Source: an uncultured Ruminiclostridium sp.
GTDB taxonomy: Bacteria; Bacillota; Clostridia; Oscillospirales; Ruminococcaceae
Direction of reading: 5' to 3'
NCBI GenBank assembly: GCA_949878745.1
Contig: CATLBH010000019.1
Coordinates: forward strand, 1-50,415
DNA: 50,415 bases
In this document: positions 1-50,415 of the stretch, piece after piece
How positions within the stretch are numbered: position 1 is the first letter of the stretch
Layout of the letters: each line of letters opens with the position of its first letter
Program-made: the position numbers and the translations under genes
The notes under the pieces: generated by a model
Seen by the model: only the letters and a program-made list of their open reading frames with translations
What the model was told of the DNA's origin: nothing
Database searches by the model: none

Positions 1-55
1 TTTTTTCTTTTATTTCAGCTACATTTTTTGTGCTAATTTTATATGTTTTTGGCAT
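1..55 (-). CDS. N-terminal fragment of an unidentified protein, cut by the window edge
   Basis: An ATG at 55 reads leftward for 18 codons (MPKTYKISTKNVAEIKEK) and runs off the window. An AGGGTG ribosome binding site sits six bases upstream, and a near-consensus promoter lies just before that. The start signals make a real gene likely, but too little of the protein is visible to name a family. Confidence 0.55.
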   Translation of the reverse strand, partial: MPKTYKISTKNVAEIKEK

Positions 56-72
56 TTTTTTCACCCTGTTTT

Positions 73-101
73 AGTATACCATATTTTGTCGTTTTTGTCT
101 A
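73..101 (-). promoter_or_regulatory. Sigma-A-type promoter of the leftward edge gene
   Basis: The minus strand shows -35 TAGACA (96-101) and -10 TATACT (73-78) with a 17-bp spacer. The ATG at 55 is about 18 bases past the -10 box, so the leader is very short. Confidence 0.65.
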
Positions 102-126
102 TTGTTTAATTGGTTTTTAGTATAAA

Positions 127-176
127 TATAAACAAAACGGACTTTGCGTTTTTACGCAAGTCCGTTTTGTTTATAT
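127..176. terminator. Strong intrinsic terminator, probably bidirectional
   Basis: Long inverted repeat with arms ATATAAACAAAACGGACTT and AAGTCCGTTTTGTTTATAT and a short loop. It lies just beyond the stop of the membrane protein gene at 185 and separates that operon from the edge gene. Confidence 0.75.
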
Positions 177-184
177 GAAAAATA

Positions 185-757
185 TTATAATTCCTCTGTT
201 TCCCCCAGTTCTTCGTCAACTCTCTCCACCCAACAGATCCCCTCGGCTTTATGCACCACCGTAACGTCCTCACCGACTCCGATATCCGTTTCATTCGCCG
301 ACATAGCTGTCATTATATAGCTTCGTCCTTTATACACAAACTCGATTTTTCCGTATCCTCCGTCAACTATTTTCTCGGTACAAACCGCCTTATCGTCCGC
401 GTCGGGTCTGTTTTTCGGAAGCTCCTCGCCTTTTGCCTTCAAAAAAATATTATAAAATAAATGCTTTTTTAAATACATAACAATACAGGCGAAAACCGTT
501 CCGCAGAAAACCGACCCCGCAAAAGGCATTTTCACCGCCGATAAAATCAGACCCAATGCCGAAAAAGAAAGAATAAAAACAAGGATATCCGATAGGGTGT
601 GGGGGCAAAAGTCCTCAAAGGGCACCGTTTTTCCGTGAAAATCAAAAAAATATCGTTCCGCTCCGAAGTGTTTCATTTTATAAACGGAGCGGAGAATCAT
701 TTCAGCCGCCAGCGCCACAAAAGAAATCACCGTCGGCACAAGAAAAAAAATCATCAT
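185..757 (-). CDS. NfeD-like membrane protein with C-terminal OB-type domain
   Basis: 190 residues. Hydrophobic segments lie at about 1-22, 57-75 and 78-97. After a charged linker (about 105-120) comes a soluble beta-rich stretch (about 122-185: VCTEKIVDGGYGKIEFVYKG, then VGEDVTVVHKAEGICWVERV) of the kind seen in NfeD-like OB folds, where a short barrel binds a membrane partner. It starts 9 bases after the stop of the CNNM/HlyC gene, so the two are probably co-transcribed and end at the 127-176 terminator. The ribosome binding site is weak, which suggests translational coupling. The NfeD-like call rests on layout and the pattern of the last 60 residues, not on a diagnostic motif; DUF-type membrane protein is the alternative. 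Confidence 0.6.
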   Translation of the reverse strand: MMIFFLVPTVISFVALAAEMILRSVYKMKHFGAERYFFDFHGKTVPFEDFCPHTLSDILVFILSFSALGLILSAVKMPFAGSVFCGTVFACIVMYLKKHLFYNIFLKAKGEELPKNRPDADDKAVCTEKIVDGGYGKIEFVYKGRSYIMTAMSANETDIGVGEDVTVVHKAEGICWVERVDEELGETEEL

Positions 758-766
758 TTCTTATAT

Positions 767-2035
767 CTATTTATCGTCGTTTTCGCGGGGAGGCTTTATG
801 ACGAACTTAAGATTTCCTATCCTTCTTTCGTTCAAATCCTGAACCGTAATATCGAACTCCTCCGTCTCTATCTTGTCCCCGGGAGAAGGAATTTTTCCGA
901 AAAGCTCAAGCACCCAGCCGCCCACGGTGTTGAAGTCCCCGTTTATCTCGTAATCCATATCTCTGCTCTCGAAATAACGGTTAAAATCCACCTTGGAAAC
1001 CTCGCCGCTCACTATAAAGGTGTTGTCCGACAAAAACTTTATGGGCATACATACCTCGTCGTTTTCGTCCCATATTTCCCCCACAAGCTCCTCCAGCACG
1101 TCCTCCATGGTCACTATACCCGCCGTGCCGCCGTACTGGTCAACCACCACGGCTATATGCTCCTTTTCCTTCTGCATTCTCTTAAGCAGCTCGGAAATGT
1201 GCATAAGGCTCGGAATATACATTATGTCCGAGATGATCTCCGACAGGCTGAAATGAGGATCCTCCATCATTTTCTGGGTAAAATCACGATAGCTTATGAC
1301 TCCCACTATGTGGTCAAGGGACTTTTCGTAAACGGGAAGCCTTGTATACGCTTCGGACTTGAAAAGCTCCATTATTTCCTCGTTTTCGTCGTAAAGATCC
1401 ACGCCCACCACATTTACTCTCGGCTGCATTATTTGCTCCGCCGTGGTTTCGTCAAATTCCAGTGCGTTGCGCACCAAGGTGCTTTCCTGCGCCTCCAGAA
1501 CGCCTTCGTCCTCGATCTCGTCAATAATGTGCATTAGCTCCTGCTCGGTAACGGTGACCTCGCTTTTCTTGTTGAAAAGCTTTGTGGCTCCCTTTTGTAT
1601 TAAAAGAAATATTGCCGATATGGGGGTAAGAACGTACATAAGTCCCAATAAAATTCGGCTGAAAAAGATGGACATAGCCTCGGCGTTGCCTTTTGCTATT
1701 GTTTTGGGAGTAATTTCGCCGAAAATAAGCACAATAATGGTTGTGGCGGCGGTGGCTATCACAGGCCCCTGATCTCCGAAAAGGGAGACGCACAGTATTG
1801 TCGCCAGCGAAGAGGTTCCGATATTTACTATATTGTTTCCCACCAGAATCGTGGTAAGACACTTGTCATATTTCTCTATGACCTTAAGAGCGCAGCCCGC
1901 GCCTTTGGAGCCTTCCTCGTGCATATATTTCAGCCTAATTCGGTTAGCGCTGGTAAAAGCGGTTTCCGCGGCCGAGAAAAAGGCGGACAAAAATACTAAG
2001 ATCACGATGATTATGACTGCTTGTGTGGTATCCAT
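767..2035 (-). CDS. CNNM/CorC-HlyC family membrane protein (divalent cation efflux type)
   Basis: 422 residues, normal for the family. Residues 1-185 form the DUF21/CNNM membrane domain, with helices near 5-25, 60-85, 90-110 and 125-150, and the typical SAAETAFTSANRIRL early motif. Two CBS modules follow (about 205-265 and 270-325, including VVVDQYGGTAGIVTMEDVLE), then a CorC_HlyC domain (about 340-418, with YEINGDFNTVGGWVLELFG). Members export Mg2+ or act as regulators of metal transport; the older name hemolysin is historical. A GGAAAA site precedes the ATG at 2035. It is first gene of a two-gene leftward operon and divergent from the GtrA-like gene. Family assignment is secure; the transported ion cannot be read from sequence. 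Confidence 0.93.
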   Translation of the reverse strand: MDTTQAVIIIVILVFLSAFFSAAETAFTSANRIRLKYMHEEGSKGAGCALKVIEKYDKCLTTILVGNNIVNIGTSSLATILCVSLFGDQGPVIATAATTIIVLIFGEITPKTIAKGNAEAMSIFFSRILLGLMYVLTPISAIFLLIQKGATKLFNKKSEVTVTEQELMHIIDEIEDEGVLEAQESTLVRNALEFDETTAEQIMQPRVNVVGVDLYDENEEIMELFKSEAYTRLPVYEKSLDHIVGVISYRDFTQKMMEDPHFSLSEIISDIMYIPSLMHISELLKRMQKEKEHIAVVVDQYGGTAGIVTMEDVLEELVGEIWDENDEVCMPIKFLSDNTFIVSGEVSKVDFNRYFESRDMDYEINGDFNTVGGWVLELFGKIPSPGDKIETEEFDITVQDLNERRIGNLKFVIKPPRENDDK

Positions 2036-2077
2036 GGCTGTTGAAAATTTTCCTTTCTTAAAAAATGCGTTTTTATG

Positions 2078-2106
2078 TTGAAAAATATATTAAAACGTAG
2101 TATAAT
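2078..2106 (+). promoter_or_regulatory. Promoter of the GtrA-like gene
   Basis: TTGAAA (2078-2083), 17-bp spacer, perfect TATAAT (2101-2106). The start codon at 2139 follows after a short leader with an AAAAGGA site. Confidence 0.75.
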
Positions 2107-2138
2107 AAAATAAAAATAAAAAAAAGGATTTATCGTAA

Positions 2139-2690
2139 ATGAGTATTGACGTAAAAAATATTTTAAAAAGAGCGGTGCGCCCGAAGGAATGGAAAAGCCT
2201 TTATCGGGAAAACAGGGAAATCGTAAGCTACGTGTTTTTCGGAGTGCTTACCACCATAGTCTCCTTCGGAACCTATTATCTTTTCCGCTTTATCTTTCCC
2301 GATGAGAAAAGCGTACCGATGTTTCTCCGCTGGACATTCAATCTTACCTCCGTTTTCAGTACGGAAAGCGCCACGGTTCTGCCCGTGATTTTATCTTGGA
2401 TATGCGCGGTTTTGTTCGCTTATGTCACCAACCGTATTTGGGTTTTTGAGAGCAGGGCTAAGGGAATGGCAATTTTGGGCGAATTTGTCCGATTCTGCGG
2501 GGCGAGGGTGCTCACTCTGTTTGTGGATTTGCTTATAATGTTCCTTTTGGTGGATCTGTCGGGCATAAACGGCACCTTATGGGAATTTTTCGCAAAGGTG
2601 GTATCCAACGTATTTGTGCTGGTACTGAATTATATTTTGAGTAAGCTTATAGTATTCAGGAAAAAGAAGGGAAGCGGGGCTGTAAAATAA
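2139..2690 (+). CDS. GtrA-like small membrane protein
   Basis: 183 residues with four membrane helices (about 29-48, 78-100, 113-135 and 147-170) and a basic tail. The arrangement, the opening VSYVFFGVLTTIVSF and the conserved YVTNRIWVF at the end of helix 2 match the GtrA/DPMS-like family. Family members help flip or position polyprenyl-linked sugars used to decorate teichoic acids, O-antigen or other surface glycans. No glycosyltransferase gene is adjacent, so the partner must be elsewhere. It has its own promoter and no obvious terminator; a large structured repeat follows directly. Confidence 0.88.
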   Translation: MSIDVKNILKRAVRPKEWKSLYRENREIVSYVFFGVLTTIVSFGTYYLFRFIFPDEKSVPMFLRWTFNLTSVFSTESATVLPVILSWICAVLFAYVTNRIWVFESRAKGMAILGEFVRFCGARVLTLFVDLLIMFLLVDLSGINGTLWEFFAKVVSNVFVLVLNYILSKLIVFRKKKGSGAVK

Positions 2691-2696
2691 CTAAAA

Positions 2697-3055
2697 AACT
2701 TAGGAGTTATCTAAACATACGATAATAGCACTCATCGGCACAACATTTTATTCGAGAGAAAGGCCGCCTGACAATAAAACGCCCAGAGGGGGAAGGAAGG
2801 GATTCTTAAGGTGAAACCTAAGGGGGGGAGAGTGGGGGACAGGCTTCGCCGAATCGGTATATTTTTGATAAAAACAAGCTGCATTATAAGTCAAACCAAC
2901 ATTGCGAAGCCTGTTCACCTTCTCCCCCCTTTGGTGTCACCTTAAGCCCCCGCGGGAGCGGCTCAACACGGCAGTGCAAAAATAAAGCATTATAAAAAGG
3001 GTTCGACTTTCGAACAAAACCTTATCCCCGATAGGCAAGAACTTTTTTAAACCCC
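2697..3055 (+). repeat. Large structured intergenic repeat, copy 1
   Basis: About 360 bp with no convincing gene. Its reverse complement recurs at 19431-19792 with high identity along nearly its whole length. Inside is a strong inverted repeat: the arm at 2805-2849 (CTTAAGGTGAAACCTAAGG..., ending ACAGGCTTCGC) pairs with 2904-2946 (GCGAAGCCTGTTCACCTTCT..., ending CACCTTAAG) around a ~54-bp loop. Outside the arms are further conserved stretches such as AATAAAACGCCCAGAGGGGG and CGGCAGTGCAA. It fills the gap between the converging GtrA-like and DegV genes. It could be a non-autonomous mobile element or a structured RNA. Confidence 0.85.
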
Positions 3056-3056
3056 C

Positions 3057-3896
3057 TTAAGAATTGAGAAAATGCAGCCCCAGCGACTCGTCGCCCAAAC
3101 GGCAGGCGAATCTGACGGGAATGTCGGTGAATACGATTCTGTCGAAGCGTATATATTTTTCTATTTCGCGCCTGTACCTTTCGATGGCTTTTCCGAAGGG
3201 CTTGGGGCAGCTTACGACCATTATGCTTTTATCTATGTTTTTACTCCCTTTAAGCATTTTCCGTATATAGCTTTCAAAATATTCCCTCCCGTTTTTAAAC
3301 ACCGCTCCCGAGATAACCGAACCGCTTCTCACGGTCAGGGTGGGGGATATTTCGAAAAGATCCAAGGCGGAGGAAAGCGCTTTCGGGGCAAGATTCAGCC
3401 ATCCCAGCCAGAACGCGTTTTTTGAAGCGTAGCTGCTGTTGATATGGCGATCAAGCTCGTCTATGCTTTTGATAATGAATTCGGGTGAAAAGCCTTCGGC
3501 GGCAAGCCTTGCCGCCTGGGAAATCTGAAACAGCATACCGCCGCCCACCTGTCTGGAATCCGCCACGAAAACGTTTTTCAGCTTTTCAGCCGCTTTCAGG
3601 GCGTTGTAATAGGAGGTTCGGATATTGGCGGCGCAGCAGAGGTGACAGATACACGGCGTGTTTTTTAGGTGTTTTAAAAAGAATTTTTCATAATCCTCCG
3701 AAGAGGGGCAGATCAATTCGGGGGCTTTGCGTTCCCGCCCGGCGTATTCGAGAATGTTTTCCGAGGTTATTTCGTAGCTTTCGCGGAAGCTGCCGCTTTT
3801 GGTTTTCACCTCCGCCTGAATTACGGGAACCTCGCCGGAAACCAGCTCAGGGGGGATGTAACAGGTGGAATCGGCGGTTATCAGGGTCTTGTTCAT
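3057..3896 (-). CDS. DegV family fatty-acid-binding protein
   Basis: 279 residues, the usual DegV length. It has the opening ITADSTCYIPPE, a central VADSRQVGGGMLFQISQAAR segment, a late SPTLTVRSGSVI stretch and the ending GDESLGLHF, all in DegV order. DegV proteins bind a long-chain fatty acid; in Firmicutes with FakA they hand it to the kinase for phosphorylation and entry into phospholipid synthesis. No FakA is in the window. The usual SSxLSGTYxxA loop is replaced by AANIRTSYYNALKAA, so this is a divergent member and ligand binding may differ. An AAAGGA site precedes the ATG. Confidence 0.85.
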   Translation of the reverse strand: MNKTLITADSTCYIPPELVSGEVPVIQAEVKTKSGSFRESYEITSENILEYAGRERKAPELICPSSEDYEKFFLKHLKNTPCICHLCCAANIRTSYYNALKAAEKLKNVFVADSRQVGGGMLFQISQAARLAAEGFSPEFIIKSIDELDRHINSSYASKNAFWLGWLNLAPKALSSALDLFEISPTLTVRSGSVISGAVFKNGREYFESYIRKMLKGSKNIDKSIMVVSCPKPFGKAIERYRREIEKYIRFDRIVFTDIPVRFACRLGDESLGLHFLNS

Positions 3897-3956
3897 TTGT
3901 AAATCCTTTCAAAAGGGCTGTGGAAAAATCGGAAGGCGCGGGAACGGTTTTGGCCA

Positions 3957-4080
3957 TTGCTCCCGAAATAACGTCGACGTTTTGGAGCTGCACCCAAAAA
4001 ATCGTTAACGTTCCGAAATTGCTCCCAAAAAATCGTCGACGTTTCAAAATTGCTCCCAAAAATCGTTATCGTCTCGGATC
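3957..4080 (+). repeat. Tandem array of four 31-bp units
   Basis: Units start at 3957, 3988, 4019 and 4050, each exactly 31 bp and sharing YTGCWCCCRAAAWAWCGTYRACGTT with differences. The last unit covers the final five codons and stop of the histidine kinase gene (stop at 4066). Single related units occur at 5896, 16741 and 19939 on the plus strand and at about 7822, 10806 and 45356 on the minus strand. There are no spacers between units, so this is not a CRISPR array. Confidence 0.85.
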
Positions 4081-5727
4081 GTCATAATGAATATCCCTTC
4101 GGGGATCAAAATCGGGGTCGGAGCTGTCTTTTATGACGGTATCCAGAACCGCTTCGTTAAGTATGCGCGATAACGAAGCTATATTCACCGGCCGGCTCAG
4201 CCTGTGAACGTTTTTTGGCATAATTCCTTTACCCTCGTCCGAATCGCACAGGGCGACTATTATAAGCCTTCTGGACAATATTCTGAAAACGGGACTGTCA
4301 AAGCTGTAAAAGGAATGATCCGCAAATATGTGGGTAAGCTCCGAGGAGTCCTTTTTTACGCTGAACTCCGTTCTGGTGAGACAGACCTCGCTTTTTACCC
4401 CCATTTTTTCAAGCTGACCGCTTATGCGTTCCCCATCGGACTTTTCCTTTACGTAAATAAGCGCGTTTATTTTTTCCTTTCCGCGTATTTCCGCGAAGGA
4501 GGAGGGGTCCTTCACCCCTTGAGGGAGCGTTATCACAAAGCCCGTGCCGCAGGTGGGGCGGCGGCGGACGTAAATAAACCCGCCCATAAGAGTAACCAGC
4601 TCCTTGACAATGGCCAATCCCACATGGGATACGATCTGTTTCCCCCGTTTTTCCGCGTAAACGGTAAACATTCTTCGTGCGGCGCTGTCGGTGAAGCCCA
4701 CTCCGGTGTCGGTAACACGGATTTGAAGGTTAACCCCGTTCTCCGTTTTTCGGGAGGAAAAGGCGATGGAAACGCTTCCGTTTTCGGTGTACTTGGCCGC
4801 GTTTTCGAAAAGGTTCATTATCACCTGTATTATTCTGTCCATATCCCCTATCATAACCGCGGGGATATCGGGCTGGCAGTCGATTGAGTAGCTTATCCCG
4901 TTGCCCGCCGCAACCGCTATCAGCATGGAACAGGAGTCGGCTATTTCGTTAACAAGCTTTCCGAAAACGTAGGGGGCGTTCACGGTCTTAAGCCTTTTGT
5001 TTTCGATAAGGGCATAGTCCTCGGCGTCGTTGAGAACGGTCATAAGGTGTTTGGTATCGCTTTTTATCGTATTTATCCTTTCGCGCACCGCCTCGGGAAG
5101 ATCGCCGTCCTCCAGTCGGCTTTTACAGTAATCGCTCAGCTTGTCCGAGGCGAGCCGCATTTGAGACGCGGCGGCGGCCCAGAAAGCGTTTTTCCTGTTG
5201 TCGGAGGCGATAAGCTCCTTGTTCCTTTGTCTGAGACGTATTAAATTCCGCCTTACCGCATATACAAAAAGAGTCATGGCAAAGGCGGAGAAGTTATAGC
5301 AGACGCACATGGTCAGATAAAACAGCATAAAATGATCCCATTCATCGGCGAAAAAGAACACAACGCTCCCTATAAGCACAATGTCGGTTATTATAATATG
5401 CCAAATACAAAGCTTCACCGATAAAAAGAAGCCGCAGCAGACTACGGCGCAGGCAAACAAAAGCGGCAGATAAAGCTCGCTTTGATTTATTACCGACATA
5501 ATGAAGCAGGACGCGGCGTAAAAGCTCACAAGAACAAAGGGCATTACGCGTCTCAGCTTTCCGCTGATAAATACCGCCAAGGGAGCCGCAAGAAGAACGC
5601 AGCCGCAAATCACCGCCGTATTTCTCATATCCCGTTCGAGAGTGAGACAGGAGTATACAAGATGCACCGTGGTGGAAAAAAAGAAAAGAGTGAACAACGC
5701 GATCATTACATTTTTATATTTAAACAT
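4066..5727 (-). CDS. Membrane histidine kinase-like protein with degenerate phospho-acceptor site and receiver-like tail
   Basis: 553 residues. Five to six membrane helices fill residues 7-165, with no large external loop. A dimerization-like region (about 170-250) carries ASQMR at 187-191 where kinases of this type have SHE(I/M)R, so serine occupies the phospho-histidine position. The HATPase domain is largely kept: N-box MNLFENAAKYT (304-314), G1 DTGVGF (340-345) and a G2 remnant HVGLAIVKELV (368-378) that lacks the usual glycine-rich start. Residues 415-535 resemble a receiver-like fold without a clear phospho-aspartate pocket. It may act as a signalling scaffold, a phosphatase or an ATP-dependent partner of another kinase. 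No response regulator is adjacent. The C-terminal codons lie inside the 31-bp repeat array. Confidence 0.75.
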   Translation of the reverse strand: MFKYKNVMIALFTLFFFSTTVHLVYSCLTLERDMRNTAVICGCVLLAAPLAVFISGKLRRVMPFVLVSFYAASCFIMSVINQSELYLPLLFACAVVCCGFFLSVKLCIWHIIITDIVLIGSVVFFFADEWDHFMLFYLTMCVCYNFSAFAMTLFVYAVRRNLIRLRQRNKELIASDNRKNAFWAAAASQMRLASDKLSDYCKSRLEDGDLPEAVRERINTIKSDTKHLMTVLNDAEDYALIENKRLKTVNAPYVFGKLVNEIADSCSMLIAVAAGNGISYSIDCQPDIPAVMIGDMDRIIQVIMNLFENAAKYTENGSVSIAFSSRKTENGVNLQIRVTDTGVGFTDSAARRMFTVYAEKRGKQIVSHVGLAIVKELVTLMGGFIYVRRRPTCGTGFVITLPQGVKDPSSFAEIRGKEKINALIYVKEKSDGERISGQLEKMGVKSEVCLTRTEFSVKKDSSELTHIFADHSFYSFDSPVFRILSRRLIIVALCDSDEGKGIMPKNVHRLSRPVNIASLSRILNEAVLDTVIKDSSDPDFDPRRDIHYDDPRR

Positions 5728-5935
5728 GGGTAAAACCGTTTCCTCCGAAGGTTTTCACAAGCCGTGCCCCTACGGGAAAAGTAGGGAATTTTTACAGGTA
5801 TATTAAAAAATATTTTACCACAAAATCCTGAATTTTGCAATATTAACGGTATATTTTTGTTAAATTTTATTGATTTTTATTGATTTTTTTATTTATTGCT
5901 CCCAAAATAATAAAGGAACCGAAAGGACATAAGCC

Positions 5936-6613
5936 ATGAGCAACGTAACCTATAAATACATCAAGCAGAACAAGGACGTTCAGACCTATATAAATCACGC
6001 CGACGCCGCCTTAAGCTCCATAGGCTATACCGAACATTCAAACGCCCATGTGGAGCGGGCGGCTCATACGGCGAATATGATATTGTCGGAGCTGGGCTAT
6101 CCCGAAAGGGACTGTGAGCTGGCTCAGATAGCCGCTTATATGCACGACATAGGCAATGTGGTAAACAGAGTGGATCATGCCCAGAGCGGCGCGATAATGG
6201 CGTTTCACATACTGGAGGGAATGGGAATGCCCGCTGAGGAAATTTGCATAATCATATCGGCCATAGGAAACCATGACGAGCACACCGCCGCTCCCGTGAA
6301 CCATATAGCCGCCGCGGTTATCATAAGCGACAAAACCGACGTGCGGCGGTCTAGGGTCAGGGGCGCGAAAAACTATGACGGGACGGATATAAGCGACGTT
6401 CACGACCGCGTAAATTACGCCTGTGAACAGTCGAAGGTGTATTTTACCGACGATAAGACTTCTCTTATACTTGATCTTACCATCGATTTGAGGATAAGCT
6501 CCATTATGGAGTATTTTGAAATATTTATGGACAGAATGATACTTTGCAGAAAGGCCGCGAAAACGTTGGGGGTTGAGTTTCAGCTGGTTATAAACAATCA
6601 GAAGGTGCTTTAA
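5936..6613 (+). CDS. HD-domain phosphohydrolase
   Basis: 225 residues. Metal ligands of the HD superfamily are in order: H38/H44 (NAHVERAAHTAN), H70-D71 (AAYMHDIGN), H113 (IGNHDEH) and D132 (IISDKTDVRRSR). Proteins of this build are annotated only as HD-domain or metal-dependent phosphohydrolases; nucleotide or cyclic-dinucleotide substrates are typical of the superfamily. Residues 135-215 are a family-specific extension. An AAAGGA site precedes the ATG. A 31-bp-array-type motif (TTGCTCCCAAAATAATAAAG) lies about 25-40 bases upstream. The 208-base gap to the divergent kinase gene is AT-rich and shows no clear promoter. Confidence 0.8.
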   Translation: MSNVTYKYIKQNKDVQTYINHADAALSSIGYTEHSNAHVERAAHTANMILSELGYPERDCELAQIAAYMHDIGNVVNRVDHAQSGAIMAFHILEGMGMPAEEICIIISAIGNHDEHTAAPVNHIAAAVIISDKTDVRRSRVRGAKNYDGTDISDVHDRVNYACEQSKVYFTDDKTSLILDLTIDLRISSIMEYFEIFMDRMILCRKAAKTLGVEFQLVINNQKVL

Positions 6614-6631
6614 TTTTAAAAATAATTCAAA

Positions 6632-6672
6632 AAATCTCCTTTGGCGTTTACATGCCAAGGGAGATTTTTTTT
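6632..6672. terminator. Bidirectional terminator between the HD gene and acpP
   Basis: Arms AAATCTCCTTTGGC and GCCAAGGGAGATTT with an eight-base loop, flanked by A-rich and T-rich tracts. It ends the rightward HD gene and also lies just past the stop of the leftward fatty acid operon. Confidence 0.85.
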
Positions 6673-6687
6673 ACGGTTACGAAAAGC

Positions 6688-6918
6688 TCAGTCTACGTTT
6701 TCTTCAATGTACTTAACGATGTCGCCAACGGTCTTGATATTCTCAACCTGATCATCGGGAATCTCGATGTCAAATTCTTCCTCAAAGCTCATGACCAGAT
6801 CGACGATATCAAGGCTGTCAGCGCCCAAATCGTCCTGAATAACGGCGTCCATTGTAACCTTGTCCTCTTCAACGTCAAGCTGATCCATAATGATAGATCT
6901 TACCTTTTCAAATACCAT
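6688..6918 (-). CDS. acpP: Acyl carrier protein
   Basis: 76 residues, acidic, with the phosphopantetheine site [12 protein letters not shown] (serine about residue 36) and the helix pattern of ACPs. It carries the growing acyl chain between the enzymes of the upstream operon. It is the last gene, 52 bases after accA, with a GGAGG site, so it could be translated more strongly than the genes before it. ACP is needed in excess over the enzymes, yet no separate promoter was recognised. Confidence 0.97.
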
Positions 6919-6970
6919 AATTAAATTTCCTCCAGTAATTTAAAAAAATTAATATTATATAACGGAAGTT

Positions 6971-7780
6971 TTAAGGCTGTTCCTCAAACATTCCGATTTT
7001 CCTGAATTTATTATACCTATTTTCGAGCATTATGTCAATATCCGTTTTGGAAATTCTTGAAATTGCTTCAGATAAATATTCACCAATATTCGACGCGGTG
7101 AGCTTCATATCGTTTTGCGCGCCGCCCGCCGCTTCCGAAATTATTTTATCGCACACGCCGAAGCCCAGAAGATCCTCGGCGGTGATTTTCATCAGCTCAC
7201 AGGCTTCCTTTTCTCTTCCCGGATCCTTCCAGAGTATGGAGGCGAAGCCTCGGGGGGAAATAACCGAATACAAAGCGTTTTCCAGCATGGCAAGCTCGTC
7301 GCACACCGCGAGAGCCAACGCCCCCCCGCTTCCTCCCTCGCCCAGCACCACGGACACCACGGGGGTTCGCAAGGTCATAAACTCCATCAGATTTCTCGCT
7401 ATCGCTTCGCCCTGTCCCCTTTTTTCCGCTTCTATGCCGCAGAAAGCGCCCGGCGTGTCCACAAGGCAGATAACCGGCCGATGAAATTTTTCGGCCTCTT
7501 TGGCCAGTCTCAGCGCCTTTCGGTAGCCTTCGGGGTGCGGCATGGAGAAGTTGGTGCGCTTGTTTTCCTCTATGTTCCTGCCCTTTACCTGCGCCAGTAT
7601 TGTAACGGGTATGCTGTTCAAGGTGGCGATACCGCCTATTATGGCGTGATCGTCCCCGAAATGCCGGTCGCCGTGAAGCTCTAAAAAGTTATTGAAAATA
7701 ACAGGAATGTAATCGCTGACCGTGGGGCGGTTTTTTTGCCGTATCAGGGCGAGCCTTTCGGTAGCCGTTAGCTTGTTCAT
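6971..7780 (-). CDS. accA: Acetyl-CoA carboxylase carboxyltransferase subunit alpha
   Basis: 269 residues. It transfers the carboxyl from carboxybiotin to acetyl-CoA together with AccD. Signature stretches include LHGDRHFGDDHAIIGG, the glycine-rich GEGGSGGALALAVCD that forms an oxyanion pocket, and SVISPRGFASILWKD. It is shorter than the 310-320 residue enterobacterial form because the N-terminal helical extension is reduced, as in many Firmicutes. It lies 267 bases after accD, the largest gap in the operon. A GAAAGGAG site is about 10 bases before the ATG, with a GTGCCCCCAAAAG motif (31-bp family) just upstream. Confidence 0.96.
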   Translation of the reverse strand: MNKLTATERLALIRQKNRPTVSDYIPVIFNNFLELHGDRHFGDDHAIIGGIATLNSIPVTILAQVKGRNIEENKRTNFSMPHPEGYRKALRLAKEAEKFHRPVICLVDTPGAFCGIEAEKRGQGEAIARNLMEFMTLRTPVVSVVLGEGGSGGALALAVCDELAMLENALYSVISPRGFASILWKDPGREKEACELMKITAEDLLGFGVCDKIISEAAGGAQNDMKLTASNIGEYLSEAISRISKTDIDIMLENRYNKFRKIGMFEEQP

Positions 7781-7805
7781 TTACTTTCCTATTCTCCTTT
7801 CGATT

Positions 7806-8012
7806 CTTTTGGGGGCACTGTCTGTTTTTGGGCGGAAAAGGTTCCGTATTCCTTGGGTAAGGTTAATACTGACAGGGATGTCAGCGCCCGAAGCGGCGGC
7901 TTCGCCCGCTTCTTTCTTGGTTTTGATTATTCACTTTTGGGGCGTTGCCCCAAACCCCACTTCCTTTTTGCAGTGCAAAAAGGAAGCGAAAAAAACATTG
8001 CGGCTTCGCCGT
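7806..8012. repeat. Palindrome-rich spacer between accD and accA
   Basis: This gap holds three stacked hairpins: TTGGGGCGTTGCCCCAA (7937-7953), CTTCCTTTTTGCA/TGCAAAAAGGAAG (7960-7986) and CGGCTTCGCCG (8002-8012), the last flanked by T-runs on either strand. It also holds a copy of the GCCCCCAAAAG motif at 7806-7822. Such hairpins inside an operon may tune or partly terminate transcription of accA-acpP. No coding sequence is supported here. Confidence 0.6.
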
Positions 8013-8047
8013 TTTTTATTTTTTCTTTTTCTGTCTTTGTTTATATT

Positions 8048-8944
8048 CTATTTCTGCGCCTGCGCCGTCGGTTTTTCCTTCTCATAATTATGCAGCTTCA
8101 TAATCCGCGCCAACGTCCTTCTCATCATAGTTCTTTCAACAATCATATCCGCAAACCCGTTTTCAAGCATAAACTCCGCCGTCTGAAAATCGTCGGGCAG
8201 CTGCTGCTTTATGGTATCCTGTATAACACGCCTTCCCGCGAATCCCACAAGCACCTTCGGTTCCGCAATGATAATGTCCCCGAGACTGGCAAAGGAAGCG
8301 TTTACGCCCCCGGTGGTGGGATCGGTCAGCACCGTTATGTAAAGCTGCCCCGCCTGGCTGTGCCTTGCGATAGCCCCGCTGGTTTTGGCCATCTGCATAA
8401 GGGAAACTATCCCCTCCTGCATACGCGCTCCGCCGCTGGCAGTAAAAAGGATTACTGGAAGCTTATTCGCCGTGGCGTATTCGAAAAGGCGGGTGATTTT
8501 TTCCCCAACCACGCTGCCCATGCTGGCCATCATAAAGTTGCTGTCCATTATCCCGATACAGCAGCGGTAACCGTGTATATGACATTCGCCGGTAACGACG
8601 GCCTCTTTGGTTTCGCACTTTTGCTGCATTTCTCTTATCTTTTTTTCATAGTCCGGGAAATTGATGGGATTTTTGCCGATCATACCCGCGTCAAATTCCG
8701 TAAAGCTGTCCGCGTCGGCGGTCATATTCAGCCTGTCCTGCCATTTCAGGCGGGCGTGATAATTACAGGCGGCGCAGACTCTTCGGTTTTTCTCGAAGTC
8801 CTCCATATACGCCACCGTGCCGCAGCGGGGACATTTAAACAGTAAATCTTTGGGTATGCTCACGTTTTCGCCCGAATCCTCGGACTTTCCCGCCGTTTCG
8901 TCGTTAAAACGCGCCTTTACCACCTTAAAAAGATCTTCAAGCAA
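8048..8944 (-). CDS. accD: Acetyl-CoA carboxylase carboxyltransferase subunit beta
   Basis: 298 residues. A four-cysteine zinc ribbon near residues 38-60 (CPRCGTVAYM, then CAACNYH) precedes the crotonase-like carboxyltransferase core with TASGGARMQEG, PTTGGVNASFASLGD and GFAGRRVIQDT. It pairs with AccA. The stop is 15 bases past accC in the direction of transcription (accC ends at 8960, accD starts at 8944), which implies coupling. The short charged tail (KPTAQAQK) is not conserved. Confidence 0.97.
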   Translation of the reverse strand: MLEDLFKVVKARFNDETAGKSEDSGENVSIPKDLLFKCPRCGTVAYMEDFEKNRRVCAACNYHARLKWQDRLNMTADADSFTEFDAGMIGKNPINFPDYEKKIREMQQKCETKEAVVTGECHIHGYRCCIGIMDSNFMMASMGSVVGEKITRLFEYATANKLPVILFTASGGARMQEGIVSLMQMAKTSGAIARHSQAGQLYITVLTDPTTGGVNASFASLGDIIIAEPKVLVGFAGRRVIQDTIKQQLPDDFQTAEFMLENGFADMIVERTMMRRTLARIMKLHNYEKEKPTAQAQK

Positions 8945-8959
8945 TTTATCCCACCACCT

Positions 8960-10309
8960 TTATTTTTTTATAAGATTCTTGCGGTTCAAAAAACCTATGT
9001 CGAAATCGCCCTTTTCAAAGTCTTGATCTCTCAGAAGGTTAAGCTGAAAATCCACGTTTGTGGTTATTCCCTCGATGAGAAATTCCGAAAGGGCCACCTT
9101 CATTTTCTGTATCGCTTCGGCTCTGTCCCTTCCCTTGACTATGACTTTTGCTATCATACTGTCGTAATAGGGGGATATCTCATAGCCTTGGTACACCGCC
9201 GTGTCTATCCTAACGCCGAAGCCGCCGGGCATATGAAGGGACTCTATTCTTCCGGGGCAGGGTCTGAATCCCTTTGCGGGATCCTCGGCGTTTATTCTGC
9301 ACTCTATGGCGTGACCGTCAAGATGCACGTCCTCTTGTTTGAAGTCCAGTTCCGCGCCGTCGGCTATTTTTATTTGTTCTTTTATAAGGTCGATGCCCGT
9401 TACCATTTCGGTGACGGGGTGCTCCACCTGAATTCGGGTGTTCATTTCCATAAAGTAGAAATTTCTGTCCTTATCCACAAGAAACTCCACCGTCCCCGCG
9501 TTGGTGTAGCCGCAAGCCTTGGCGGCTCTCACCGCCGCTTCGCCCATCTTTTTTCTTAATTCCTCGGTAACTATCACAGAGGGGCTTTCCTCCAACAGCT
9601 TCTGATTTCTTCTCTGACAGGAGCAGTCGCGCTCGCCCAAGTACACCGCGTTTCCGTGTTCGTCCGCCAAAAGCTGTATTTCTATATGGCGGGGGTCGAC
9701 TATGAATTTTTCTATATAAATGTCGTCGTTGCCGAAAAACTGCTTCGCCTCCTGTTTGGCGGCAAAGATTTTTTCTTCCAGCTCCTCTTCGTTTTCAACG
9801 TTTCGTATTCCTCTTCCGCCGCCGCCCGCCGAGGCCTTTACCATAACGGGGTAGCCTATTTCCTTTGCCACACGCTTCGCCTGTTCGAGGCTGGTGACAA
9901 CTCCGTCCGAGCCGGGAACCACAGGAACATCGGCTTCTATCATTGTTTTTTTTGCGTTGGCTTTGTCGCCCATTGCGTCCATGGCTTTCGCGGTGGGACC
10001 TATCCATTTTATTTTACACTTGTCGCAAAGTCTTACAAAGCCGCTGTTTTCGGACAAAAAGCCGAAGCCGGGGTGTATCGCCTTCGCCCCCGTTATCTCG
10101 CAGGCGGCGATTATGGCTTTTGTGTTTATATAGCTGTCCTTCGTTGCGGCGGGGCCTATGCACACCGCCTCGTCCGCTATCTGGGCATGGAGCGCGTTTT
10201 TGTCCGCGCTGGAATAAACCGCCACGGTTTTTATCCCCATTTCGCGGCAGGCTCTTATTATTCTGAGGGCGATTTCCCCTCGGTTGGCAATAAGTATTTT
10301 ACTGAACAT
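8960..10309 (-). CDS. accC: Biotin carboxylase
   Basis: 449 residues, the standard bacterial length. Biotin carboxylase N-terminal domain begins IANRGEIALRIIRACRE. The ATP-grasp lid KASAGGGGRGIR and the ligand-binding EMNTRIQVEHPVTEMVTG are intact. The C-terminal domain contains YYDSMIAKVIVKG. It carboxylates the biotin on AccB using ATP and bicarbonate, the first committed step of the pathway. It begins 21 bases after fabZ. Confidence 0.98.
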   Translation of the reverse strand: MFSKILIANRGEIALRIIRACREMGIKTVAVYSSADKNALHAQIADEAVCIGPAATKDSYINTKAIIAACEITGAKAIHPGFGFLSENSGFVRLCDKCKIKWIGPTAKAMDAMGDKANAKKTMIEADVPVVPGSDGVVTSLEQAKRVAKEIGYPVMVKASAGGGGRGIRNVENEEELEEKIFAAKQEAKQFFGNDDIYIEKFIVDPRHIEIQLLADEHGNAVYLGERDCSCQRRNQKLLEESPSVIVTEELRKKMGEAAVRAAKACGYTNAGTVEFLVDKDRNFYFMEMNTRIQVEHPVTEMVTGIDLIKEQIKIADGAELDFKQEDVHLDGHAIECRINAEDPAKGFRPCPGRIESLHMPGGFGVRIDTAVYQGYEISPYYDSMIAKVIVKGRDRAEAIQKMKVALSEFLIEGITTNVDFQLNLLRDQDFEKGDFDIGFLNRKNLIKK

Positions 10310-10330
10310 CAGTATACCTCTGTTCTGTAT

Positions 10331-10759
10331 TTATTTTATGGCAAAGGTAATTTCGGCGGACACCGCCTTTTCTCCGTTTACGGTGCAGACGCCCTTGCCT
10401 ACGCCCACGGGGCCTTTTACCTTTATTATTTCAACTTCGATTCTGAGCGTATCGCCGGGCACAACCTGACGGCGGAACTTCGCTTCTTTAACCCCGCCGA
10501 AAAACCCCAGCTTCCCCTTGTTTTCGGGCAATGCCAGCATCGACACCGCCCCCGCCTGAGCCATCATTTCCAGCATAAGAACTCCGGGAACCACCGGATA
10601 GTCGGGGAAGTGCCCCTTAAACCAGAATTCGTCCTTATTCATATACTTGATGGCGACCACTCTTTTGCCTTCCTCCATTTCTTCAATGGTGTCTATAAGC
10701 AAAAACGGGTCTCTGTGGGGGATTATTTTTTTTATTTCTTCCTGTGTCATTAAAGGCAT
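10331..10759 (-). CDS. fabZ: 3-hydroxyacyl-ACP dehydratase FabZ
   Basis: 142 residues from the ATG at 10759 (MPLMTQEEIKKIIPHRDPFL). The hot-dog fold active site is complete: catalytic His in GHFPDYPVVPG and Glu in VLMLEMMAQAG. It removes water from 3-hydroxyacyl-ACP in each elongation cycle. Start choice is uncertain. The frame stays open upstream to a TTG that overlaps the accB stop, and a GTG at about 10814 has a better AAAGGA site. Known FabZ proteins begin near the chosen ATG, so the upstream extension is probably spacer DNA. Confidence 0.93.
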   Translation of the reverse strand: MPLMTQEEIKKIIPHRDPFLLIDTIEEMEEGKRVVAIKYMNKDEFWFKGHFPDYPVVPGVLMLEMMAQAGAVSMLALPENKGKLGFFGGVKEAKFRRQVVPGDTLRIEVEIIKVKGPVGVGKGVCTVNGEKAVSAEITFAIK

Positions 10760-10923
10760 GGCGTTATTTTTCGTCCGACAATAGGCTTCCTTATTTTTTG
10801 GGAGCACAACGGGCGTTCCTTTCTTATAAAAGTTTAAAGCGCAGCTTAAACAAGCTGCCGAGATTGCGAAGCTGCGGTTATACAATTTAATTAAGTTAAC
10901 CGAGTTGCTCGGACAAAGCCTCG
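10760..10923. other. 164-bp spacer between accB and fabZ
   Basis: No independent gene is supported. The spacer is open in the fabZ frame and contains small palindromes (AGCTTGTTTAAGCT; related GCAGCTTCGC and GCGAAGCTGC) and a TGCTCCCAAAAAATAAGGA motif like the 31-bp units. It looks like a short insertion that interrupted tight accB-fabZ spacing. Confidence 0.5.
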
Positions 10924-11391
10924 TCAATCCAACCTGAACAGCGGCTGATCATACTCCACCAGCTGTCCGTCGCTCACATAGATTTCCGCCACAACTCCGT
11001 CGTATTCGCTGTTTATCTCGTTCATCAGCTTCATACTCTCCACTATGCAGACAACCCCGCCTTTTGTCACCTTGCTCCCCACGGAAACGAACGGGGGTTT
11101 TCCGGGTGCGGCGGCGGCGTAGAAGGTGCCGACAATGGGGGATTTTACGATTTTTCCGCTTACGGTCTTGGTTTCCTCCGCCGTATTTGAGCCGCTTTTG
11201 GGCTTAGTCTCCGCCGCGGGATAAGGCGGCATTGAGGGCATCGGCGGCATAGAAGGCATCATCGTGGTAGGGAGATGTTTTGATATTCTCACCCTCAGCT
11301 CTTCGGTCTCTACCTCCAGCTCGTCCAATTGCGCCTTGTTCACCTGTTCGGCAAGGGCGTTAACGGTTTCCAGAAGCTCTTTTTTATTCAT
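10924..11391 (-). CDS. accB: Biotin carboxyl carrier protein
   Basis: 155 residues. An N-terminal helical region (about 1-38) is followed by a flexible Met/Pro-rich hinge (about 40-65) and the biotinyl domain with VESMKLMNEI, where the lysine between the two methionines is biotinylated. The domain ends YDQPLFRLD. It shuttles the carboxyl group between AccC and AccAD. Glu-Ser-Met-Lys replaces the commoner Glu-Ala-Met-Lys; both are accepted. The leftward leader from fabF is 80 bases and AT-rich. Confidence 0.97.
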   Translation of the reverse strand: MNKKELLETVNALAEQVNKAQLDELEVETEELRVRISKHLPTTMMPSMPPMPSMPPYPAAETKPKSGSNTAEETKTVSGKIVKSPIVGTFYAAAAPGKPPFVSVGSKVTKGGVVCIVESMKLMNEINSEYDGVVAEIYVSDGQLVEYDQPLFRLD

Positions 11392-11471
11392 ACTGTTTTC
11401 CTTTCAGGTATGCGTTATATAATGTATAAAATATACTGTCCGTATAAAAATGCAGCGCTTTAAATAATAAA

Positions 11472-12707
11472 TCAATCCTTTACGGGCAAAAAGCAAAGGC
11501 TTACGTTATGCCCGCCGAAGCCCAAGGAGTTGCTCACCGCGCCGGTGATCTCCATTTTTCGGTTTGCGCCCTTACAGTTATCCAAATCACACTCGGGGTC
11601 GTCATTTTGCAGACCCGCCGTGGCGTGAACAAGCCCGTTTTTCATTTGCAGACATACGGCGATAGACTCAACTCCCCCCGCCGCGCCCAAAAGGTGACCG
11701 GTAAGGGACTTTGTGCTGTTCATAACGAGCTTTTTCGCCTGTTCGCCGAAGGCGAGCTTTACCGCCGCCGTCTCGGTGCGGTCGTTAAGCGGCGTGGAGG
11801 TGCCGTGAGCGTTGATGTAATTTATCTGTTCAAAATGCACTCCCGCTTCCTTTACGGAAAGCTCCATAGCCTTGGCTCCGCCCTTTCCGCTCGGGTCGGG
11901 GGAGGTTTCGTGAAACGCGTCGCAGGTGGCGCCGTAGCCCGCGATTTCGGCGTATATCTTCGCGCCTCTCGCCTTGGCGTGTTCGTATTCCTCGATAACC
12001 AGAACGCCCGAACCGTCGCCCAGCACGAAGCCGCTTCTGTCCTTGTCAAAGGGGATCGAGGCCCTGTTTACGTCGGTGCTTTTGGTGATTGCGTGCATAT
12101 TGTTGAAGCCCGCGAAGGCGAAGCCCAATCTGCAAGCCTCAGAGCCGCCCGCGAGCATAACGTCCGCGTTTCCGTACTTTACCGCCCTGAACGCCTCGCC
12201 CACCGCGTGAGCGCCGCTGGAACAAGCGGAAACGGGACAGTAATTCACGCCCTTAAAGCCCGTCTTTATGGCTACGGTTCCCGCCGCCATATTGCCTATC
12301 ATCATGGGAATGGTAAATACGCTCACTCTTCCGTTTCCCTTGTTGTGATAAGTGGGGATTTGTTCGTTGGTGGTGTGAAGTCCGCCTATGCCGCTTCCGA
12401 TAATGACTCCGCAGCGGTAGGGATCCAAATCCTTGAAATCGCTTCCGCTGTCCTCCAAGGCTTTTTTGGCCGCGTATACCGCGTACTGGGTCATTATGTC
12501 TATACGCCGTCTTTCCTTTTTCTCGATATATTCGCCGGGGTCGAAGCTTTTAACGTCGGCGTATACGTTCTTTTCCTCGCTCTGATCGGGGAACCATTCG
12601 GCGAGGGTGAAGCCGTGTCTTCCGTTTACTATATTGTCCCAGAATTCGTCTATCGTGTTTCCTATGGGGCTTACTACTCCCAAGCCCGTGATTACCGCTC
12701 TTTTCAT
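11472..12707 (-). CDS. fabF: 3-oxoacyl-ACP synthase II
   Basis: 411 residues from the ATG at 12707 (MKRAVITGLGVVSPIG). An earlier in-frame ATG at 12728 overlaps the AAGGAAAGG ribosome binding site and is rejected. The Cys-His-His triad is complete: CSS in SACSSGAHAV, NAHGTSTPLNDRTE and KSLTGHLLGAAGG. It condenses malonyl-ACP with acyl-ACP during elongation. Spacing from fabG is 50 bases. Confidence 0.98.
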   Translation of the reverse strand: MKRAVITGLGVVSPIGNTIDEFWDNIVNGRHGFTLAEWFPDQSEEKNVYADVKSFDPGEYIEKKERRRIDIMTQYAVYAAKKALEDSGSDFKDLDPYRCGVIIGSGIGGLHTTNEQIPTYHNKGNGRVSVFTIPMMIGNMAAGTVAIKTGFKGVNYCPVSACSSGAHAVGEAFRAVKYGNADVMLAGGSEACRLGFAFAGFNNMHAITKSTDVNRASIPFDKDRSGFVLGDGSGVLVIEEYEHAKARGAKIYAEIAGYGATCDAFHETSPDPSGKGGAKAMELSVKEAGVHFEQINYINAHGTSTPLNDRTETAAVKLAFGEQAKKLVMNSTKSLTGHLLGAAGGVESIAVCLQMKNGLVHATAGLQNDDPECDLDNCKGANRKMEITGAVSNSLGFGGHNVSLCFLPVKD

Positions 12708-12757
12708 CGAATACCTTTCCTTATCCATAATAAATATATTTTATATTTGTTAATCGA

Positions 12758-13492
12758 TCACATAGAAAGTCCGCCGCTTATCTCAATGACCTGTCCGGTT
12801 ACATAGGAGGAATCCTTTCCCGCCAAGAAAGAAGCCACGCCCGCAATCTCTTCAACGCTTCCGTAGCGCTTCATGGCTATCATATCGAAAATCGCCTTTT
12901 TCTGTTCGTCGGAAAGGGCGTCGGTCATGGGGGTGCTTATAAATCCGGGAGCAATGGCGTTTACGTTAATTCCGCGGCTGCCAAGCTCCTTTGCCGCCGA
13001 TTTGGTCATACCGATTATGGCCGCCTTCGAGGCGCTGTAATTGAACTGTCCCGCGTTTCCGTGAAGTCCCGCCACGGAGGACATATTGATGATCCTGCCG
13101 CTTCTCTGCTTCATCATAACGGGAACCACATATCTCATCATATTGAATACGCTTTTCTGGTTCACCGAAATGACAAGGTCGTAATTTTCCTCGGTCATAC
13201 GCGCCAGAAGCCCGTCCCGGGTTATGCCCGCGTTGTTCACCAGAACGTCTATGGAGCCGAAATCCTCCTTTACCGACTTTACCATAGCTTCCACCTGATC
13301 GGCCTTGGAAACGTCGGCGATGTATTTTTCGCATTTTACGCCCGATTCTTTTATCCGTTCCATGATGTCGTTGTTTTCAAAGGATTTTTCCGATATATCG
13401 TTAAGGGCTATGTCAAATCCGTCCTTAGCCAGTCTTAAAGCGATCGCCGCGCCTATTCCTCTGGCGGAGCCGGTTATTATTGCTGATGCCAT
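12758..13492 (-). CDS. fabG: 3-oxoacyl-ACP reductase
   Basis: 244 residues, a short-chain dehydrogenase. NADP-binding GSARGIGAAIALRLA, NNAG in VLVNNAGITRDG, and the Ser-Tyr-Lys triad (NMSSVAG; FNYSASKAAI) are present. It reduces 3-oxoacyl-ACP. An AAAGGAA site precedes the ATG and the gene follows fabK by 46 bases. In many Firmicutes fabD sits between fabK and fabG; here it does not. Confidence 0.97.
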   Translation of the reverse strand: MASAIITGSARGIGAAIALRLAKDGFDIALNDISEKSFENNDIMERIKESGVKCEKYIADVSKADQVEAMVKSVKEDFGSIDVLVNNAGITRDGLLARMTEENYDLVISVNQKSVFNMMRYVVPVMMKQRSGRIINMSSVAGLHGNAGQFNYSASKAAIIGMTKSAAKELGSRGINVNAIAPGFISTPMTDALSDEQKKAIFDMIAMKRYGSVEEIAGVASFLAGKDSSYVTGQVIEISGGLSM

Positions 13493-13538
13493 TCCTGTTA
13501 TTCCTTTCGGTTAAGTTAAATTATGTTTTTTGTTTCGT

Positions 13539-14483
13539 TCAGCGGCATTGATTCAAAAGCGCTTCCGCTTCTCTGAACATTTCCTCTATCATATCCTTGG
13601 CGGGTTCGGTTTTTTTAACCATTCCCGCGATCGCTCCGCAAAGGAAAGAACCTTCCTCGAGATTTCCGTCCTGTACCGCCTTTCTGAGAGAGCCTAAAGT
13701 TATATTCTCGAATTCCTCGGGGGAAAGAGAACCGTCCCTTTCGCCGTTGGCAAGCTTTTTGGAGAATTTTGTCTTTACATTGCGGCAGGGGTGGCCGGTA
13801 TATCTTCCCGTCACTATGCTGTCGGTGTCCTTTGCGTCCACCACAAGCTGTTTATAGGTGGGGTGCACTTGACATTCCTCCGCCGCGAGAAATCTCGTTC
13901 CCAGCTGAACGCCCTCTGCCCCTAACATAAAGCTTGCGGCTATTCCCCGTCCGTCGGCAATTCCGCCGGCGGCGATTACGGGTATTTCCACCGCGTCAGC
14001 CACCTGGGGCACAAGGCACATGGTGGTGTTTTCGCCGATATGTCCGCCGCTTTCGGTGCCCTCGGCCACCACCGCGTCGGCGCCCGCTCTCTCCATCCTC
14101 TTGGCCAGAGCCACGGAGGGAACGACGGGGATAACCTTTATACCCGCGTTTTTCCAGTCTTCCATATACTTTCCGGGATTTCCCGCTCCCGTGGTGACAA
14201 TGGGAACGCTCTCCTCGATAACCAGCTTGGCTAAGTCGTCGGCGTTGGGACTCATAAGCATTATGTTTACGCCGAAGGGCTTATTGCCCACTGCGGCCTT
14301 TGTTTTTCTTATCTGTTCGCGGAGATAGTCTATGGGAGCGGAGCCGCCGGCTATAAGCCCTATTCCCCCCCCGTTGGAAACCGCGCTCGCCAAAGTGCTT
14401 TCGGCGATCCACGCCATACCGCCCTGTATAATGGGATATTTACAGCCCAAAAGCTCGGTTATTCTTGTCTTTAAAGAAGTCAT
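13539..14483 (-). CDS. fabK: FMN-dependent enoyl-ACP reductase II
   Basis: 314 residues with the nitronate monooxygenase/FabK barrel. Motifs include YPIIQGGMAWIAE at the start, VAEGTESGGHIGE and AAGGIADGRGIAASFMLGA, where flavin phosphate binds, and GVQLGTRFLAAEEC. It reduces the trans-2 double bond at the end of each cycle. Position inside a fab operon favours FabK over a nitronate monooxygenase. No fabI or fabL is visible in the window. Confidence 0.95.
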   Translation of the reverse strand: MTSLKTRITELLGCKYPIIQGGMAWIAESTLASAVSNGGGIGLIAGGSAPIDYLREQIRKTKAAVGNKPFGVNIMLMSPNADDLAKLVIEESVPIVTTGAGNPGKYMEDWKNAGIKVIPVVPSVALAKRMERAGADAVVAEGTESGGHIGENTTMCLVPQVADAVEIPVIAAGGIADGRGIAASFMLGAEGVQLGTRFLAAEECQVHPTYKQLVVDAKDTDSIVTGRYTGHPCRNVKTKFSKKLANGERDGSLSPEEFENITLGSLRKAVQDGNLEEGSFLCGAIAGMVKKTEPAKDMIEEMFREAEALLNQCR

Positions 14484-14510
14484 TTTATATTTCCTTTCTT
14501 TCGCCGAAAA

Positions 14511-15515
14511 TCAAAGCTCCATGTATATCGATCCGTAGGTAAGCCCCGCGCCGAAGCCCACAAGAGCCATTTTTTCCCCTTCCTTAAGCTTTCCCGTTCG
14601 GTTCAGCTCGTCGAGTATCGTGGGGATACAGGCGCTTGAGGTGTTTCCGTGTTTATCCAGGTTGATATATATTTTTTCGTCGGGTATGTCCATGGATTTC
14701 ATGGCGGCGCTTATTATTCTTATATTCGCCTGATGAGGTATTAAAATATCCACGTCGCAGGCTTTTACCCCCGCCTTTTCGCAGACTTTTTTGAAGCTGT
14801 CGGCCATTGCGTCTACGGCGAAGCGGTATACCGCTTTTCCGTCCATTTGAAGAAACTTGTTTTTCGCTTCGGTGTCCAGCTTCTCTCTTATATCCTTATC
14901 GTAATGGTCAAAGCCCTCCTCGGGATACTTTCCCGAATACTGTATTCGGCAGTAAAGGGCGTCCAGCATATCGCCCTTAGCGCCCGTCACGCTGTAAAAG
15001 GGCTTGTCCGCCGCTTCCGCCACCACCGCGCCCGCGCCGTCCCCGAAAAGGAAGCAGCTTGTGCGGTCGGTATAGTCCAGCTGTCTCGTAAGAAATTCGC
15101 TGGCAACCACCAACACCTTTTTCACGTCGCCGGTACAAAGATAGCGGCGAGCCATATCGAGAGCGGTTATAAAGCCGGTGCAGGCGGTGTTTACGTCAAT
15201 GCAGGAGGCGTTTGCCGCTCCGATAATATTCTGCACCAGGCAGGAGGTGTTGGGATAAAAGAAGTCGGTGGAACAGGTGGAAAGAATAATAAGGTCGATT
15301 TCCTCGGCTTTTACTCCCGAATTTTCCAAAGCCTTTTGCGCCGCCTCCGCCGCCATCTGAAAATTCATTTTTTCGGTGGAGTAAAAGCGCTGTTTGATGC
15401 CCGTTCTTGTGTAGATCCATTCGTCGGAGGTGTCGATAAATTTTACAAAGTCGTCGTTTGTTACCGTGGTTGAGGGGATATAGCTTCCCGTGCCCAGAAT
15501 TTTAATACCTTTCAT
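14511..15515 (-). CDS. fabH: 3-oxoacyl-ACP synthase III
   Basis: 334 residues from the ATG at 15515 (MKGIKILGTGSYIP); an ATG four codons earlier is too close to its GGA site. The Cys-His-Asn triad is present: DVNTACTGFI, IPHQANIRII and DKHGNTSSA. It starts chains from acyl-CoA and malonyl-ACP. It is the first gene of the ten-gene leftward operon and is driven by the promoter at 15621-15650. Operon-first position makes it the natural point of control. Confidence 0.97.
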   Translation of the reverse strand: MKGIKILGTGSYIPSTTVTNDDFVKFIDTSDEWIYTRTGIKQRFYSTEKMNFQMAAEAAQKALENSGVKAEEIDLIILSTCSTDFFYPNTSCLVQNIIGAANASCIDVNTACTGFITALDMARRYLCTGDVKKVLVVASEFLTRQLDYTDRTSCFLFGDGAGAVVAEAADKPFYSVTGAKGDMLDALYCRIQYSGKYPEEGFDHYDKDIREKLDTEAKNKFLQMDGKAVYRFAVDAMADSFKKVCEKAGVKACDVDILIPHQANIRIISAAMKSMDIPDEKIYINLDKHGNTSSACIPTILDELNRTGKLKEGEKMALVGFGAGLTYGSIYMEL

Positions 15516-15548
15516 ATTCTTTTCCATTTCCGTTCGTTCATTTTATGC

Positions 15549-15577
15549 TTGATTTTATTATAAAAATGGTATATAAT
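15549..15577 (+). promoter_or_regulatory. Rightward promoter for the fabD operon
   Basis: TTGATT (15549-15554), 17-bp spacer, perfect TATAAT (15572-15577). Transcription would start near 15584, giving a leader of over 200 bases before fabD. The -10 box lies inside the left arm of the inverted repeat at 15565-15614. Confidence 0.65.
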
Positions 15578-15614
15578 ATTTTTATCCCCGAAAAAGGGGG
15601 CAAAAAATACCATT
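15565..15614. promoter_or_regulatory. Inverted repeat between the two fab promoters, candidate operator or leader hairpin
   Basis: AATGGTAT (15565-15572) pairs with ATACCATT (15607-15614). An inner AT stem and a CCCC/GGGG core with an A-rich loop lie between them. It covers the -10 of the rightward promoter and both predicted start sites. It could bind a repressor or fold in both leaders. It does not match a FapR or FabT consensus I can recall with confidence. Confidence 0.55.
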
Positions 15615-15620
15615 CACTCT

Positions 15621-15650
15621 ATTTTACCTCAAACAACAGCCCTTTGTCAA
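15621..15650 (-). promoter_or_regulatory. Leftward promoter of the fatty acid operon
   Basis: Minus strand -35 TTGACA (15645-15650) and -10 TAAAAT (15621-15626), 18-bp spacer. Predicted start is near 15614, so it faces the rightward promoter and the two transcripts would overlap by about 30 bases. Confidence 0.75.
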
Positions 15651-15799
15651 CAATATTTTTAAAGTGCCGGCCAAAAAAAAGCAAAATTTTTTTGAAAAAC
15701 CGTACATTTGCCGTTTTAAGCGGGGTTTGAGGGAATTTTGTGTAATTTTAACAAAAATTAAGGAAATATTTGTAATTGAAAAAGAAAGGAAACGACATT

Positions 15800-16738
15800 A
15801 TGAAAACCGCGTTTTTATTTTCCGGTCAGGGTTCACAGTATCCCGCCATGGGAAAGGAGCTTTTTGAAGCTTATCCCGAAAAGGCGAAAAAAATTCTTGA
15901 AGCGGCGGACAGGGCGCTGGACTTTGATCTTTGGAATCTGATACAAAACGGCTCCCCCGAAGAGCTGGCACAGACAAGGGTGAGCCAGCCCGCGATCTTC
16001 ACAGTGTCCCTTCTGGCGCTTATGGCGGCGAAGGAAAACGGGCTGGAATGTGAAGGTGTGGCGGGACATTCCCTGGGAGAGTACGCGGCTATGACGGCTT
16101 CGGGAATGCTTACCCTCGAGGAGGGCTACTTTGCCATAAAGCACAGGGCGGAGGCGATGGATAAGGCGGCCAAGGCGAATCCCGGAGCAATGGCGGCGGT
16201 TATCGGCCTGTCCCCGGAGAAGGTTTCTGAAATATGTGAAAAAATCGCTTCGCAAGGGGATTATGTATCGGCGGTGAACTTCAATTCACCCGTTCAGACG
16301 GTTATAGCGGGCACGAAGGAAGCGATAGAAAAGGCTTCCGCCGCCGCGAAGGAGGCGGGGGCGAAACGCGCCCTTCCTTTGGCGGTATCCGCAGCCTTCC
16401 ATTCGGAGCTTATGAGATCCGCCGCCGAGGAATTCGAAAACTCGGTGAAGGATATTGACTTTAAGGCTCCCAACGTAAAATTTTACTCCAACGTCATCGG
16501 TTCGGAGCTTACAGATTTTTCGGATATGCCTAAGCTTATGTCCAAGCATATATGCTCACCCGTCAGGTTCACCGACGAGCTGAACGCCATGAAAAACGAC
16601 GGCTTTGACGTTTATGTGGAGCTGGGCCCCGGGAAGGTGCTCACCGGACTGGTGGGTAAGACTCTTAAGGAGGTAAAGGCGCTGAACATAGAAAACGCGG
16701 AGACTTTAAAATCGGCCTTGGAGCTCATAAAAGCGTAA
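15800..16738 (+). CDS. fabD: Malonyl-CoA:ACP transacylase
   Basis: 312 residues from the ATG at 15800 with a GAAAGGA site; an upstream in-frame TTG at 15776 is not credible. Motifs are FSGQGSQYPAMGKEL, the nucleophile GHSLGEYAAMTASG and the catalytic His in AAFHSELM. It loads malonate onto ACP for FabH and FabF. It is separated from the rest of the pathway and heads an operon with aroE, aroK and an amidohydrolase, while sharing the upstream control region. Confidence 0.97.
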   Translation: MKTAFLFSGQGSQYPAMGKELFEAYPEKAKKILEAADRALDFDLWNLIQNGSPEELAQTRVSQPAIFTVSLLALMAAKENGLECEGVAGHSLGEYAAMTASGMLTLEEGYFAIKHRAEAMDKAAKANPGAMAAVIGLSPEKVSEICEKIASQGDYVSAVNFNSPVQTVIAGTKEAIEKASAAAKEAGAKRALPLAVSAAFHSELMRSAAEEFENSVKDIDFKAPNVKFYSNVIGSELTDFSDMPKLMSKHICSPVRFTDELNAMKNDGFDVYVELGPGKVLTGLVGKTLKEVKALNIENAETLKSALELIKA

Positions 16739-16798
16739 ATTGCCCCCCAAAAAACAAAAAGAAAAAATTCGGCAGCTTTAAAAAGAAAGGAAAACGCC

Positions 16799-17626
16799 AT
16801 GAAAAAACGCTTCGATCTTATAGGATATCCCTTGGGACACTCGCTTTCGCCCCAAATACATACGCGGCTTTTCGAGCTTTCGGGTATTGACGTGGAGTAT
16901 AGGCTCACCGAGATAAAGCCCGAGGAGCTCACGGGACAATACGATTATCTGAACGGTCTTGACGGCTTCAACGTTACCATTCCCCATAAAATACCCATAA
17001 TAAAATTCTGCGACGAACTGTCAGAGGGAGCCAAAAGGTATGAATCGGTGAACTGCGTGAAAAATTTCGGTGGAAAGAGCGTGGGCTATAACACCGACGT
17101 TATAGGCTTTGTGAAATCAGTGGAGCAGCTGGGGGCAAGCCTTAATTCGAGAGTTTGTCTTTTGGGCTGCGGCGGAGTGGGCAGAATGATGGCTATCGAG
17201 GCGGCTCGTAACGGGGCGGAGCTTACCGTGGCGGTGAGGGAATCCGACGTTAGAGTTGCCGAGGGGGTTATGGAAGAGATCAATAGAGCTTTGCCCGACA
17301 GCAAGGTTCGGGTGATTCTTCTTTCGGAGGTTAAAGGCGGTTATGACCTGGTTATAAACTCAACCCCCTTGGGAATGTACCCCAAAACCGAAGGCTCGGC
17401 GCTTGAAAAAGAACAGCTTGAGGGCGTTAAGTTTCTTTTCGACGCGGTGTACAATCCGAAGGAAACCACGCTTTTGAAATACGCCAAGGAGATGGGGGTA
17501 AAAGCGGCCTCGGGAATGGCGATGCTGGTTTTACAGGCCGTGGCGGCTCACGAGATCTGGGACGGCTCGGAATACGGTATCGGAGATATCGAGACGCTTA
17601 TAAGAGATATGGAGAAGCAGGTATGA
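16799..17626 (+). CDS. aroE: Shikimate dehydrogenase
   Basis: 275 residues. Substrate-binding GYPLGHSLSPQIH, catalytic lysine in FNVTIPHK, YNTDVIGF and the NADP loop GCGGVGRMMAIEAARNG are present, as is NSTPLGMYP. It reduces 3-dehydroshikimate in aromatic amino acid synthesis. It follows fabD by 60 bases, which include a TTGCCCCCCAAAAAAC motif similar to the 31-bp repeat units, and overlaps aroK by four bases. Confidence 0.97.
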   Translation: MKKRFDLIGYPLGHSLSPQIHTRLFELSGIDVEYRLTEIKPEELTGQYDYLNGLDGFNVTIPHKIPIIKFCDELSEGAKRYESVNCVKNFGGKSVGYNTDVIGFVKSVEQLGASLNSRVCLLGCGGVGRMMAIEAARNGAELTVAVRESDVRVAEGVMEEINRALPDSKVRVILLSEVKGGYDLVINSTPLGMYPKTEGSALEKEQLEGVKFLFDAVYNPKETTLLKYAKEMGVKAASGMAMLVLQAVAAHEIWDGSEYGIGDIETLIRDMEKQV

Positions 17627-18144
17627 GAAGCGTTTATTTGTGCGGGTTTATGGGCTGCGGCAAGTCGCACATAGGAAGAAGAGTTTCAAAAAAACTGGGT
17701 ATGCCTTTCGTCGATCTGGACGCTTACATAACGGAAAAGGAAAAACGCAGCATTCCCGAAATATTCCGGCAGAGCGGAGAACCCTATTTCAGAAAGCTTG
17801 AGGCGGAGTGTCTCAAGGAGCTCAGCGACGGATATGTCGTCGCCACCGGCGGTGGAACGCTTTTAAATGAGGACACCGCGAAGTACGCCAACGCTCACGG
17901 TATAACGGTATTTCTGGACGCGATTTTTCCCGTCTGCTACGGAAGGATAAAAAACGACGCCAACCGTCCCCTTGTGGTCAACAACACAAGGGAACAGCTG
18001 GAGGAAATTTTCAAAAAGCGCCGCTCCGTTTATATGGCACATTCTTCCGTTGTCGTAAAATCGGCGGGAACCGGCTCCGAAATAACCGAAAACGTAATAA
18101 AAAAAATAAAAAACCTTGAAAGGAACGTCAATGTTAATATATAA
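17623..18144 (+). CDS. aroK: Shikimate kinase
   Basis: 173 residues with Walker A GFMGCGKSHIG, shikimate-binding DLDAYI and the ATGGGTLL loop. R in NDANRPLV matches the lid arginine. It phosphorylates shikimate at the 3-hydroxyl. ATGA overlap with aroE shows coupling; its end overlaps the amidohydrolase start by 14 bases. Confidence 0.96.
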   Translation: MRSVYLCGFMGCGKSHIGRRVSKKLGMPFVDLDAYITEKEKRSIPEIFRQSGEPYFRKLEAECLKELSDGYVVATGGGTLLNEDTAKYANAHGITVFLDAIFPVCYGRIKNDANRPLVVNNTREQLEEIFKKRRSVYMAHSSVVVKSAGTGSEITENVIKKIKNLERNVNVNI

Positions 18145-19315
18145 CGCCAAAATTTATACTATGTCCGAAGCGGGCGTCATTGAAAACGGCTTTGTGGAGA
18201 TAAAAAACGGTAAAATTTCTTCTTTGGGGGCAATGACGGGCTTAAGCTCCGCCCCCGATTCCTTTGACGAAAGCTTTGACGCGGAGGGAGCCAATCTTTA
18301 TCCCGGATTTATAGACTGTCACACTCACTTGGGAATGTGGGAGAACGGAATCGGCTTCGAGGGGGCGGACGGGAACGAGATAACCGACCCTTCCACTCCC
18401 CATCTCAGGGCGATCGACGGGGCGAATCCCAACGACCTTTGCTTTGACGAAGCGGCAAGGGCGGGAGTTACAACGGTTCTCACGGGAGTGGGGAGCGCCA
18501 ACCCCATAGGGGGTGATTTTATCGCAATGAAAACCTTCGGAAGCCCCCGTATCGACAAAAGAGTGATACTGTCTCCAGCGGCGATAAAATTCGCTTTGGG
18601 TGAAAATCCGAAAAAGTGTTACAACGATCGGGACGAAACGCCCACCACAAGGCTCGCCACGGCGGCGATAATAAGGGAACAGCTTTATAAGGCCAAAAGA
18701 TATATCGAGGACATTATAAATTACGAGGCGAGCATAGGCACCGACGACGAAGGCTCTCTCCCCGATTACGACGCCAAGTGCGAGGCGCTTATTCCCCTTC
18801 TTAAGGAGAAGGTGACGGCGCACTTTCACTGTCACCGCATAGACGATATCTTTACGGCGGTAAGGATAGCGGAGGAATTCAACTTAAAATACGTTATAGT
18901 CCACGCCACCGAGGGGGGACTGGCGGCGGAGGAGCTTAAGGAATGCGGCTGTCCGTGCATTGTGGGTCCCATAATCTGCGACCGCTGCAAGCCCGAGCTT
19001 TCCAATCAGAGCATAGAAAACGCGGCGCGGCTTCACAGGGCGGGAATAAAGATCGCGATCTGCACCGACCACCCCGAAAACCCCATTCAGTATCTTTCCT
19101 TGGGGGCGGGGGTATGCATAAAGGGAGGCTTGGACAAAATAGCGGCGCTTGAAGCCATCACCATAAATCCCGCCATGATTGCGGGAATCGACGGAAGAGT
19201 GGGGAGCATCGAAGCGGGGAAGGACGCCGATTTATCGGTGATGGACGGGGAGTTTTATGATGTTCTCACCAAGCCAAAGTTGGTTCTGGTGGATGGGAAA
19301 AGGGTGGGGTTTTGA
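18131..19315 (+). CDS. Amidohydrolase family metallohydrolase (imidazolonepropionase-like)
   Basis: 394 residues from the ATG at 18131 with a GAAAGGA site. A small N-terminal beta domain (about 1-50) leads into the TIM barrel. Metal ligands are visible: GFIDCHTHLGMWE, AHFHCHR, VHATEGG and the late aspartate in ICTDHPENP. The C-terminal SIEAGKDADLSVMDG is the closing strand of the composite domain. Related clostridial proteins are annotated only as amidohydrolases; the substrate (cyclic amide, peptide-like or other) is not known. Co-transcription with fabD, aroE and aroK gives no clear clue. Confidence 0.88.
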   Translation: MLIYNAKIYTMSEAGVIENGFVEIKNGKISSLGAMTGLSSAPDSFDESFDAEGANLYPGFIDCHTHLGMWENGIGFEGADGNEITDPSTPHLRAIDGANPNDLCFDEAARAGVTTVLTGVGSANPIGGDFIAMKTFGSPRIDKRVILSPAAIKFALGENPKKCYNDRDETPTTRLATAAIIREQLYKAKRYIEDIINYEASIGTDDEGSLPDYDAKCEALIPLLKEKVTAHFHCHRIDDIFTAVRIAEEFNLKYVIVHATEGGLAAEELKECGCPCIVGPIICDRCKPELSNQSIENAARLHRAGIKIAICTDHPENPIQYLSLGAGVCIKGGLDKIAALEAITINPAMIAGIDGRVGSIEAGKDADLSVMDGEFYDVLTKPKLVLVDGKRVGF

Positions 19316-19318
19316 CTT

Positions 19319-19430
19319 TAGAACTGCTTACAGCAGGTGGTGGATAGGTTCTTATCGAAGGTCGATTTCCTTTTTATAATGCTTTATTTAATGCACGGGG
19401 CGTGCGGGGACGCTCTTGCGGGGGGGAACG
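19319..19430 (-). repeat. Extra partial unit of the large structured repeat
   Basis: About 110 bp that matches, in tandem and imperfectly, the next stretch 19431-19540: the block from AGAACTGCTT through ATAATGCTTTATTTA to the GC-rich GCTCTTGCGGGGGGG end recurs as AGAACTGCTT through TAATGCTTTATTTATTGCA to GCTCCCGCGGGGGG. It duplicates one end of the repeat only. Confidence 0.75.
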
Positions 19431-19792
19431 TAAGAACTGCTTGCCGCAAGGGGATAAGGTTTTTATCGAAAGTTGATTCCTTTATGTAATGCTTTATTTA
19501 TTGCACTGCCGTGCAGAGCCGCTCCCGCGGGGGGCTTAAGGTGACACCAAAGGGGGGAGAAGGTGAACAGGCTTCGCAGTATTGGTTTTTGTTATAATGT
19601 CGCTTGTTTTTAGTAAAAATATACCGATTTGGCGAAGCCTGTCCACCACTCTCCCCCCCTTAGGTTTCACCTTAAGAATCCCTTCCTTACTCCCCCTCTG
19701 GGCGTTTTATTGTCAATATTGGTTTCACTCGAATGAAATGCTGTTCCGATGATTGCTATTATTGTGCGCTTAATTAGCTCTTAAGTGTTTTA
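19431..19792 (-). repeat. Large structured intergenic repeat, copy 2
   Basis: Reverse-complement match to 2697-3055. The same internal inverted repeat is present, bounded by CTTAAG at 19535-19540 and 19671-19676, and GAATCCCTTCCTTACTCCCC, CTCTGGGCGTTTTATTGTCA and CATCGGAACAGC-like sequence (reverse strand) lie outside it. Most differences are single bases. The remaining 19793-19996 before the next gene holds no gene that I can support; it contains one GTGCTCCCAAAAGAAATATT motif at 19939. Confidence 0.85.
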
Positions 19793-19996
19793 CTTTATAT
19801 AACCACTAATTTGGAAATTGTACCACTCAGTAAATTTAAAGAAGGGTAAAAGAATGGGCTAAGTGGCATTTTCTGGACGGAAACGTCAGAACGCTTTTCT
19901 TGAAGATGTTTAGTTTACAGCCTATTGTAAATAGTAGAAGTGCTCCCAAAAGAAATATTAACGTGATTTACAGGGAAGAGAAAGGAACTGTTTTAT

Positions 19997-20545
19997 ATGA
20001 AAAAATTAGCGAAAATACAGGTAAGCTTTGAGTCCCGCCTTTCCTCGGAGGAATTTGCGCAAAAGGTAAGGGATACGCTTACGGAGAGGGAAGAGGAAGA
20101 GCCCGCCGACGAAAAGGGGCGGGAGCTGTTCCTGTGGGAAATAACGGGAAGCGGCGAATATCGGCTGAAATTTTATCACAGCTATAAAAGCGATATGTGC
20201 GACACCTCCTTTGTGGGAACGGTAACAAAGGGGCTTTCCGGCTGTCAGCTGGACGGTCAGATAAGAAAGCCGCGCGGCATTTGGGCGGTGTTCTGGGTGA
20301 TAATCGGGGCGGCGCTTCTGATAATGGCCGCCTTCGGCATCGCGCTGTTGTTTTCCGAAGCGCCCGAAATAGGGCTTATACCTTTGTTTTTGCTGATACT
20401 GGTGCCCGTGGCGTTCGTGGAGGTAAATCTTCTGATGTTCGATAAGAAAAGACTTAAGGCGATTAACGAGTATTTAAGGGAATTCACCTCGGCCGATAAT
20501 ATTGACGTACTGGGCGAGGAGCTGGAGGAGGACGAAAGGCGATGA
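19997..20545 (+). CDS. Hypothetical membrane protein, two helices
   Basis: 182 residues. Residues 1-93 are soluble and rich in charged residues, with a hydrophobic pattern of short strands. Two membrane helices lie at about 94-118 (GIWAVFWVIIGAALLIMAAF) and 122-146. The tail (about 150-182) is highly acidic. An AAAGGAA site precedes the ATG. It overlaps the fumarase alpha gene by four bases (ATGA), so the two are translated together, although no functional link is evident. No family was recognised. Confidence 0.7.
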   Translation: MKKLAKIQVSFESRLSSEEFAQKVRDTLTEREEEEPADEKGRELFLWEITGSGEYRLKFYHSYKSDMCDTSFVGTVTKGLSGCQLDGQIRKPRGIWAVFWVIIGAALLIMAAFGIALLFSEAPEIGLIPLFLLILVPVAFVEVNLLMFDKKRLKAINEYLREFTSADNIDVLGEELEEDERR

Positions 20546-21384
20546 GAGAGATAGCGGTTTCCGAAATAACGGAGCTTACGGCAAGACTGTGCGAACAGGC
20601 CAACCTTTTTTTGCCCGAAAAAATGCGGGAGCTTATAGACGAAATGGCTAATAAGGAGGAAAGTCCGCTTTGCAGAAGCGTTCTTCGGGATATCTCCGCT
20701 AACGCAGACTGTGCGCGGGAGCTGGGCGTTCCCATATGTCAGGACACGGGAATGGCGGTTATCTTTCTTGAGATAGGCCAGGAGGTTCACTTTGTGGGCG
20801 GCGATTTATACAAGGCGATAAACGACGGCGTAGAAAAGGGCTACGTAAACGGGAAGCTCAGGCTTTCGGTGGTTTCCGACCCATTGAAGAGGGTCAACAC
20901 CAACACAAACACCCCCGCCATAATTCATACATCCATTGTAGGCGGGGACAAGGTCAGGCTCACCGTGGCTCCCAAGGGCTTCGGAAGCGAAAATATGAGC
21001 GGTATAAAAATGTTTACCCCTTCGGCGGGGGCTGAGGATATAATAAATTATGTGGTTTCCGTAGCCGATAAGGCGGGGAGCAACCCCTGTCCGCCCATTA
21101 CCGTGGGAGTAGGGATAGGCGGCGATTTTGAGTATTCGGCTGTTCTGGCAAAAAAAGCCCTTTGCCGGGATTTCAGAGTAAGAAATTCCGACCCCTTTTA
21201 CGCGGAGATGGAGGAAAAATGCAGGGATGGGATAAACGCTCTGGGAATAGGGGCGCAGGGCTTCGGCGGCACGCAGACCTGTCTTTACGTGAATATCGAG
21301 CAGTACCCAACGCATATCGCGGGGCTTCCCGTGGCGGTCAATATCGGGTGTCACGTTACGAGACATATGGAGGCGGTTATTTAG
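20542..21384 (+). CDS. Class I fumarate hydratase, alpha subunit (Fe-S dependent)
   Basis: 280 residues, the usual length of the separate alpha subunit. The three cysteines that hold the [4Fe-4S] cluster are present at 66 (VPICQDTGM), 183 (SNPCPPITVG) and 270 (NIGCHVTRH). It hydrates fumarate to malate together with a beta subunit. The beta gene normally follows directly, but here the next 250 bases hold no gene and then a sigma factor begins. Related two-subunit hydratases such as L(+)-tartrate dehydratase share this alpha chain, so the substrate is not certain. Confidence 0.9.
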   Translation: MREIAVSEITELTARLCEQANLFLPEKMRELIDEMANKEESPLCRSVLRDISANADCARELGVPICQDTGMAVIFLEIGQEVHFVGGDLYKAINDGVEKGYVNGKLRLSVVSDPLKRVNTNTNTPAIIHTSIVGGDKVRLTVAPKGFGSENMSGIKMFTPSAGAEDIINYVVSVADKAGSNPCPPITVGVGIGGDFEYSAVLAKKALCRDFRVRNSDPFYAEMEEKCRDGINALGIGAQGFGGTQTCLYVNIEQYPTHIAGLPVAVNIGCHVTRHMEAVI

Positions 21385-21390
21385 TTAGTG

Positions 21391-21471
21391 ATTGCCCGCA
21401 TTGTTCGCACTATTCTAACTATCCGCATTATCTGTACCGTCCGCGCTTTCCGAATTGTCTGCATTTTTCGT
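21391..21471 (+). repeat. Degenerate 9-bp tandem repeat, nine units
   Basis: Starting seven bases after the fumarase stop, 81 bases split into nine 9-mers with a shared form AYTNTCCGC: ATTGCCCGC, ATTGTTCGC, ACTATTCTA, ACTATCCGC, ATTATCTGT, ACCGTCCGC, GCTTTCCGA, ATTGTCTGC, ATTTTTCGT. The 9-bp period keeps a reading frame open, so it could once have been coding. Confidence 0.7.
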
Positions 21472-21530
21472 ATATCTTATATAAATAAAAATTAAGTCAG
21501 AAAAAATTTTTTAAAATTCATAAATTTTTT

Positions 21531-21560
21531 TGTAACATTTTCGCCGCTTGTTTCGTATTA
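21531..21560 (+). promoter_or_regulatory. ECF-type promoter, probably autoregulated
   Basis: TGTAAC (21531-21536), 17-bp spacer, CGTATTA (21554-21560). TGTAAC with a CGT-type -10 is typical of promoters read by ECF sigma factors and lies directly before an ECF sigma gene. A GCCGC/GCGGC hairpin (21607-21622) follows in the leader. Confidence 0.6.
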
Positions 21561-21637
21561 TATATAGCGGTGCGGGAAAATACCGTTTTGAACGTGTTTT
21601 TTTCGTGCCGCCGCGAAGCGGCAAAAAGCGAGGAACT

Positions 21638-22162
21638 ATGTCCGAATTATCATTAAGCGCCTCCGACAGCGTCGAAGCCGTAGTCAATTTGTACAGTAAA
21701 ATGATATATCGCTTAGCCTACGCAAAAACCGCCAATTTTCACGACGCGGAGGATATTTTACAGGAGGTATTCCTGAAATACGCTCAAATGGGGAAAAAGG
21801 GTCTTGTTTTCGACAGCGAGGAGCATCGGAAGGCCTGGCTTATAAAAGTGACCGTGAACTATTCCGTCAACTTTCTCAGATCAAGCTGGCACAGAAGAAG
21901 GCGCGCCGACGAGCTGAACGAAAAATCCGAATGGCAAAAGGACGGCTGCCCTTTAAGCGACACCGCCATTTCCGTAATTAACGCCGTGAATTCGCTCCCC
22001 GAAAAATACAGAATAGTGGTATACCTTTTTTACTATGAAAATATGACCACTGCGGGTATAAGCGGCGTTCTGGATATAGGCGAGAACGCGGTGAGGACGC
22101 GGTTACATAGAGCGCGGGAACGTTTGAAATGCGTTTTGAAGGAGGTTGATTTCGATGGCTGA
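21638..22162 (+). CDS. ECF-type RNA polymerase sigma factor
   Basis: 174 residues from ATG 21638 with a GCGAGGAA site. Region 2 spans about 12-75 (YSKMIYRLAYAKTANFHDAE; DILQEVFLKYAQ), region 4 about 115-170 (LPEKYRIVVYLFYYENMTT; GENAVRTRLHRARERLK). It directs polymerase to a small regulon, probably including its own promoter just upstream. The next gene overlaps it by eight bases and encodes a membrane protein with the layout of an anti-sigma factor. Confidence 0.93.
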   Translation: MSELSLSASDSVEAVVNLYSKMIYRLAYAKTANFHDAEDILQEVFLKYAQMGKKGLVFDSEEHRKAWLIKVTVNYSVNFLRSSWHRRRRADELNEKSEWQKDGCPLSDTAISVINAVNSLPEKYRIVVYLFYYENMTTAGISGVLDIGENAVRTRLHRARERLKCVLKEVDFDG

Positions 22163-22853
22163 TTTTAAAAACGAATATAGAGCCGCTATGGACGAGATCT
22201 CCCCGAACGAAGCGCTTATCGAAAAAATAAAGCAAAGCGCGGAAGAGGCTTTTATTCGCGGCGAAACAAAGAGAAGCCCTTTCCGAAATTTAAGGGTCGT
22301 TATGCCCGCGGCGTTTCTTTTGACGGCGGCGGTTTTGATTTCGTTATTTTCGGCGCTGATTGTCCGTCCGATAAAAAACACGGGCGGTTCGGAGAAAAAC
22401 AGTGATTTTGTGACCGACACCTTAAGTATAACCTCGAAGCCGATTGAATTGACGGATATCAAAGAAAATATGATTTTCTTCGATACGCTTGTATACTTTG
22501 CCGAAAACAGCGACAAGCTCACGTTAACCAATCTCGGCTATTACGCCGATCCCGAATTCGAAAACGGCGCGTATACCGTTACCATGTACGGATACCGCAG
22601 CGGATACTCGGATTTTGACAATGCGGAACAGCCGAATGCCGCCGACATAGCGTATAAAATCAAGGCTTTTTTCTATGACCAAGACCGCTTTTCCAGGCCG
22701 TTTTCCCTTAGGGTCAGCAAGAATATCGGCGGCGGGGAAATAGTGTTTGACGATTCCAGGGGTGTTGATCTGATGACCAACGGAAGCAGATTCGAGGAAT
22801 TCACGGAGGGGAAATTTGAGGAAACGTTTATTCAAATGACGGTGGTAAGCTGA
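22155..22853 (+). CDS. Putative membrane anti-sigma factor
   Basis: 232 residues from ATG 22155 with an AAGGAGG site inside the sigma gene. A cytoplasmic helical part (about 1-50: ADFKNEYRAAMDEISPNEAL) is followed by one helix (about 51-73) and an extracellular domain of about 155 residues. No zinc anti-sigma HxxxCxxC motif is visible, so it would bind its sigma factor through a non-zinc helical domain. The role is inferred from gene order and topology. Confidence 0.75.
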   Translation: MADFKNEYRAAMDEISPNEALIEKIKQSAEEAFIRGETKRSPFRNLRVVMPAAFLLTAAVLISLFSALIVRPIKNTGGSEKNSDFVTDTLSITSKPIELTDIKENMIFFDTLVYFAENSDKLTLTNLGYYADPEFENGAYTVTMYGYRSGYSDFDNAEQPNAADIAYKIKAFFYDQDRFSRPFSLRVSKNIGGGEIVFDDSRGVDLMTNGSRFEEFTEGKFEETFIQMTVVS

Positions 22854-22860
22854 TTTTATT

Positions 22861-22912
22861 AAAAAAGCGGCCGTAAAAAGGAAGAATTTTCTATTTCTCC
22901 TTTTACGGCCGC
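22861..22912. terminator. Intrinsic terminator between converging operons
   Basis: Arms GCGGCCGTAAAAAGGA (22867-22882) and TCCTTTTACGGCCGC (22898-22912). On the minus strand the stem is followed by six T, so it mainly ends the leftward deacylase pair; it may also stop the rightward sigma operon. Confidence 0.8.
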
Positions 22913-22930
22913 CGTTATTATTGTTGGCTC

Positions 22931-23866
22931 TTAACTTTTCAATCTTTTAATAAGCTTATACAACACGGTGCTTTCGCACACCAGCGGCGACTTATGAGCG
23001 AAAAATATTATTCCGCCGCAGGGCGCCTTTACCTGTTCGAGAACCGTGTTTTCATAGGGGTCGAGGATTTCCGCCATAATCTCGCCCTTTGCCGTTTCGT
23101 CCCCGGGATTTTTAACTCTTCTGTATATTCCGCCTCGGGAGGAATGTATAGACATAAGGGAGCTTTCTTCGAGTATCGATGACATATAGCCGCCGTGACA
23201 GTGTCGCTTTATTATCCCCATTCGGGAAAGGAAGCGTAGAACGGAGGATACCGCCAGCTCGGCGCTTTTTTCGTCTATCTCGTCGGTTGCGTTGGTGTAA
23301 ACCGAGAACGCGCTTGTGCCGTTCATTTGCCAATTATAATTAAGCGTATTTCTGTCGAAGGGCTTCGGGTTTCGCTTCACCACATAGGGCAGGCCGAAAA
23401 GGTTGGCGAGACCCGCGTTTTCCATTCCCGTTTCCATCATCCTCACATGGGGGATAAAATCCCCGTCAATGTAATAGGAGGCAAACTGTATACCGTACTG
23501 ATAGCCGTTTACCGTTTTCATAAGGCTGTCGGCTATTCTTTGAGTAGGCTCGCCGCCGCTTACCCCGGGGAAATCCCGATTGATGTCCCTGTTGTCGCTG
23601 CTCCAAAAACGCTTTCCGGTATTGAGAGAAAAGGGATTCACGCAGGGGATCACGGTTATCCTGTGGCCGTAGCTTATCTTGCACTGTTTTTCCAGCTCGG
23701 AAAGAGCTTTTATAAGCTTTGAGCATACATAAAGCTGCTGTATTTCGTTTCCTCTTAAGGCTCCCACTATGCAGCAGGATTTTTCGCCCTTGTTGAAATG
23801 ATACGCCTTTATGTCGAATTCTCCGCGATAGGCGGATTCGAACCTGTAAATGATCTCTTTTGTCAT
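22931..23866 (-). CDS. Deacylase-like (M14 AstE/AspA family) protein lacking catalytic residues
   Basis: 311 residues, same fold pattern as the upstream paralogue: RGNE at 38-41 stands where HGDE binds zinc, QFASYY replaces DIHSSD, and VYTNATDE replaces VEMGAGM. The NRDINRDFPG stretch for substrate binding is kept. Both zinc histidines and the catalytic glutamate therefore appear lost, and it is probably not a hydrolase. It starts four bases inside the upstream gene (ATGA), so the two are made together. A regulatory or complex-forming role with the active partner is an inference. Confidence 0.8.
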   Translation of the reverse strand: MTKEIIYRFESAYRGEFDIKAYHFNKGEKSCCIVGALRGNEIQQLYVCSKLIKALSELEKQCKISYGHRITVIPCVNPFSLNTGKRFWSSDNRDINRDFPGVSGGEPTQRIADSLMKTVNGYQYGIQFASYYIDGDFIPHVRMMETGMENAGLANLFGLPYVVKRNPKPFDRNTLNYNWQMNGTSAFSVYTNATDEIDEKSAELAVSSVLRFLSRMGIIKRHCHGGYMSSILEESSLMSIHSSRGGIYRRVKNPGDETAKGEIMAEILDPYENTVLEQVKAPCGGIIFFAHKSPLVCESTVLYKLIKRLKS

Positions 23867-24798
23867 CTTCCGCCTCCGAGTATTCTCGCGATAAGGCTTC
23901 CGGCGGATACCACGGGGTATTCCCTTAGTGTGAATACCATTCCGGCGGCGGGGGAGAATATTTCCTCCTCTTTTTCTCCGGTATATACGTTAAGAATGTC
24001 GCCTATATGATCGCCTTCGCAGATTCCTATCCAATGTTCCACGGCGGGTATAAATATGCCGCTTTTGCCGCAGTGTATCACGGCGACCTCGCCGTCGGCG
24101 GAAATTATGGGGTTCGACACTTCGCCCACCTCGCCCGTCCAGATACCCATATCGGACATTACGGCAAAGATTCCGTCCAGAAGCTGTTCCCCGTAAACCT
24201 TGGTTATCCTCATACCCGCACCCATTTCCACCACCAGACACGGGGTGCCGGTGCTGTTCAGGGCGTAGGATAGGGAGGAGGACTTGACCGCCGCGCTGTT
24301 TCCCACCCAGACGAAATCGCAGTTCAGCCGTTTCGCGGTGGGAAGAAGCTTTCTTTTGTATTCCGGCAGTATCCTCACCTGAGGTATCTCTCTGAGGAAA
24401 ATGTCGCTGGAATGTATGTCTATACAGAGATCGGCGCCTTTTATATCCTCGGTTATCTTTTCCGCCATATATTCCCAGGGGGAGTCGTTCTCCCCGCCGG
24501 GAAAAATACGGTTCATATCCAGATCGAACATGGGGATTCGTCTTGTGACCGCGTCGGCGCCCAAAGGATTCAGCATGGGGTAAACGTCCACTATGCCGTT
24601 AAGCTCCGACAGTCGGCTGTTTATTCTTCGTATCAGCTCGTAGCAGACATACTGACCCTCAAGCTCGTCGCCGTGAACGCCCGTCACTATCGCTATGCGT
24701 TTTTTCCCCTCCGCTCCGTCCTTGGGCAAAAGGCGGTTTTTCTTTATCTCCGCTTTTTCCCCTACCGCAAGGCCGAATGAAGCCACCGTTTCCAGCAT
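23863..24798 (-). CDS. Succinylglutamate desuccinylase/aspartoacylase family deacylase
   Basis: 311 residues. Zinc ligands HGDE (42-45, in TGVHGDELEG) and DIHSSD are present, with substrate-binding DLDMNRIFPGG and the catalytic glutamate in LVVEMGAGM. The C-terminal beta domain (about 230-311) is typical of AstE-like proteins. The family removes acyl groups from amino acids; the substrate here is unknown. A GCGGAGGAA site precedes the ATG. It is the first gene of a two-gene leftward operon. Confidence 0.88.
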   Translation of the reverse strand: MLETVASFGLAVGEKAEIKKNRLLPKDGAEGKKRIAIVTGVHGDELEGQYVCYELIRRINSRLSELNGIVDVYPMLNPLGADAVTRRIPMFDLDMNRIFPGGENDSPWEYMAEKITEDIKGADLCIDIHSSDIFLREIPQVRILPEYKRKLLPTAKRLNCDFVWVGNSAAVKSSSLSYALNSTGTPCLVVEMGAGMRITKVYGEQLLDGIFAVMSDMGIWTGEVGEVSNPIISADGEVAVIHCGKSGIFIPAVEHWIGICEGDHIGDILNVYTGEKEEEIFSPAAGMVFTLREYPVVSAGSLIARILGGGR

Positions 24799-24903
24799 AA
24801 TTTTTCCTCCGCTTAAGTTTAACCCCTCATATCGGATAAAAGATTTTCCGCGATTCGGTACGCCTTGTGTGCTCCCGAAAAAATTATTTATTCGACTGTT
24901 GTA

Positions 24904-25039
24904 TTATAATAAACGGCAATGAGAATTGCCGTTTACTATTTGCCGATCCGCACGGAGTTCGCGCAGCGAACGGGTGCGCGAGGCAATTAAAATCAGTTTT
25001 ATTATAGTAAACGACAGATTTATTTGGCGTTTACTATAA
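24904..25039. repeat. 136-bp compound palindrome at the 3' end of galE
   Basis: Ends TTATAATAAACGGC (24904-24917) and GGCGTTTACTATAA (25026-25039) are inverted copies. Inside are AATAAACGGCAAT/ATTGCCGTTTACTATT (24908-24941), a central stem TTGCC...GGCAA with GTTCGCGCAGCGAAC (24940-24985) and TTATAGTAAACG/CGTTTACTATAA (25002-25039). The right arm is also the last codons and stop of galE. It has the look of a small inverted-repeat element and may end galE transcription. Confidence 0.65.
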
Positions 25040-26018
25040 AATTCCACGAGTCGCGGCACATCTGTTCTATTCCGCGCTCCGCCTTCCATTTAAGCTCCTT
25101 GTTGGCCTTTGAGGGGTCGGAGTAGCATTCGGCGGCGTCTCCCGGGCGTCTTTCCGCGATCACGTAAGGCACCTTCACGCCGTTGACCTTTTCAAAAGCG
25201 TTGATTATATCCAGAACAGAGTAGCCGTTGCCCGTGCCTAAATTGTAGGGGATAGCGCCCTTGTTGTTTCTTACCGCTTCTATGGCGGCGAGATGGCCCT
25301 TGGCGAGGTCCACCACATGGATATAGTCTCTTATGCAGGTACCGTCCGCTGTGGGGTAATCGTTGCCGTAAACGGAGAGGATCGGGTTTTTGCCCGAAGC
25401 CACTCTGAGGATAATCGGCATAAGATTATTGGGTATTCCGTTGGGATCCTCTCCCAGCTTTCCGCTTTCGTGAGCGCCTATGGGATTGAAATATCTCAGA
25501 AGGGCAACGCTCCAGCGGTCGTCCGCCAGGCACAGCTCCCGACACATATTCTCGATCATAAGCTTTGTGCTCCCGTAGGGATTGATGGACGACAGGGGGA
25601 AGTCCTCGGTTACGGGCACCTTTTCGGGTATTCCGTAAACGGTGGCGGAAGAGCTGAATACAAGCCTTCTGCACCCGAATTCCTCCATTACCTCAAGAAG
25701 AGAGAGTGTGGAATTTATATTGTTGCGGTAATACATTATGGGCTTCTGGCAGCTTTCGCCCACCGCCTTATAGCCCGCGAAGTGTATTACCTCTTCGATA
25801 AAGCATTCACGGAAGATTTTTCTTAAAAGCTCCTTATCGGCGACGTCGCCTTCATAGAATCCGAAGCCCTTTCCCGTGATGTCCTGGATAGTGTTTATAA
25901 CTCCGGGTTTTGAGTTATAGAAATTATCTATGATGATTACGTCCTCGCCCGCTTCCAGAAGCTCGACCACGGTATGAGAGCCGATATATCCGGTGCCGCC
26001 CGTTACTAAAACTGCCAT
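25020..26018 (-). CDS. galE: UDP-glucose 4-epimerase
   Basis: 332 residues from ATG 26018 with a GGAGG site; an upstream in-frame start adds 43 unlikely residues. NAD-binding VTGGTGYIGSHT, the Ser and YxxxK of the active site (SSSATVYG; NPYGSTK) and HVVDLAKGHLAA are present. It interconverts UDP-glucose and UDP-galactose. The last five codons and the stop lie in the right arm of the palindrome at 24904-25039, so the C-terminus (VNAK) may have been set by that element. Confidence 0.96.
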   Translation of the reverse strand: MAVLVTGGTGYIGSHTVVELLEAGEDVIIIDNFYNSKPGVINTIQDITGKGFGFYEGDVADKELLRKIFRECFIEEVIHFAGYKAVGESCQKPIMYYRNNINSTLSLLEVMEEFGCRRLVFSSSATVYGIPEKVPVTEDFPLSSINPYGSTKLMIENMCRELCLADDRWSVALLRYFNPIGAHESGKLGEDPNGIPNNLMPIILRVASGKNPILSVYGNDYPTADGTCIRDYIHVVDLAKGHLAAIEAVRNNKGAIPYNLGTGNGYSVLDIINAFEKVNGVKVPYVIAERRPGDAAECYSDPSKANKELKWKAERGIEQMCRDSWNFIVNAK

Positions 26019-26076
26019 AACAACCTCCGAAATTTTATTTTGAATAAAATTTTTTATTAAATTTTCATTCAATTTA

Positions 26077-26105
26077 AGTATACCCTTTATCGGGGGAAAA
26101 GTCAA
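26077..26105 (-). promoter_or_regulatory. galE promoter
   Basis: Minus strand TTGACT (26100-26105), 17-bp spacer, TATACT (26077-26082). The leader to the ATG at 26018 is about 50 bases. Confidence 0.8.
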
Positions 26106-26205
26106 GATAAAAGGCGGAAATTTTTGGCATTTTTGGCGGGTCAGCACATTCGGTTTACAGAGGAAAGCGGTATAATTTTTAGGCTGTCGGCATTGCCGTC
26201 CCCTC

Positions 26206-26234
26206 TTGATTTTCGGACAGCGGTATGCTATAAT
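26206..26234 (+). promoter_or_regulatory. Promoter of the GNAT gene
   Basis: TTGATT (26206-26211), 17-bp spacer, TATAAT (26229-26234) with a TGC just before it (extended -10). Confidence 0.75.
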
Positions 26235-26290
26235 GTGCTTGTTATCAAATTATCAAACCGACAAATCGGGACTTTGCGGACGGTGATTAT

Positions 26291-26749
26291 ATGAATTTGG
26301 AAATCAGAAGATACACAAAGGATAAAATATCGGATGTATTGGATTTTGAAAACAGATTGAGGGAAGAAGAAAACTTTTGGGGCTGGGAAATCGGCGGCGG
26401 ATATATTGAAGCTGTCGAGAAAAGCTTTGATGACGGCGCCTTTGCCGAATCGGTTTCTTTATTGGCGTATGCCGATAATAAAGTGGTCGGAAGAATCGAC
26501 TCCTCAATGATCGCAAGCCACTTTGACGGGTCTAAAAAGGCATACCTTGATTGGATTTGCGTCATAAAAAGTTACAGGCATTCGGGAGTTGCGCGGCTGC
26601 TGCTGGAAAGCTTAAGGGGGATTTTAAAGAGTAACGGTATCGGTACGTTAATAGCCTTGACGGCTTCAAACGAAGAGGCTCAAAGATTTTATAAAAGCGT
26701 TCCCGATTCCGAAATGCGGGATATCGGTATTTGGATTGATATAAAATAA
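26291..26749 (+). CDS. GNAT family N-acetyltransferase
   Basis: 152 residues. Acetyl-CoA loop region YRHSGVARLLLESLRGIL (motif A, with a looser R/Q-x-x-G-x-A) and motif B IALTASNEEAQRFYKSVP are in GNAT order. The start at 26291 has a weak site. The substrate cannot be read from sequence; single GNAT genes like this can modify proteins, antibiotics or small amines. Confidence 0.82.
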   Translation: MNLEIRRYTKDKISDVLDFENRLREEENFWGWEIGGGYIEAVEKSFDDGAFAESVSLLAYADNKVVGRIDSSMIASHFDGSKKAYLDWICVIKSYRHSGVARLLLESLRGILKSNGIGTLIALTASNEEAQRFYKSVPDSEMRDIGIWIDIK

Positions 26750-26773
26750 ATCGGACAAATTATTCATATGCTC

Positions 26774-26802
26774 TTGACAATCCTTCCCAACTCTGTTATA
26801 AT
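26774..26802 (+). promoter_or_regulatory. Promoter of the rpsF-ssb-rpsR operon
   Basis: Consensus TTGACA (26774-26779), 17-bp spacer, TATAAT (26797-26802). Confidence 0.88.
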
Positions 26803-26819
26803 ATTAAAGCTTGATGCGA

Positions 26820-26908
26820 AACCGCCGAATGTTTCGGATTGGCTTTTGAGACAAACAGGGCGGTGAGCGTCAAAATATCCTTGCTCGCGCCGCGTATAAG
26901 GCGCGGGC
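26820..26908 (+). promoter_or_regulatory. Structured leader of the rpsF operon, candidate bS6:bS18 binding site
   Basis: ACCGCC (26821-26826) pairs with GGCGGT (26859-26864) and encloses a small CCGAATGTTTCGG hairpin; a second GC-rich stem (26883-26908) precedes the AGGAGG site at 26921. Leaders of this operon in many bacteria bind the S6:S18 complex for feedback control. The match is by position and fold; I could not compare it with a covariance model. Confidence 0.5.
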
Positions 26909-26935
26909 CTTAAGTCTAAAAGGAGGTATTTATCT

Positions 26936-27229
26936 ATGGCAAAGCTCGGCGAAAAGTACGAGGCAATGGTTGTTTTCTCCGTTAAAAACGGCGAGGAACA
27001 GGTTCAGAATCTTGTTGCCAAGTTCACCGACCTTATAAAGGCGAACGGTGAGCTTATCAACACGGACGATTGGGGCAAGAGAAAGCTTGCTTACCCCATA
27101 AACTACGAAACGGACGGTTACTACGTAGTTTACACGTTTACCGGCAAGACCGATTTCCCCGCGGAGTTTGAACGTATCGTAAGCATTACGGACGGCGTTC
27201 TTCGCTCTATGGTAGTGATTGCCAAGTAA
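26936..27229 (+). CDS. rpsF: 30S ribosomal protein bS6
   Basis: 97 residues with GEKYEAMVVFSVKNGEEQVQ at the start and the INTDDWGKRKLAYPI region conserved in bS6. It binds 16S rRNA as a pair with bS18. It is the first gene of the classic rpsF-ssb-rpsR operon with a strong AGGAGG site. Confidence 0.97.
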   Translation: MAKLGEKYEAMVVFSVKNGEEQVQNLVAKFTDLIKANGELINTDDWGKRKLAYPINYETDGYYVVYTFTGKTDFPAEFERIVSITDGVLRSMVVIAK

Positions 27230-27249
27230 GAAAACAGGAGGATTGCTGG

Positions 27250-27723
27250 ATGTATAACAAGGCTGTTTTAATGGGTCGCATCTGCAATGATCTGGAATTA
27301 AAAACCATTCCCAGCGGCGCGTCCGTTTTATCCTTCCGTCTTGCCGTTGACCGCGCTTATCAGATCAAGGGCGAGGAAAGAAAGGCGGATTTCTTCAACA
27401 TTGTGGCTTGGAGAAGTACGGCGGAGTTTATTTCGCGCTATTTTGCAAAGGGAAGAATGATCCTTGTGGAAGGCGAGCTTCAGACCCGTCAGTATGTGGA
27501 CAAAAACGGCTCCACTCAGAACGTGGTTGAGCTTGTGGTAAGCAACGCGCATTTCACCGGTGAAAAGGCCGTAAATTCCAATTCCAACTCTTACGGCGGC
27601 TACAATCCCCCGCCTCCCGCCCAGAACGGCGGAAGCGGCGCGGCGATGAGCACTCCCGCCGTTTCTTCGGGAAGCACTAACGATTTCGTGGAAACAGGCT
27701 CGGACGATGACTATCCGTTCTGA
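27250..27723 (+). CDS. ssb: Single-stranded DNA-binding protein
   Basis: 157 residues. OB-fold from MYNKAVLMGRICNDLELK through about 105, with KADFFNIVAWRSTAEF. A low-complexity Gly/Pro/Ser/Asn linker (about 112-148) leads to the acidic tip DDDYPF, which recruits partner proteins. It is translationally placed between rpsF and rpsR with an AGGAGG site. Confidence 0.97.
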   Translation: MYNKAVLMGRICNDLELKTIPSGASVLSFRLAVDRAYQIKGEERKADFFNIVAWRSTAEFISRYFAKGRMILVEGELQTRQYVDKNGSTQNVVELVVSNAHFTGEKAVNSNSNSYGGYNPPPPAQNGGSGAAMSTPAVSSGSTNDFVETGSDDDYPF

Positions 27724-27757
27724 TCCGAATTCCGATTTTTAACAGGAGGAAATAACA

Positions 27758-28018
27758 ATGGCTGAAAAGCATGACGTAAACAACGATAAAGGCGCGCGCC
27801 CCGTTAAGCGCGCAAGAAAAAAGGTTTGTCAGTTCTGTGTTGACAGAGCGGAATTTATCGATTACAAGGACGTAGCTAAGCTTAAGAAGTGTATGACGGA
27901 GCGTTCCAAGATTCTGCCCCGCCGCGTAACCGGCTGCTGCGCTTATCATCAGAGAGAGCTTACCGTCGCCATCAAGAGAGCGAGACAGGTTGCTCTTATC
28001 CCCTACGTAAGCGACTGA
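27758..28018 (+). CDS. rpsR: 30S ribosomal protein bS18
   Basis: 86 residues. [18 protein letters not shown] and [20 protein letters not shown] are diagnostic, and the cysteines of the Cys-containing (C+) form are present. It binds 16S rRNA next to bS6. It is the last gene before a clear terminator. Confidence 0.97.
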
Positions 28019-28035
28019 TTTTATATCGCACAAAT

Positions 28036-28069
28036 AAAGCTGTTTCATTTTTTTGAAGCAGCTTTTTTT
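28036..28069 (+). terminator. Terminator of the rpsF operon
   Basis: Arms AAAGCTGTTTCA and TGAAGCAGCTTT (one mismatch) followed by seven T. Confidence 0.85.
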
Positions 28070-28153
28070 GATTTTTCGATAATTTTTTGAAAACCCGCGA
28101 ACCTTTCCGATTTTCCCGCGACTAATAAACGAAAGCTTTCATTGAGGTGCGCC

Positions 28154-29788
28154 ATGAAGGATATTAACAAAAACATTTTAATAGAATATGCCGATTACCT
28201 GATGAAAACAGCCGTGTATAAGACGGGGAACATCTGCGACGCCGAAGACCTTGTTCAGGATACTTTTTTGGCGGCACTTGCCTTTCTTGAACGCGGAGGT
28301 ACAATTGATAACGTTAAAAGCTGGCTTTCCTCGGTGCTCGACCGTAAATTTTACGACGGTATACGGAGAAAGTACCGCAAGCCCGCCGTTTCCATGGACG
28401 TAACCGCCGAGCTGGCGGAGGAAGCAAGCCTGTACGAAGCGGCGGAAAAAAGCGAGGACGCCGAAAATATACGGCGGTGTGTTTCAATGCTCACAAAAAA
28501 TTACCGCGAGGTGATTATACGCCATTATATGAACGGCGAAAGCGTAAGGGATATAGCCAAGGCGCTCAACATACCGGAAAACACCGTAAAATCGCGGCTT
28601 TATACGGGAAGAAGGCATATCGGAAAGGAATTTGAAATGGAAAATTACAAAAAGCAAAGCTATCAGCCGGAAACCCTCTGGATTGGCTGTACGGGAGACT
28701 GCGGACTGAACGATGAACCCTATTCCTTGGTGGGAAACGACAAAATCAAAATGAATCTTCTTATTTTAGCCTACGAAAAACCGCTCACGGTACCCGAGCT
28801 GGCGGGAGCGATAGGGATCCCCACCGCTTACGTGGAGCCTATTGTTGAAAGCTTTGTAAAGAGCGAGCTTATGGGGGGGATAGGGGACAAGGTATACACG
28901 GATTTTATCATTACCGGCGAAAAGGAGAGATTGGAGCGTCTTGACGCCCAGCTCAAAACGGCTGAGGAAAATTACAGGGAGATATGGGAAATTGTAGATT
29001 CGGGTCTTGCGGAGCTGAGAAAACAGGACTATTATAAGGCGCAGAGAGAATCGGCAAGACTTAAGCTGGAAAGCCATTTTGTAATAAGAACCGTCGATAG
29101 GGCGGTGAACAGCGTGAGAAACGAAGCCTGCGGAGGTCTCGAGCCTATATCCGAGTACAGGCGGCGCCCCGACGGCGGAAGGTGGTACGCCATCGGCAAC
29201 CGCTATCCCGATAATTACGACAGCGCGAAATCAAGGCATATCCCTTACGGCATAAACGGCGAATGGGGAACCGGAATTTTCGATTTCCTCGACGCGAAGT
29301 ATTTAAGCCTTACGGATTACGACACCGTTTTGTGCCGCGCCCACAGTCTTTATTCGGGAGAGAACCGGCTTAAGCAAAGCGCCCTTAAAATGCTCTATTC
29401 GATTTACGCGGACAACAGGGACGCTTTCTCCGCCGTGGATAAAAGCTGTATTGACCGTATAGACGAATTTATAAAAACGGGCTATTTGTCCAAGGACGGA
29501 GAGGGTAAGCTGAAATGCGAGGTCCCCGTTATTTCCGCAAAGGAACGGGATATTCATTACGCGCTGACGGAAAAATATCAGGGAATAATCGCGAAAAAAT
29601 TTCACGGCCAGTTTATGGCGCTTATGGAACCGCAGGAGATACCCTCACATGTGAAATCTTATCCCAAGTGGCTTAGGTATAATAAATGCTGCTGTTATCT
29701 GCCTATGGCTATTGTTTTGGCGGCAAAGGAGGACGGGTTGTATGACAATAGTTCCGCGGCGGTTTATATTTGTTATGAAAAAATTTAA
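28154..29788 (+). CDS. ECF-like sigma factor with large C-terminal regulatory extension
   Basis: 544 residues from ATG 28154 with a GAGGTG site. Residues 5-75 match sigma region 2 (CDAEDLVQDTFLAALAFLER) and 105-160 match region 4 (MLTKNYREVIIRHYMNGES; NTVKSRLYTGRRHIGKEFEM). A further 380 residues follow. They include a winged-helix-like stretch at about 194-250 (LTVPELAGAIGIPTAYVEPI), a possible metal site CTGDCG (about 175) and a long helical C-terminal part. ECF factors are normally 160-200 residues. The extension could sense a ligand, so the protein would work without a separate anti-sigma factor. Similar fused sigma proteins occur in Clostridia, but their signals are not known to me. Confidence 0.82.
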   Translation: MKDINKNILIEYADYLMKTAVYKTGNICDAEDLVQDTFLAALAFLERGGTIDNVKSWLSSVLDRKFYDGIRRKYRKPAVSMDVTAELAEEASLYEAAEKSEDAENIRRCVSMLTKNYREVIIRHYMNGESVRDIAKALNIPENTVKSRLYTGRRHIGKEFEMENYKKQSYQPETLWIGCTGDCGLNDEPYSLVGNDKIKMNLLILAYEKPLTVPELAGAIGIPTAYVEPIVESFVKSELMGGIGDKVYTDFIITGEKERLERLDAQLKTAEENYREIWEIVDSGLAELRKQDYYKAQRESARLKLESHFVIRTVDRAVNSVRNEACGGLEPISEYRRRPDGGRWYAIGNRYPDNYDSAKSRHIPYGINGEWGTGIFDFLDAKYLSLTDYDTVLCRAHSLYSGENRLKQSALKMLYSIYADNRDAFSAVDKSCIDRIDEFIKTGYLSKDGEGKLKCEVPVISAKERDIHYALTEKYQGIIAKKFHGQFMALMEPQEIPSHVKSYPKWLRYNKCCCYLPMAIVLAAKEDGLYDNSSAAVYICYEKI

Positions 29789-29821
29789 GGTTTAAAACAG
29801 TCTTGCCCTGTTTAAAATTTT

Positions 29822-29861
29822 AAAAAGGAAAATCAGTCTATGTACTTGATTTTCCTTTTTT
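29822..29861 (+). terminator. Terminator after the fused sigma gene
   Basis: Arms AAAAAGGAAAATCA and TGATTTTCCTTTTTT with an eleven-base loop, ending in a T-run. Confidence 0.8.
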
Positions 29862-29948
29862 ATTGCATTCGCAGTGAAACACGGACGCAAAACGCAGATG
29901 AAAACAGAAATATGTAATCTCTTTAATAATAAACGGTGTAAGGTGTTT

Positions 29949-30725
29949 TTAAGGCTTTTTTCCGCAATTGCGGCAGTATTTGTCCCCTATGTTATTTTTC
30001 CAACCGCACCTTGTACAATCCCATGTGTTTTCAAAAAGCTTATCATTGTCTGCCGGTTTGTTTTTTTGCAGATTGTCCCGCGTATTCATTTCCCAATTAA
30101 AATTTAGTCCGATTTCGCAAATGATAATGTTTAATACGAACATTATCAGTAATAAAATCATTGTAGCCGGATACTGAGCCGTAAACATTTCACATGTTTT
30201 ATTTATATTTATAATAAAAACACAAGCCAAGCTTAAAACAGGCGCGATAATAGGAATATACGACAATGACGAATTATATTTATTGCCATTAATACGCAGT
30301 AAACGGCGAATCAGCATTATTACAGCAAAAACAATATCAGCTAAACAAACAACAAATATGCATTGAAACAAAACAATATACTTGGAAGCCGAATATCCCA
30401 AGATATATTTTAAGGTTTCGTAAAATTCATGTATTGAAAAAAGGCTTACTTCTATTCTGTCACTTGTATAAGCAAATGAAAAAATATTAACTTTGATATA
30501 CATATAACTTGATAACAAGCAAATTATAATGGATGTTATTGTGAAAACAAATGAAATTATATTCAGGACTATTCCCTTAATAGGCTTTTCAACAGAGCGC
30601 TGTTCATTAAACGATGTTTTTGACGGCGTATTTTTTCTTTCACTCGCTATGGCAATTTTTTCACCGCATCTACTGCAAAATTCCGAATCATCTGGTAAAT
30701 TTTTTCCACATTTTATGCAAAACAT
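29949..30725 (-). CDS. Membrane protein with zinc ribbons at both ends
   Basis: 258 residues. An N-terminal ribbon (CIKCGKNLPDDSEFCSRCG, residues 3-21) and a C-terminal ribbon (CTRCGWKN...YCRNCG, about 236-255) flank four membrane helices (about 50-72, 105-130, 145-165 and 180-205). Such proteins are usually annotated only as zinc-ribbon membrane proteins. Base composition is clearly more AT-rich than the neighbours, and codon use differs, which suggests transfer. An AGGAGA site precedes the ATG. Convergent with the fused sigma gene. Confidence 0.75.
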   Translation of the reverse strand: MFCIKCGKNLPDDSEFCSRCGEKIAIASERKNTPSKTSFNEQRSVEKPIKGIVLNIISFVFTITSIIICLLSSYMYIKVNIFSFAYTSDRIEVSLFSIHEFYETLKYILGYSASKYIVLFQCIFVVCLADIVFAVIMLIRRLLRINGNKYNSSLSYIPIIAPVLSLACVFIININKTCEMFTAQYPATMILLLIMFVLNIIICEIGLNFNWEMNTRDNLQKNKPADNDKLFENTWDCTRCGWKNNIGDKYCRNCGKKP

Positions 30726-30795
30726 ATCAATCTCCTTTTGATTTACTTAAGTGATATAAATCCGAGAAAAAACTTTTTAAAAGCTCCTTTGGATA

Positions 30796-30959
30796 ATACT
30801 AATTATAGCTACTTGTTAAGTATGAAAAAGCTTTTAAAAAGCAAATTTATCAACTATTGTTTCAGAAAGTATTTTATTTTTATTAAAGTAAATAAAATAA
30901 GCTTTAATTTTGGCGTTTCTGCCATTGACATTTTATTATATACTTGTTATAATTAGTAT
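30796..30959. repeat. Inverted-repeat element with ATACTAATTATA ends
   Basis: Ends ATACTAATTATA (30796-30807) and TATAATTAGTAT (30948-30959) are exact inverted copies. Inside is TATTTTATTTTTATTAAAGT / AAATAAAATA. The ATACTAAT terminus is shared with the palindromes at 33969, 39897, 45387, 45913 and 50004. No gene lies inside. Confidence 0.6.
30925..30953 (+). promoter_or_regulatory. Consensus promoter inside the inverted-repeat element
   Basis: TTGACA (30925-30930), 17-bp spacer, TATAAT (30948-30953) that overlaps the element's right end. The next gene rightward is the TlpA-like lipoprotein at 31318. The intervening 30960-31317 holds only a GCCGCG/CGCGGC palindrome (31143-31181) and no supported gene, so this may provide its promoter with a ~360-base leader. 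Confidence 0.6.
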
Positions 30960-31317
30960 TATGCGAAGTTGTTATATTTTTTATAATAAAGCTTTTGTTT
31001 TGGCTTAAACTGATTCTATCGGTTGTAAAAATTTAAATTTTTTATAAATCCGAATACAACGTCATAGCATAACAATATACACCAAGCCTTGAAAAATACC
31101 ATTGTTTATGATAGAATATACTTATAGCAATTCAAAAAATACCGCGGCACATATCGGCAATTCAAATCACTTTAGCCGCGTTGTCCTTCTCGCCGGGCGC
31201 TGGCCCGATTTTGTCGTCCGACTTGATACGCGCGATTTGCTCTTGACGCTGTATGCCGCGTTATTTCCTTGGATTGCTAAGGTCATCACTTAAAATAAAG
31301 AACAGAAGGTAGAATTT

Positions 31318-31947
31318 ATGAAGTACAATAAAATCCTTTCGATAGCAGCGGCGGCCGTCCTTATTGCCGCGATATTTACCGCTTGCGCGGCAAAAAAGGC
31401 GGACGAAACCAACCTTGGGGAAAACGGCGCGGCTTCCGCATTGGAACAAGGCAATGCTCCCGAAAAAGAAAGCGCACCCGAAAACAAAAGCGGAATCACC
31501 AGCCCCAACAGCTTTAACGCCGTAACCTTGGACGGCGGCGAGTATACCTCCGACAGCTTTTCTGAGGCGGACGTGACCGTTATAAACATATGGTCCACCA
31601 CCTGCGGCCCCTGCATAAGGGAAATGCCCGAAATAGCGGAGTATGTTAAAACGCTTCCCGACAACGTTAAGCTTATCACATGGTGCCTTGACGGCGCTTA
31701 TGACGAAGAGTACACAAAGGAGCTTCTTTCCTCGTCGGGCTATGAGGGGATAACGCTTACGGGAGGGGACGGCGATCTTGAAAAAATGTATAACGATATA
31801 ATGTATACCCCCACCACCCTCTTTGTGGACAGCGATGGGAACATTGTGGGCGAGGCTCTTATAGGAAGTCCCAAGGATCTGGCGGGAACCTATACCGAGC
31901 TTATCAATAAAACCCTTAAGGCTCTCGGAAAGGAAGAAATGGAATGA
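31318..31947 (+). CDS. TlpA-like thioredoxin-fold lipoprotein
   Basis: 209 residues. A lipoprotein signal (residues 1-22, lipobox FTAC) and a charged linker (about 25-60) precede the thioredoxin-like domain with STTCGPCIREMPEIAEY, whose CGPC is the redox site. It would reduce or exchange disulfides at the outer face of the membrane. It overlaps the next small gene by four bases and forms a three-gene redox cassette with it and the polyferredoxin, which could supply electrons from inside. Confidence 0.9.
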   Translation: MKYNKILSIAAAAVLIAAIFTACAAKKADETNLGENGAASALEQGNAPEKESAPENKSGITSPNSFNAVTLDGGEYTSDSFSEADVTVINIWSTTCGPCIREMPEIAEYVKTLPDNVKLITWCLDGAYDEEYTKELLSSSGYEGITLTGGDGDLEKMYNDIMYTPTTLFVDSDGNIVGEALIGSPKDLAGTYTELINKTLKALGKEEME

Positions 31948-32090
31948 CAAGGAGGGGGAGAAATGTTCTTCGGATTTGCTGTTTGTCGGCGGGCATAGTG
32001 CTTACGGCGGCGGGAATTTGGCGCGGAGAGGCTTCGGAAGTGCTTGACAAGGCGGTGAGGATATGTCTGGAATGTATAGGAATAGGTTAA
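31944..32090 (+). CDS. 48-residue CXXC membrane peptide (CD1871A-like)
   Basis: Starts at ATG 31944 within the TlpA stop (ATGA). One membrane helix (about 8-26) is followed by GEASEVLDKAVRICLECIGIG, ending with a CLEC motif right at the C-terminus. This layout and the ICLECIGIG ending match the small CXXC-containing proteins (CD1871A type) found with TlpA-like and 4Fe-4S proteins in Clostridia. It probably relays redox equivalents between the two neighbours; this is inference. The polyferredoxin gene begins 28 bases before its stop. Confidence 0.85.
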   Translation: MTRRGRNVLRICCLSAGIVLTAAGIWRGEASEVLDKAVRICLECIGIG

Positions 32091-32977
32091 AGCCAAGCCC
32101 GAAGGAGGTTAAGCACAACCGTTTCAGAACGCTTGTGCAACTTCTGGCGGCGGCGGTTATAAACGGTTACGCCGCGGGATTTATCGGGGGAAAAATATTC
32201 ACGGGCAGGAGCAAAATGCTTTGCGTTCCCGTTCTTAACTGTTACTCCTGTCCCGGGGCTCTCGGAGCTTGTCCCATAGGCGCGCTTCAGGCGGTGGCGG
32301 GAGGGAGAAGACACAATGTTTCCTTTTACGCGCTGGGTACGCTTATGCTGTTCGGCACGGTGCTGGGACGGTTAATCTGCGGTTTTCTCTGTCCCTTCGG
32401 TTTTGTGCAGGATCTGCTGCACAAAATACCTTTGCCTAAAGTAACCGTTCCGAAAAAGCTTGACAGGGCGCTTCGCTTTTTGAAATATGCAATCCTTGTC
32501 TTTTTTGTGCTGCTTTTACCCGTCCTTGCGGCAAATCGGTTCGGGGTAGGCGATCCTTGGTTCTGTAAATATATTTGTCCGGCGGGGACGCTGGAAGGGG
32601 GGATTCCGCTTTTACTGATGAACGAGGGGCTTCGGAAAGCGGCGGGGATTTTGTTTTCATGGAAAATGGGGGTGCTTGTGGCGGTTATATTGGGTTCCGT
32701 GTTTATCAACCGCTTTTTTTGCCGCTATCTTTGTCCTTTGGGGGCATTTTACGCTTTGTTTAACCGCTTCGCTTTTTATCGAATGAGTGTGGATAAGGAA
32801 AAATGCGTGGGGTGCGGGAAATGCGAGGAGGTGTGTCCTATGGCTGTGAGGGTCAGAGAGAATATTAACTGTGGGGAATGTATACGCTGCGGAAAATGCG
32901 GGGCGGCTTGTCCGACGGGGGCGATAAGCGGGGGGATTGGAGAAAAAAGGGGTGGAAAAACTAAAAGCTGTAGTTAA
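32063..32977 (+). CDS. 4Fe-4S polyferredoxin membrane protein (NapH/YccM-like)
   Basis: 304 residues. Several membrane helices (about 27-45, 88-110, 135-158, 195-215) alternate with CGFLCPFGFVQDLL, CKYICPAGTLEGG and CRYLCPLGAFYALF loops. Two ferredoxin motifs near the end, CVGCGKCEEVCP and CGECIRCGKCGAACP, bind two [4Fe-4S] clusters. Such proteins carry electrons across the membrane. Start is ATG 32063 with a GGTGAGG site inside the preceding small gene. The cassette probably drives extracytoplasmic thiol reduction. Confidence 0.92.
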   Translation: MSGMYRNRLKPSPKEVKHNRFRTLVQLLAAAVINGYAAGFIGGKIFTGRSKMLCVPVLNCYSCPGALGACPIGALQAVAGGRRHNVSFYALGTLMLFGTVLGRLICGFLCPFGFVQDLLHKIPLPKVTVPKKLDRALRFLKYAILVFFVLLLPVLAANRFGVGDPWFCKYICPAGTLEGGIPLLLMNEGLRKAAGILFSWKMGVLVAVILGSVFINRFFCRYLCPLGAFYALFNRFAFYRMSVDKEKCVGCGKCEEVCPMAVRVRENINCGECIRCGKCGAACPTGAISGGIGEKRGGKTKSCS

Positions 32978-33023
32978 AGCAGGTTTGGGAAAAGAACTTT
33001 TTGATTAAAAGGGGGGATGTTTA

Positions 33024-33068
33024 ATACTATTTTCAAATTATCCAATCTTTTTAATTTGAAAATAATAT
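33024..33068. repeat. Solo palindrome of the ATACTATTTTCAAATT type
   Basis: ATACTATTTTCAAATTA (33024-33040) pairs with TAATTTGAAAATAATAT (33051-33068). The same hairpin forms one half of the bipartite elements at 39897 and 45913. It lies 46 bases after the polyferredoxin stop. Confidence 0.7.
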
Positions 33069-33100
33069 TTGTATTACAATCTCATATTAAGTCAAAAATA

Positions 33101-33136
33101 AAAATAAGAGGCAGCCGAGACTGCCTCTTTATTTTT
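33101..33136. terminator. Terminator of rpmF, possibly bidirectional
   Basis: Arms AAATAAGAGGCAG and CTGCCTCTTTATTT around a six-base loop; A and T tracts on both sides. Confidence 0.85.
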
Positions 33137-33140
33137 AAAC

Positions 33141-33323
33141 TTACGCTTCGTGAGCAATAACTTCCCTGCCTTTGTAATAACCGCAGTTGGGACAAACCTT
33201 ATGAGGAGATTTCAACTCTCCGCAATTGGTGCAGCGGGAAAAAGCGGGTGCGTTTAATTTCCATACTTGTCCGCGTCTCTTGTCGCGTCTTGCTCTTGAT
33301 ACTTTTCTCTTCGGAACTGCCAT
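33141..33323 (-). CDS. rpmF: 50S ribosomal protein bL32
   Basis: 60 residues from ATG 33323 (MAVPKRKVSRARRDKRRG) with an AGGTG site. The four zinc cysteines are present (CTNCGE, CPNCGYY). It is a single-gene unit with its own promoter and terminator. rpmF is often beside fab genes in other bacteria; here it is not. Confidence 0.97.
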   Translation of the reverse strand: MAVPKRKVSRARRDKRRGQVWKLNAPAFSRCTNCGELKSPHKVCPNCGYYKGREVIAHEA

Positions 33324-33398
33324 TATTTGCACCTCCCTCTATATTCAAAATAATTAACTCAGTTTAAAGCAAAATAACTGAATTTAAACACGAGAATT

Positions 33399-33427
33399 AT
33401 TATAACATACCTGTGGCCGTTTGTCAA
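33399..33427 (-). promoter_or_regulatory. rpmF promoter
   Basis: Minus strand TTGACA (33422-33427), 17-bp spacer, TATAAT (33399-33404). It sits just beyond the stop of the P-loop gene. Confidence 0.88.
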
Positions 33428-33444
33428 TACTTGTTGTAAAACTT

Positions 33445-33846
33445 TTACAGATATTTTTTGATGGCTTCGGGAAGGGTGTCCACATCAGCCGATATGGTGA
33501 ATACAACGTTCGTGTTTTCACTTATCGCCGCTATCCTGTCAAACATTTCTCCGACTTTGTCATAATCTCTGCCCACAATTCTGAGTACGCCGTCAACAAA
33601 TATATCGGTGCAGTCGTAATCGGAAGCGAGTATTCCGGCGATAAAGCCGTAAAGATCGTCGTAATCGGATATTTTAAAGTCCTCGATATTTATCAGGCGG
33701 ATCTTGTGATAAATGTCGATGTTCAAAGAGGAACCGATTTGAATCGCAACAACGTTGCCCTTGCTCTCTTTTTCCGCCTTGTGGATCGCTTCGATTAAGA
33801 TCTTGGTTTTGCCTGAACCTTTTTTGCCGGGTATAAGTCTGATCAT
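33445..33846 (-). CDS. Small P-loop protein of unknown function
   Basis: 133 residues. Walker A GKKGSGKTKILIEA is at residues 7-20; a hydrophobic strand DIFVDGVLRI (about 85) could supply the Walker B aspartate. The rest is alpha/beta with no further domain. Homologues in Clostridia are annotated as ATP-binding or hypothetical proteins. A CGGAGGA site precedes the ATG. It follows pgi by about 180 bases in the same direction. Confidence 0.72.
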   Translation of the reverse strand: MIRLIPGKKGSGKTKILIEAIHKAEKESKGNVVAIQIGSSLNIDIYHKIRLINIEDFKISDYDDLYGFIAGILASDYDCTDIFVDGVLRIVGRDYDKVGEMFDRIAAISENTNVVFTISADVDTLPEAIKKYL

Positions 33847-33968
33847 AGTGTTGTCCTCCGTATTTGACCGCGGGGTTTGTTTTAAATAAAAGCAATCTCC
33901 GCAATTTTTATTTTCGGGGCGGCTCCGAAAGCCAAGCGGCGGCCGCCCGAAATTTCTTTAATATGCCC

Positions 33969-34023
33969 AATATTAATCTTCGGTCGGATTACAGACAAAA
34001 AATGTCGGCCAAAGATTAGTATT
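33969..34023. repeat. Palindrome of the ATACTAATCTTTGGTC type, at the pgi stop
   Basis: Arms ATATTAATCTTCGGTCGG and CGGCCAAAGATTAGTAT around a CAGACAAAAAATG loop. It closely matches hairpin 1 of the element at 45387-45438 and the nested copy at 47710-47754. Three bases separate it from the pgi stop codon at 34027. The flanking 33847-33968 holds no gene that I can support. Confidence 0.8.
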
Positions 34024-34026
34024 AAA

Positions 34027-35364
34027 TCAGGAAAGCTTTGCTTCAAGCTCGGCCTTCCGAGCTTCGTATCCGGGCTTGCCCAACAGGGCGAACATATTTT
34101 TCTTATAGCTTTCCACACCGGGCTGATCAAAGGGATTTACTCCCAACAAATAGCCGGAAATCGCGCAGGCCTTTTCAAAGAAGTAAATCATATAGCCCAA
34201 CTCAAACTCGTTTAGCTGAGGCACCTCAAGCACCATATTGGGAACTCCGCCCTCGGTATGAGCCAGAACGGTTCCCTCAAAGGCCTTGCGGTTAACCACG
34301 GACATATTCTGTCCCGAGAGGAAGTTGAGCCCGTCGCCGTTTTCCGCGTCGTCCTTAAGGAAAAATTCCTTTTGGGGCTTATCGAACTGTACTACCGTTT
34401 CAAACAGTACCTTGGAGCCGTCCTGAATGAATTGGCCGAGAGAGTGGAGATCGGTGGAGAAGGTGGCGGAGGTGGGGTAAATTCCCTTTCCGTCCTTGCC
34501 CTCGCTTTCGCCGAAAAGCTGTTTGAACCATTCGTTCATCATGGCGAAGCTGTTTTCATAGGCTACCAGCATTTCCGCCTTAAAGCCTTTGCGGTAAAGA
34601 ATGTTTCTTGCGGCCGCATATTTGTAGCAGTCGTTCTTTTCTATATCGGGATCGCAAAGCTCCTCCTGAGCCGTTTTGGCGCCCTTCATAAGCGCGTCGA
34701 TATCACAGCCGGCACAGGCTATGGGGAGAAGACCCACGGCGGTGAGCACGCTGTATCTTCCGCCTACGTCGTCGGGGATAACGAAGGTTTCGTAGCCGTT
34801 TCTGTTGGAAAGCTCCTTAAGGGTTCCTCTCGCCTTGTCGGTGGTGGCGTAGATTCTGCCTTTGGCTCCTTCGGCTCCGTATTTCTGCTCCAACATTTCG
34901 CGGAACACTCTGAAGGCCAGCGCGGGCTCGGTGGTGGTGCCTGACTTCGAGATCACGTTTACGGAAAAATCCCTTCCTTCCACAAGGGAAATAACCTCGG
35001 AAAGGTAGGTGGGACTGATGGAGTTGCCCACAAAGTATATTTCGGGAGTATCCTTTTTGAGAGAGTTGTAAAGGGTGGACTTAAGTGCTTCTATGGCCGC
35101 TCTCGCGCCCAGATAGGAACCACCTATGCCTATAACTATAAGCACCTCGCTGTCCTTTTTGATCTTTTCCGCCGCTTTTTTTATGCGTTCGAACTCTTCC
35201 CTGTCATAATCGGAGGGGAGAGTCACCCAGCCGAGAAAATCGTTGCCCAAACCGGATTTTTCGCTGAGGGTTTTATGAGCAGTTTCAACTGAGGAAGCGA
35301 TACCTTTGTATTCGTTTTCTCCAACAAACTGCCTTAAATATTTATCGTTGAGTTTAACTGCCAT
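34027..35364 (-). CDS. pgi: Glucose-6-phosphate isomerase
   Basis: 445 residues, the shorter Firmicute form. Signatures include [34 protein letters not shown], and late [14 protein letters not shown] and [19 protein letters not shown]. It interconverts glucose-6-phosphate and fructose-6-phosphate. An AAAGGA site precedes the ATG; a clear promoter lies upstream and a palindrome abuts the stop. Confidence 0.97.
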
Positions 35365-35416
35365 TTTCGACCGTCATCCTTTCGTTTTAGTGTCGTTCTT
35401 GTGTTTTCTTTTTATA

Positions 35417-35445
35417 ATTATACCTTTTTTTAAAATTTTTTGCAA
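35417..35445 (-). promoter_or_regulatory. pgi promoter
   Basis: Minus strand TTGCAA (35440-35445), 17-bp spacer, TATAAT (35417-35422). The leader is about 45 bases. Confidence 0.75.
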
Positions 35446-35518
35446 GATGTTTCAGGTGTTTAATATCATTTTAGCATTTTTTACAAATAATATGTGCCGA
35501 ATTTGTATATTTTTTAAT

Positions 35519-36727
35519 TCAAAATTCAATCAGCCCCTTTAAGACAAATTCAAGGCTTTTAAAAAAAGTGAGTTTTTCGGAACTTTCTTCAGCCGTGACC
35601 TTGGCTATAAACAAAGTGTCTTCCTCAAGAAGGACGATTATTTTTCCCACGCTGTCTCCCGAGGTCACCGGAGCCTTTACAATGGGCTTTATATTGTAAA
35701 GATAGGTCACCGAAGCGCTTTTTCCCTTGGGGATAAGACAGCAAAGCCCGGACTCAGCGCGTACGGATACTGTTCTTAAAACGCCTTCCTCAACGGCGAT
35801 ATCGGTTAATTCCTCCGGATCGAATTCGGGGTAAAAGAGCTCGAATTCGTTAAAGCCGTAATCCAGCAGCGCTTCGGCAATGTCAAACCTTCCCTCGTCG
35901 GTTTCCGCCCCCAGAACCACTGCCACCAGCTCCATATCCCCCCGCTTCGCCGTGGCGGTAAAGCAGTAGCCCGCGTTATCGGTGGTGCCAGTTTTCAGTC
36001 CCGTGATGCCTTCATACTCCAAAAGGCGGTTGGTATTCAGAAGCTGGGTTTCCCTTCCGGTTCCTTCCCTCACATAAGTAAGGCGGGTAAGGAGGAATTC
36101 GTCGTAATAATCGTATTTTCTGAGCGCCGAAGCCATTTTCGCAACGTCAGCGGCGGAGGAATAGTGATTGTCGGCGTCTAGTCCGGTACAGTTTACAAAA
36201 TGGGTATCGGTCATTTCCAGCTCGGAGGCTCGTTTGTTCATTCTTTTAACGAATTCCTCCTCGCTTCCCGCTATATGCTCTCCGAGAGCCACGCAGGCGT
36301 CGTTGGCGCTGCTTATTACCACCGAGCGGCATATGTCGTAAACGCTCATCTGTTCCCCCTCGTTAAGCCATATTACCGACCCGTCCATGGAAAAAGCGTG
36401 ATAGGAAGCGGTGATGGTATCCTCGAAGCTGAGCCGTCCCGCTTTCATTTCCTCCGCGGCTATGAGAAGGGTCATTATTTTCGTTACGCTGGCTATCGGT
36501 AGCTTCTCGTCGGGATTCTGGGAGTAAAGCACCTGTCCCGTGGCGGATTCGGTGAGCACCACCGATCTGGCTCTGAACGCGGCTCTCGACTCGTCTTTTT
36601 TTTCTTTTTCGTTCGTCTGTGCGCTAACGTCCGTTATTCCCGACATACATACAACCGAAGCCGCCGTTACCGTCAAAGCGGCGGCAGCGGAAAAAAGCCT
36701 CGCGCCTATCCCTTTAAAAGCTGTCAT
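35519..36727 (-). CDS. D-alanyl-D-alanine carboxypeptidase (DacA/PBP5 type)
   Basis: 402 residues. A signal peptide (about 1-35) leads to the serine peptidase S11 domain with SxxK (ASVTKIMTLL), SxN (VISSANDACVALGEH) and KTG (TGLKTGTTDNAGYC). A beta-rich C-terminal domain (about 300-395) positions it on the wall. It trims the terminal D-alanine of the peptidoglycan stem. There is no clear C-terminal amphipathic anchor helix beyond FKSLEFVLKGLIEF, which may serve. An AAGGAGA site precedes the ATG. Confidence 0.95.
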   Translation of the reverse strand: MTAFKGIGARLFSAAAALTVTAASVVCMSGITDVSAQTNEKEKKDESRAAFRARSVVLTESATGQVLYSQNPDEKLPIASVTKIMTLLIAAEEMKAGRLSFEDTITASYHAFSMDGSVIWLNEGEQMSVYDICRSVVISSANDACVALGEHIAGSEEEFVKRMNKRASELEMTDTHFVNCTGLDADNHYSSAADVAKMASALRKYDYYDEFLLTRLTYVREGTGRETQLLNTNRLLEYEGITGLKTGTTDNAGYCFTATAKRGDMELVAVVLGAETDEGRFDIAEALLDYGFNEFELFYPEFDPEELTDIAVEEGVLRTVSVRAESGLCCLIPKGKSASVTYLYNIKPIVKAPVTSGDSVGKIIVLLEEDTLFIAKVTAEESSEKLTFFKSLEFVLKGLIEF

Positions 36728-36825
36728 TTTCTTAATCTCCTTAAAATTGATATCTACCCATAATTTATGTATAACAAGTCCGTTAAATGCGTAAGCTAAT
36801 TGAAAAATGAAAGGATAATTTATAT

Positions 36826-37308
36826 ATGATCAAACCGAGATCGCCTTTTCTTAAGGAAATCATAAAGCTTACGCTGCTTTTTCTGATGGGTGGAATGATA
36901 TATTTCGCCATTGAAATAGCCTATAAGGGAGACAGCCACTTTTCTATGTTCATAACGGGAGGGGCGGCGTTTTTGCTTATAGGGGGGATAAATTGTTATT
37001 TTGACCGGAATATGCCCCTTGTTTTTCAAATGCTGTGCAGCGCGGTAATAATAACTCTTTTGGAATTTATAAGCGGAGTTATAGTCAATCTGTGGCTTCA
37101 TCTGAACGTTTGGGATTACAGCGGTATTCCGCTGAACGTTTTGGGACAGATCTGTCCGCGGTTTTTCTTTATATGGTTTTTTATTTCACTGGCGGGAATT
37201 TTTCTGGACGATTTTTTCAGGTGCAGAATGTTCGGAGAAAAAATGCCCGAGTATGTATTGTTTCGGAGAAAAAGGGGAAGAGAGAGTCTTTATCATATTT
37301 TCAAATAA
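36826..37308 (+). CDS. CmpB-like putative ABC-transporter type IV membrane protein
   Basis: 160 residues with four helices (about 12-32, 40-56, 63-88 and 108-128). The pattern LEFISGVIVNLWLHLNVWDY followed by PLNVLGQICPRFFFIWFF is typical of the family called putative ABC-transporter type IV (CmpB-like). Function is unknown despite the name. A GAAAGGA site precedes the ATG; it is divergent from dacA with a 98-base gap. Confidence 0.82.
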   Translation: MIKPRSPFLKEIIKLTLLFLMGGMIYFAIEIAYKGDSHFSMFITGGAAFLLIGGINCYFDRNMPLVFQMLCSAVIITLLEFISGVIVNLWLHLNVWDYSGIPLNVLGQICPRFFFIWFFISLAGIFLDDFFRCRMFGEKMPEYVLFRRKRGRESLYHIFK

Positions 37309-37348
37309 AAAAGTCCGAACTCGCCTTTCGCGGCGCGGTTCGGACTTT
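37309..37348. terminator. Terminator between converging genes
   Basis: Arms AAAGTCCGAAC and GTTCGGACTTT. A six-T run follows on the minus strand, so it chiefly ends the leftward chemoreceptor gene. Confidence 0.8.
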
Positions 37349-37383
37349 ACGGGAGAATTTTTACTTTTTTGTAATATCGCCTG

Positions 37384-39366
37384 TCATCTGAATTTTGAAA
37401 TAATGTCGTTTATATTCTTTGCCGTATCCATATTTTTGGTAATGTACGCCATAAGATTCTGTACCATGGAATATGAGGACTGAATCTTTGAGGAAATTTT
37501 TTCAACGCCTTCCTCGTTATGCATCACAATATCGTTCAGCTCGTCGGTTTTGGCGCCGATATTTCCGATAAAGCCCGCAACGGTATCCATATCCTCGTTG
37601 ATTTTCTGAATAGATTGCCTTAAGCTTTCGGATATGCCCTGCATATCGCCAAAGGAGGAGAAAACATCGTTTTGGAGGAAAGAAATAATGTCCTCAAAGC
37701 ACATATTGATATTCTTGATATTCTCGTTCATTTCCTCACACACGCGGGAAATCTCGTCCGCCGCCTTTGAGGAGGTTGCCGACAAAGTGTTAATTTCGGA
37801 GGCAACCACCGCGAAGCCCTTACCCGCTTCACCCGCCCGCGCGGCTTCTATGGAAGCGTTTATAGCCAGAAGCTGCGTACGTCTGGCAATATCCTGAATT
37901 ATCTCCACGTTTGAGCTGATACCCGAAAAATTGTCGAGATAGCTCATGGAAGTATGTATATCCTTTTCAGTACTTTTGGTTTTTTGCGTGATATTGTTGA
38001 TGATTTCTTCGGCGCCGGCAATCATACTGGTGGCAAAGTCAATCTTTTTGGAATTTTCCTCCTTGTTTTTTGACATAATATTTCTTATGGTGCCAATGTC
38101 GGCGTTTACCTTTCGTATCGCGCTGTCGGCGATATTTACCCCCTCGGAGAGATCGTCGGAGGTTCGCATATTGTCGTCGGCGGCGTCGGAGAGCGAGGTT
38201 ACCGTATTCATCATTATTTCGGCGCCCCTGTTAAGAGTAACGGAACATTCCGAAAGAGTGAAAATAATAGTTTGAAGATTCTCGGTAAGCGAGCGTACGG
38301 AGGTGGCTATGGTGCCCACCTCGCTTTTTTTGCCCACATACTCATCAATAGCGACGTTGGTTTGAAGAGAGAGCGAGCCTAAACTGTTGACGGCGTTCGT
38401 AACCTTTTTCAGAGGCGCGGTTATAAACCTTGTGACGATAAATGTTATTACTATCAGAAAAAACTCGGTCACTGCTATAAAAATAAGGAAAATTTTGTTT
38501 ACGGTATAGCTGTCCGAAAGAAGCGCCGATTCGCTGTCCTGCATAGTGACTATCAGATTAAGCGCAGGTATGCATTTATACACTATCATATTTCCGGAAT
38601 CGTAATATATTCCGCTTTCCTCTTCCGGCGCCTGTTCGATAATTGACAAAAGCGCCTCGTTTTCTATGGGAGCGGTAATAAGCTCGTCATTGCTGTGATA
38701 GGCATAAATGGAATTTACCATATCGAGAATGGCATACTGCTCGGTGTCCTGCCCGTGAAGCTCGGCCGCTTCCAGCAGTTTGTTGAGACCCGAGATAAAA
38801 GGCCCGCCCCCCACAATGCCTATGGGATCGCCCGCGTCGTTGTATACGGCCATACGCAAGTTGAAAATAAGCTGTCCTGAAGCGGGGGAGGTAAACGCGC
38901 CGCCGTCGTAAAATCCGTCGGGAGAACCGGTCATGGTAGCTCTGTAGGGTTCGAGAGAATCACCCGTTCTTGTCACCATTCCCACGGCTCCCGGAGAAGA
39001 GTGGGCAAGCACCTTGGTATTCCAATCGCTTAAATATATACCTTCCCAGTCGATAAGCCTGGAAAAGAATTTTTCGGTATAAATCTGGGCGGCGTTGATG
39101 AATTCGGGATTTTCCGGGTCGTTAAGCAGATTTCTTATTTCGTCGGCGGCGGCGTAGCTTTTCAGCATAACCTCGGAATCAGATACGAAAAGATCGATTA
39201 TCGCCGCCTGGCCGTCTATTGAGGTGTTCATATTGGATATGGCGGCTTTTTTGGTTATACCGCCGATAACGCTTCCTATAACGGCTCCGAACACCGTAAG
39301 ACAAATCAAAGAAATAAGCCCTACCATAATCGACAGCATGGTCTTCATTTTCATATTCTTTATCAT
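37384..39366 (-). CDS. Methyl-accepting chemotaxis protein with Cache-type sensor
   Basis: 660 residues. Helix 1 (about 11-33) and helix 2 (about 290-315) flank a ~255-residue external domain of dCache type. A HAMP region (about 316-372) and an MCP signalling domain follow. The tip reads [20 protein letters not shown] and KGFAVVASEINTLS, slightly off the usual QTNLLALNAAIEAARAGE consensus, so coupling to CheA may differ. The start has a GAGGT site. No che genes are in the window. Confidence 0.9.
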   Translation of the reverse strand: MIKNMKMKTMLSIMVGLISLICLTVFGAVIGSVIGGITKKAAISNMNTSIDGQAAIIDLFVSDSEVMLKSYAAADEIRNLLNDPENPEFINAAQIYTEKFFSRLIDWEGIYLSDWNTKVLAHSSPGAVGMVTRTGDSLEPYRATMTGSPDGFYDGGAFTSPASGQLIFNLRMAVYNDAGDPIGIVGGGPFISGLNKLLEAAELHGQDTEQYAILDMVNSIYAYHSNDELITAPIENEALLSIIEQAPEEESGIYYDSGNMIVYKCIPALNLIVTMQDSESALLSDSYTVNKIFLIFIAVTEFFLIVITFIVTRFITAPLKKVTNAVNSLGSLSLQTNVAIDEYVGKKSEVGTIATSVRSLTENLQTIIFTLSECSVTLNRGAEIMMNTVTSLSDAADDNMRTSDDLSEGVNIADSAIRKVNADIGTIRNIMSKNKEENSKKIDFATSMIAGAEEIINNITQKTKSTEKDIHTSMSYLDNFSGISSNVEIIQDIARRTQLLAINASIEAARAGEAGKGFAVVASEINTLSATSSKAADEISRVCEEMNENIKNINMCFEDIISFLQNDVFSSFGDMQGISESLRQSIQKINEDMDTVAGFIGNIGAKTDELNDIVMHNEEGVEKISSKIQSSYSMVQNLMAYITKNMDTAKNINDIISKFR

Positions 39367-39415
39367 AGCAGTACCTCGGCTTCTTTAATACTTGGAAATC
39401 CGCGATCTTATGACA

Positions 39416-39444
39416 ATTGTAACACATTGCACATATAAAATCAA
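39416..39444 (-). promoter_or_regulatory. Promoter of the first chemoreceptor gene
   Basis: Minus strand TTGATT (39439-39444), 17-bp spacer, TACAAT (39416-39421). Confidence 0.7.
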
Positions 39445-39542
39445 CGCTTTTTTCGATTTTCGTAGCAACGCATATGAAAGTCGTCTCTCTTTTGACATTT
39501 CTCACGAAAAAGGCATATATCAAAAAAAATTGCAAAAAGTAC

Positions 39543-39571
39543 TTGATTTTTTATTTAACATCTGCTATAAT
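39543..39571 (+). promoter_or_regulatory. rpmB promoter
   Basis: TTGATT (39543-39548), 17-bp spacer with TGC before the -10, TATAAT (39566-39571). Confidence 0.82.
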
Positions 39572-39616
39572 TAGATGGTATTTGAAATATATACTTTGAA
39601 AAGGAGGTGTTCACCC

Positions 39617-39805
39617 ATGGCAAAATGCGATATCTGCGGAAAAGGTGTCACTTTCGGTGTTAAGGTTTCTCACTCACACAGATGCTCTAACAGAAGCTTT
39701 AAGCCCAATGTACAGAAGGTTAAGGCTGTCGTTAACGGCGCTCCTTGCAGAGTAAATATCTGCACAAGATGTTTGCGCTCCGGTAAGGTTCAGAGAGCCA
39801 ACTAA
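39617..39805 (+). CDS. rpmB: 50S ribosomal protein bL28
   Basis: 62 residues from ATG 39617 with an AAGGAGGTG site. MAKCDICGKGVTFGVKVSHS and CTRCLRSGKV contain the cysteine pairs of the zinc-binding form. It is a single-gene unit. Confidence 0.97.
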   Translation: MAKCDICGKGVTFGVKVSHSHRCSNRSFKPNVQKVKAVVNGAPCRVNICTRCLRSGKVQRAN

Positions 39806-39837
39806 TCTTCTGAGGCAAGATATATCCGCATAGAAAC

Positions 39838-39865
39838 AGCTCCCGCTTTGGCGGGGGTTTTTTTA
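39838..39865 (+). terminator. rpmB terminator
   Basis: Short hairpin CCCGC-TTTG-GCGGG followed by TTTTTTTATTTT. Confidence 0.8.
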
Positions 39866-39896
39866 TTTTATATTTCAAATTCATTAAAGATGCTTT

Positions 39897-39997
39897 ATAC
39901 TATTTTCAAATTAAAAAGATTGGATAATTTGAAAATAGTGCTTCGGGTGTAATTTAATCTTAAAAAAGTTAGAACCTTTTTAAGATTAAATTAGTAT
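39897..39997 (+). repeat. Bipartite palindromic element (two hairpins with linker)
   Basis: Hairpin 1: ATACTATTTTCAAATT/AATTTGAAAATAGTG (39897-39940). Linker: GTGCTTCGGGTGTAAT. Hairpin 2: AATTTAATCTTAAAAA/TTTTTAAGATTAAATT then AGTAT (39950-39997). The same arrangement in the other orientation is at 45913-46025. It ends 15 bases from the cardiolipin synthase stop. Confidence 0.8.
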
Positions 39998-40012
39998 TAG
40001 CTGTTTAGTTTC

Positions 40013-41578
40013 TTACATTAAAGGCGCAAACAGCCTTAACACAAAGCCCAACGCTTTTTTAAAGGGATTAAACTTTTTGCAATCCTCAAGGGTTATCTCC
40101 TGACATTTACCCAGCGTATCGCGGATATCTTCTTCCACCCTATCCACAACGGGACTTTTGTAAAAATAACATCCGCATTCAAAATGCAGAAACAGGCTTC
40201 TGTAATCCAGGTTTATCGATCCTACCGTAGCCCTTACTCCATCGCTGACAAAGCATTTTGCGTGAACGAACCCGGGAGTATACTCGTATATTTTAACTCC
40301 GGCCGATATAAGCTCACGATAATAGGTGCGCGCAAGAAGATAAGCGTAAACCTTGTCGGGAACGTGGGGCATAATGATTATTACCTCCACCCCGCGTTTT
40401 GCGGCAAAAGTAAGCGCCTGTGTCATTTCGTTGTCTATTATAAGATATGGGGTCATTATATGAACATATTTTTCCGCCCTGTTTAAAATATCCAGATATA
40501 CCGTTTGTCCCACATACTCGTTGTCAAATGGGCTGTCGCCGTAGGGCATGGAAAAGCCGTCTTTGTTAATTCCATTTTCGCTTATTTCGGGAAAATCATA
40601 CCGTATAAACCGTTGATAATCGCCCTCTTCTCTTTCGTTTATGTTCCAGTTTTGAAGAAACATCATCGTAAAGCTTTTCACCGCGTCGCCTTTAAGCATT
40701 ACGCCTGTGTCCTTCCAGTGTCCGTATTTTACGCGCCTGTTAATATATTCGTCCGCCAGATTCACGCCCCCCGTAAAGGCGGTGCGTCCGTCCACCACAA
40801 GGATTTTCCTGTGATCCCGATTATTCTGGACGGTAGACAAAACCGGCTTTATCGGGGAAAACATTTTGCACTTTATCCCCTTTTCCTCCAGCGTTTTAGG
40901 GTATTTATAGGGCAAAAGCATAAGGCAGCACATCCCGTCGTACATAAATCTGACGTCCACGCCTTCTTTTACTTTTTGCTCAAGTATTTCCAATACGGAA
41001 TCCCACATTTCACCCCGTTCCACTATGAAAAATTCCATAAAAATGAATTCTTCGGCCTTAAGCAGCTCGGCTTTCATCACCTCGTACATATCGTCGCCCA
41101 AAGGATAATACTCCGCATAGGTGTTTTTATATATGGGATAACCCGCAAACTTTTTCATATAAACGGCAAGATTGCTTTCTTTCGCGTCATTTTCGGACAA
41201 TTCTTTTAAAACCTCCTTATCCTGGGGTATAAACTCCGAGGTTTTTTTAACAAGCTCTATCGTCCTCTTTTTCATTATATGAGTGCCCAATTCCAACTTT
41301 ACGTAAATGTACAAAACCGTACCGAAAATCGGTATCAGCATAATGGGCACCACCCACGCCAATTTAAAATATGGATTGGTTTTTTCGTTTATTATATAAA
41401 TGATTACCACCAATGACAAAGCGTAGGAAACGGCGGTAAAGAAAACGAGATTATCCGAAAAGAACACCAAAGCTGAAAAAAGAAAGTACAGCTGAAGCCC
41501 CAGCCCCAACACTACCACCATTGTGCGGCCGAAAATTATTCGTTTCAGGCTTTTAATTTTGTTTTTTATTTTGTTCAT
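40013..41578 (-). CDS. cls: Cardiolipin synthase (phospholipase D family)
   Basis: 521 residues. Two N-terminal helices (about 17-37 and 40-60) and the PLDc_N region with WVVPIMLIPIFGTVLYIYV are followed by two HKD motifs, NRDHRKILVVDGRTAFTGG (about 248-266) and VHAKCFVSDGVRATVGSINL (about 440-460). It condenses phosphatidylglycerol to cardiolipin in the membrane. Length and order match bacterial Cls. The start has only a weak ribosome binding site. Confidence 0.95.
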   Translation of the reverse strand: MNKIKNKIKSLKRIIFGRTMVVVLGLGLQLYFLFSALVFFSDNLVFFTAVSYALSLVVIIYIINEKTNPYFKLAWVVPIMLIPIFGTVLYIYVKLELGTHIMKKRTIELVKKTSEFIPQDKEVLKELSENDAKESNLAVYMKKFAGYPIYKNTYAEYYPLGDDMYEVMKAELLKAEEFIFMEFFIVERGEMWDSVLEILEQKVKEGVDVRFMYDGMCCLMLLPYKYPKTLEEKGIKCKMFSPIKPVLSTVQNNRDHRKILVVDGRTAFTGGVNLADEYINRRVKYGHWKDTGVMLKGDAVKSFTMMFLQNWNINEREEGDYQRFIRYDFPEISENGINKDGFSMPYGDSPFDNEYVGQTVYLDILNRAEKYVHIMTPYLIIDNEMTQALTFAAKRGVEVIIIMPHVPDKVYAYLLARTYYRELISAGVKIYEYTPGFVHAKCFVSDGVRATVGSINLDYRSLFLHFECGCYFYKSPVVDRVEEDIRDTLGKCQEITLEDCKKFNPFKKALGFVLRLFAPLM

Positions 41579-41607
41579 ATTGTTATCCGTATTTTTTCGT
41601 AATCTAT

Positions 41608-41651
41608 TAAAGGACTGTGAACCCGTTTTGCCGAAATCACAGTCCTTTAAA
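41608..41651. terminator. Hairpin between the second chemoreceptor and cls
   Basis: Arms TTAAAGGACTGTGA and TCACAGTCCTTTAA around a 16-base loop. The T-run after it is poor, so it may be an RNA-stability hairpin rather than a full terminator. It lies 69 bases past the chemoreceptor stop. Confidence 0.5.
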
Positions 41652-41719
41652 GTGATTGAAATGACCGTCAGATATTAAACCAGAGGTATATATTGCTTTA
41701 ATATATACGAATAGTATTT

Positions 41720-43675
41720 TTAGACATTGTCTGCAATCGTGAATGTATTGATCAGGTTTTTAAGCATATTCGCCTGGCTTGACAGCTGTTCCGCGGAAGC
41801 CGCGCTCTCTTCAGAGGTGGCGGCGTTTCTTTGAACAACGGTTGAAATCTGTTCGATACCGATATCCACCTGATCCAGGCTGTCGGCCTGTGCCTGACTG
41901 GCTTCGGCAATTTTACCCACTATCTCTTCCGCAAGAGCAGCTTTTGTGCCAACGCTCTGAAGCGCCGTGGAAGTGGCGCTCGCCTTTTCCATACCTTCGT
42001 TTACGGCGTCTATTGACTGTTCGATAAGTCCCGTCGTGTCTGCGGCGGCGTCGGCGGATTTTGAAGCAAGGCTTCTTACCTCGTCGGCAACTACCGCAAA
42101 GCCCTTGCCCGCTTCACCTGCTCTCGCCGCCTCAACGGCCGCGTTAAGGGCAAGGATATTGGTCTGGAAGGCAATATCCTCAATGGTCTTTATAATGTTG
42201 CCTATCTTATCCGAGGATTCGCTTATATGGTTCATTGCCTTGGACAAATGCTCCATCTCCGCTATGGCGTCGGAAACGTAGGAAGCGGCGTCGGAAACAA
42301 TGTTCTTGGCGTTGATACAGTTGTTGGAGGTATCGGAAACCTCTTCCGATATAACACGGAGGGTAGCCGCAAGCTCCTCCACGGAGGAAGCCTGTTCGGT
42401 GGTTCCCTGTGACAGATTCTGAGCCGCGGCTGAAACCTGATCCGCGCCGGTGAGCACCTGATCGGAGGCGATGTCGATATCGCTTAAAGCGCCGCTGAGC
42501 TTGACTTTTATCTCGTCCATATGCTCGACGATCTTTTTGAAGTCGCCGGTATAATATTCGCTGCTTTCGGAGGTATTCACGTTGAAGTTGCCTCCGGCCA
42601 TCTCTCCTAAAATACGTCCAATATCGTTTATGATATTGTTCAGCTTATGAACCGTCGTTGAAGTGGCCTGAGCGAGGACTCCCGTTTCGTCCACGGACTT
42701 TACTTCGGGAACGGAGCTGGAAAGATCGCCCTGTGAAAGAAGATCTATCCTTTCTGTGCAAAGCTTGATGGGCTTGCCTATAGATCTTCCGAGGAAGATG
42801 GAAAACAACACCGCCACCGTCAGCGCGATAACCGTAATAATCACAAGGGTAATCATGGAAGCGTATGTATCGCCGAGAAAATCCGACTGAGGCGCGGTGA
42901 TGGCGATTGACCAGTCGTTGGTGTTTTCAACGGGACAAAACGCCGTTACCACGTATTTTCCGTTATAATTGTAATTTTCAAAGCCCGTTTCGCCTTTGGT
43001 CATTCTTTCGTGAATGGCGTTAAGCGGACTTTTGCTTCCGCTTGTGATATTTCCGCCGTTCTTTACCACCTCGGAATCGGGATATGCGATTATATTGGCT
43101 TTTTTGTCAATAAGATATGCGATGCCGTTATCGCTTACGTTAATGCTTCTGGCTATATCGTTCAGGAATTCCTCCTCGGGAACGACGTAAACGCAGCCGA
43201 CGGGAACTTCGTCCCTGAAAAGAGGCGCCGCTATTATGATGGTGAGAAGACCCGTGGTTTTCGAAACAAGGGGCTCGGATATGTAGGTCTGACCCATCAT
43301 CGCGGCCTGAAAATAGGCGCGGTCGGAATAATCGGTGCCGTTAATGGACTTGCCGTCGGAAAAAATAAGATTACAGCGTTCAAGACCGTATCTTCCCGTC
43401 CACTCATCGAGTATAGCCTGCTTTTCCTCATTGGGAAGATTGGGGTCGGACATACGGTTTATGGAGCCGAGGCCTTTTGCTATGTTAACATATGAGGTCA
43501 TCTCCCACTCGGCGCGTTCTGAGGATATGGTCACGATTTCCGACATATTTGTTCTTACCGAATTCATTGCGGACTGGTAAATTATTACAATGGATGAAAT
43601 TCCCAGCACCAAGAGCGCGAGTCCTACCAAAAGTACGGAATTCGTTACTATTTTCTTTTGTATACTGCTTTTCAA
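41720..43675 (-). CDS. Methyl-accepting chemotaxis protein with dCache sensor
   Basis: 651 residues from a TTG start at 43675 with an AGGAGG site seven bases upstream. Helix 1 (about 11-33), an external dCache domain (about 40-270), helix 2 (about 275-297), HAMP (about 298-350) and a full signalling domain with [20 protein letters not shown] and [15 protein letters not shown] follow. Pairs of Gln/Glu ([20 protein letters not shown]) look like methylation sites. It has its own promoter. It is a standard chemoreceptor, unlike the more divergent first one. Confidence 0.94.
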
Positions 43676-43762
43676 AGGTATTGCCTCCTATTGGGGATTT
43701 TACATTAAAACTTTATATAATGTGAAGAAATTTTAGTGAAAAACCCAGATTTATTTATAAGT

Positions 43763-43791
43763 AGTATACCACAAAAAATACAAAAAATCAA
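43763..43791 (-). promoter_or_regulatory. Promoter of the second chemoreceptor gene
   Basis: Minus strand TTGATT (43786-43791), 17-bp spacer ending TGTGG, TATACT (43763-43768). Confidence 0.72.
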
Positions 43792-43950
43792 TAAAATATC
43801 AAAAATTTAGGATAGATTTTTGAAAAAAATTTGAAAATAAGGTGAAAAATACCTTTGTAAGCCTATTTGCGAAATATTTGTCAGATATAAGACAAATTTG
43901 TAAAAACAGCGCATTCAACATACAGAAACCTGTTCCAATATATTTTTCTC

Positions 43951-43979
43951 TTGACAAAACTAACCAAAAATGCTACAAT
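43951..43979 (+). promoter_or_regulatory. Promoter of the decayed solute-binding protein gene
   Basis: TTGACA (43951-43956), 17-bp spacer with TGC before the -10, TACAAT (43974-43979). Confidence 0.8.
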
Positions 43980-44010
43980 AAAACAAACCTCAAGAAAGGA
44001 AAATATCGTA

Positions 44011-45001
44011 ATGAATACCAAAAAGAAAATTCTGTCGGCAATTATGTGTGCTTCGCTGATCTTAACGTCGGCATGCGCGGGAGGGGAAGAAGGACTGGAA
44101 CACCTTCAAGTAACTTACCGCCAAATGGGTGGACAAAAACCCCGGTGAAAACGAAGGCTTAAGAGGCAACAAGTGGATGGGTCTTATGTTCGCCAACACC
44201 ACGGGCGTTAAAATGATTGACGTTACCGATTCGGATATCGTAAACAATCTTAAGAACGAAAACATAGAGCGGGCCATGAGCTTTCTTTCCGAAATGAGAA
44301 AGGAAGGGCTTATAGGCGACGGATATATCGATCCGGGTACGGCGTTTATGAACGGAAACCTGCTGTTCCTTGCCATGGAATCCGAATGGACCTTTGAAAG
44401 CGCACAGTCGGCGGTGTTCACCTACGGTCTGGAGGGCGAGATAGTTACATTGCCCATGCCTAAGGATCCCATGTCCGATAAGTACTATGTTTCCGCCGAC
44501 ACCTACGGTTATATGGTTCCCGCTGGCACAAAGAACGTTCAGGGCGGCGTCGACTGGATACTGGCAAGCCGCATTTACGAGACCGACCCCGAAACTAAGG
44601 CGGCGGACTATGCTTTGAAAACCGATCCCAGCCCCGTTTATTACGATAAGTGTCCGGGGTGTAAGTACGATTATATTTCCAACGACAAGGCCGACCTCAC
44701 CGTTTGCCCCGAATGTCAGACGGCGAGAAAGCAAAAGTTCAAGGCGGTATACACGGTGGAACAGCTGGATCTTCTGGACGATATGCTTCATTCGGATAAG
44801 TTTGAAAGAGTGTTCGACAACGCCATGGGGGTTGACCAGGGAATAGTGGATATAATGACCTCCACCGACAATGCGCTTATTGACGGCGTTACCTATCACG
44901 ACGCTTCCTATACGGAGGAGCTTAATAAGCAGTATCAGGCGATTGAAGCGTTTATACAGCCTTACAGGGACGCTTTGACCAAGGCTAAGGCGGAAGGCTG
45001 A
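44011..45001 (+). pseudogene. Extracellular solute-binding lipoprotein, internally deleted and frameshifted
   Basis: ATG 44011 (site AAGAAAGGA) encodes a clear lipoprotein signal (MNTKKKILSAIMCASLIL..., lipobox TSAC). After ACAGGEEG the sequence jumps, in a different frame, into the middle of a solute-binding protein: DWNTFK, then an in-frame TAA (44108-44110), then LTAKWVDKNPGENEG and a long open stretch to 45001. About 100-150 residues of the N-terminal lobe are missing. The remaining part has FMNGNLLFLAMESEW and YMVPAGTKNVQGGVDWI, as in sugar-binding proteins of ABC importers. It also has CPGCKYDYIS...CPEC, a rubredoxin-like zinc ribbon unusual in this family. A GTG at 44129 could start a soluble fragment. 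No ABC permease is near. Confidence 0.85.
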
Positions 45002-45030
45002 TACTTTCCGTTAAGTTTCGCTTATGCCCT

Positions 45031-45268
45031 TTAGAACCTGTCCGCATAGGAATTGGCACGCGTCTTTTCGGCAGATTTTGCCGATGACAGCGTTTCGTCA
45101 TTTGCTTTGCTGTCGGCGCGTCCTTGCGCCGACTTTGGGCAAATGACCGAACACCTCGTGTGTTAAAATTTCTTGACTTGCGACAGCAAGCCGGTGAAAT
45201 TTTGCCTTGTTCTTAACAAAATCTGCTCGAAAATCCACGCACCATTCCTATGTGGACGGGTTCTTTAA
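45031..45268. repeat. Cruciform element with terminal inverted repeats, copy 1
   Basis: Ends TTAGAACCTGTCCGCATAGG and CCTATGTGGACGGGTTCTTT (read inward) pair. A central stem GTCATTTGC/GCAAATGAC contains GTCGGCGCG/GCGCCGAC, and a third stem joins AAAATTTC/GAAATTTT. The whole folds as a branched structure. The copy at 47638-47880 shares the ends, CGTGTGTTAAAA, TTTGCCTTGT and TGCTCGAAAATCC. No gene lies inside. Confidence 0.8.
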
Positions 45269-45279
45269 ATTCACAATAA

Positions 45280-45338
45280 AATACTTCCGAACAAATTGCC
45301 GATTATTTCGGCGAAAATCCGTTCGGAAGTATTTTTTT
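45280..45338 (+). terminator. Strong terminator after the pseudogene region
   Basis: Arms AATACTTCCGAAC (45280-45292) and GTTCGGAAGTATT (45321-45333) with an inner GCCGA/TCGGC stem, followed by TTTTTTATTTTTT. Confidence 0.85.
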
Positions 45339-45386
45339 ATTTTTTGGGAGCAGTAATCCAGAAAACTGCCCTCCTCGGAATGTTTT

Positions 45387-45503
45387 ATACTAATCTTTGG
45401 TCAGATTATAGACAAAAAAATGTTGACCAAAGATTAGTGTTTTGGGTGTAATCTTTAATCATATTTCCGATTTCGTCTACAATATGATATAAGATTGGTA
45501 CTA
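45387..45503 (+). repeat. Bipartite palindromic element ending in a stop codon
   Basis: Hairpin 1: ATACTAATCTTTGGTCA/TGACCAAAGATTAGTGT (45387-45440). Linker GTGTTTTGGGTGTAAT. Hairpin 2: AATCTTTAATCATAT/ATATGATATAAGATT (45450-45495), ending GGTACTA. Its last bases (CTA at 45501-45503) are the stop codon, read on the other strand, of the leftward membrane protein gene. The right hairpin resembles the element at 50004. Confidence 0.75.
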
Positions 45504-45866
45504 CCGAACCCCCAGTTCCAATACCAAATAATAATGGTGTATAAAAACCGCCGCCAAGATAACATTAAACGCAATGCTCCCAATCATATAAGGAAGCCGC
45601 GCCTTTCTTCGATTCAAAAGCGTAGCCGTAAGGAACCCCGTCCAGGTACAGCTGACGATGAGCGCACCCATTATTATACACATCTCGGTAACAAAGTTAA
45701 GCTTGGCCTTCAGCAAAACCACTGCCGTAAATCCCACCAGCGCGTTAACCGCGGGCAGTACCGCAAGCGGCAAGGTAGCCACCGCCCACTTTTTTCTCTT
45801 GGCCCTGAAAAGACTTGCCGACGCTATTAACAGCAAGCCCGTGATTATAAAGCTCTCGCCTATCAT
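45501..45866 (-). CDS. Hypothetical four-helix membrane protein
   Basis: 121 residues, almost all hydrophobic, with helices at about 4-20, 27-50, 57-80 and 92-113. Short basic loops (RAKRKK; NRRKAR) suggest cytoplasmic sides. A GGGGTG site precedes the ATG. No family was recognised; it is not a known small transporter by any motif I can see. Its stop codon falls in the end of the palindromic element at 45387-45503. Confidence 0.7.
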   Translation of the reverse strand: MIGESFIITGLLLIASASLFRAKRKKWAVATLPLAVLPAVNALVGFTAVVLLKAKLNFVTEMCIIMGALIVSCTWTGFLTATLLNRRKARLPYMIGSIAFNVILAAVFIHHYYLVLELGVR

Positions 45867-45912
45867 AAAAATTCACCCCTTTGACACCGAAAATGTGTTA
45901 AGAAATCTGTTA

Positions 45913-46025
45913 ATACTAATTTCATCTTAAAAAGGTTCTAACCTTTTTAAGATGAAATTACACCCAAAGCACTATTTTCAAATTATCCACTAAATTTTGC
46001 AATCTTTTTAATTTGAAAATAGTAT
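45913..46025 (-). repeat. Bipartite palindromic element, inverted relative to 39897
   Basis: In plus-strand order: ATACTAATTTCATCTTAAAA / TTTTAAGATGAAATTA hairpin, linker ACACCCAAAGCAC (reverse of GTGCTTTGGGTGT), then CACTATTTTCAAATTA / TAATTTGAAAATAGTAT hairpin with 18 extra bases in its loop. It ends three bases from the stop of the next gene (46029). Confidence 0.8.
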
Positions 46026-46028
46026 AAA

Positions 46029-46508
46029 TCAGCCCTTAAGCTTTTCGTCAACGATCTCCTTGGCTCTGCCGTTGTCCGACAAAGCGATGTACACCGCGTA
46101 ATTTCCCTTTGAATATATCTCGGCCGTTTCAAGCTTATACATTTCATCGGGTGTATATGTGGCGAAAGACTCCTTTCGGGAATCCAGCTTCGACTGAAGC
46201 GCTTCCTCCGCCGTTTTGGCCGCGTCGGAGCTTTTAAATTTGAACACCCCTATTTCGTCGGGAAGCGCGCCAGAGCCGCAAAGGGAAAATGCGGCGGAAT
46301 CAAGCTCCGCGGTATCCATTCCGCTGTAATAGCTCCCCACGTCCTCGGTGCCTTTTTCCACCGATGAGGAAATGGGCACCTCCGCCAGCACCGCGCTCAC
46401 AACGTCGGCGGGGTTTACGTCTGCGGCGGCTTCTCCGCCCTCGCCGCTGCACGCCGTAAAGAGCATTACGGGGGTCAATACGGCGCAAAGTAAATTTTTA
46501 ATCTTCAT
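46029..46508 (-). CDS. DUF4358-type lipoprotein
   Basis: 159 residues from ATG 46508 with an AAAGGAAAG site. Lipoprotein signal (1-20, lipobox FTAC). The rest matches the DUF4358 pattern: DEIGVFKFKSSDAAKTAEEA and TAEIYSKGNYAVYIALSDN near the end. In Clostridia these lipoproteins commonly sit beside SGNH hydrolase and MBOAT acyltransferase genes that modify surface glycans; here the SGNH gene is directly upstream, 30 bases away. Function is not established. Confidence 0.85.
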   Translation of the reverse strand: MKIKNLLCAVLTPVMLFTACSGEGGEAAADVNPADVVSAVLAEVPISSSVEKGTEDVGSYYSGMDTAELDSAAFSLCGSGALPDEIGVFKFKSSDAAKTAEEALQSKLDSRKESFATYTPDEMYKLETAEIYSKGNYAVYIALSDNGRAKEIVDEKLKG

Positions 46509-46537
46509 TTTTGTCTTTCCTTTCTTATTGTTTCTTT

Positions 46538-47425
46538 TTATCCAATCTGCTTCTGTATGGTGCCCAGCAATAAAGCGTAAGCGCTGCCTTGGAAATGAAG
46601 TCCGTCGTTCTCGGCGTACTTTGAGGAGAAGTAGCCTTCTCCGTCCGTCAGCTTGGAGCAGATATCCACATATGTATACCCACCTTGGTCGCAAATTGAC
46701 TTTAACCTTGAGTTATAGTCGTTTATCTTTTCCATAGTCTCTTTTCCCTCCGAGTCGTGCTCCTTGGTGACGGGGGGAAGGGATATAACGCATATCTCGG
46801 CGGTATAACAAGCCATTTCAAGCTCGGAAACAAGTTCCGTCATTTTATTGGCCATATACTCGGCGTCCATATACGCGAGTCCGTTGGTGCCCAGCATAAT
46901 ATAAATACGCTTCGGCTGCATTGCGGAGGCCTTTTCAACGCATGTCACATCTCCCACCTTGTGGTTTACGGCGCTTTCGGGGTTAAGCCCCACTTCGGCA
47001 AAAACGTTTTCCGCGTCAAGATAACCGTATAAGTGAAGTCCAGTGGATATACTGTCCCCGATGAACAGGTCGTTTTCAAAGAAAGTTCTGTCATACTGAG
47101 GAAGTATAAGATCATCCGTGGAAATGGTCTCTTCCGTTTCGGCTGCGGAATCTTCGGAGCTTACCGACGCGCTTTCGGAGGCTGAGGTATCGGAGCTTGT
47201 CCCGGAAGTTTCCGAGGTGTTCGGCGGGGTTAACGATTCGCTTTCGGAAGGGGAAGAGGTATCCGTTTCCGAGACGGTAACGGATGGGCGGTCGGTGCGG
47301 TCGCTGCCGGAGTCCTCCTTCATATGAAAGTATATTAAAACGATAAGCAGGATAATTATTCCCACTATTACCAAATTTAAAGCGACTATCGCGATGGACA
47401 GGCTGTTTTTTCTCTTTTTGGCCAA
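46538..47425 (-). CDS. Membrane-anchored SGNH/GDSL hydrolase
   Basis: 295 residues from a TTG start (LAKKRKN...) with an AAAGGAGA site. One N-terminal helix (about 10-32) and a Ser/Thr/Glu-rich stalk (about 40-100) lead to the SGNH domain: block I FIGDSISTGL, Asn of block III in LGTNGLAYMD, and DGLHF with the catalytic Asp-His near the end. It probably adds or removes acyl groups on extracellular glycans. It forms an operon with the DUF4358 lipoprotein. No MBOAT partner is in the window. Confidence 0.92.
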   Translation of the reverse strand: MAKKRKNSLSIAIVALNLVIVGIIILLIVLIYFHMKEDSGSDRTDRPSVTVSETDTSSPSESESLTPPNTSETSGTSSDTSASESASVSSEDSAAETEETISTDDLILPQYDRTFFENDLFIGDSISTGLHLYGYLDAENVFAEVGLNPESAVNHKVGDVTCVEKASAMQPKRIYIMLGTNGLAYMDAEYMANKMTELVSELEMACYTAEICVISLPPVTKEHDSEGKETMEKINDYNSRLKSICDQGGYTYVDICSKLTDGEGYFSSKYAENDGLHFQGSAYALLLGTIQKQIG

Positions 47426-47517
47426 GACGGTTTCTCCTTTGTTATTTTTTGCTTCATTCCGATTGAAAATTAATAGGTTCTTACATATTATTTACCGAAT
47501 ATTAACATCAATTATAC

Positions 47518-47546
47518 ATTATACACTTTTAAGGGGAAATAGTCAA
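47518..47546 (-). promoter_or_regulatory. Promoter of the SGNH-DUF4358 operon
   Basis: Minus strand TTGACT (47541-47546), 17-bp spacer ending AGTG, TATAAT (47518-47523). The leader is about 85 bases. Confidence 0.85.
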
Positions 47547-47585
47547 GATTTTTTATTTCATTGTCATTATTTCTTAAGATTTATG

Positions 47586-47622
47586 CCAAAAGGGGTCCGT
47601 TTTTTGGCTTTCGGCCCCTCTT
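47586..47622 (-). terminator. Possible terminator of the LytTR-kinase operon
   Basis: GGGGCCG/CGGACCCC stem with one bulge, framed by A- and T-rich tracts, 250 bases past the kinase stop. The T-run on the minus strand is short (TTTT). Confidence 0.5.
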
Positions 47623-47637
47623 TTTAGAGCATTTTTA

Positions 47638-47880
47638 TTCAGAAACTGTTCCAATAGGAATAGGCGCACGTCTTTTCGGCATATTTTGCCGCTGACTTGC
47701 GTTTAGTCATTTGGTCAACATTTTTTGTCTATAATCTGACCAAAGATTAGTATAACACATCGTGTGTTAAAAATCCTTGACGGGCTTATCGCGTAAGCTG
47801 CCCGCCTGCGGATTTTTGCCTTGTCATCAACATAATATGCTCGAAAATCCGCACACCATTCCTATTGGAACAATTTCTTA
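47638..47880. repeat. Cruciform element with terminal inverted repeats, copy 2
   Basis: Ends CTGTTCCAATAGGAAT and ATTCCTATTGGAACA pair perfectly. Differences from copy 1 (45031) in these arms are compensatory. It shares CACGTCTTTTCGGCA, CGTGTGTTAAAA, TTTGCCTTGT and TGCTCGAAAATCC. Its middle, the GTCATTTGC stem of copy 1, is replaced by a smaller palindrome (47710-47754). The right end supplies the stop codon of the kinase gene (TTA at 47878-47880, read on the minus strand). Confidence 0.8.
47710..47754 (-). repeat. Small palindrome nested in the cruciform element
   Basis: TTTGGTCAACATTTTTTGTC followed by TATAATCTGACCAAAGATTAGTAT-type sequence is the reverse complement of hairpin 1 at 45387-45440, but lacks the outer ACTAATC of one arm. 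Confidence 0.75.
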
Positions 47881-49254
47881 AGTCGATTGTTTTTTCTCCC
47901 CGTGGGTGTTATCGAGGCTAAGCATCACCGAGGAATAAAACACGTTTTCCTCATTTCTGAAATCCGCCCCGCCTCCGTATTTTGCGGCAATATCCGAAAG
48001 GCTTGAAAGACCAAGCCCCCTGTGCTCCGATTTTGTGGAGAGATATTTTTCTCCGCTTTTTTTCACCGTTCCGTTAAAGCCGTTATCGACGGTAACGGCC
48101 AGCATTTTTCCTGAGCATATCATATTAAGCTTTATCATACGCTTTTCCCCGAGAGCCGACTGAGCCGCGTCCAGGGCGTTTTCAAGAAGATTTCCCAACA
48201 ATACCGACAAATCGATATCCTGTATCGGAAGGGAGCCGGGCACCTGGATATGCGCGTTAAAGAGGATGTCCCGCTCCTTAGCCATATCTCCGTAGTGGCT
48301 TGCCAGAAGGTTTATTACGGGATTATCGCAGTATTTTGTTATGCTCCGGGTTTCCGAGTGTTCAAGATACTGCTTTAAATACAGTATAGCTTTTTCCTTT
48401 TCGTCTTTTTCCAAAAGCTCGCACAGCAAAACCATATGGTGACGTATGTCGTGGCGCTGGCGGCGGACGTTTTCTATATTTTCGCTGATCCTTCGGTACT
48501 GCTCGTCGCGGATATCTATCTGATGCTTTGTTTCAAGATACTTTTCGTTTGACGCGTACCGCTCGTAAGCAAGGCGGTACATTCTGAAAATCACCCCGTA
48601 GAGCACGAATGCGGACAAAAGGAGGCCGAAATAAAGCAGGAACGACGTGGGATCCGCCACCAGATCCACATAATCCATAAAAGTAAACACGATGACGAAA
48701 ATCATCAGCAGTATAAGCAGCGGAATACAAAGATACCCGCACTCCTTTGCCCCCATTCTCTTTTCCACAGGCATATAAAATAATTTCAGGAAAAGACACA
48801 GCAAGGGCACCGTTATCGCTCCCGCCGATAAGGTGGACAGTATCGTATGAAGACCGGCGGTAATCCGCTTAGCCTCCACCGGGAGAAGCTCGAGTACACA
48901 GTTGGCGATGGACATTATAAACAGAGCGCTGGTCAGCGAGAACAGAAAAATAAAGGCCTTTTTCTGCCACACCGCCCTTACCGCGTAAAGATACCAGGCC
49001 ATACAAAATATCATTATGACGTAGAACACCATATCCAGCTGTACCGATATGGGCTCTTCCTCAGGTATAGTAAAGCTGATATACACGCTGATCGCCGAAT
49101 CAATGACGGATACCGCAAAAATAACCAACAGCGTCAGAAAAGCGGTTTTTTTGTTTGAAAAACGGAAGGAGCCCATAAAAGGGTAGGCGCATAAAACGGC
49201 AAAAACGGTAATTCTTACGATATCGTCCGCCAGAAGCCAGAAAAAATCCGTCAA
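47878..49254 (-). CDS. AgrC-like sensor kinase with GHKL ATPase domain
   Basis: 458 residues from a TTG at 49254 with an AGGGGGG site eight bases upstream. Six or seven helices (about 8-240) form the sensor, followed by a short coiled stretch, the H-box RRQRHDIRHHMVLL (about 265-278, His in DIRHH), N-box LLGNLLENALDAAQ and the G-box SEHRGLGLSSLSDIAAKYGG. This is the HPK10 class that detects peptides or other membrane signals. It starts three bases after the regulator gene, so it is co-translated. No AgrB/AgrD peptide genes are visible. Confidence 0.93.
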   Translation of the reverse strand: MTDFFWLLADDIVRITVFAVLCAYPFMGSFRFSNKKTAFLTLLVIFAVSVIDSAISVYISFTIPEEEPISVQLDMVFYVIMIFCMAWYLYAVRAVWQKKAFIFLFSLTSALFIMSIANCVLELLPVEAKRITAGLHTILSTLSAGAITVPLLCLFLKLFYMPVEKRMGAKECGYLCIPLLILLMIFVIVFTFMDYVDLVADPTSFLLYFGLLLSAFVLYGVIFRMYRLAYERYASNEKYLETKHQIDIRDEQYRRISENIENVRRQRHDIRHHMVLLCELLEKDEKEKAILYLKQYLEHSETRSITKYCDNPVINLLASHYGDMAKERDILFNAHIQVPGSLPIQDIDLSVLLGNLLENALDAAQSALGEKRMIKLNMICSGKMLAVTVDNGFNGTVKKSGEKYLSTKSEHRGLGLSSLSDIAAKYGGGADFRNEENVFYSSVMLSLDNTHGEKKQST

Positions 49255-49257
49255 AAT

Positions 49258-49977
49258 TTATTCCCCCCTCGCAAGATGGAACAAAAAGCTCTGATACCGC
49301 TCTCTGAGCTCCGTTTTGTTATTCCGCGACAGCGTTATCTCTTTACCGTTGCGCAGCACTATGCGATCGAAAAAGAAGGAGTCTATGTAGTGCATATTTA
49401 CTGCGAAGCTCTGCTGTATTCTCAGGAATATTCCGTCGTCAAGAAGAGTGCAGAGTGTGCTCAGAGAAGTGTGGGTATCAATGCGTTCCTTATCGGTGTG
49501 TATCATACAGAGCTTGTTTTTTACCTCTATATACCTTATTTTATCTATGGGAATCGGTACGGCTATTTTTCCGGATTTTATCTCAAGCACGCGGGCTTTT
49601 TTCGGAGGCTTCGGTATACAGCGGCGTATAGCCTCGGTTATGACTTCATCTCCCGCAGGCTTTAAAAGATAGTGAGCCGCGTTAAGGGCGAACGCCTCTA
49701 TAGCGTGATCAGTGCTTACGGTCATAAAAATGAAGCGGCAGGATTTGTCGGGACTTAGGCTTTTGGCGGTTTCTATGCCGCTTATGCCCTCTAAATAAAC
49801 GTCCATAAAGGCGATGTCAAAGCGCTGTACGGCGTTGGCGGCGAGAAATTCCTCGCCGGAAAAAAAGGGACAGAGCCGCCCCGAAATGTTCATACGGGAG
49901 CATACATTCCCTATCCGTTCCGTAAGCTCCTTCAGCTCCTCTTCATTGTCGTCCACCACGGCAATATCAAACCACAC
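49258..49977 (-). CDS. LytTR-family response regulator (AgrA-like)
   Basis: 239 residues from GTG 49977 (six bases after AGGGGGA); a GTG two codons earlier is only two bases from that site. The receiver domain (about 1-120) has DDNEEE, the phospho-aspartate in IAFMDVYLEG and the lysine in YLLKPAGDE. The LytTR DNA-binding domain (about 135-235) has IRYIEVKNKLCMIHTD and IQQSFAVNMHYIDSF. LytTR proteins bind pairs of direct repeats about two helix turns apart upstream of promoters; such a pair lies 215-250 bases away at 50194-50229. Confidence 0.94.
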   Translation of the reverse strand: MWFDIAVVDDNEEELKELTERIGNVCSRMNISGRLCPFFSGEEFLAANAVQRFDIAFMDVYLEGISGIETAKSLSPDKSCRFIFMTVSTDHAIEAFALNAAHYLLKPAGDEVITEAIRRCIPKPPKKARVLEIKSGKIAVPIPIDKIRYIEVKNKLCMIHTDKERIDTHTSLSTLCTLLDDGIFLRIQQSFAVNMHYIDSFFFDRIVLRNGKEITLSRNNKTELRERYQSFLFHLARGE

Positions 49978-50003
49978 GGACACTCCCCCTTGTTCAACAT
50001 TTT

Positions 50004-50062
50004 ATACTAATTGCAAATCATTCCAAATTTCAATTTGTCTACAGTATGACTTAAAATAGTAT
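50004..50062. repeat. ATACTAAT-ended palindrome upstream of the LytTR operon
   Basis: ATACTAATTGCAAATCATT at 50004 and TAAAATAGTAT at 50052-50062 form an imperfect inverted repeat. Its middle (TTTGTCTACAGTATGA) resembles TTCGTCTACAATATGA in hairpin 2 of the element at 45387-45503. It occupies the expected promoter region of the regulator gene. Confidence 0.6.
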
Positions 50063-50193
50063 TATGCCGATTCCCGATCGCCTGTTTTGTCTGTTGCGCA
50101 ATAAAAAACGGTAAAAAATCAGCATCGGCATTTGTATTTTAACATTTTGCGGTTTGTTTGTCAATGCGCCGCGGAGGAACAACGGGGGGCAGG

Positions 50194-50229
50194 TCGTAAA
50201 ATGCAGGTTTTTTTCGTAAAATGCAGGTT
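50194..50229 (+). promoter_or_regulatory. Pair of 16-bp direct repeats, candidate LytTR binding site
   Basis: TCGTAAAATGCAGGTT occurs at 50194-50209 and again, identical, at 50214-50229, a 20-bp period. It ends at the -35 region of the promoter at 50228-50255. Arrangement and place fit an activator site for the adjacent LytTR regulator; no consensus match was tested. Confidence 0.65.
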
Positions 50230-50255
50230 ACGGTTTGGGAAAAATATGTTATAAT
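50228..50255 (+). promoter_or_regulatory. Promoter downstream of the direct repeats
   Basis: Perfect TATAAT (50250-50255), with TG two bases upstream, but a poor -35 (TTACGG, 50228-50233, 16-bp spacer). A weak -35 next to direct repeats suits an activator-dependent promoter. Confidence 0.6.
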
Positions 50256-50261
50256 TATTTT

Positions 50262-50405
50262 AGCAAAAATAAAAATGTAATACTAAGGAAACACTGAATA
50301 ATTACCATCCTACAACACCAAATCACTGTGAAAAGTAAAAAAACAATTATAAACCGAAAATTATGCAAAAAAGAGGGAAATCATCCAAAAACTCCCTCTT
50401 TTTTA
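50262..50405 (+). ncRNA. Candidate ~140-nt terminated transcript
   Basis: The region runs from the predicted start after the -10 at 50250 to the terminator at 50366-50405. No ATG with a ribosome binding site is inside; the only open frame is from a GTG at 50332 without a site. It would be a small regulatory RNA, or a leader if the terminator is conditional. Inference only. Confidence 0.35.
50366..50405. terminator. Intrinsic terminator at the right edge
   Basis: Arms AAAAAAGAGGGA and TCCCTCTTTTTT around a short loop; T-run on the plus strand and A-run on the other side, so it can act in both directions. Confidence 0.82.
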
Positions 50406-50415
50406 TGTATTTCCC

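What the first reader, a model, noticed from the sequence alone, without database searches (positions are those of the whole stretch)
30796..50062. Family of small palindromes, several bipartite with a common linker
At least seven intergenic palindromes (30796, 33024, 33969, 39897, 45387, 45913, 50004, plus one nested at 47710) share ATACTA.../...TAGTAT ends but have different stems. Three are bipartite: two unrelated hairpins joined by almost the same linker, GTGCTTCGGGTGTAAT (39937), GTGTTTTGGGTGTAAT (45437) and, inverted, ACACCCAAAGCAC (45961). Hairpins appear to be mixed and matched: the TTTTCAAATTA stem occurs alone at 33024 and as half of 39897 and 45913. That looks like a modular, recombining element rather than a plain terminator or a classical MITE. 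They are absent from 1-30 kb.
Basis: seen in the sequence. Interest (0 to 1): 0.75.

Follow-up and report, generated by a model that had tools for sequence, protein, structure and literature searches.

The report
Two-hairpin miniature transposons with fixed linker
The palindromes are roughly 90-115-letter jumping DNA elements, each made of two hairpins joined by an almost unchanging short linker, scattered through the spaces between genes and most likely moved by a transposase of a known type that sits elsewhere in the same genome.

Summary
The genome holds 140 linker copies (<=1 mismatch; reversed control 0). The units are MITEs, 91-114 bp in the own genome: TNA, TACTA, hairpin 1, 10-nt spacer (GYTTHGGGTG), hairpin 2, TRGTA, TNA. 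Flanking 3-mers are identical in 36 of 42 own copies (22.4 expected) and 48 of 62 in relatives (24.2 expected). Six usable paralogous empty sites and one element nested in another show insertion with a 3-bp duplication. A scan ignoring the linker found 27 two-hairpin units in 445 kb; all 27 hold the linker with 10 nt between hairpins. The probable mover is a resident IS630-family IS: all nine own-genome IS ends found abut TNA and some hairpin classes resemble its ends. Hairpin mixing is rare: 116 of 126 doubles fall in six recurring pairings, with one clear chimera. Lone hairpins look like internal deletions. Unusual: the two-hairpin build, the fixed linker, co-varying stems without RNA-strand bias, and a TNA target where studied IS630 elements use TA.

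The parts
39895..39897 (.). left target duplication TTA of the class-B double element
39898..39996 (+). class-B double-hairpin element (99 bp): hairpin 1 39899-39939, 10-nt spacer, hairpin 2 39950-39993
39938..39953 (+). conserved linker GTGCTTCGGGTGTAAT (the 10-nt spacer proper is 39940-39949)
39997..39999 (.). right target duplication TTA
45388..45500 (+). class-A double-hairpin element (113 bp); left flank TTA, right flank CTA (one base off); right end TGGTA
45437..45452 (+). conserved linker GTGTTTTGGGTGTAAT
45911..45913 (.). target duplication TAA
45914..46024 (-). class-B double-hairpin element (111 bp), inverted relative to 39898
45957..45972 (-). conserved linker GTGCTTTGGGTGTAAT
46025..46027 (.). 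target duplication TAA
33025..33067 (-). single hairpin, class-B hairpin 1 (reads inverted); right end decayed to TAATA, flanks TAA/TTT
33971..34021 (+). single hairpin, class-A hairpin 1 with a TAGTA right end; flanks CAA/TTA
47710..47752 (-). truncated class-A hairpin 1; its TAGTA right end abuts TAACACATCGTG, apparently the same site of another repeat that a class-C double occupies at C8:39145 (and, with a decayed right end, at C1:78507)
50005..50061 (-). single, class-D hairpin 1 (reads inverted), decayed stem, flanks TTA/TTA
30797..30958 (.). possible simple MITE with TACTAATTATA / TATAATTAGTA ends, 162 bp; flanks TAA/TTA do not match; low confidence

Best explanation
These are non-autonomous transposons (MITEs). 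A resident IS630-family transposase most likely binds the outer ends (TACTA... and, in some classes, a subterminal motif such as TATAGACAA about 20 nt in), cuts the element out and inserts it into TNA, which is duplicated. Each half of a double element is an end-like sequence followed by its own inverted copy, so it forms a hairpin. The two inner copies of the end are altered (TAGTG and TGYAAT instead of TAGTA and TACTAAT), so that only the outermost pair should act as ends; a 10-nt spacer, GYTTHGGGTG, separates the hairpins. Single-hairpin forms are probably internal deletions between short direct repeats of the two halves. SHOWN: architecture, copy number, TSD, paralogous empty sites, nesting, intergenic bias, a resident IS with TNA-flanked ends, end likeness for class F and a shared motif in classes A and D. 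INFERRED: that this IS moves them, that the inner ends are inactive, that singles arise by deletion, and that the linker is kept because the transposase complex or a host factor needs it.
For: TSD: 36 of 42 own (expected 22.4; 0 of 10,000 permutations reach it) and 48 of 62 in relatives (expected 24.2, 0 of 10,000). Empty sites: of 103 joined-flank queries 9 passed the filter, 6 usable. Nested insertion in L026: a class-C double inside hairpin 2 of a class-A double with TTA duplicated. Linker-free scan: 27 of 27 carry the linker (<=3 of 18 mismatches), spacing 10 nt in all, reversed control 0. IS: own-genome 35-36-aa C-terminal pieces at 7 contig ends and a 140-aa N-terminal piece; family assigned on relatives: G012 piece PF13358 41.8 bits, G001 C half PF13358 83.7 bits and NF033545 140.9 bits against a cutoff of 100, N half 51.6, below it. 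Nine of nine own IS ends found (7 right, 2 left) abut TNA, read directly. End likeness beyond the first 7 nt: class F 22/27 and 21/27 to the two IS right ends (best of 200 shuffled sets 19). TATAGACAA at offset 19 with 0-1 mismatch in 23 of 25 class-A (with its E variant) and 4 of 5 class-D left ends, as in the G000 and G001 IS left ends. Single C1:88526 reads as hairpin 1 of class B joined at TGAAA to the end of hairpin 2.
Against: No intact IS copy with both ends on one contig was found, so the IS's own duplication is unproven. End likeness is not above the shuffles for the two left ends (G000 best 19/27, G001 to class D 20/27; shuffle maxima 20 and 20), nor for classes B and C against any IS end tested. 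The G017 IS left end lacks TATAGACAA. Studied IS630-family elements duplicate TA, not TNA (PMC2170065 passages). G016, with 115 linkers, and G008, G049 and G055 have no transposase hit (G016 is 76% complete). Of 6 genus genomes with the transposase, 3 have no linker elements.
Confidence: 0.78

Rival explanations
1. MITEs moved by another transposase that also uses TNA (for example an IS5-type enzyme); the IS630 end likeness is partial convergence.
For: TNA is not the target of the studied IS630 elements. Classes B and C do not match the IS ends tested above shuffles. That some IS5-type elements use TNA is recalled, not tested. Other transposase families were not searched for in the genome.
Against: Nine of nine own IS630 ends found abut TNA and share TACTA plus subterminal sequence with classes A, D and F. 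Among 109 TACTA-ended, TSD-flanked segments in the loci held at that stage I saw no transposase ORF in the rows printed, judged by eye.
Confidence: 0.14
2. The hairpins are functional RNA structures (processing sites, small RNAs or terminators) whose stems co-vary under selection on RNA.
For: 96-97% of hairpin-2 stem cells are Watson-Crick, with several pair types at most positions.
Against: Non-Watson-Crick cells show no strand preference: 15 G.T against 17 A.C in the first 14 pairs of 126 doubles, where RNA selection would favour G.U on one strand. No clear excess between convergent genes: 12 of 38. No Rfam match at gathering scores in the window.
Confidence: 0.05
3. Single-strand transposons of the REP/BIME or IS200/IS605 type, with hairpins recognised by a Y1 transposase.
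For: A hairpin at each end and inverted pairs with linkers resemble BIMEs (recalled).
Against: Those families make no target duplication (recalled); here a 3-bp duplication is seen in 36 of 42 and 48 of 62 copies and at empty sites. Y1 transposases were not searched for.
Confidence: 0.02

Closest known systems
RUP of Streptococcus pneumoniae, proposed to be moved by IS630-Spn1 (PMC2229807 and PMC3049150, passages)
   Same: About 107 bp, about 108 intergenic copies, non-coding, TIRs resembling a resident IS630-family IS, some insertions into other mobile elements.
   Different: RUP insertions are described at TA dinucleotides, with 9 contiguous bp of TIR; the passages I saw describe no two-hairpin build and no linker. 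The duplication here is TNA. Sequences were not compared.
BIMEs (paired REP sequences), Enterobacteria (recalled)
   Same: Two palindromic units joined by recurring linkers, intergenic, many copies.
   Different: No target duplication and a Y1 transposase (recalled); here there is a 3-bp duplication and DDE-type ends.
Double-hairpin elements of fungal mitochondria (search listing only; description recalled)
   Same: Mobile units made of two hairpins.
   Different: Organellar, no IS partner known to me; sequences not compared.
Chunjie MITE of Geobacter uraniireducens (PMC10969869, passages)
   Same: Intergenic bacterial MITE with many size variants and partial copies.
   Different: 178-235 bp; the passages describe no double hairpin.

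Membership tests
MITE (non-autonomous DNA transposon) | Short, non-coding, many dispersed copies | tested here: met
   140 linkers genome-wide; 91-114 bp in the own genome, 66-120 bp with relatives; 37 of 38 outside open frames
MITE (non-autonomous DNA transposon) | Terminal inverted repeats | tested here: met
   42 of 69 own linker-like sites have TACTA and TRGTA (<=1 mismatch, as the search required) at the outer feet of paired arms; 27 units against 0 in reversed sequence in the linker-free scan
MITE (non-autonomous DNA transposon) | Target site duplication and empty sites | tested here: met
   36 of 42, 48 of 62; 6 usable empty sites, paralogous copies of host repeats
MITE (non-autonomous DNA transposon) | Ends shared with a resident autonomous element | tested here: met
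   Above shuffles for class F; shared motif and spacing for A and D; not above shuffles for B and C
IS630-family mobilised element | IS630 transposase in the same genome | tested here: met
   Own-genome pieces; family assigned on the G012 and G001 relatives
IS630-family mobilised element | 2-bp TA target duplication | tested here: not met
   3-bp TNA, including TGA..TGA; the TA rule is from PMC2170065 passages
IS630-family mobilised element | Movement in trans by that transposase | not testable with these tools
   needs an experiment
RUP | RUP sequence in S. pneumoniae | not tested
   no sequence comparison made; different host and target
REP/BIME or IS200/IS605 derivative | No target duplication | tested here: not met
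   duplications seen
Intrinsic terminator | Enriched between convergent genes | tested here: not met
   12 of 38 convergent; 26% of intergenic bases are convergent

The most novel reading that the evidence does not exclude
The two-hairpin fold and the invariant 10-nt linker are working parts: the transposase (or a host protein) recognises each half as a cruciform or foldback with paired outer and inner end copies, and the linker is a synapsis or host-factor site. This would be a transposition substrate with four end copies and a structural signal, used by an IS630 subgroup with a 3-bp TNA target, in which hairpin sequence is free to change as long as the arms match.
Probability: 0.2. Interest if true: 0.7.

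Novelty: new variant of a known kind. Interest (0 to 1): 0.42.

Why it matters
Bacterial MITEs are usually described as a pair of ends around filler (my summary). Here the interior is constrained: unrelated stems that co-vary, around a spacer fixed in length and nearly fixed in sequence. With about 190 linker copies in one genome and several related genomes at different copy numbers, the family offers a natural mutagenesis set for asking what a Tc1/mariner-like transposase needs inside its ends, how hairpin arms stay matched at DNA level, and how an IS630-type enzyme might come to use TNA.

Tried and rejected
First two end-finding scripts missed most right ends through errors of mine; their TSD counts are discarded. 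One search replaced them; 27 of its 69 linker-like sites were dropped because one or both ends were not found (chance matches in genes, truncated, interrupted or nested copies). A few of its rows and's are misread ends (for instance L049:14810, L012, L051, L158); they were left in the counts.

Six of them are in other phyla (Nostoc x2, Richelia, Balneolaceae, Vibrio, Cytophagaceae) and show no paired hairpins at the site by eye; about four chance matches are expected by my own estimate, so I rejected them. The single IMG/VR hit lies inside an ORF, without hairpins (L186); rejected. In one search, 12 of 99 genomes (own included) match, and only same-genus genomes have more than one match; the reversed-pattern control matched once each in G000, G001 and G055.

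Autonomous copy: a search for TACTA-ended, TSD-flanked segments holding a transposase ORF gave 109 candidates, none of the printed ones a transposase by eye. A subterminal pattern with a spacing error of my own still led to the IS through relatives. An order-wide search of 245 genomes at E<=1e-20 gave nothing, but no genome known to match was shown among them, so that empty answer carries no weight. Plasmid tblastn gave 848 records, all below 60% identity.

Empty-site list: L015, L022 and L025 among the nine were rejected (own neighbourhood or poor alignment). In L005, one of the six kept, the empty copy differs at the target trinucleotide itself. One search stopped on a script error after printing the IS ends, and its pattern required TNA, so the 9 of 9 count rests on the sequences read; the comparison was rerun.

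Literature: searches (listings; passages of four papers read: PMC10969869, PMC2229807, PMC3049150, PMC2170065) showed no description of a two-hairpin, linker-bearing MITE in these bacteria; that is a statement about those searches only.
Full report
OBSERVATION. The window is contig C19 of a 2.67-Mb genome in 108 contigs. The listed palindromes are present. Three are double elements (39898-39996, 45388-45500, 45914-46024 inverted), three are single hairpins (33025-33067, 33971-34021, 50005-50061), one is a truncated hairpin (47710-47752), and the 30796 item is the left end of a 162-bp unit rather than a small palindrome. The doubles fold into two separate hairpins with z-scores -9.2, -6.9 and -9.3; the 50005 single is decayed (z -0.77). 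GTGYTTYGGGTGTAAT occurs 140 times in the genome at <=1 mismatch and its reversed control 0 times; the wider pattern TAGTGYTTYGGGTGYRAT occurs 190 times, its control once.

ANATOMY. In the own-genome set (445 kb: window plus 20 stretches; and 30 short loci) the units read TNA-TACTA-hairpin 1-TAGT-GYTTHGGGTG-YRAT-hairpin 2-TRGTA-TNA. Of 69 linker-like sites (<=3 of 18 mismatches), 42 gave both ends; the flanking 3-mers are identical in 36 of 42 against 22.4 expected from the column frequencies, reached in 0 of 10,000 permutations. They are TAA (27), TTA (7) and TGA (2), so the repeat co-varies and is a real duplication. After pooling and removing repeats, 102 copies have matching TNA: TAA 69, TTA 27, TGA 6; TAA is preferred in the element's own orientation (p 2e-5, relatedness ignored).

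To avoid circularity I scanned the 445 kb for TNA-flanked units with a hairpin at each end without using the linker: 27 were found, all 27 contain the linker, and the distance between hairpins is exactly 10 nt in all; reversed sequence gave 0. Class C, whose first stem is short, falls below that scan's threshold except once, so the test bears mainly on the other classes. The spacer is thus conserved across classes whose stems and loops differ.

CLASSES. Among 126 pooled doubles, hairpin 1 falls into 7 and hairpin 2 into 15 sequence clusters. Six recurring pairings hold 116 of 126 (68, 22, 10, 9, 4, 3), so halves travel together. One clear chimera (L096: hairpin 1 of class C with hairpin 2 of class F), one possible (L141) and one inverted loop (L025:2692) were seen. 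Own-genome counts in that pool: class A 22, C 15, B 9, others 9 of 55.

STEMS. Hairpin-2 stems are 96-97% Watson-Crick over the first 14-15 pairs with several pair types at most positions. Within class C (51 distinct copies) 872 of 918 cells pair, against a mean of 822 (maximum 839 of 1,000) when arms are dealt anew; relatedness inflates this. Exceptions are 15 G.T against 17 A.C in the first 14 pairs, so there is no sign that one RNA strand is under selection. Pairing is kept at DNA level, by need for a foldback or by arm-to-arm template switching; one inverted loop fits the latter. This choice is open.

MOBILITY. Joined flanks of 103 elements were searched against all loci held at that stage; 9 gave matches across the junction and 6 are usable empty sites, for instance C1:98027 with TGA against L040 and C1:212160 with TAA against L036. 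All six are paralogous: copies, in the same genome, of other repeats into which the elements had inserted; orthologous sites in sister strains were not examined. In L026 a class-C double sits inside hairpin 2 of a class-A double with TTA duplicated. In one search, 20 of the 58 G016 matches share the same first 80 nt by my count, about half of them at contig ends and so possibly counted twice, which suggests a recent burst. Of 38 doubles 37 lie outside open frames of >=100 aa although these cover 83% of the sample.

THE MOVER. A subterminal pattern led to contig ends encoding DDE_3 transposases. A 99-aa piece from G012 finds 6 of 60 genus genomes, with 7 places in the own genome, all at contig ends as expected for a collapsed repeat; an N-terminal piece from G001 finds 3 of 60: own, G001 and G017. 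The G001 C half passes the IS630 cutoff, its N half does not. In G001 and G017 the frame breaks near the same run, TCAAAAAAATTAA, which suggests a programmed frameshift; this is inference. All nine own IS ends found (seven right, two left) abut TNA. The two types of IS right end match class F at 22/27 and 21/27 beyond the first 7 nt (best of 200 shuffled sets 19). Left ends are not above shuffles (G000 19/27, G001 to class D 20/27; maxima 20), but TATAGACAA lies at offset 19 in both and in 23 of 25 class-A left ends with <=1 mismatch; the G017 left end lacks it. Classes B and C are not above shuffles.

DISTRIBUTION. Of 99 genomes searched, own included, 12 hold at least one match; besides the own 190 the counts are G016 115, G001 91, G036 36, G008 29, G049 9, G055 8, and five genomes with 1 to 3; all with more than one match are in the same genus. 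Transposase and elements (>=8 linkers) co-occur in 3 genomes, transposase alone in 3, elements alone in 4, neither in 50 (Fisher p 0.017, phylogeny ignored). The named records with the element are Oscillospiraceae or Clostridia MAGs (capped list).

SINGLES. Of 43 hairpins listed, 26 are halves of linker-bearing elements; of the other 17, ten are single forms by my reading and seven unrelated. Seven of the ten have matching flanks, which fits both deletion inside a double and insertion as a single. C1:88526 is hairpin 1 of class B joined at the shared TGAAA to the end of hairpin 2, and class-A singles end as a deletion between the two AAAGATTAGT copies would leave them; hence deletion is favoured, inferred.

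COMPARISON. RUP with IS630-Spn1 is the closest known case (passages of PMC2229807 and PMC3049150). What is different here is the two-hairpin build, the fixed linker and TNA. As the TA duplication of the studied IS630 elements (PMC2170065 passages) was tested and not met, I file the family as MITEs and call the IS630 link the probable mover, not a membership. Verdict: known kind, new variant; interest 0.42.

Noticed in passing
window 2693-3047 and 19326-19807: Another dispersed repeat of about 350-650 bp, about 77-86% identical to copies on C1, C4, C8 and C12; not identified.
   Followed up: no
L047:16483-16739, L043:737-1013: A different repeat (GGAACCGCTGATTAA...TTAATCAG.GGTTCC) has inserted into double elements at the linker, with TTAG or CTAA on both sides; related repeats without the element served as two of the empty sites.
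   Followed up: partly
L041:4961-5117, L110:367-523, L143:7599-7755, L160:1501: 157-bp simple MITEs with TACTA ends, TAA duplication and AGACAA-like subterminal motifs, apparently of the same IS group.
   Followed up: partly
L169 (rc 1225), L182:1980: IS630-type transposase genes of G001 and G017 both change frame near TCAAAAAAATTAA, suggesting a programmed frameshift.
   Followed up: partly
L169 (rc 1710): The G001 transposase gene is interrupted by another TACTA-ended element directly after TGA, at the contig end.
   Followed up: no
window 45275-45338: An unrelated 23-bp inverted repeat ending in a T run, terminator-like.
   Followed up: no
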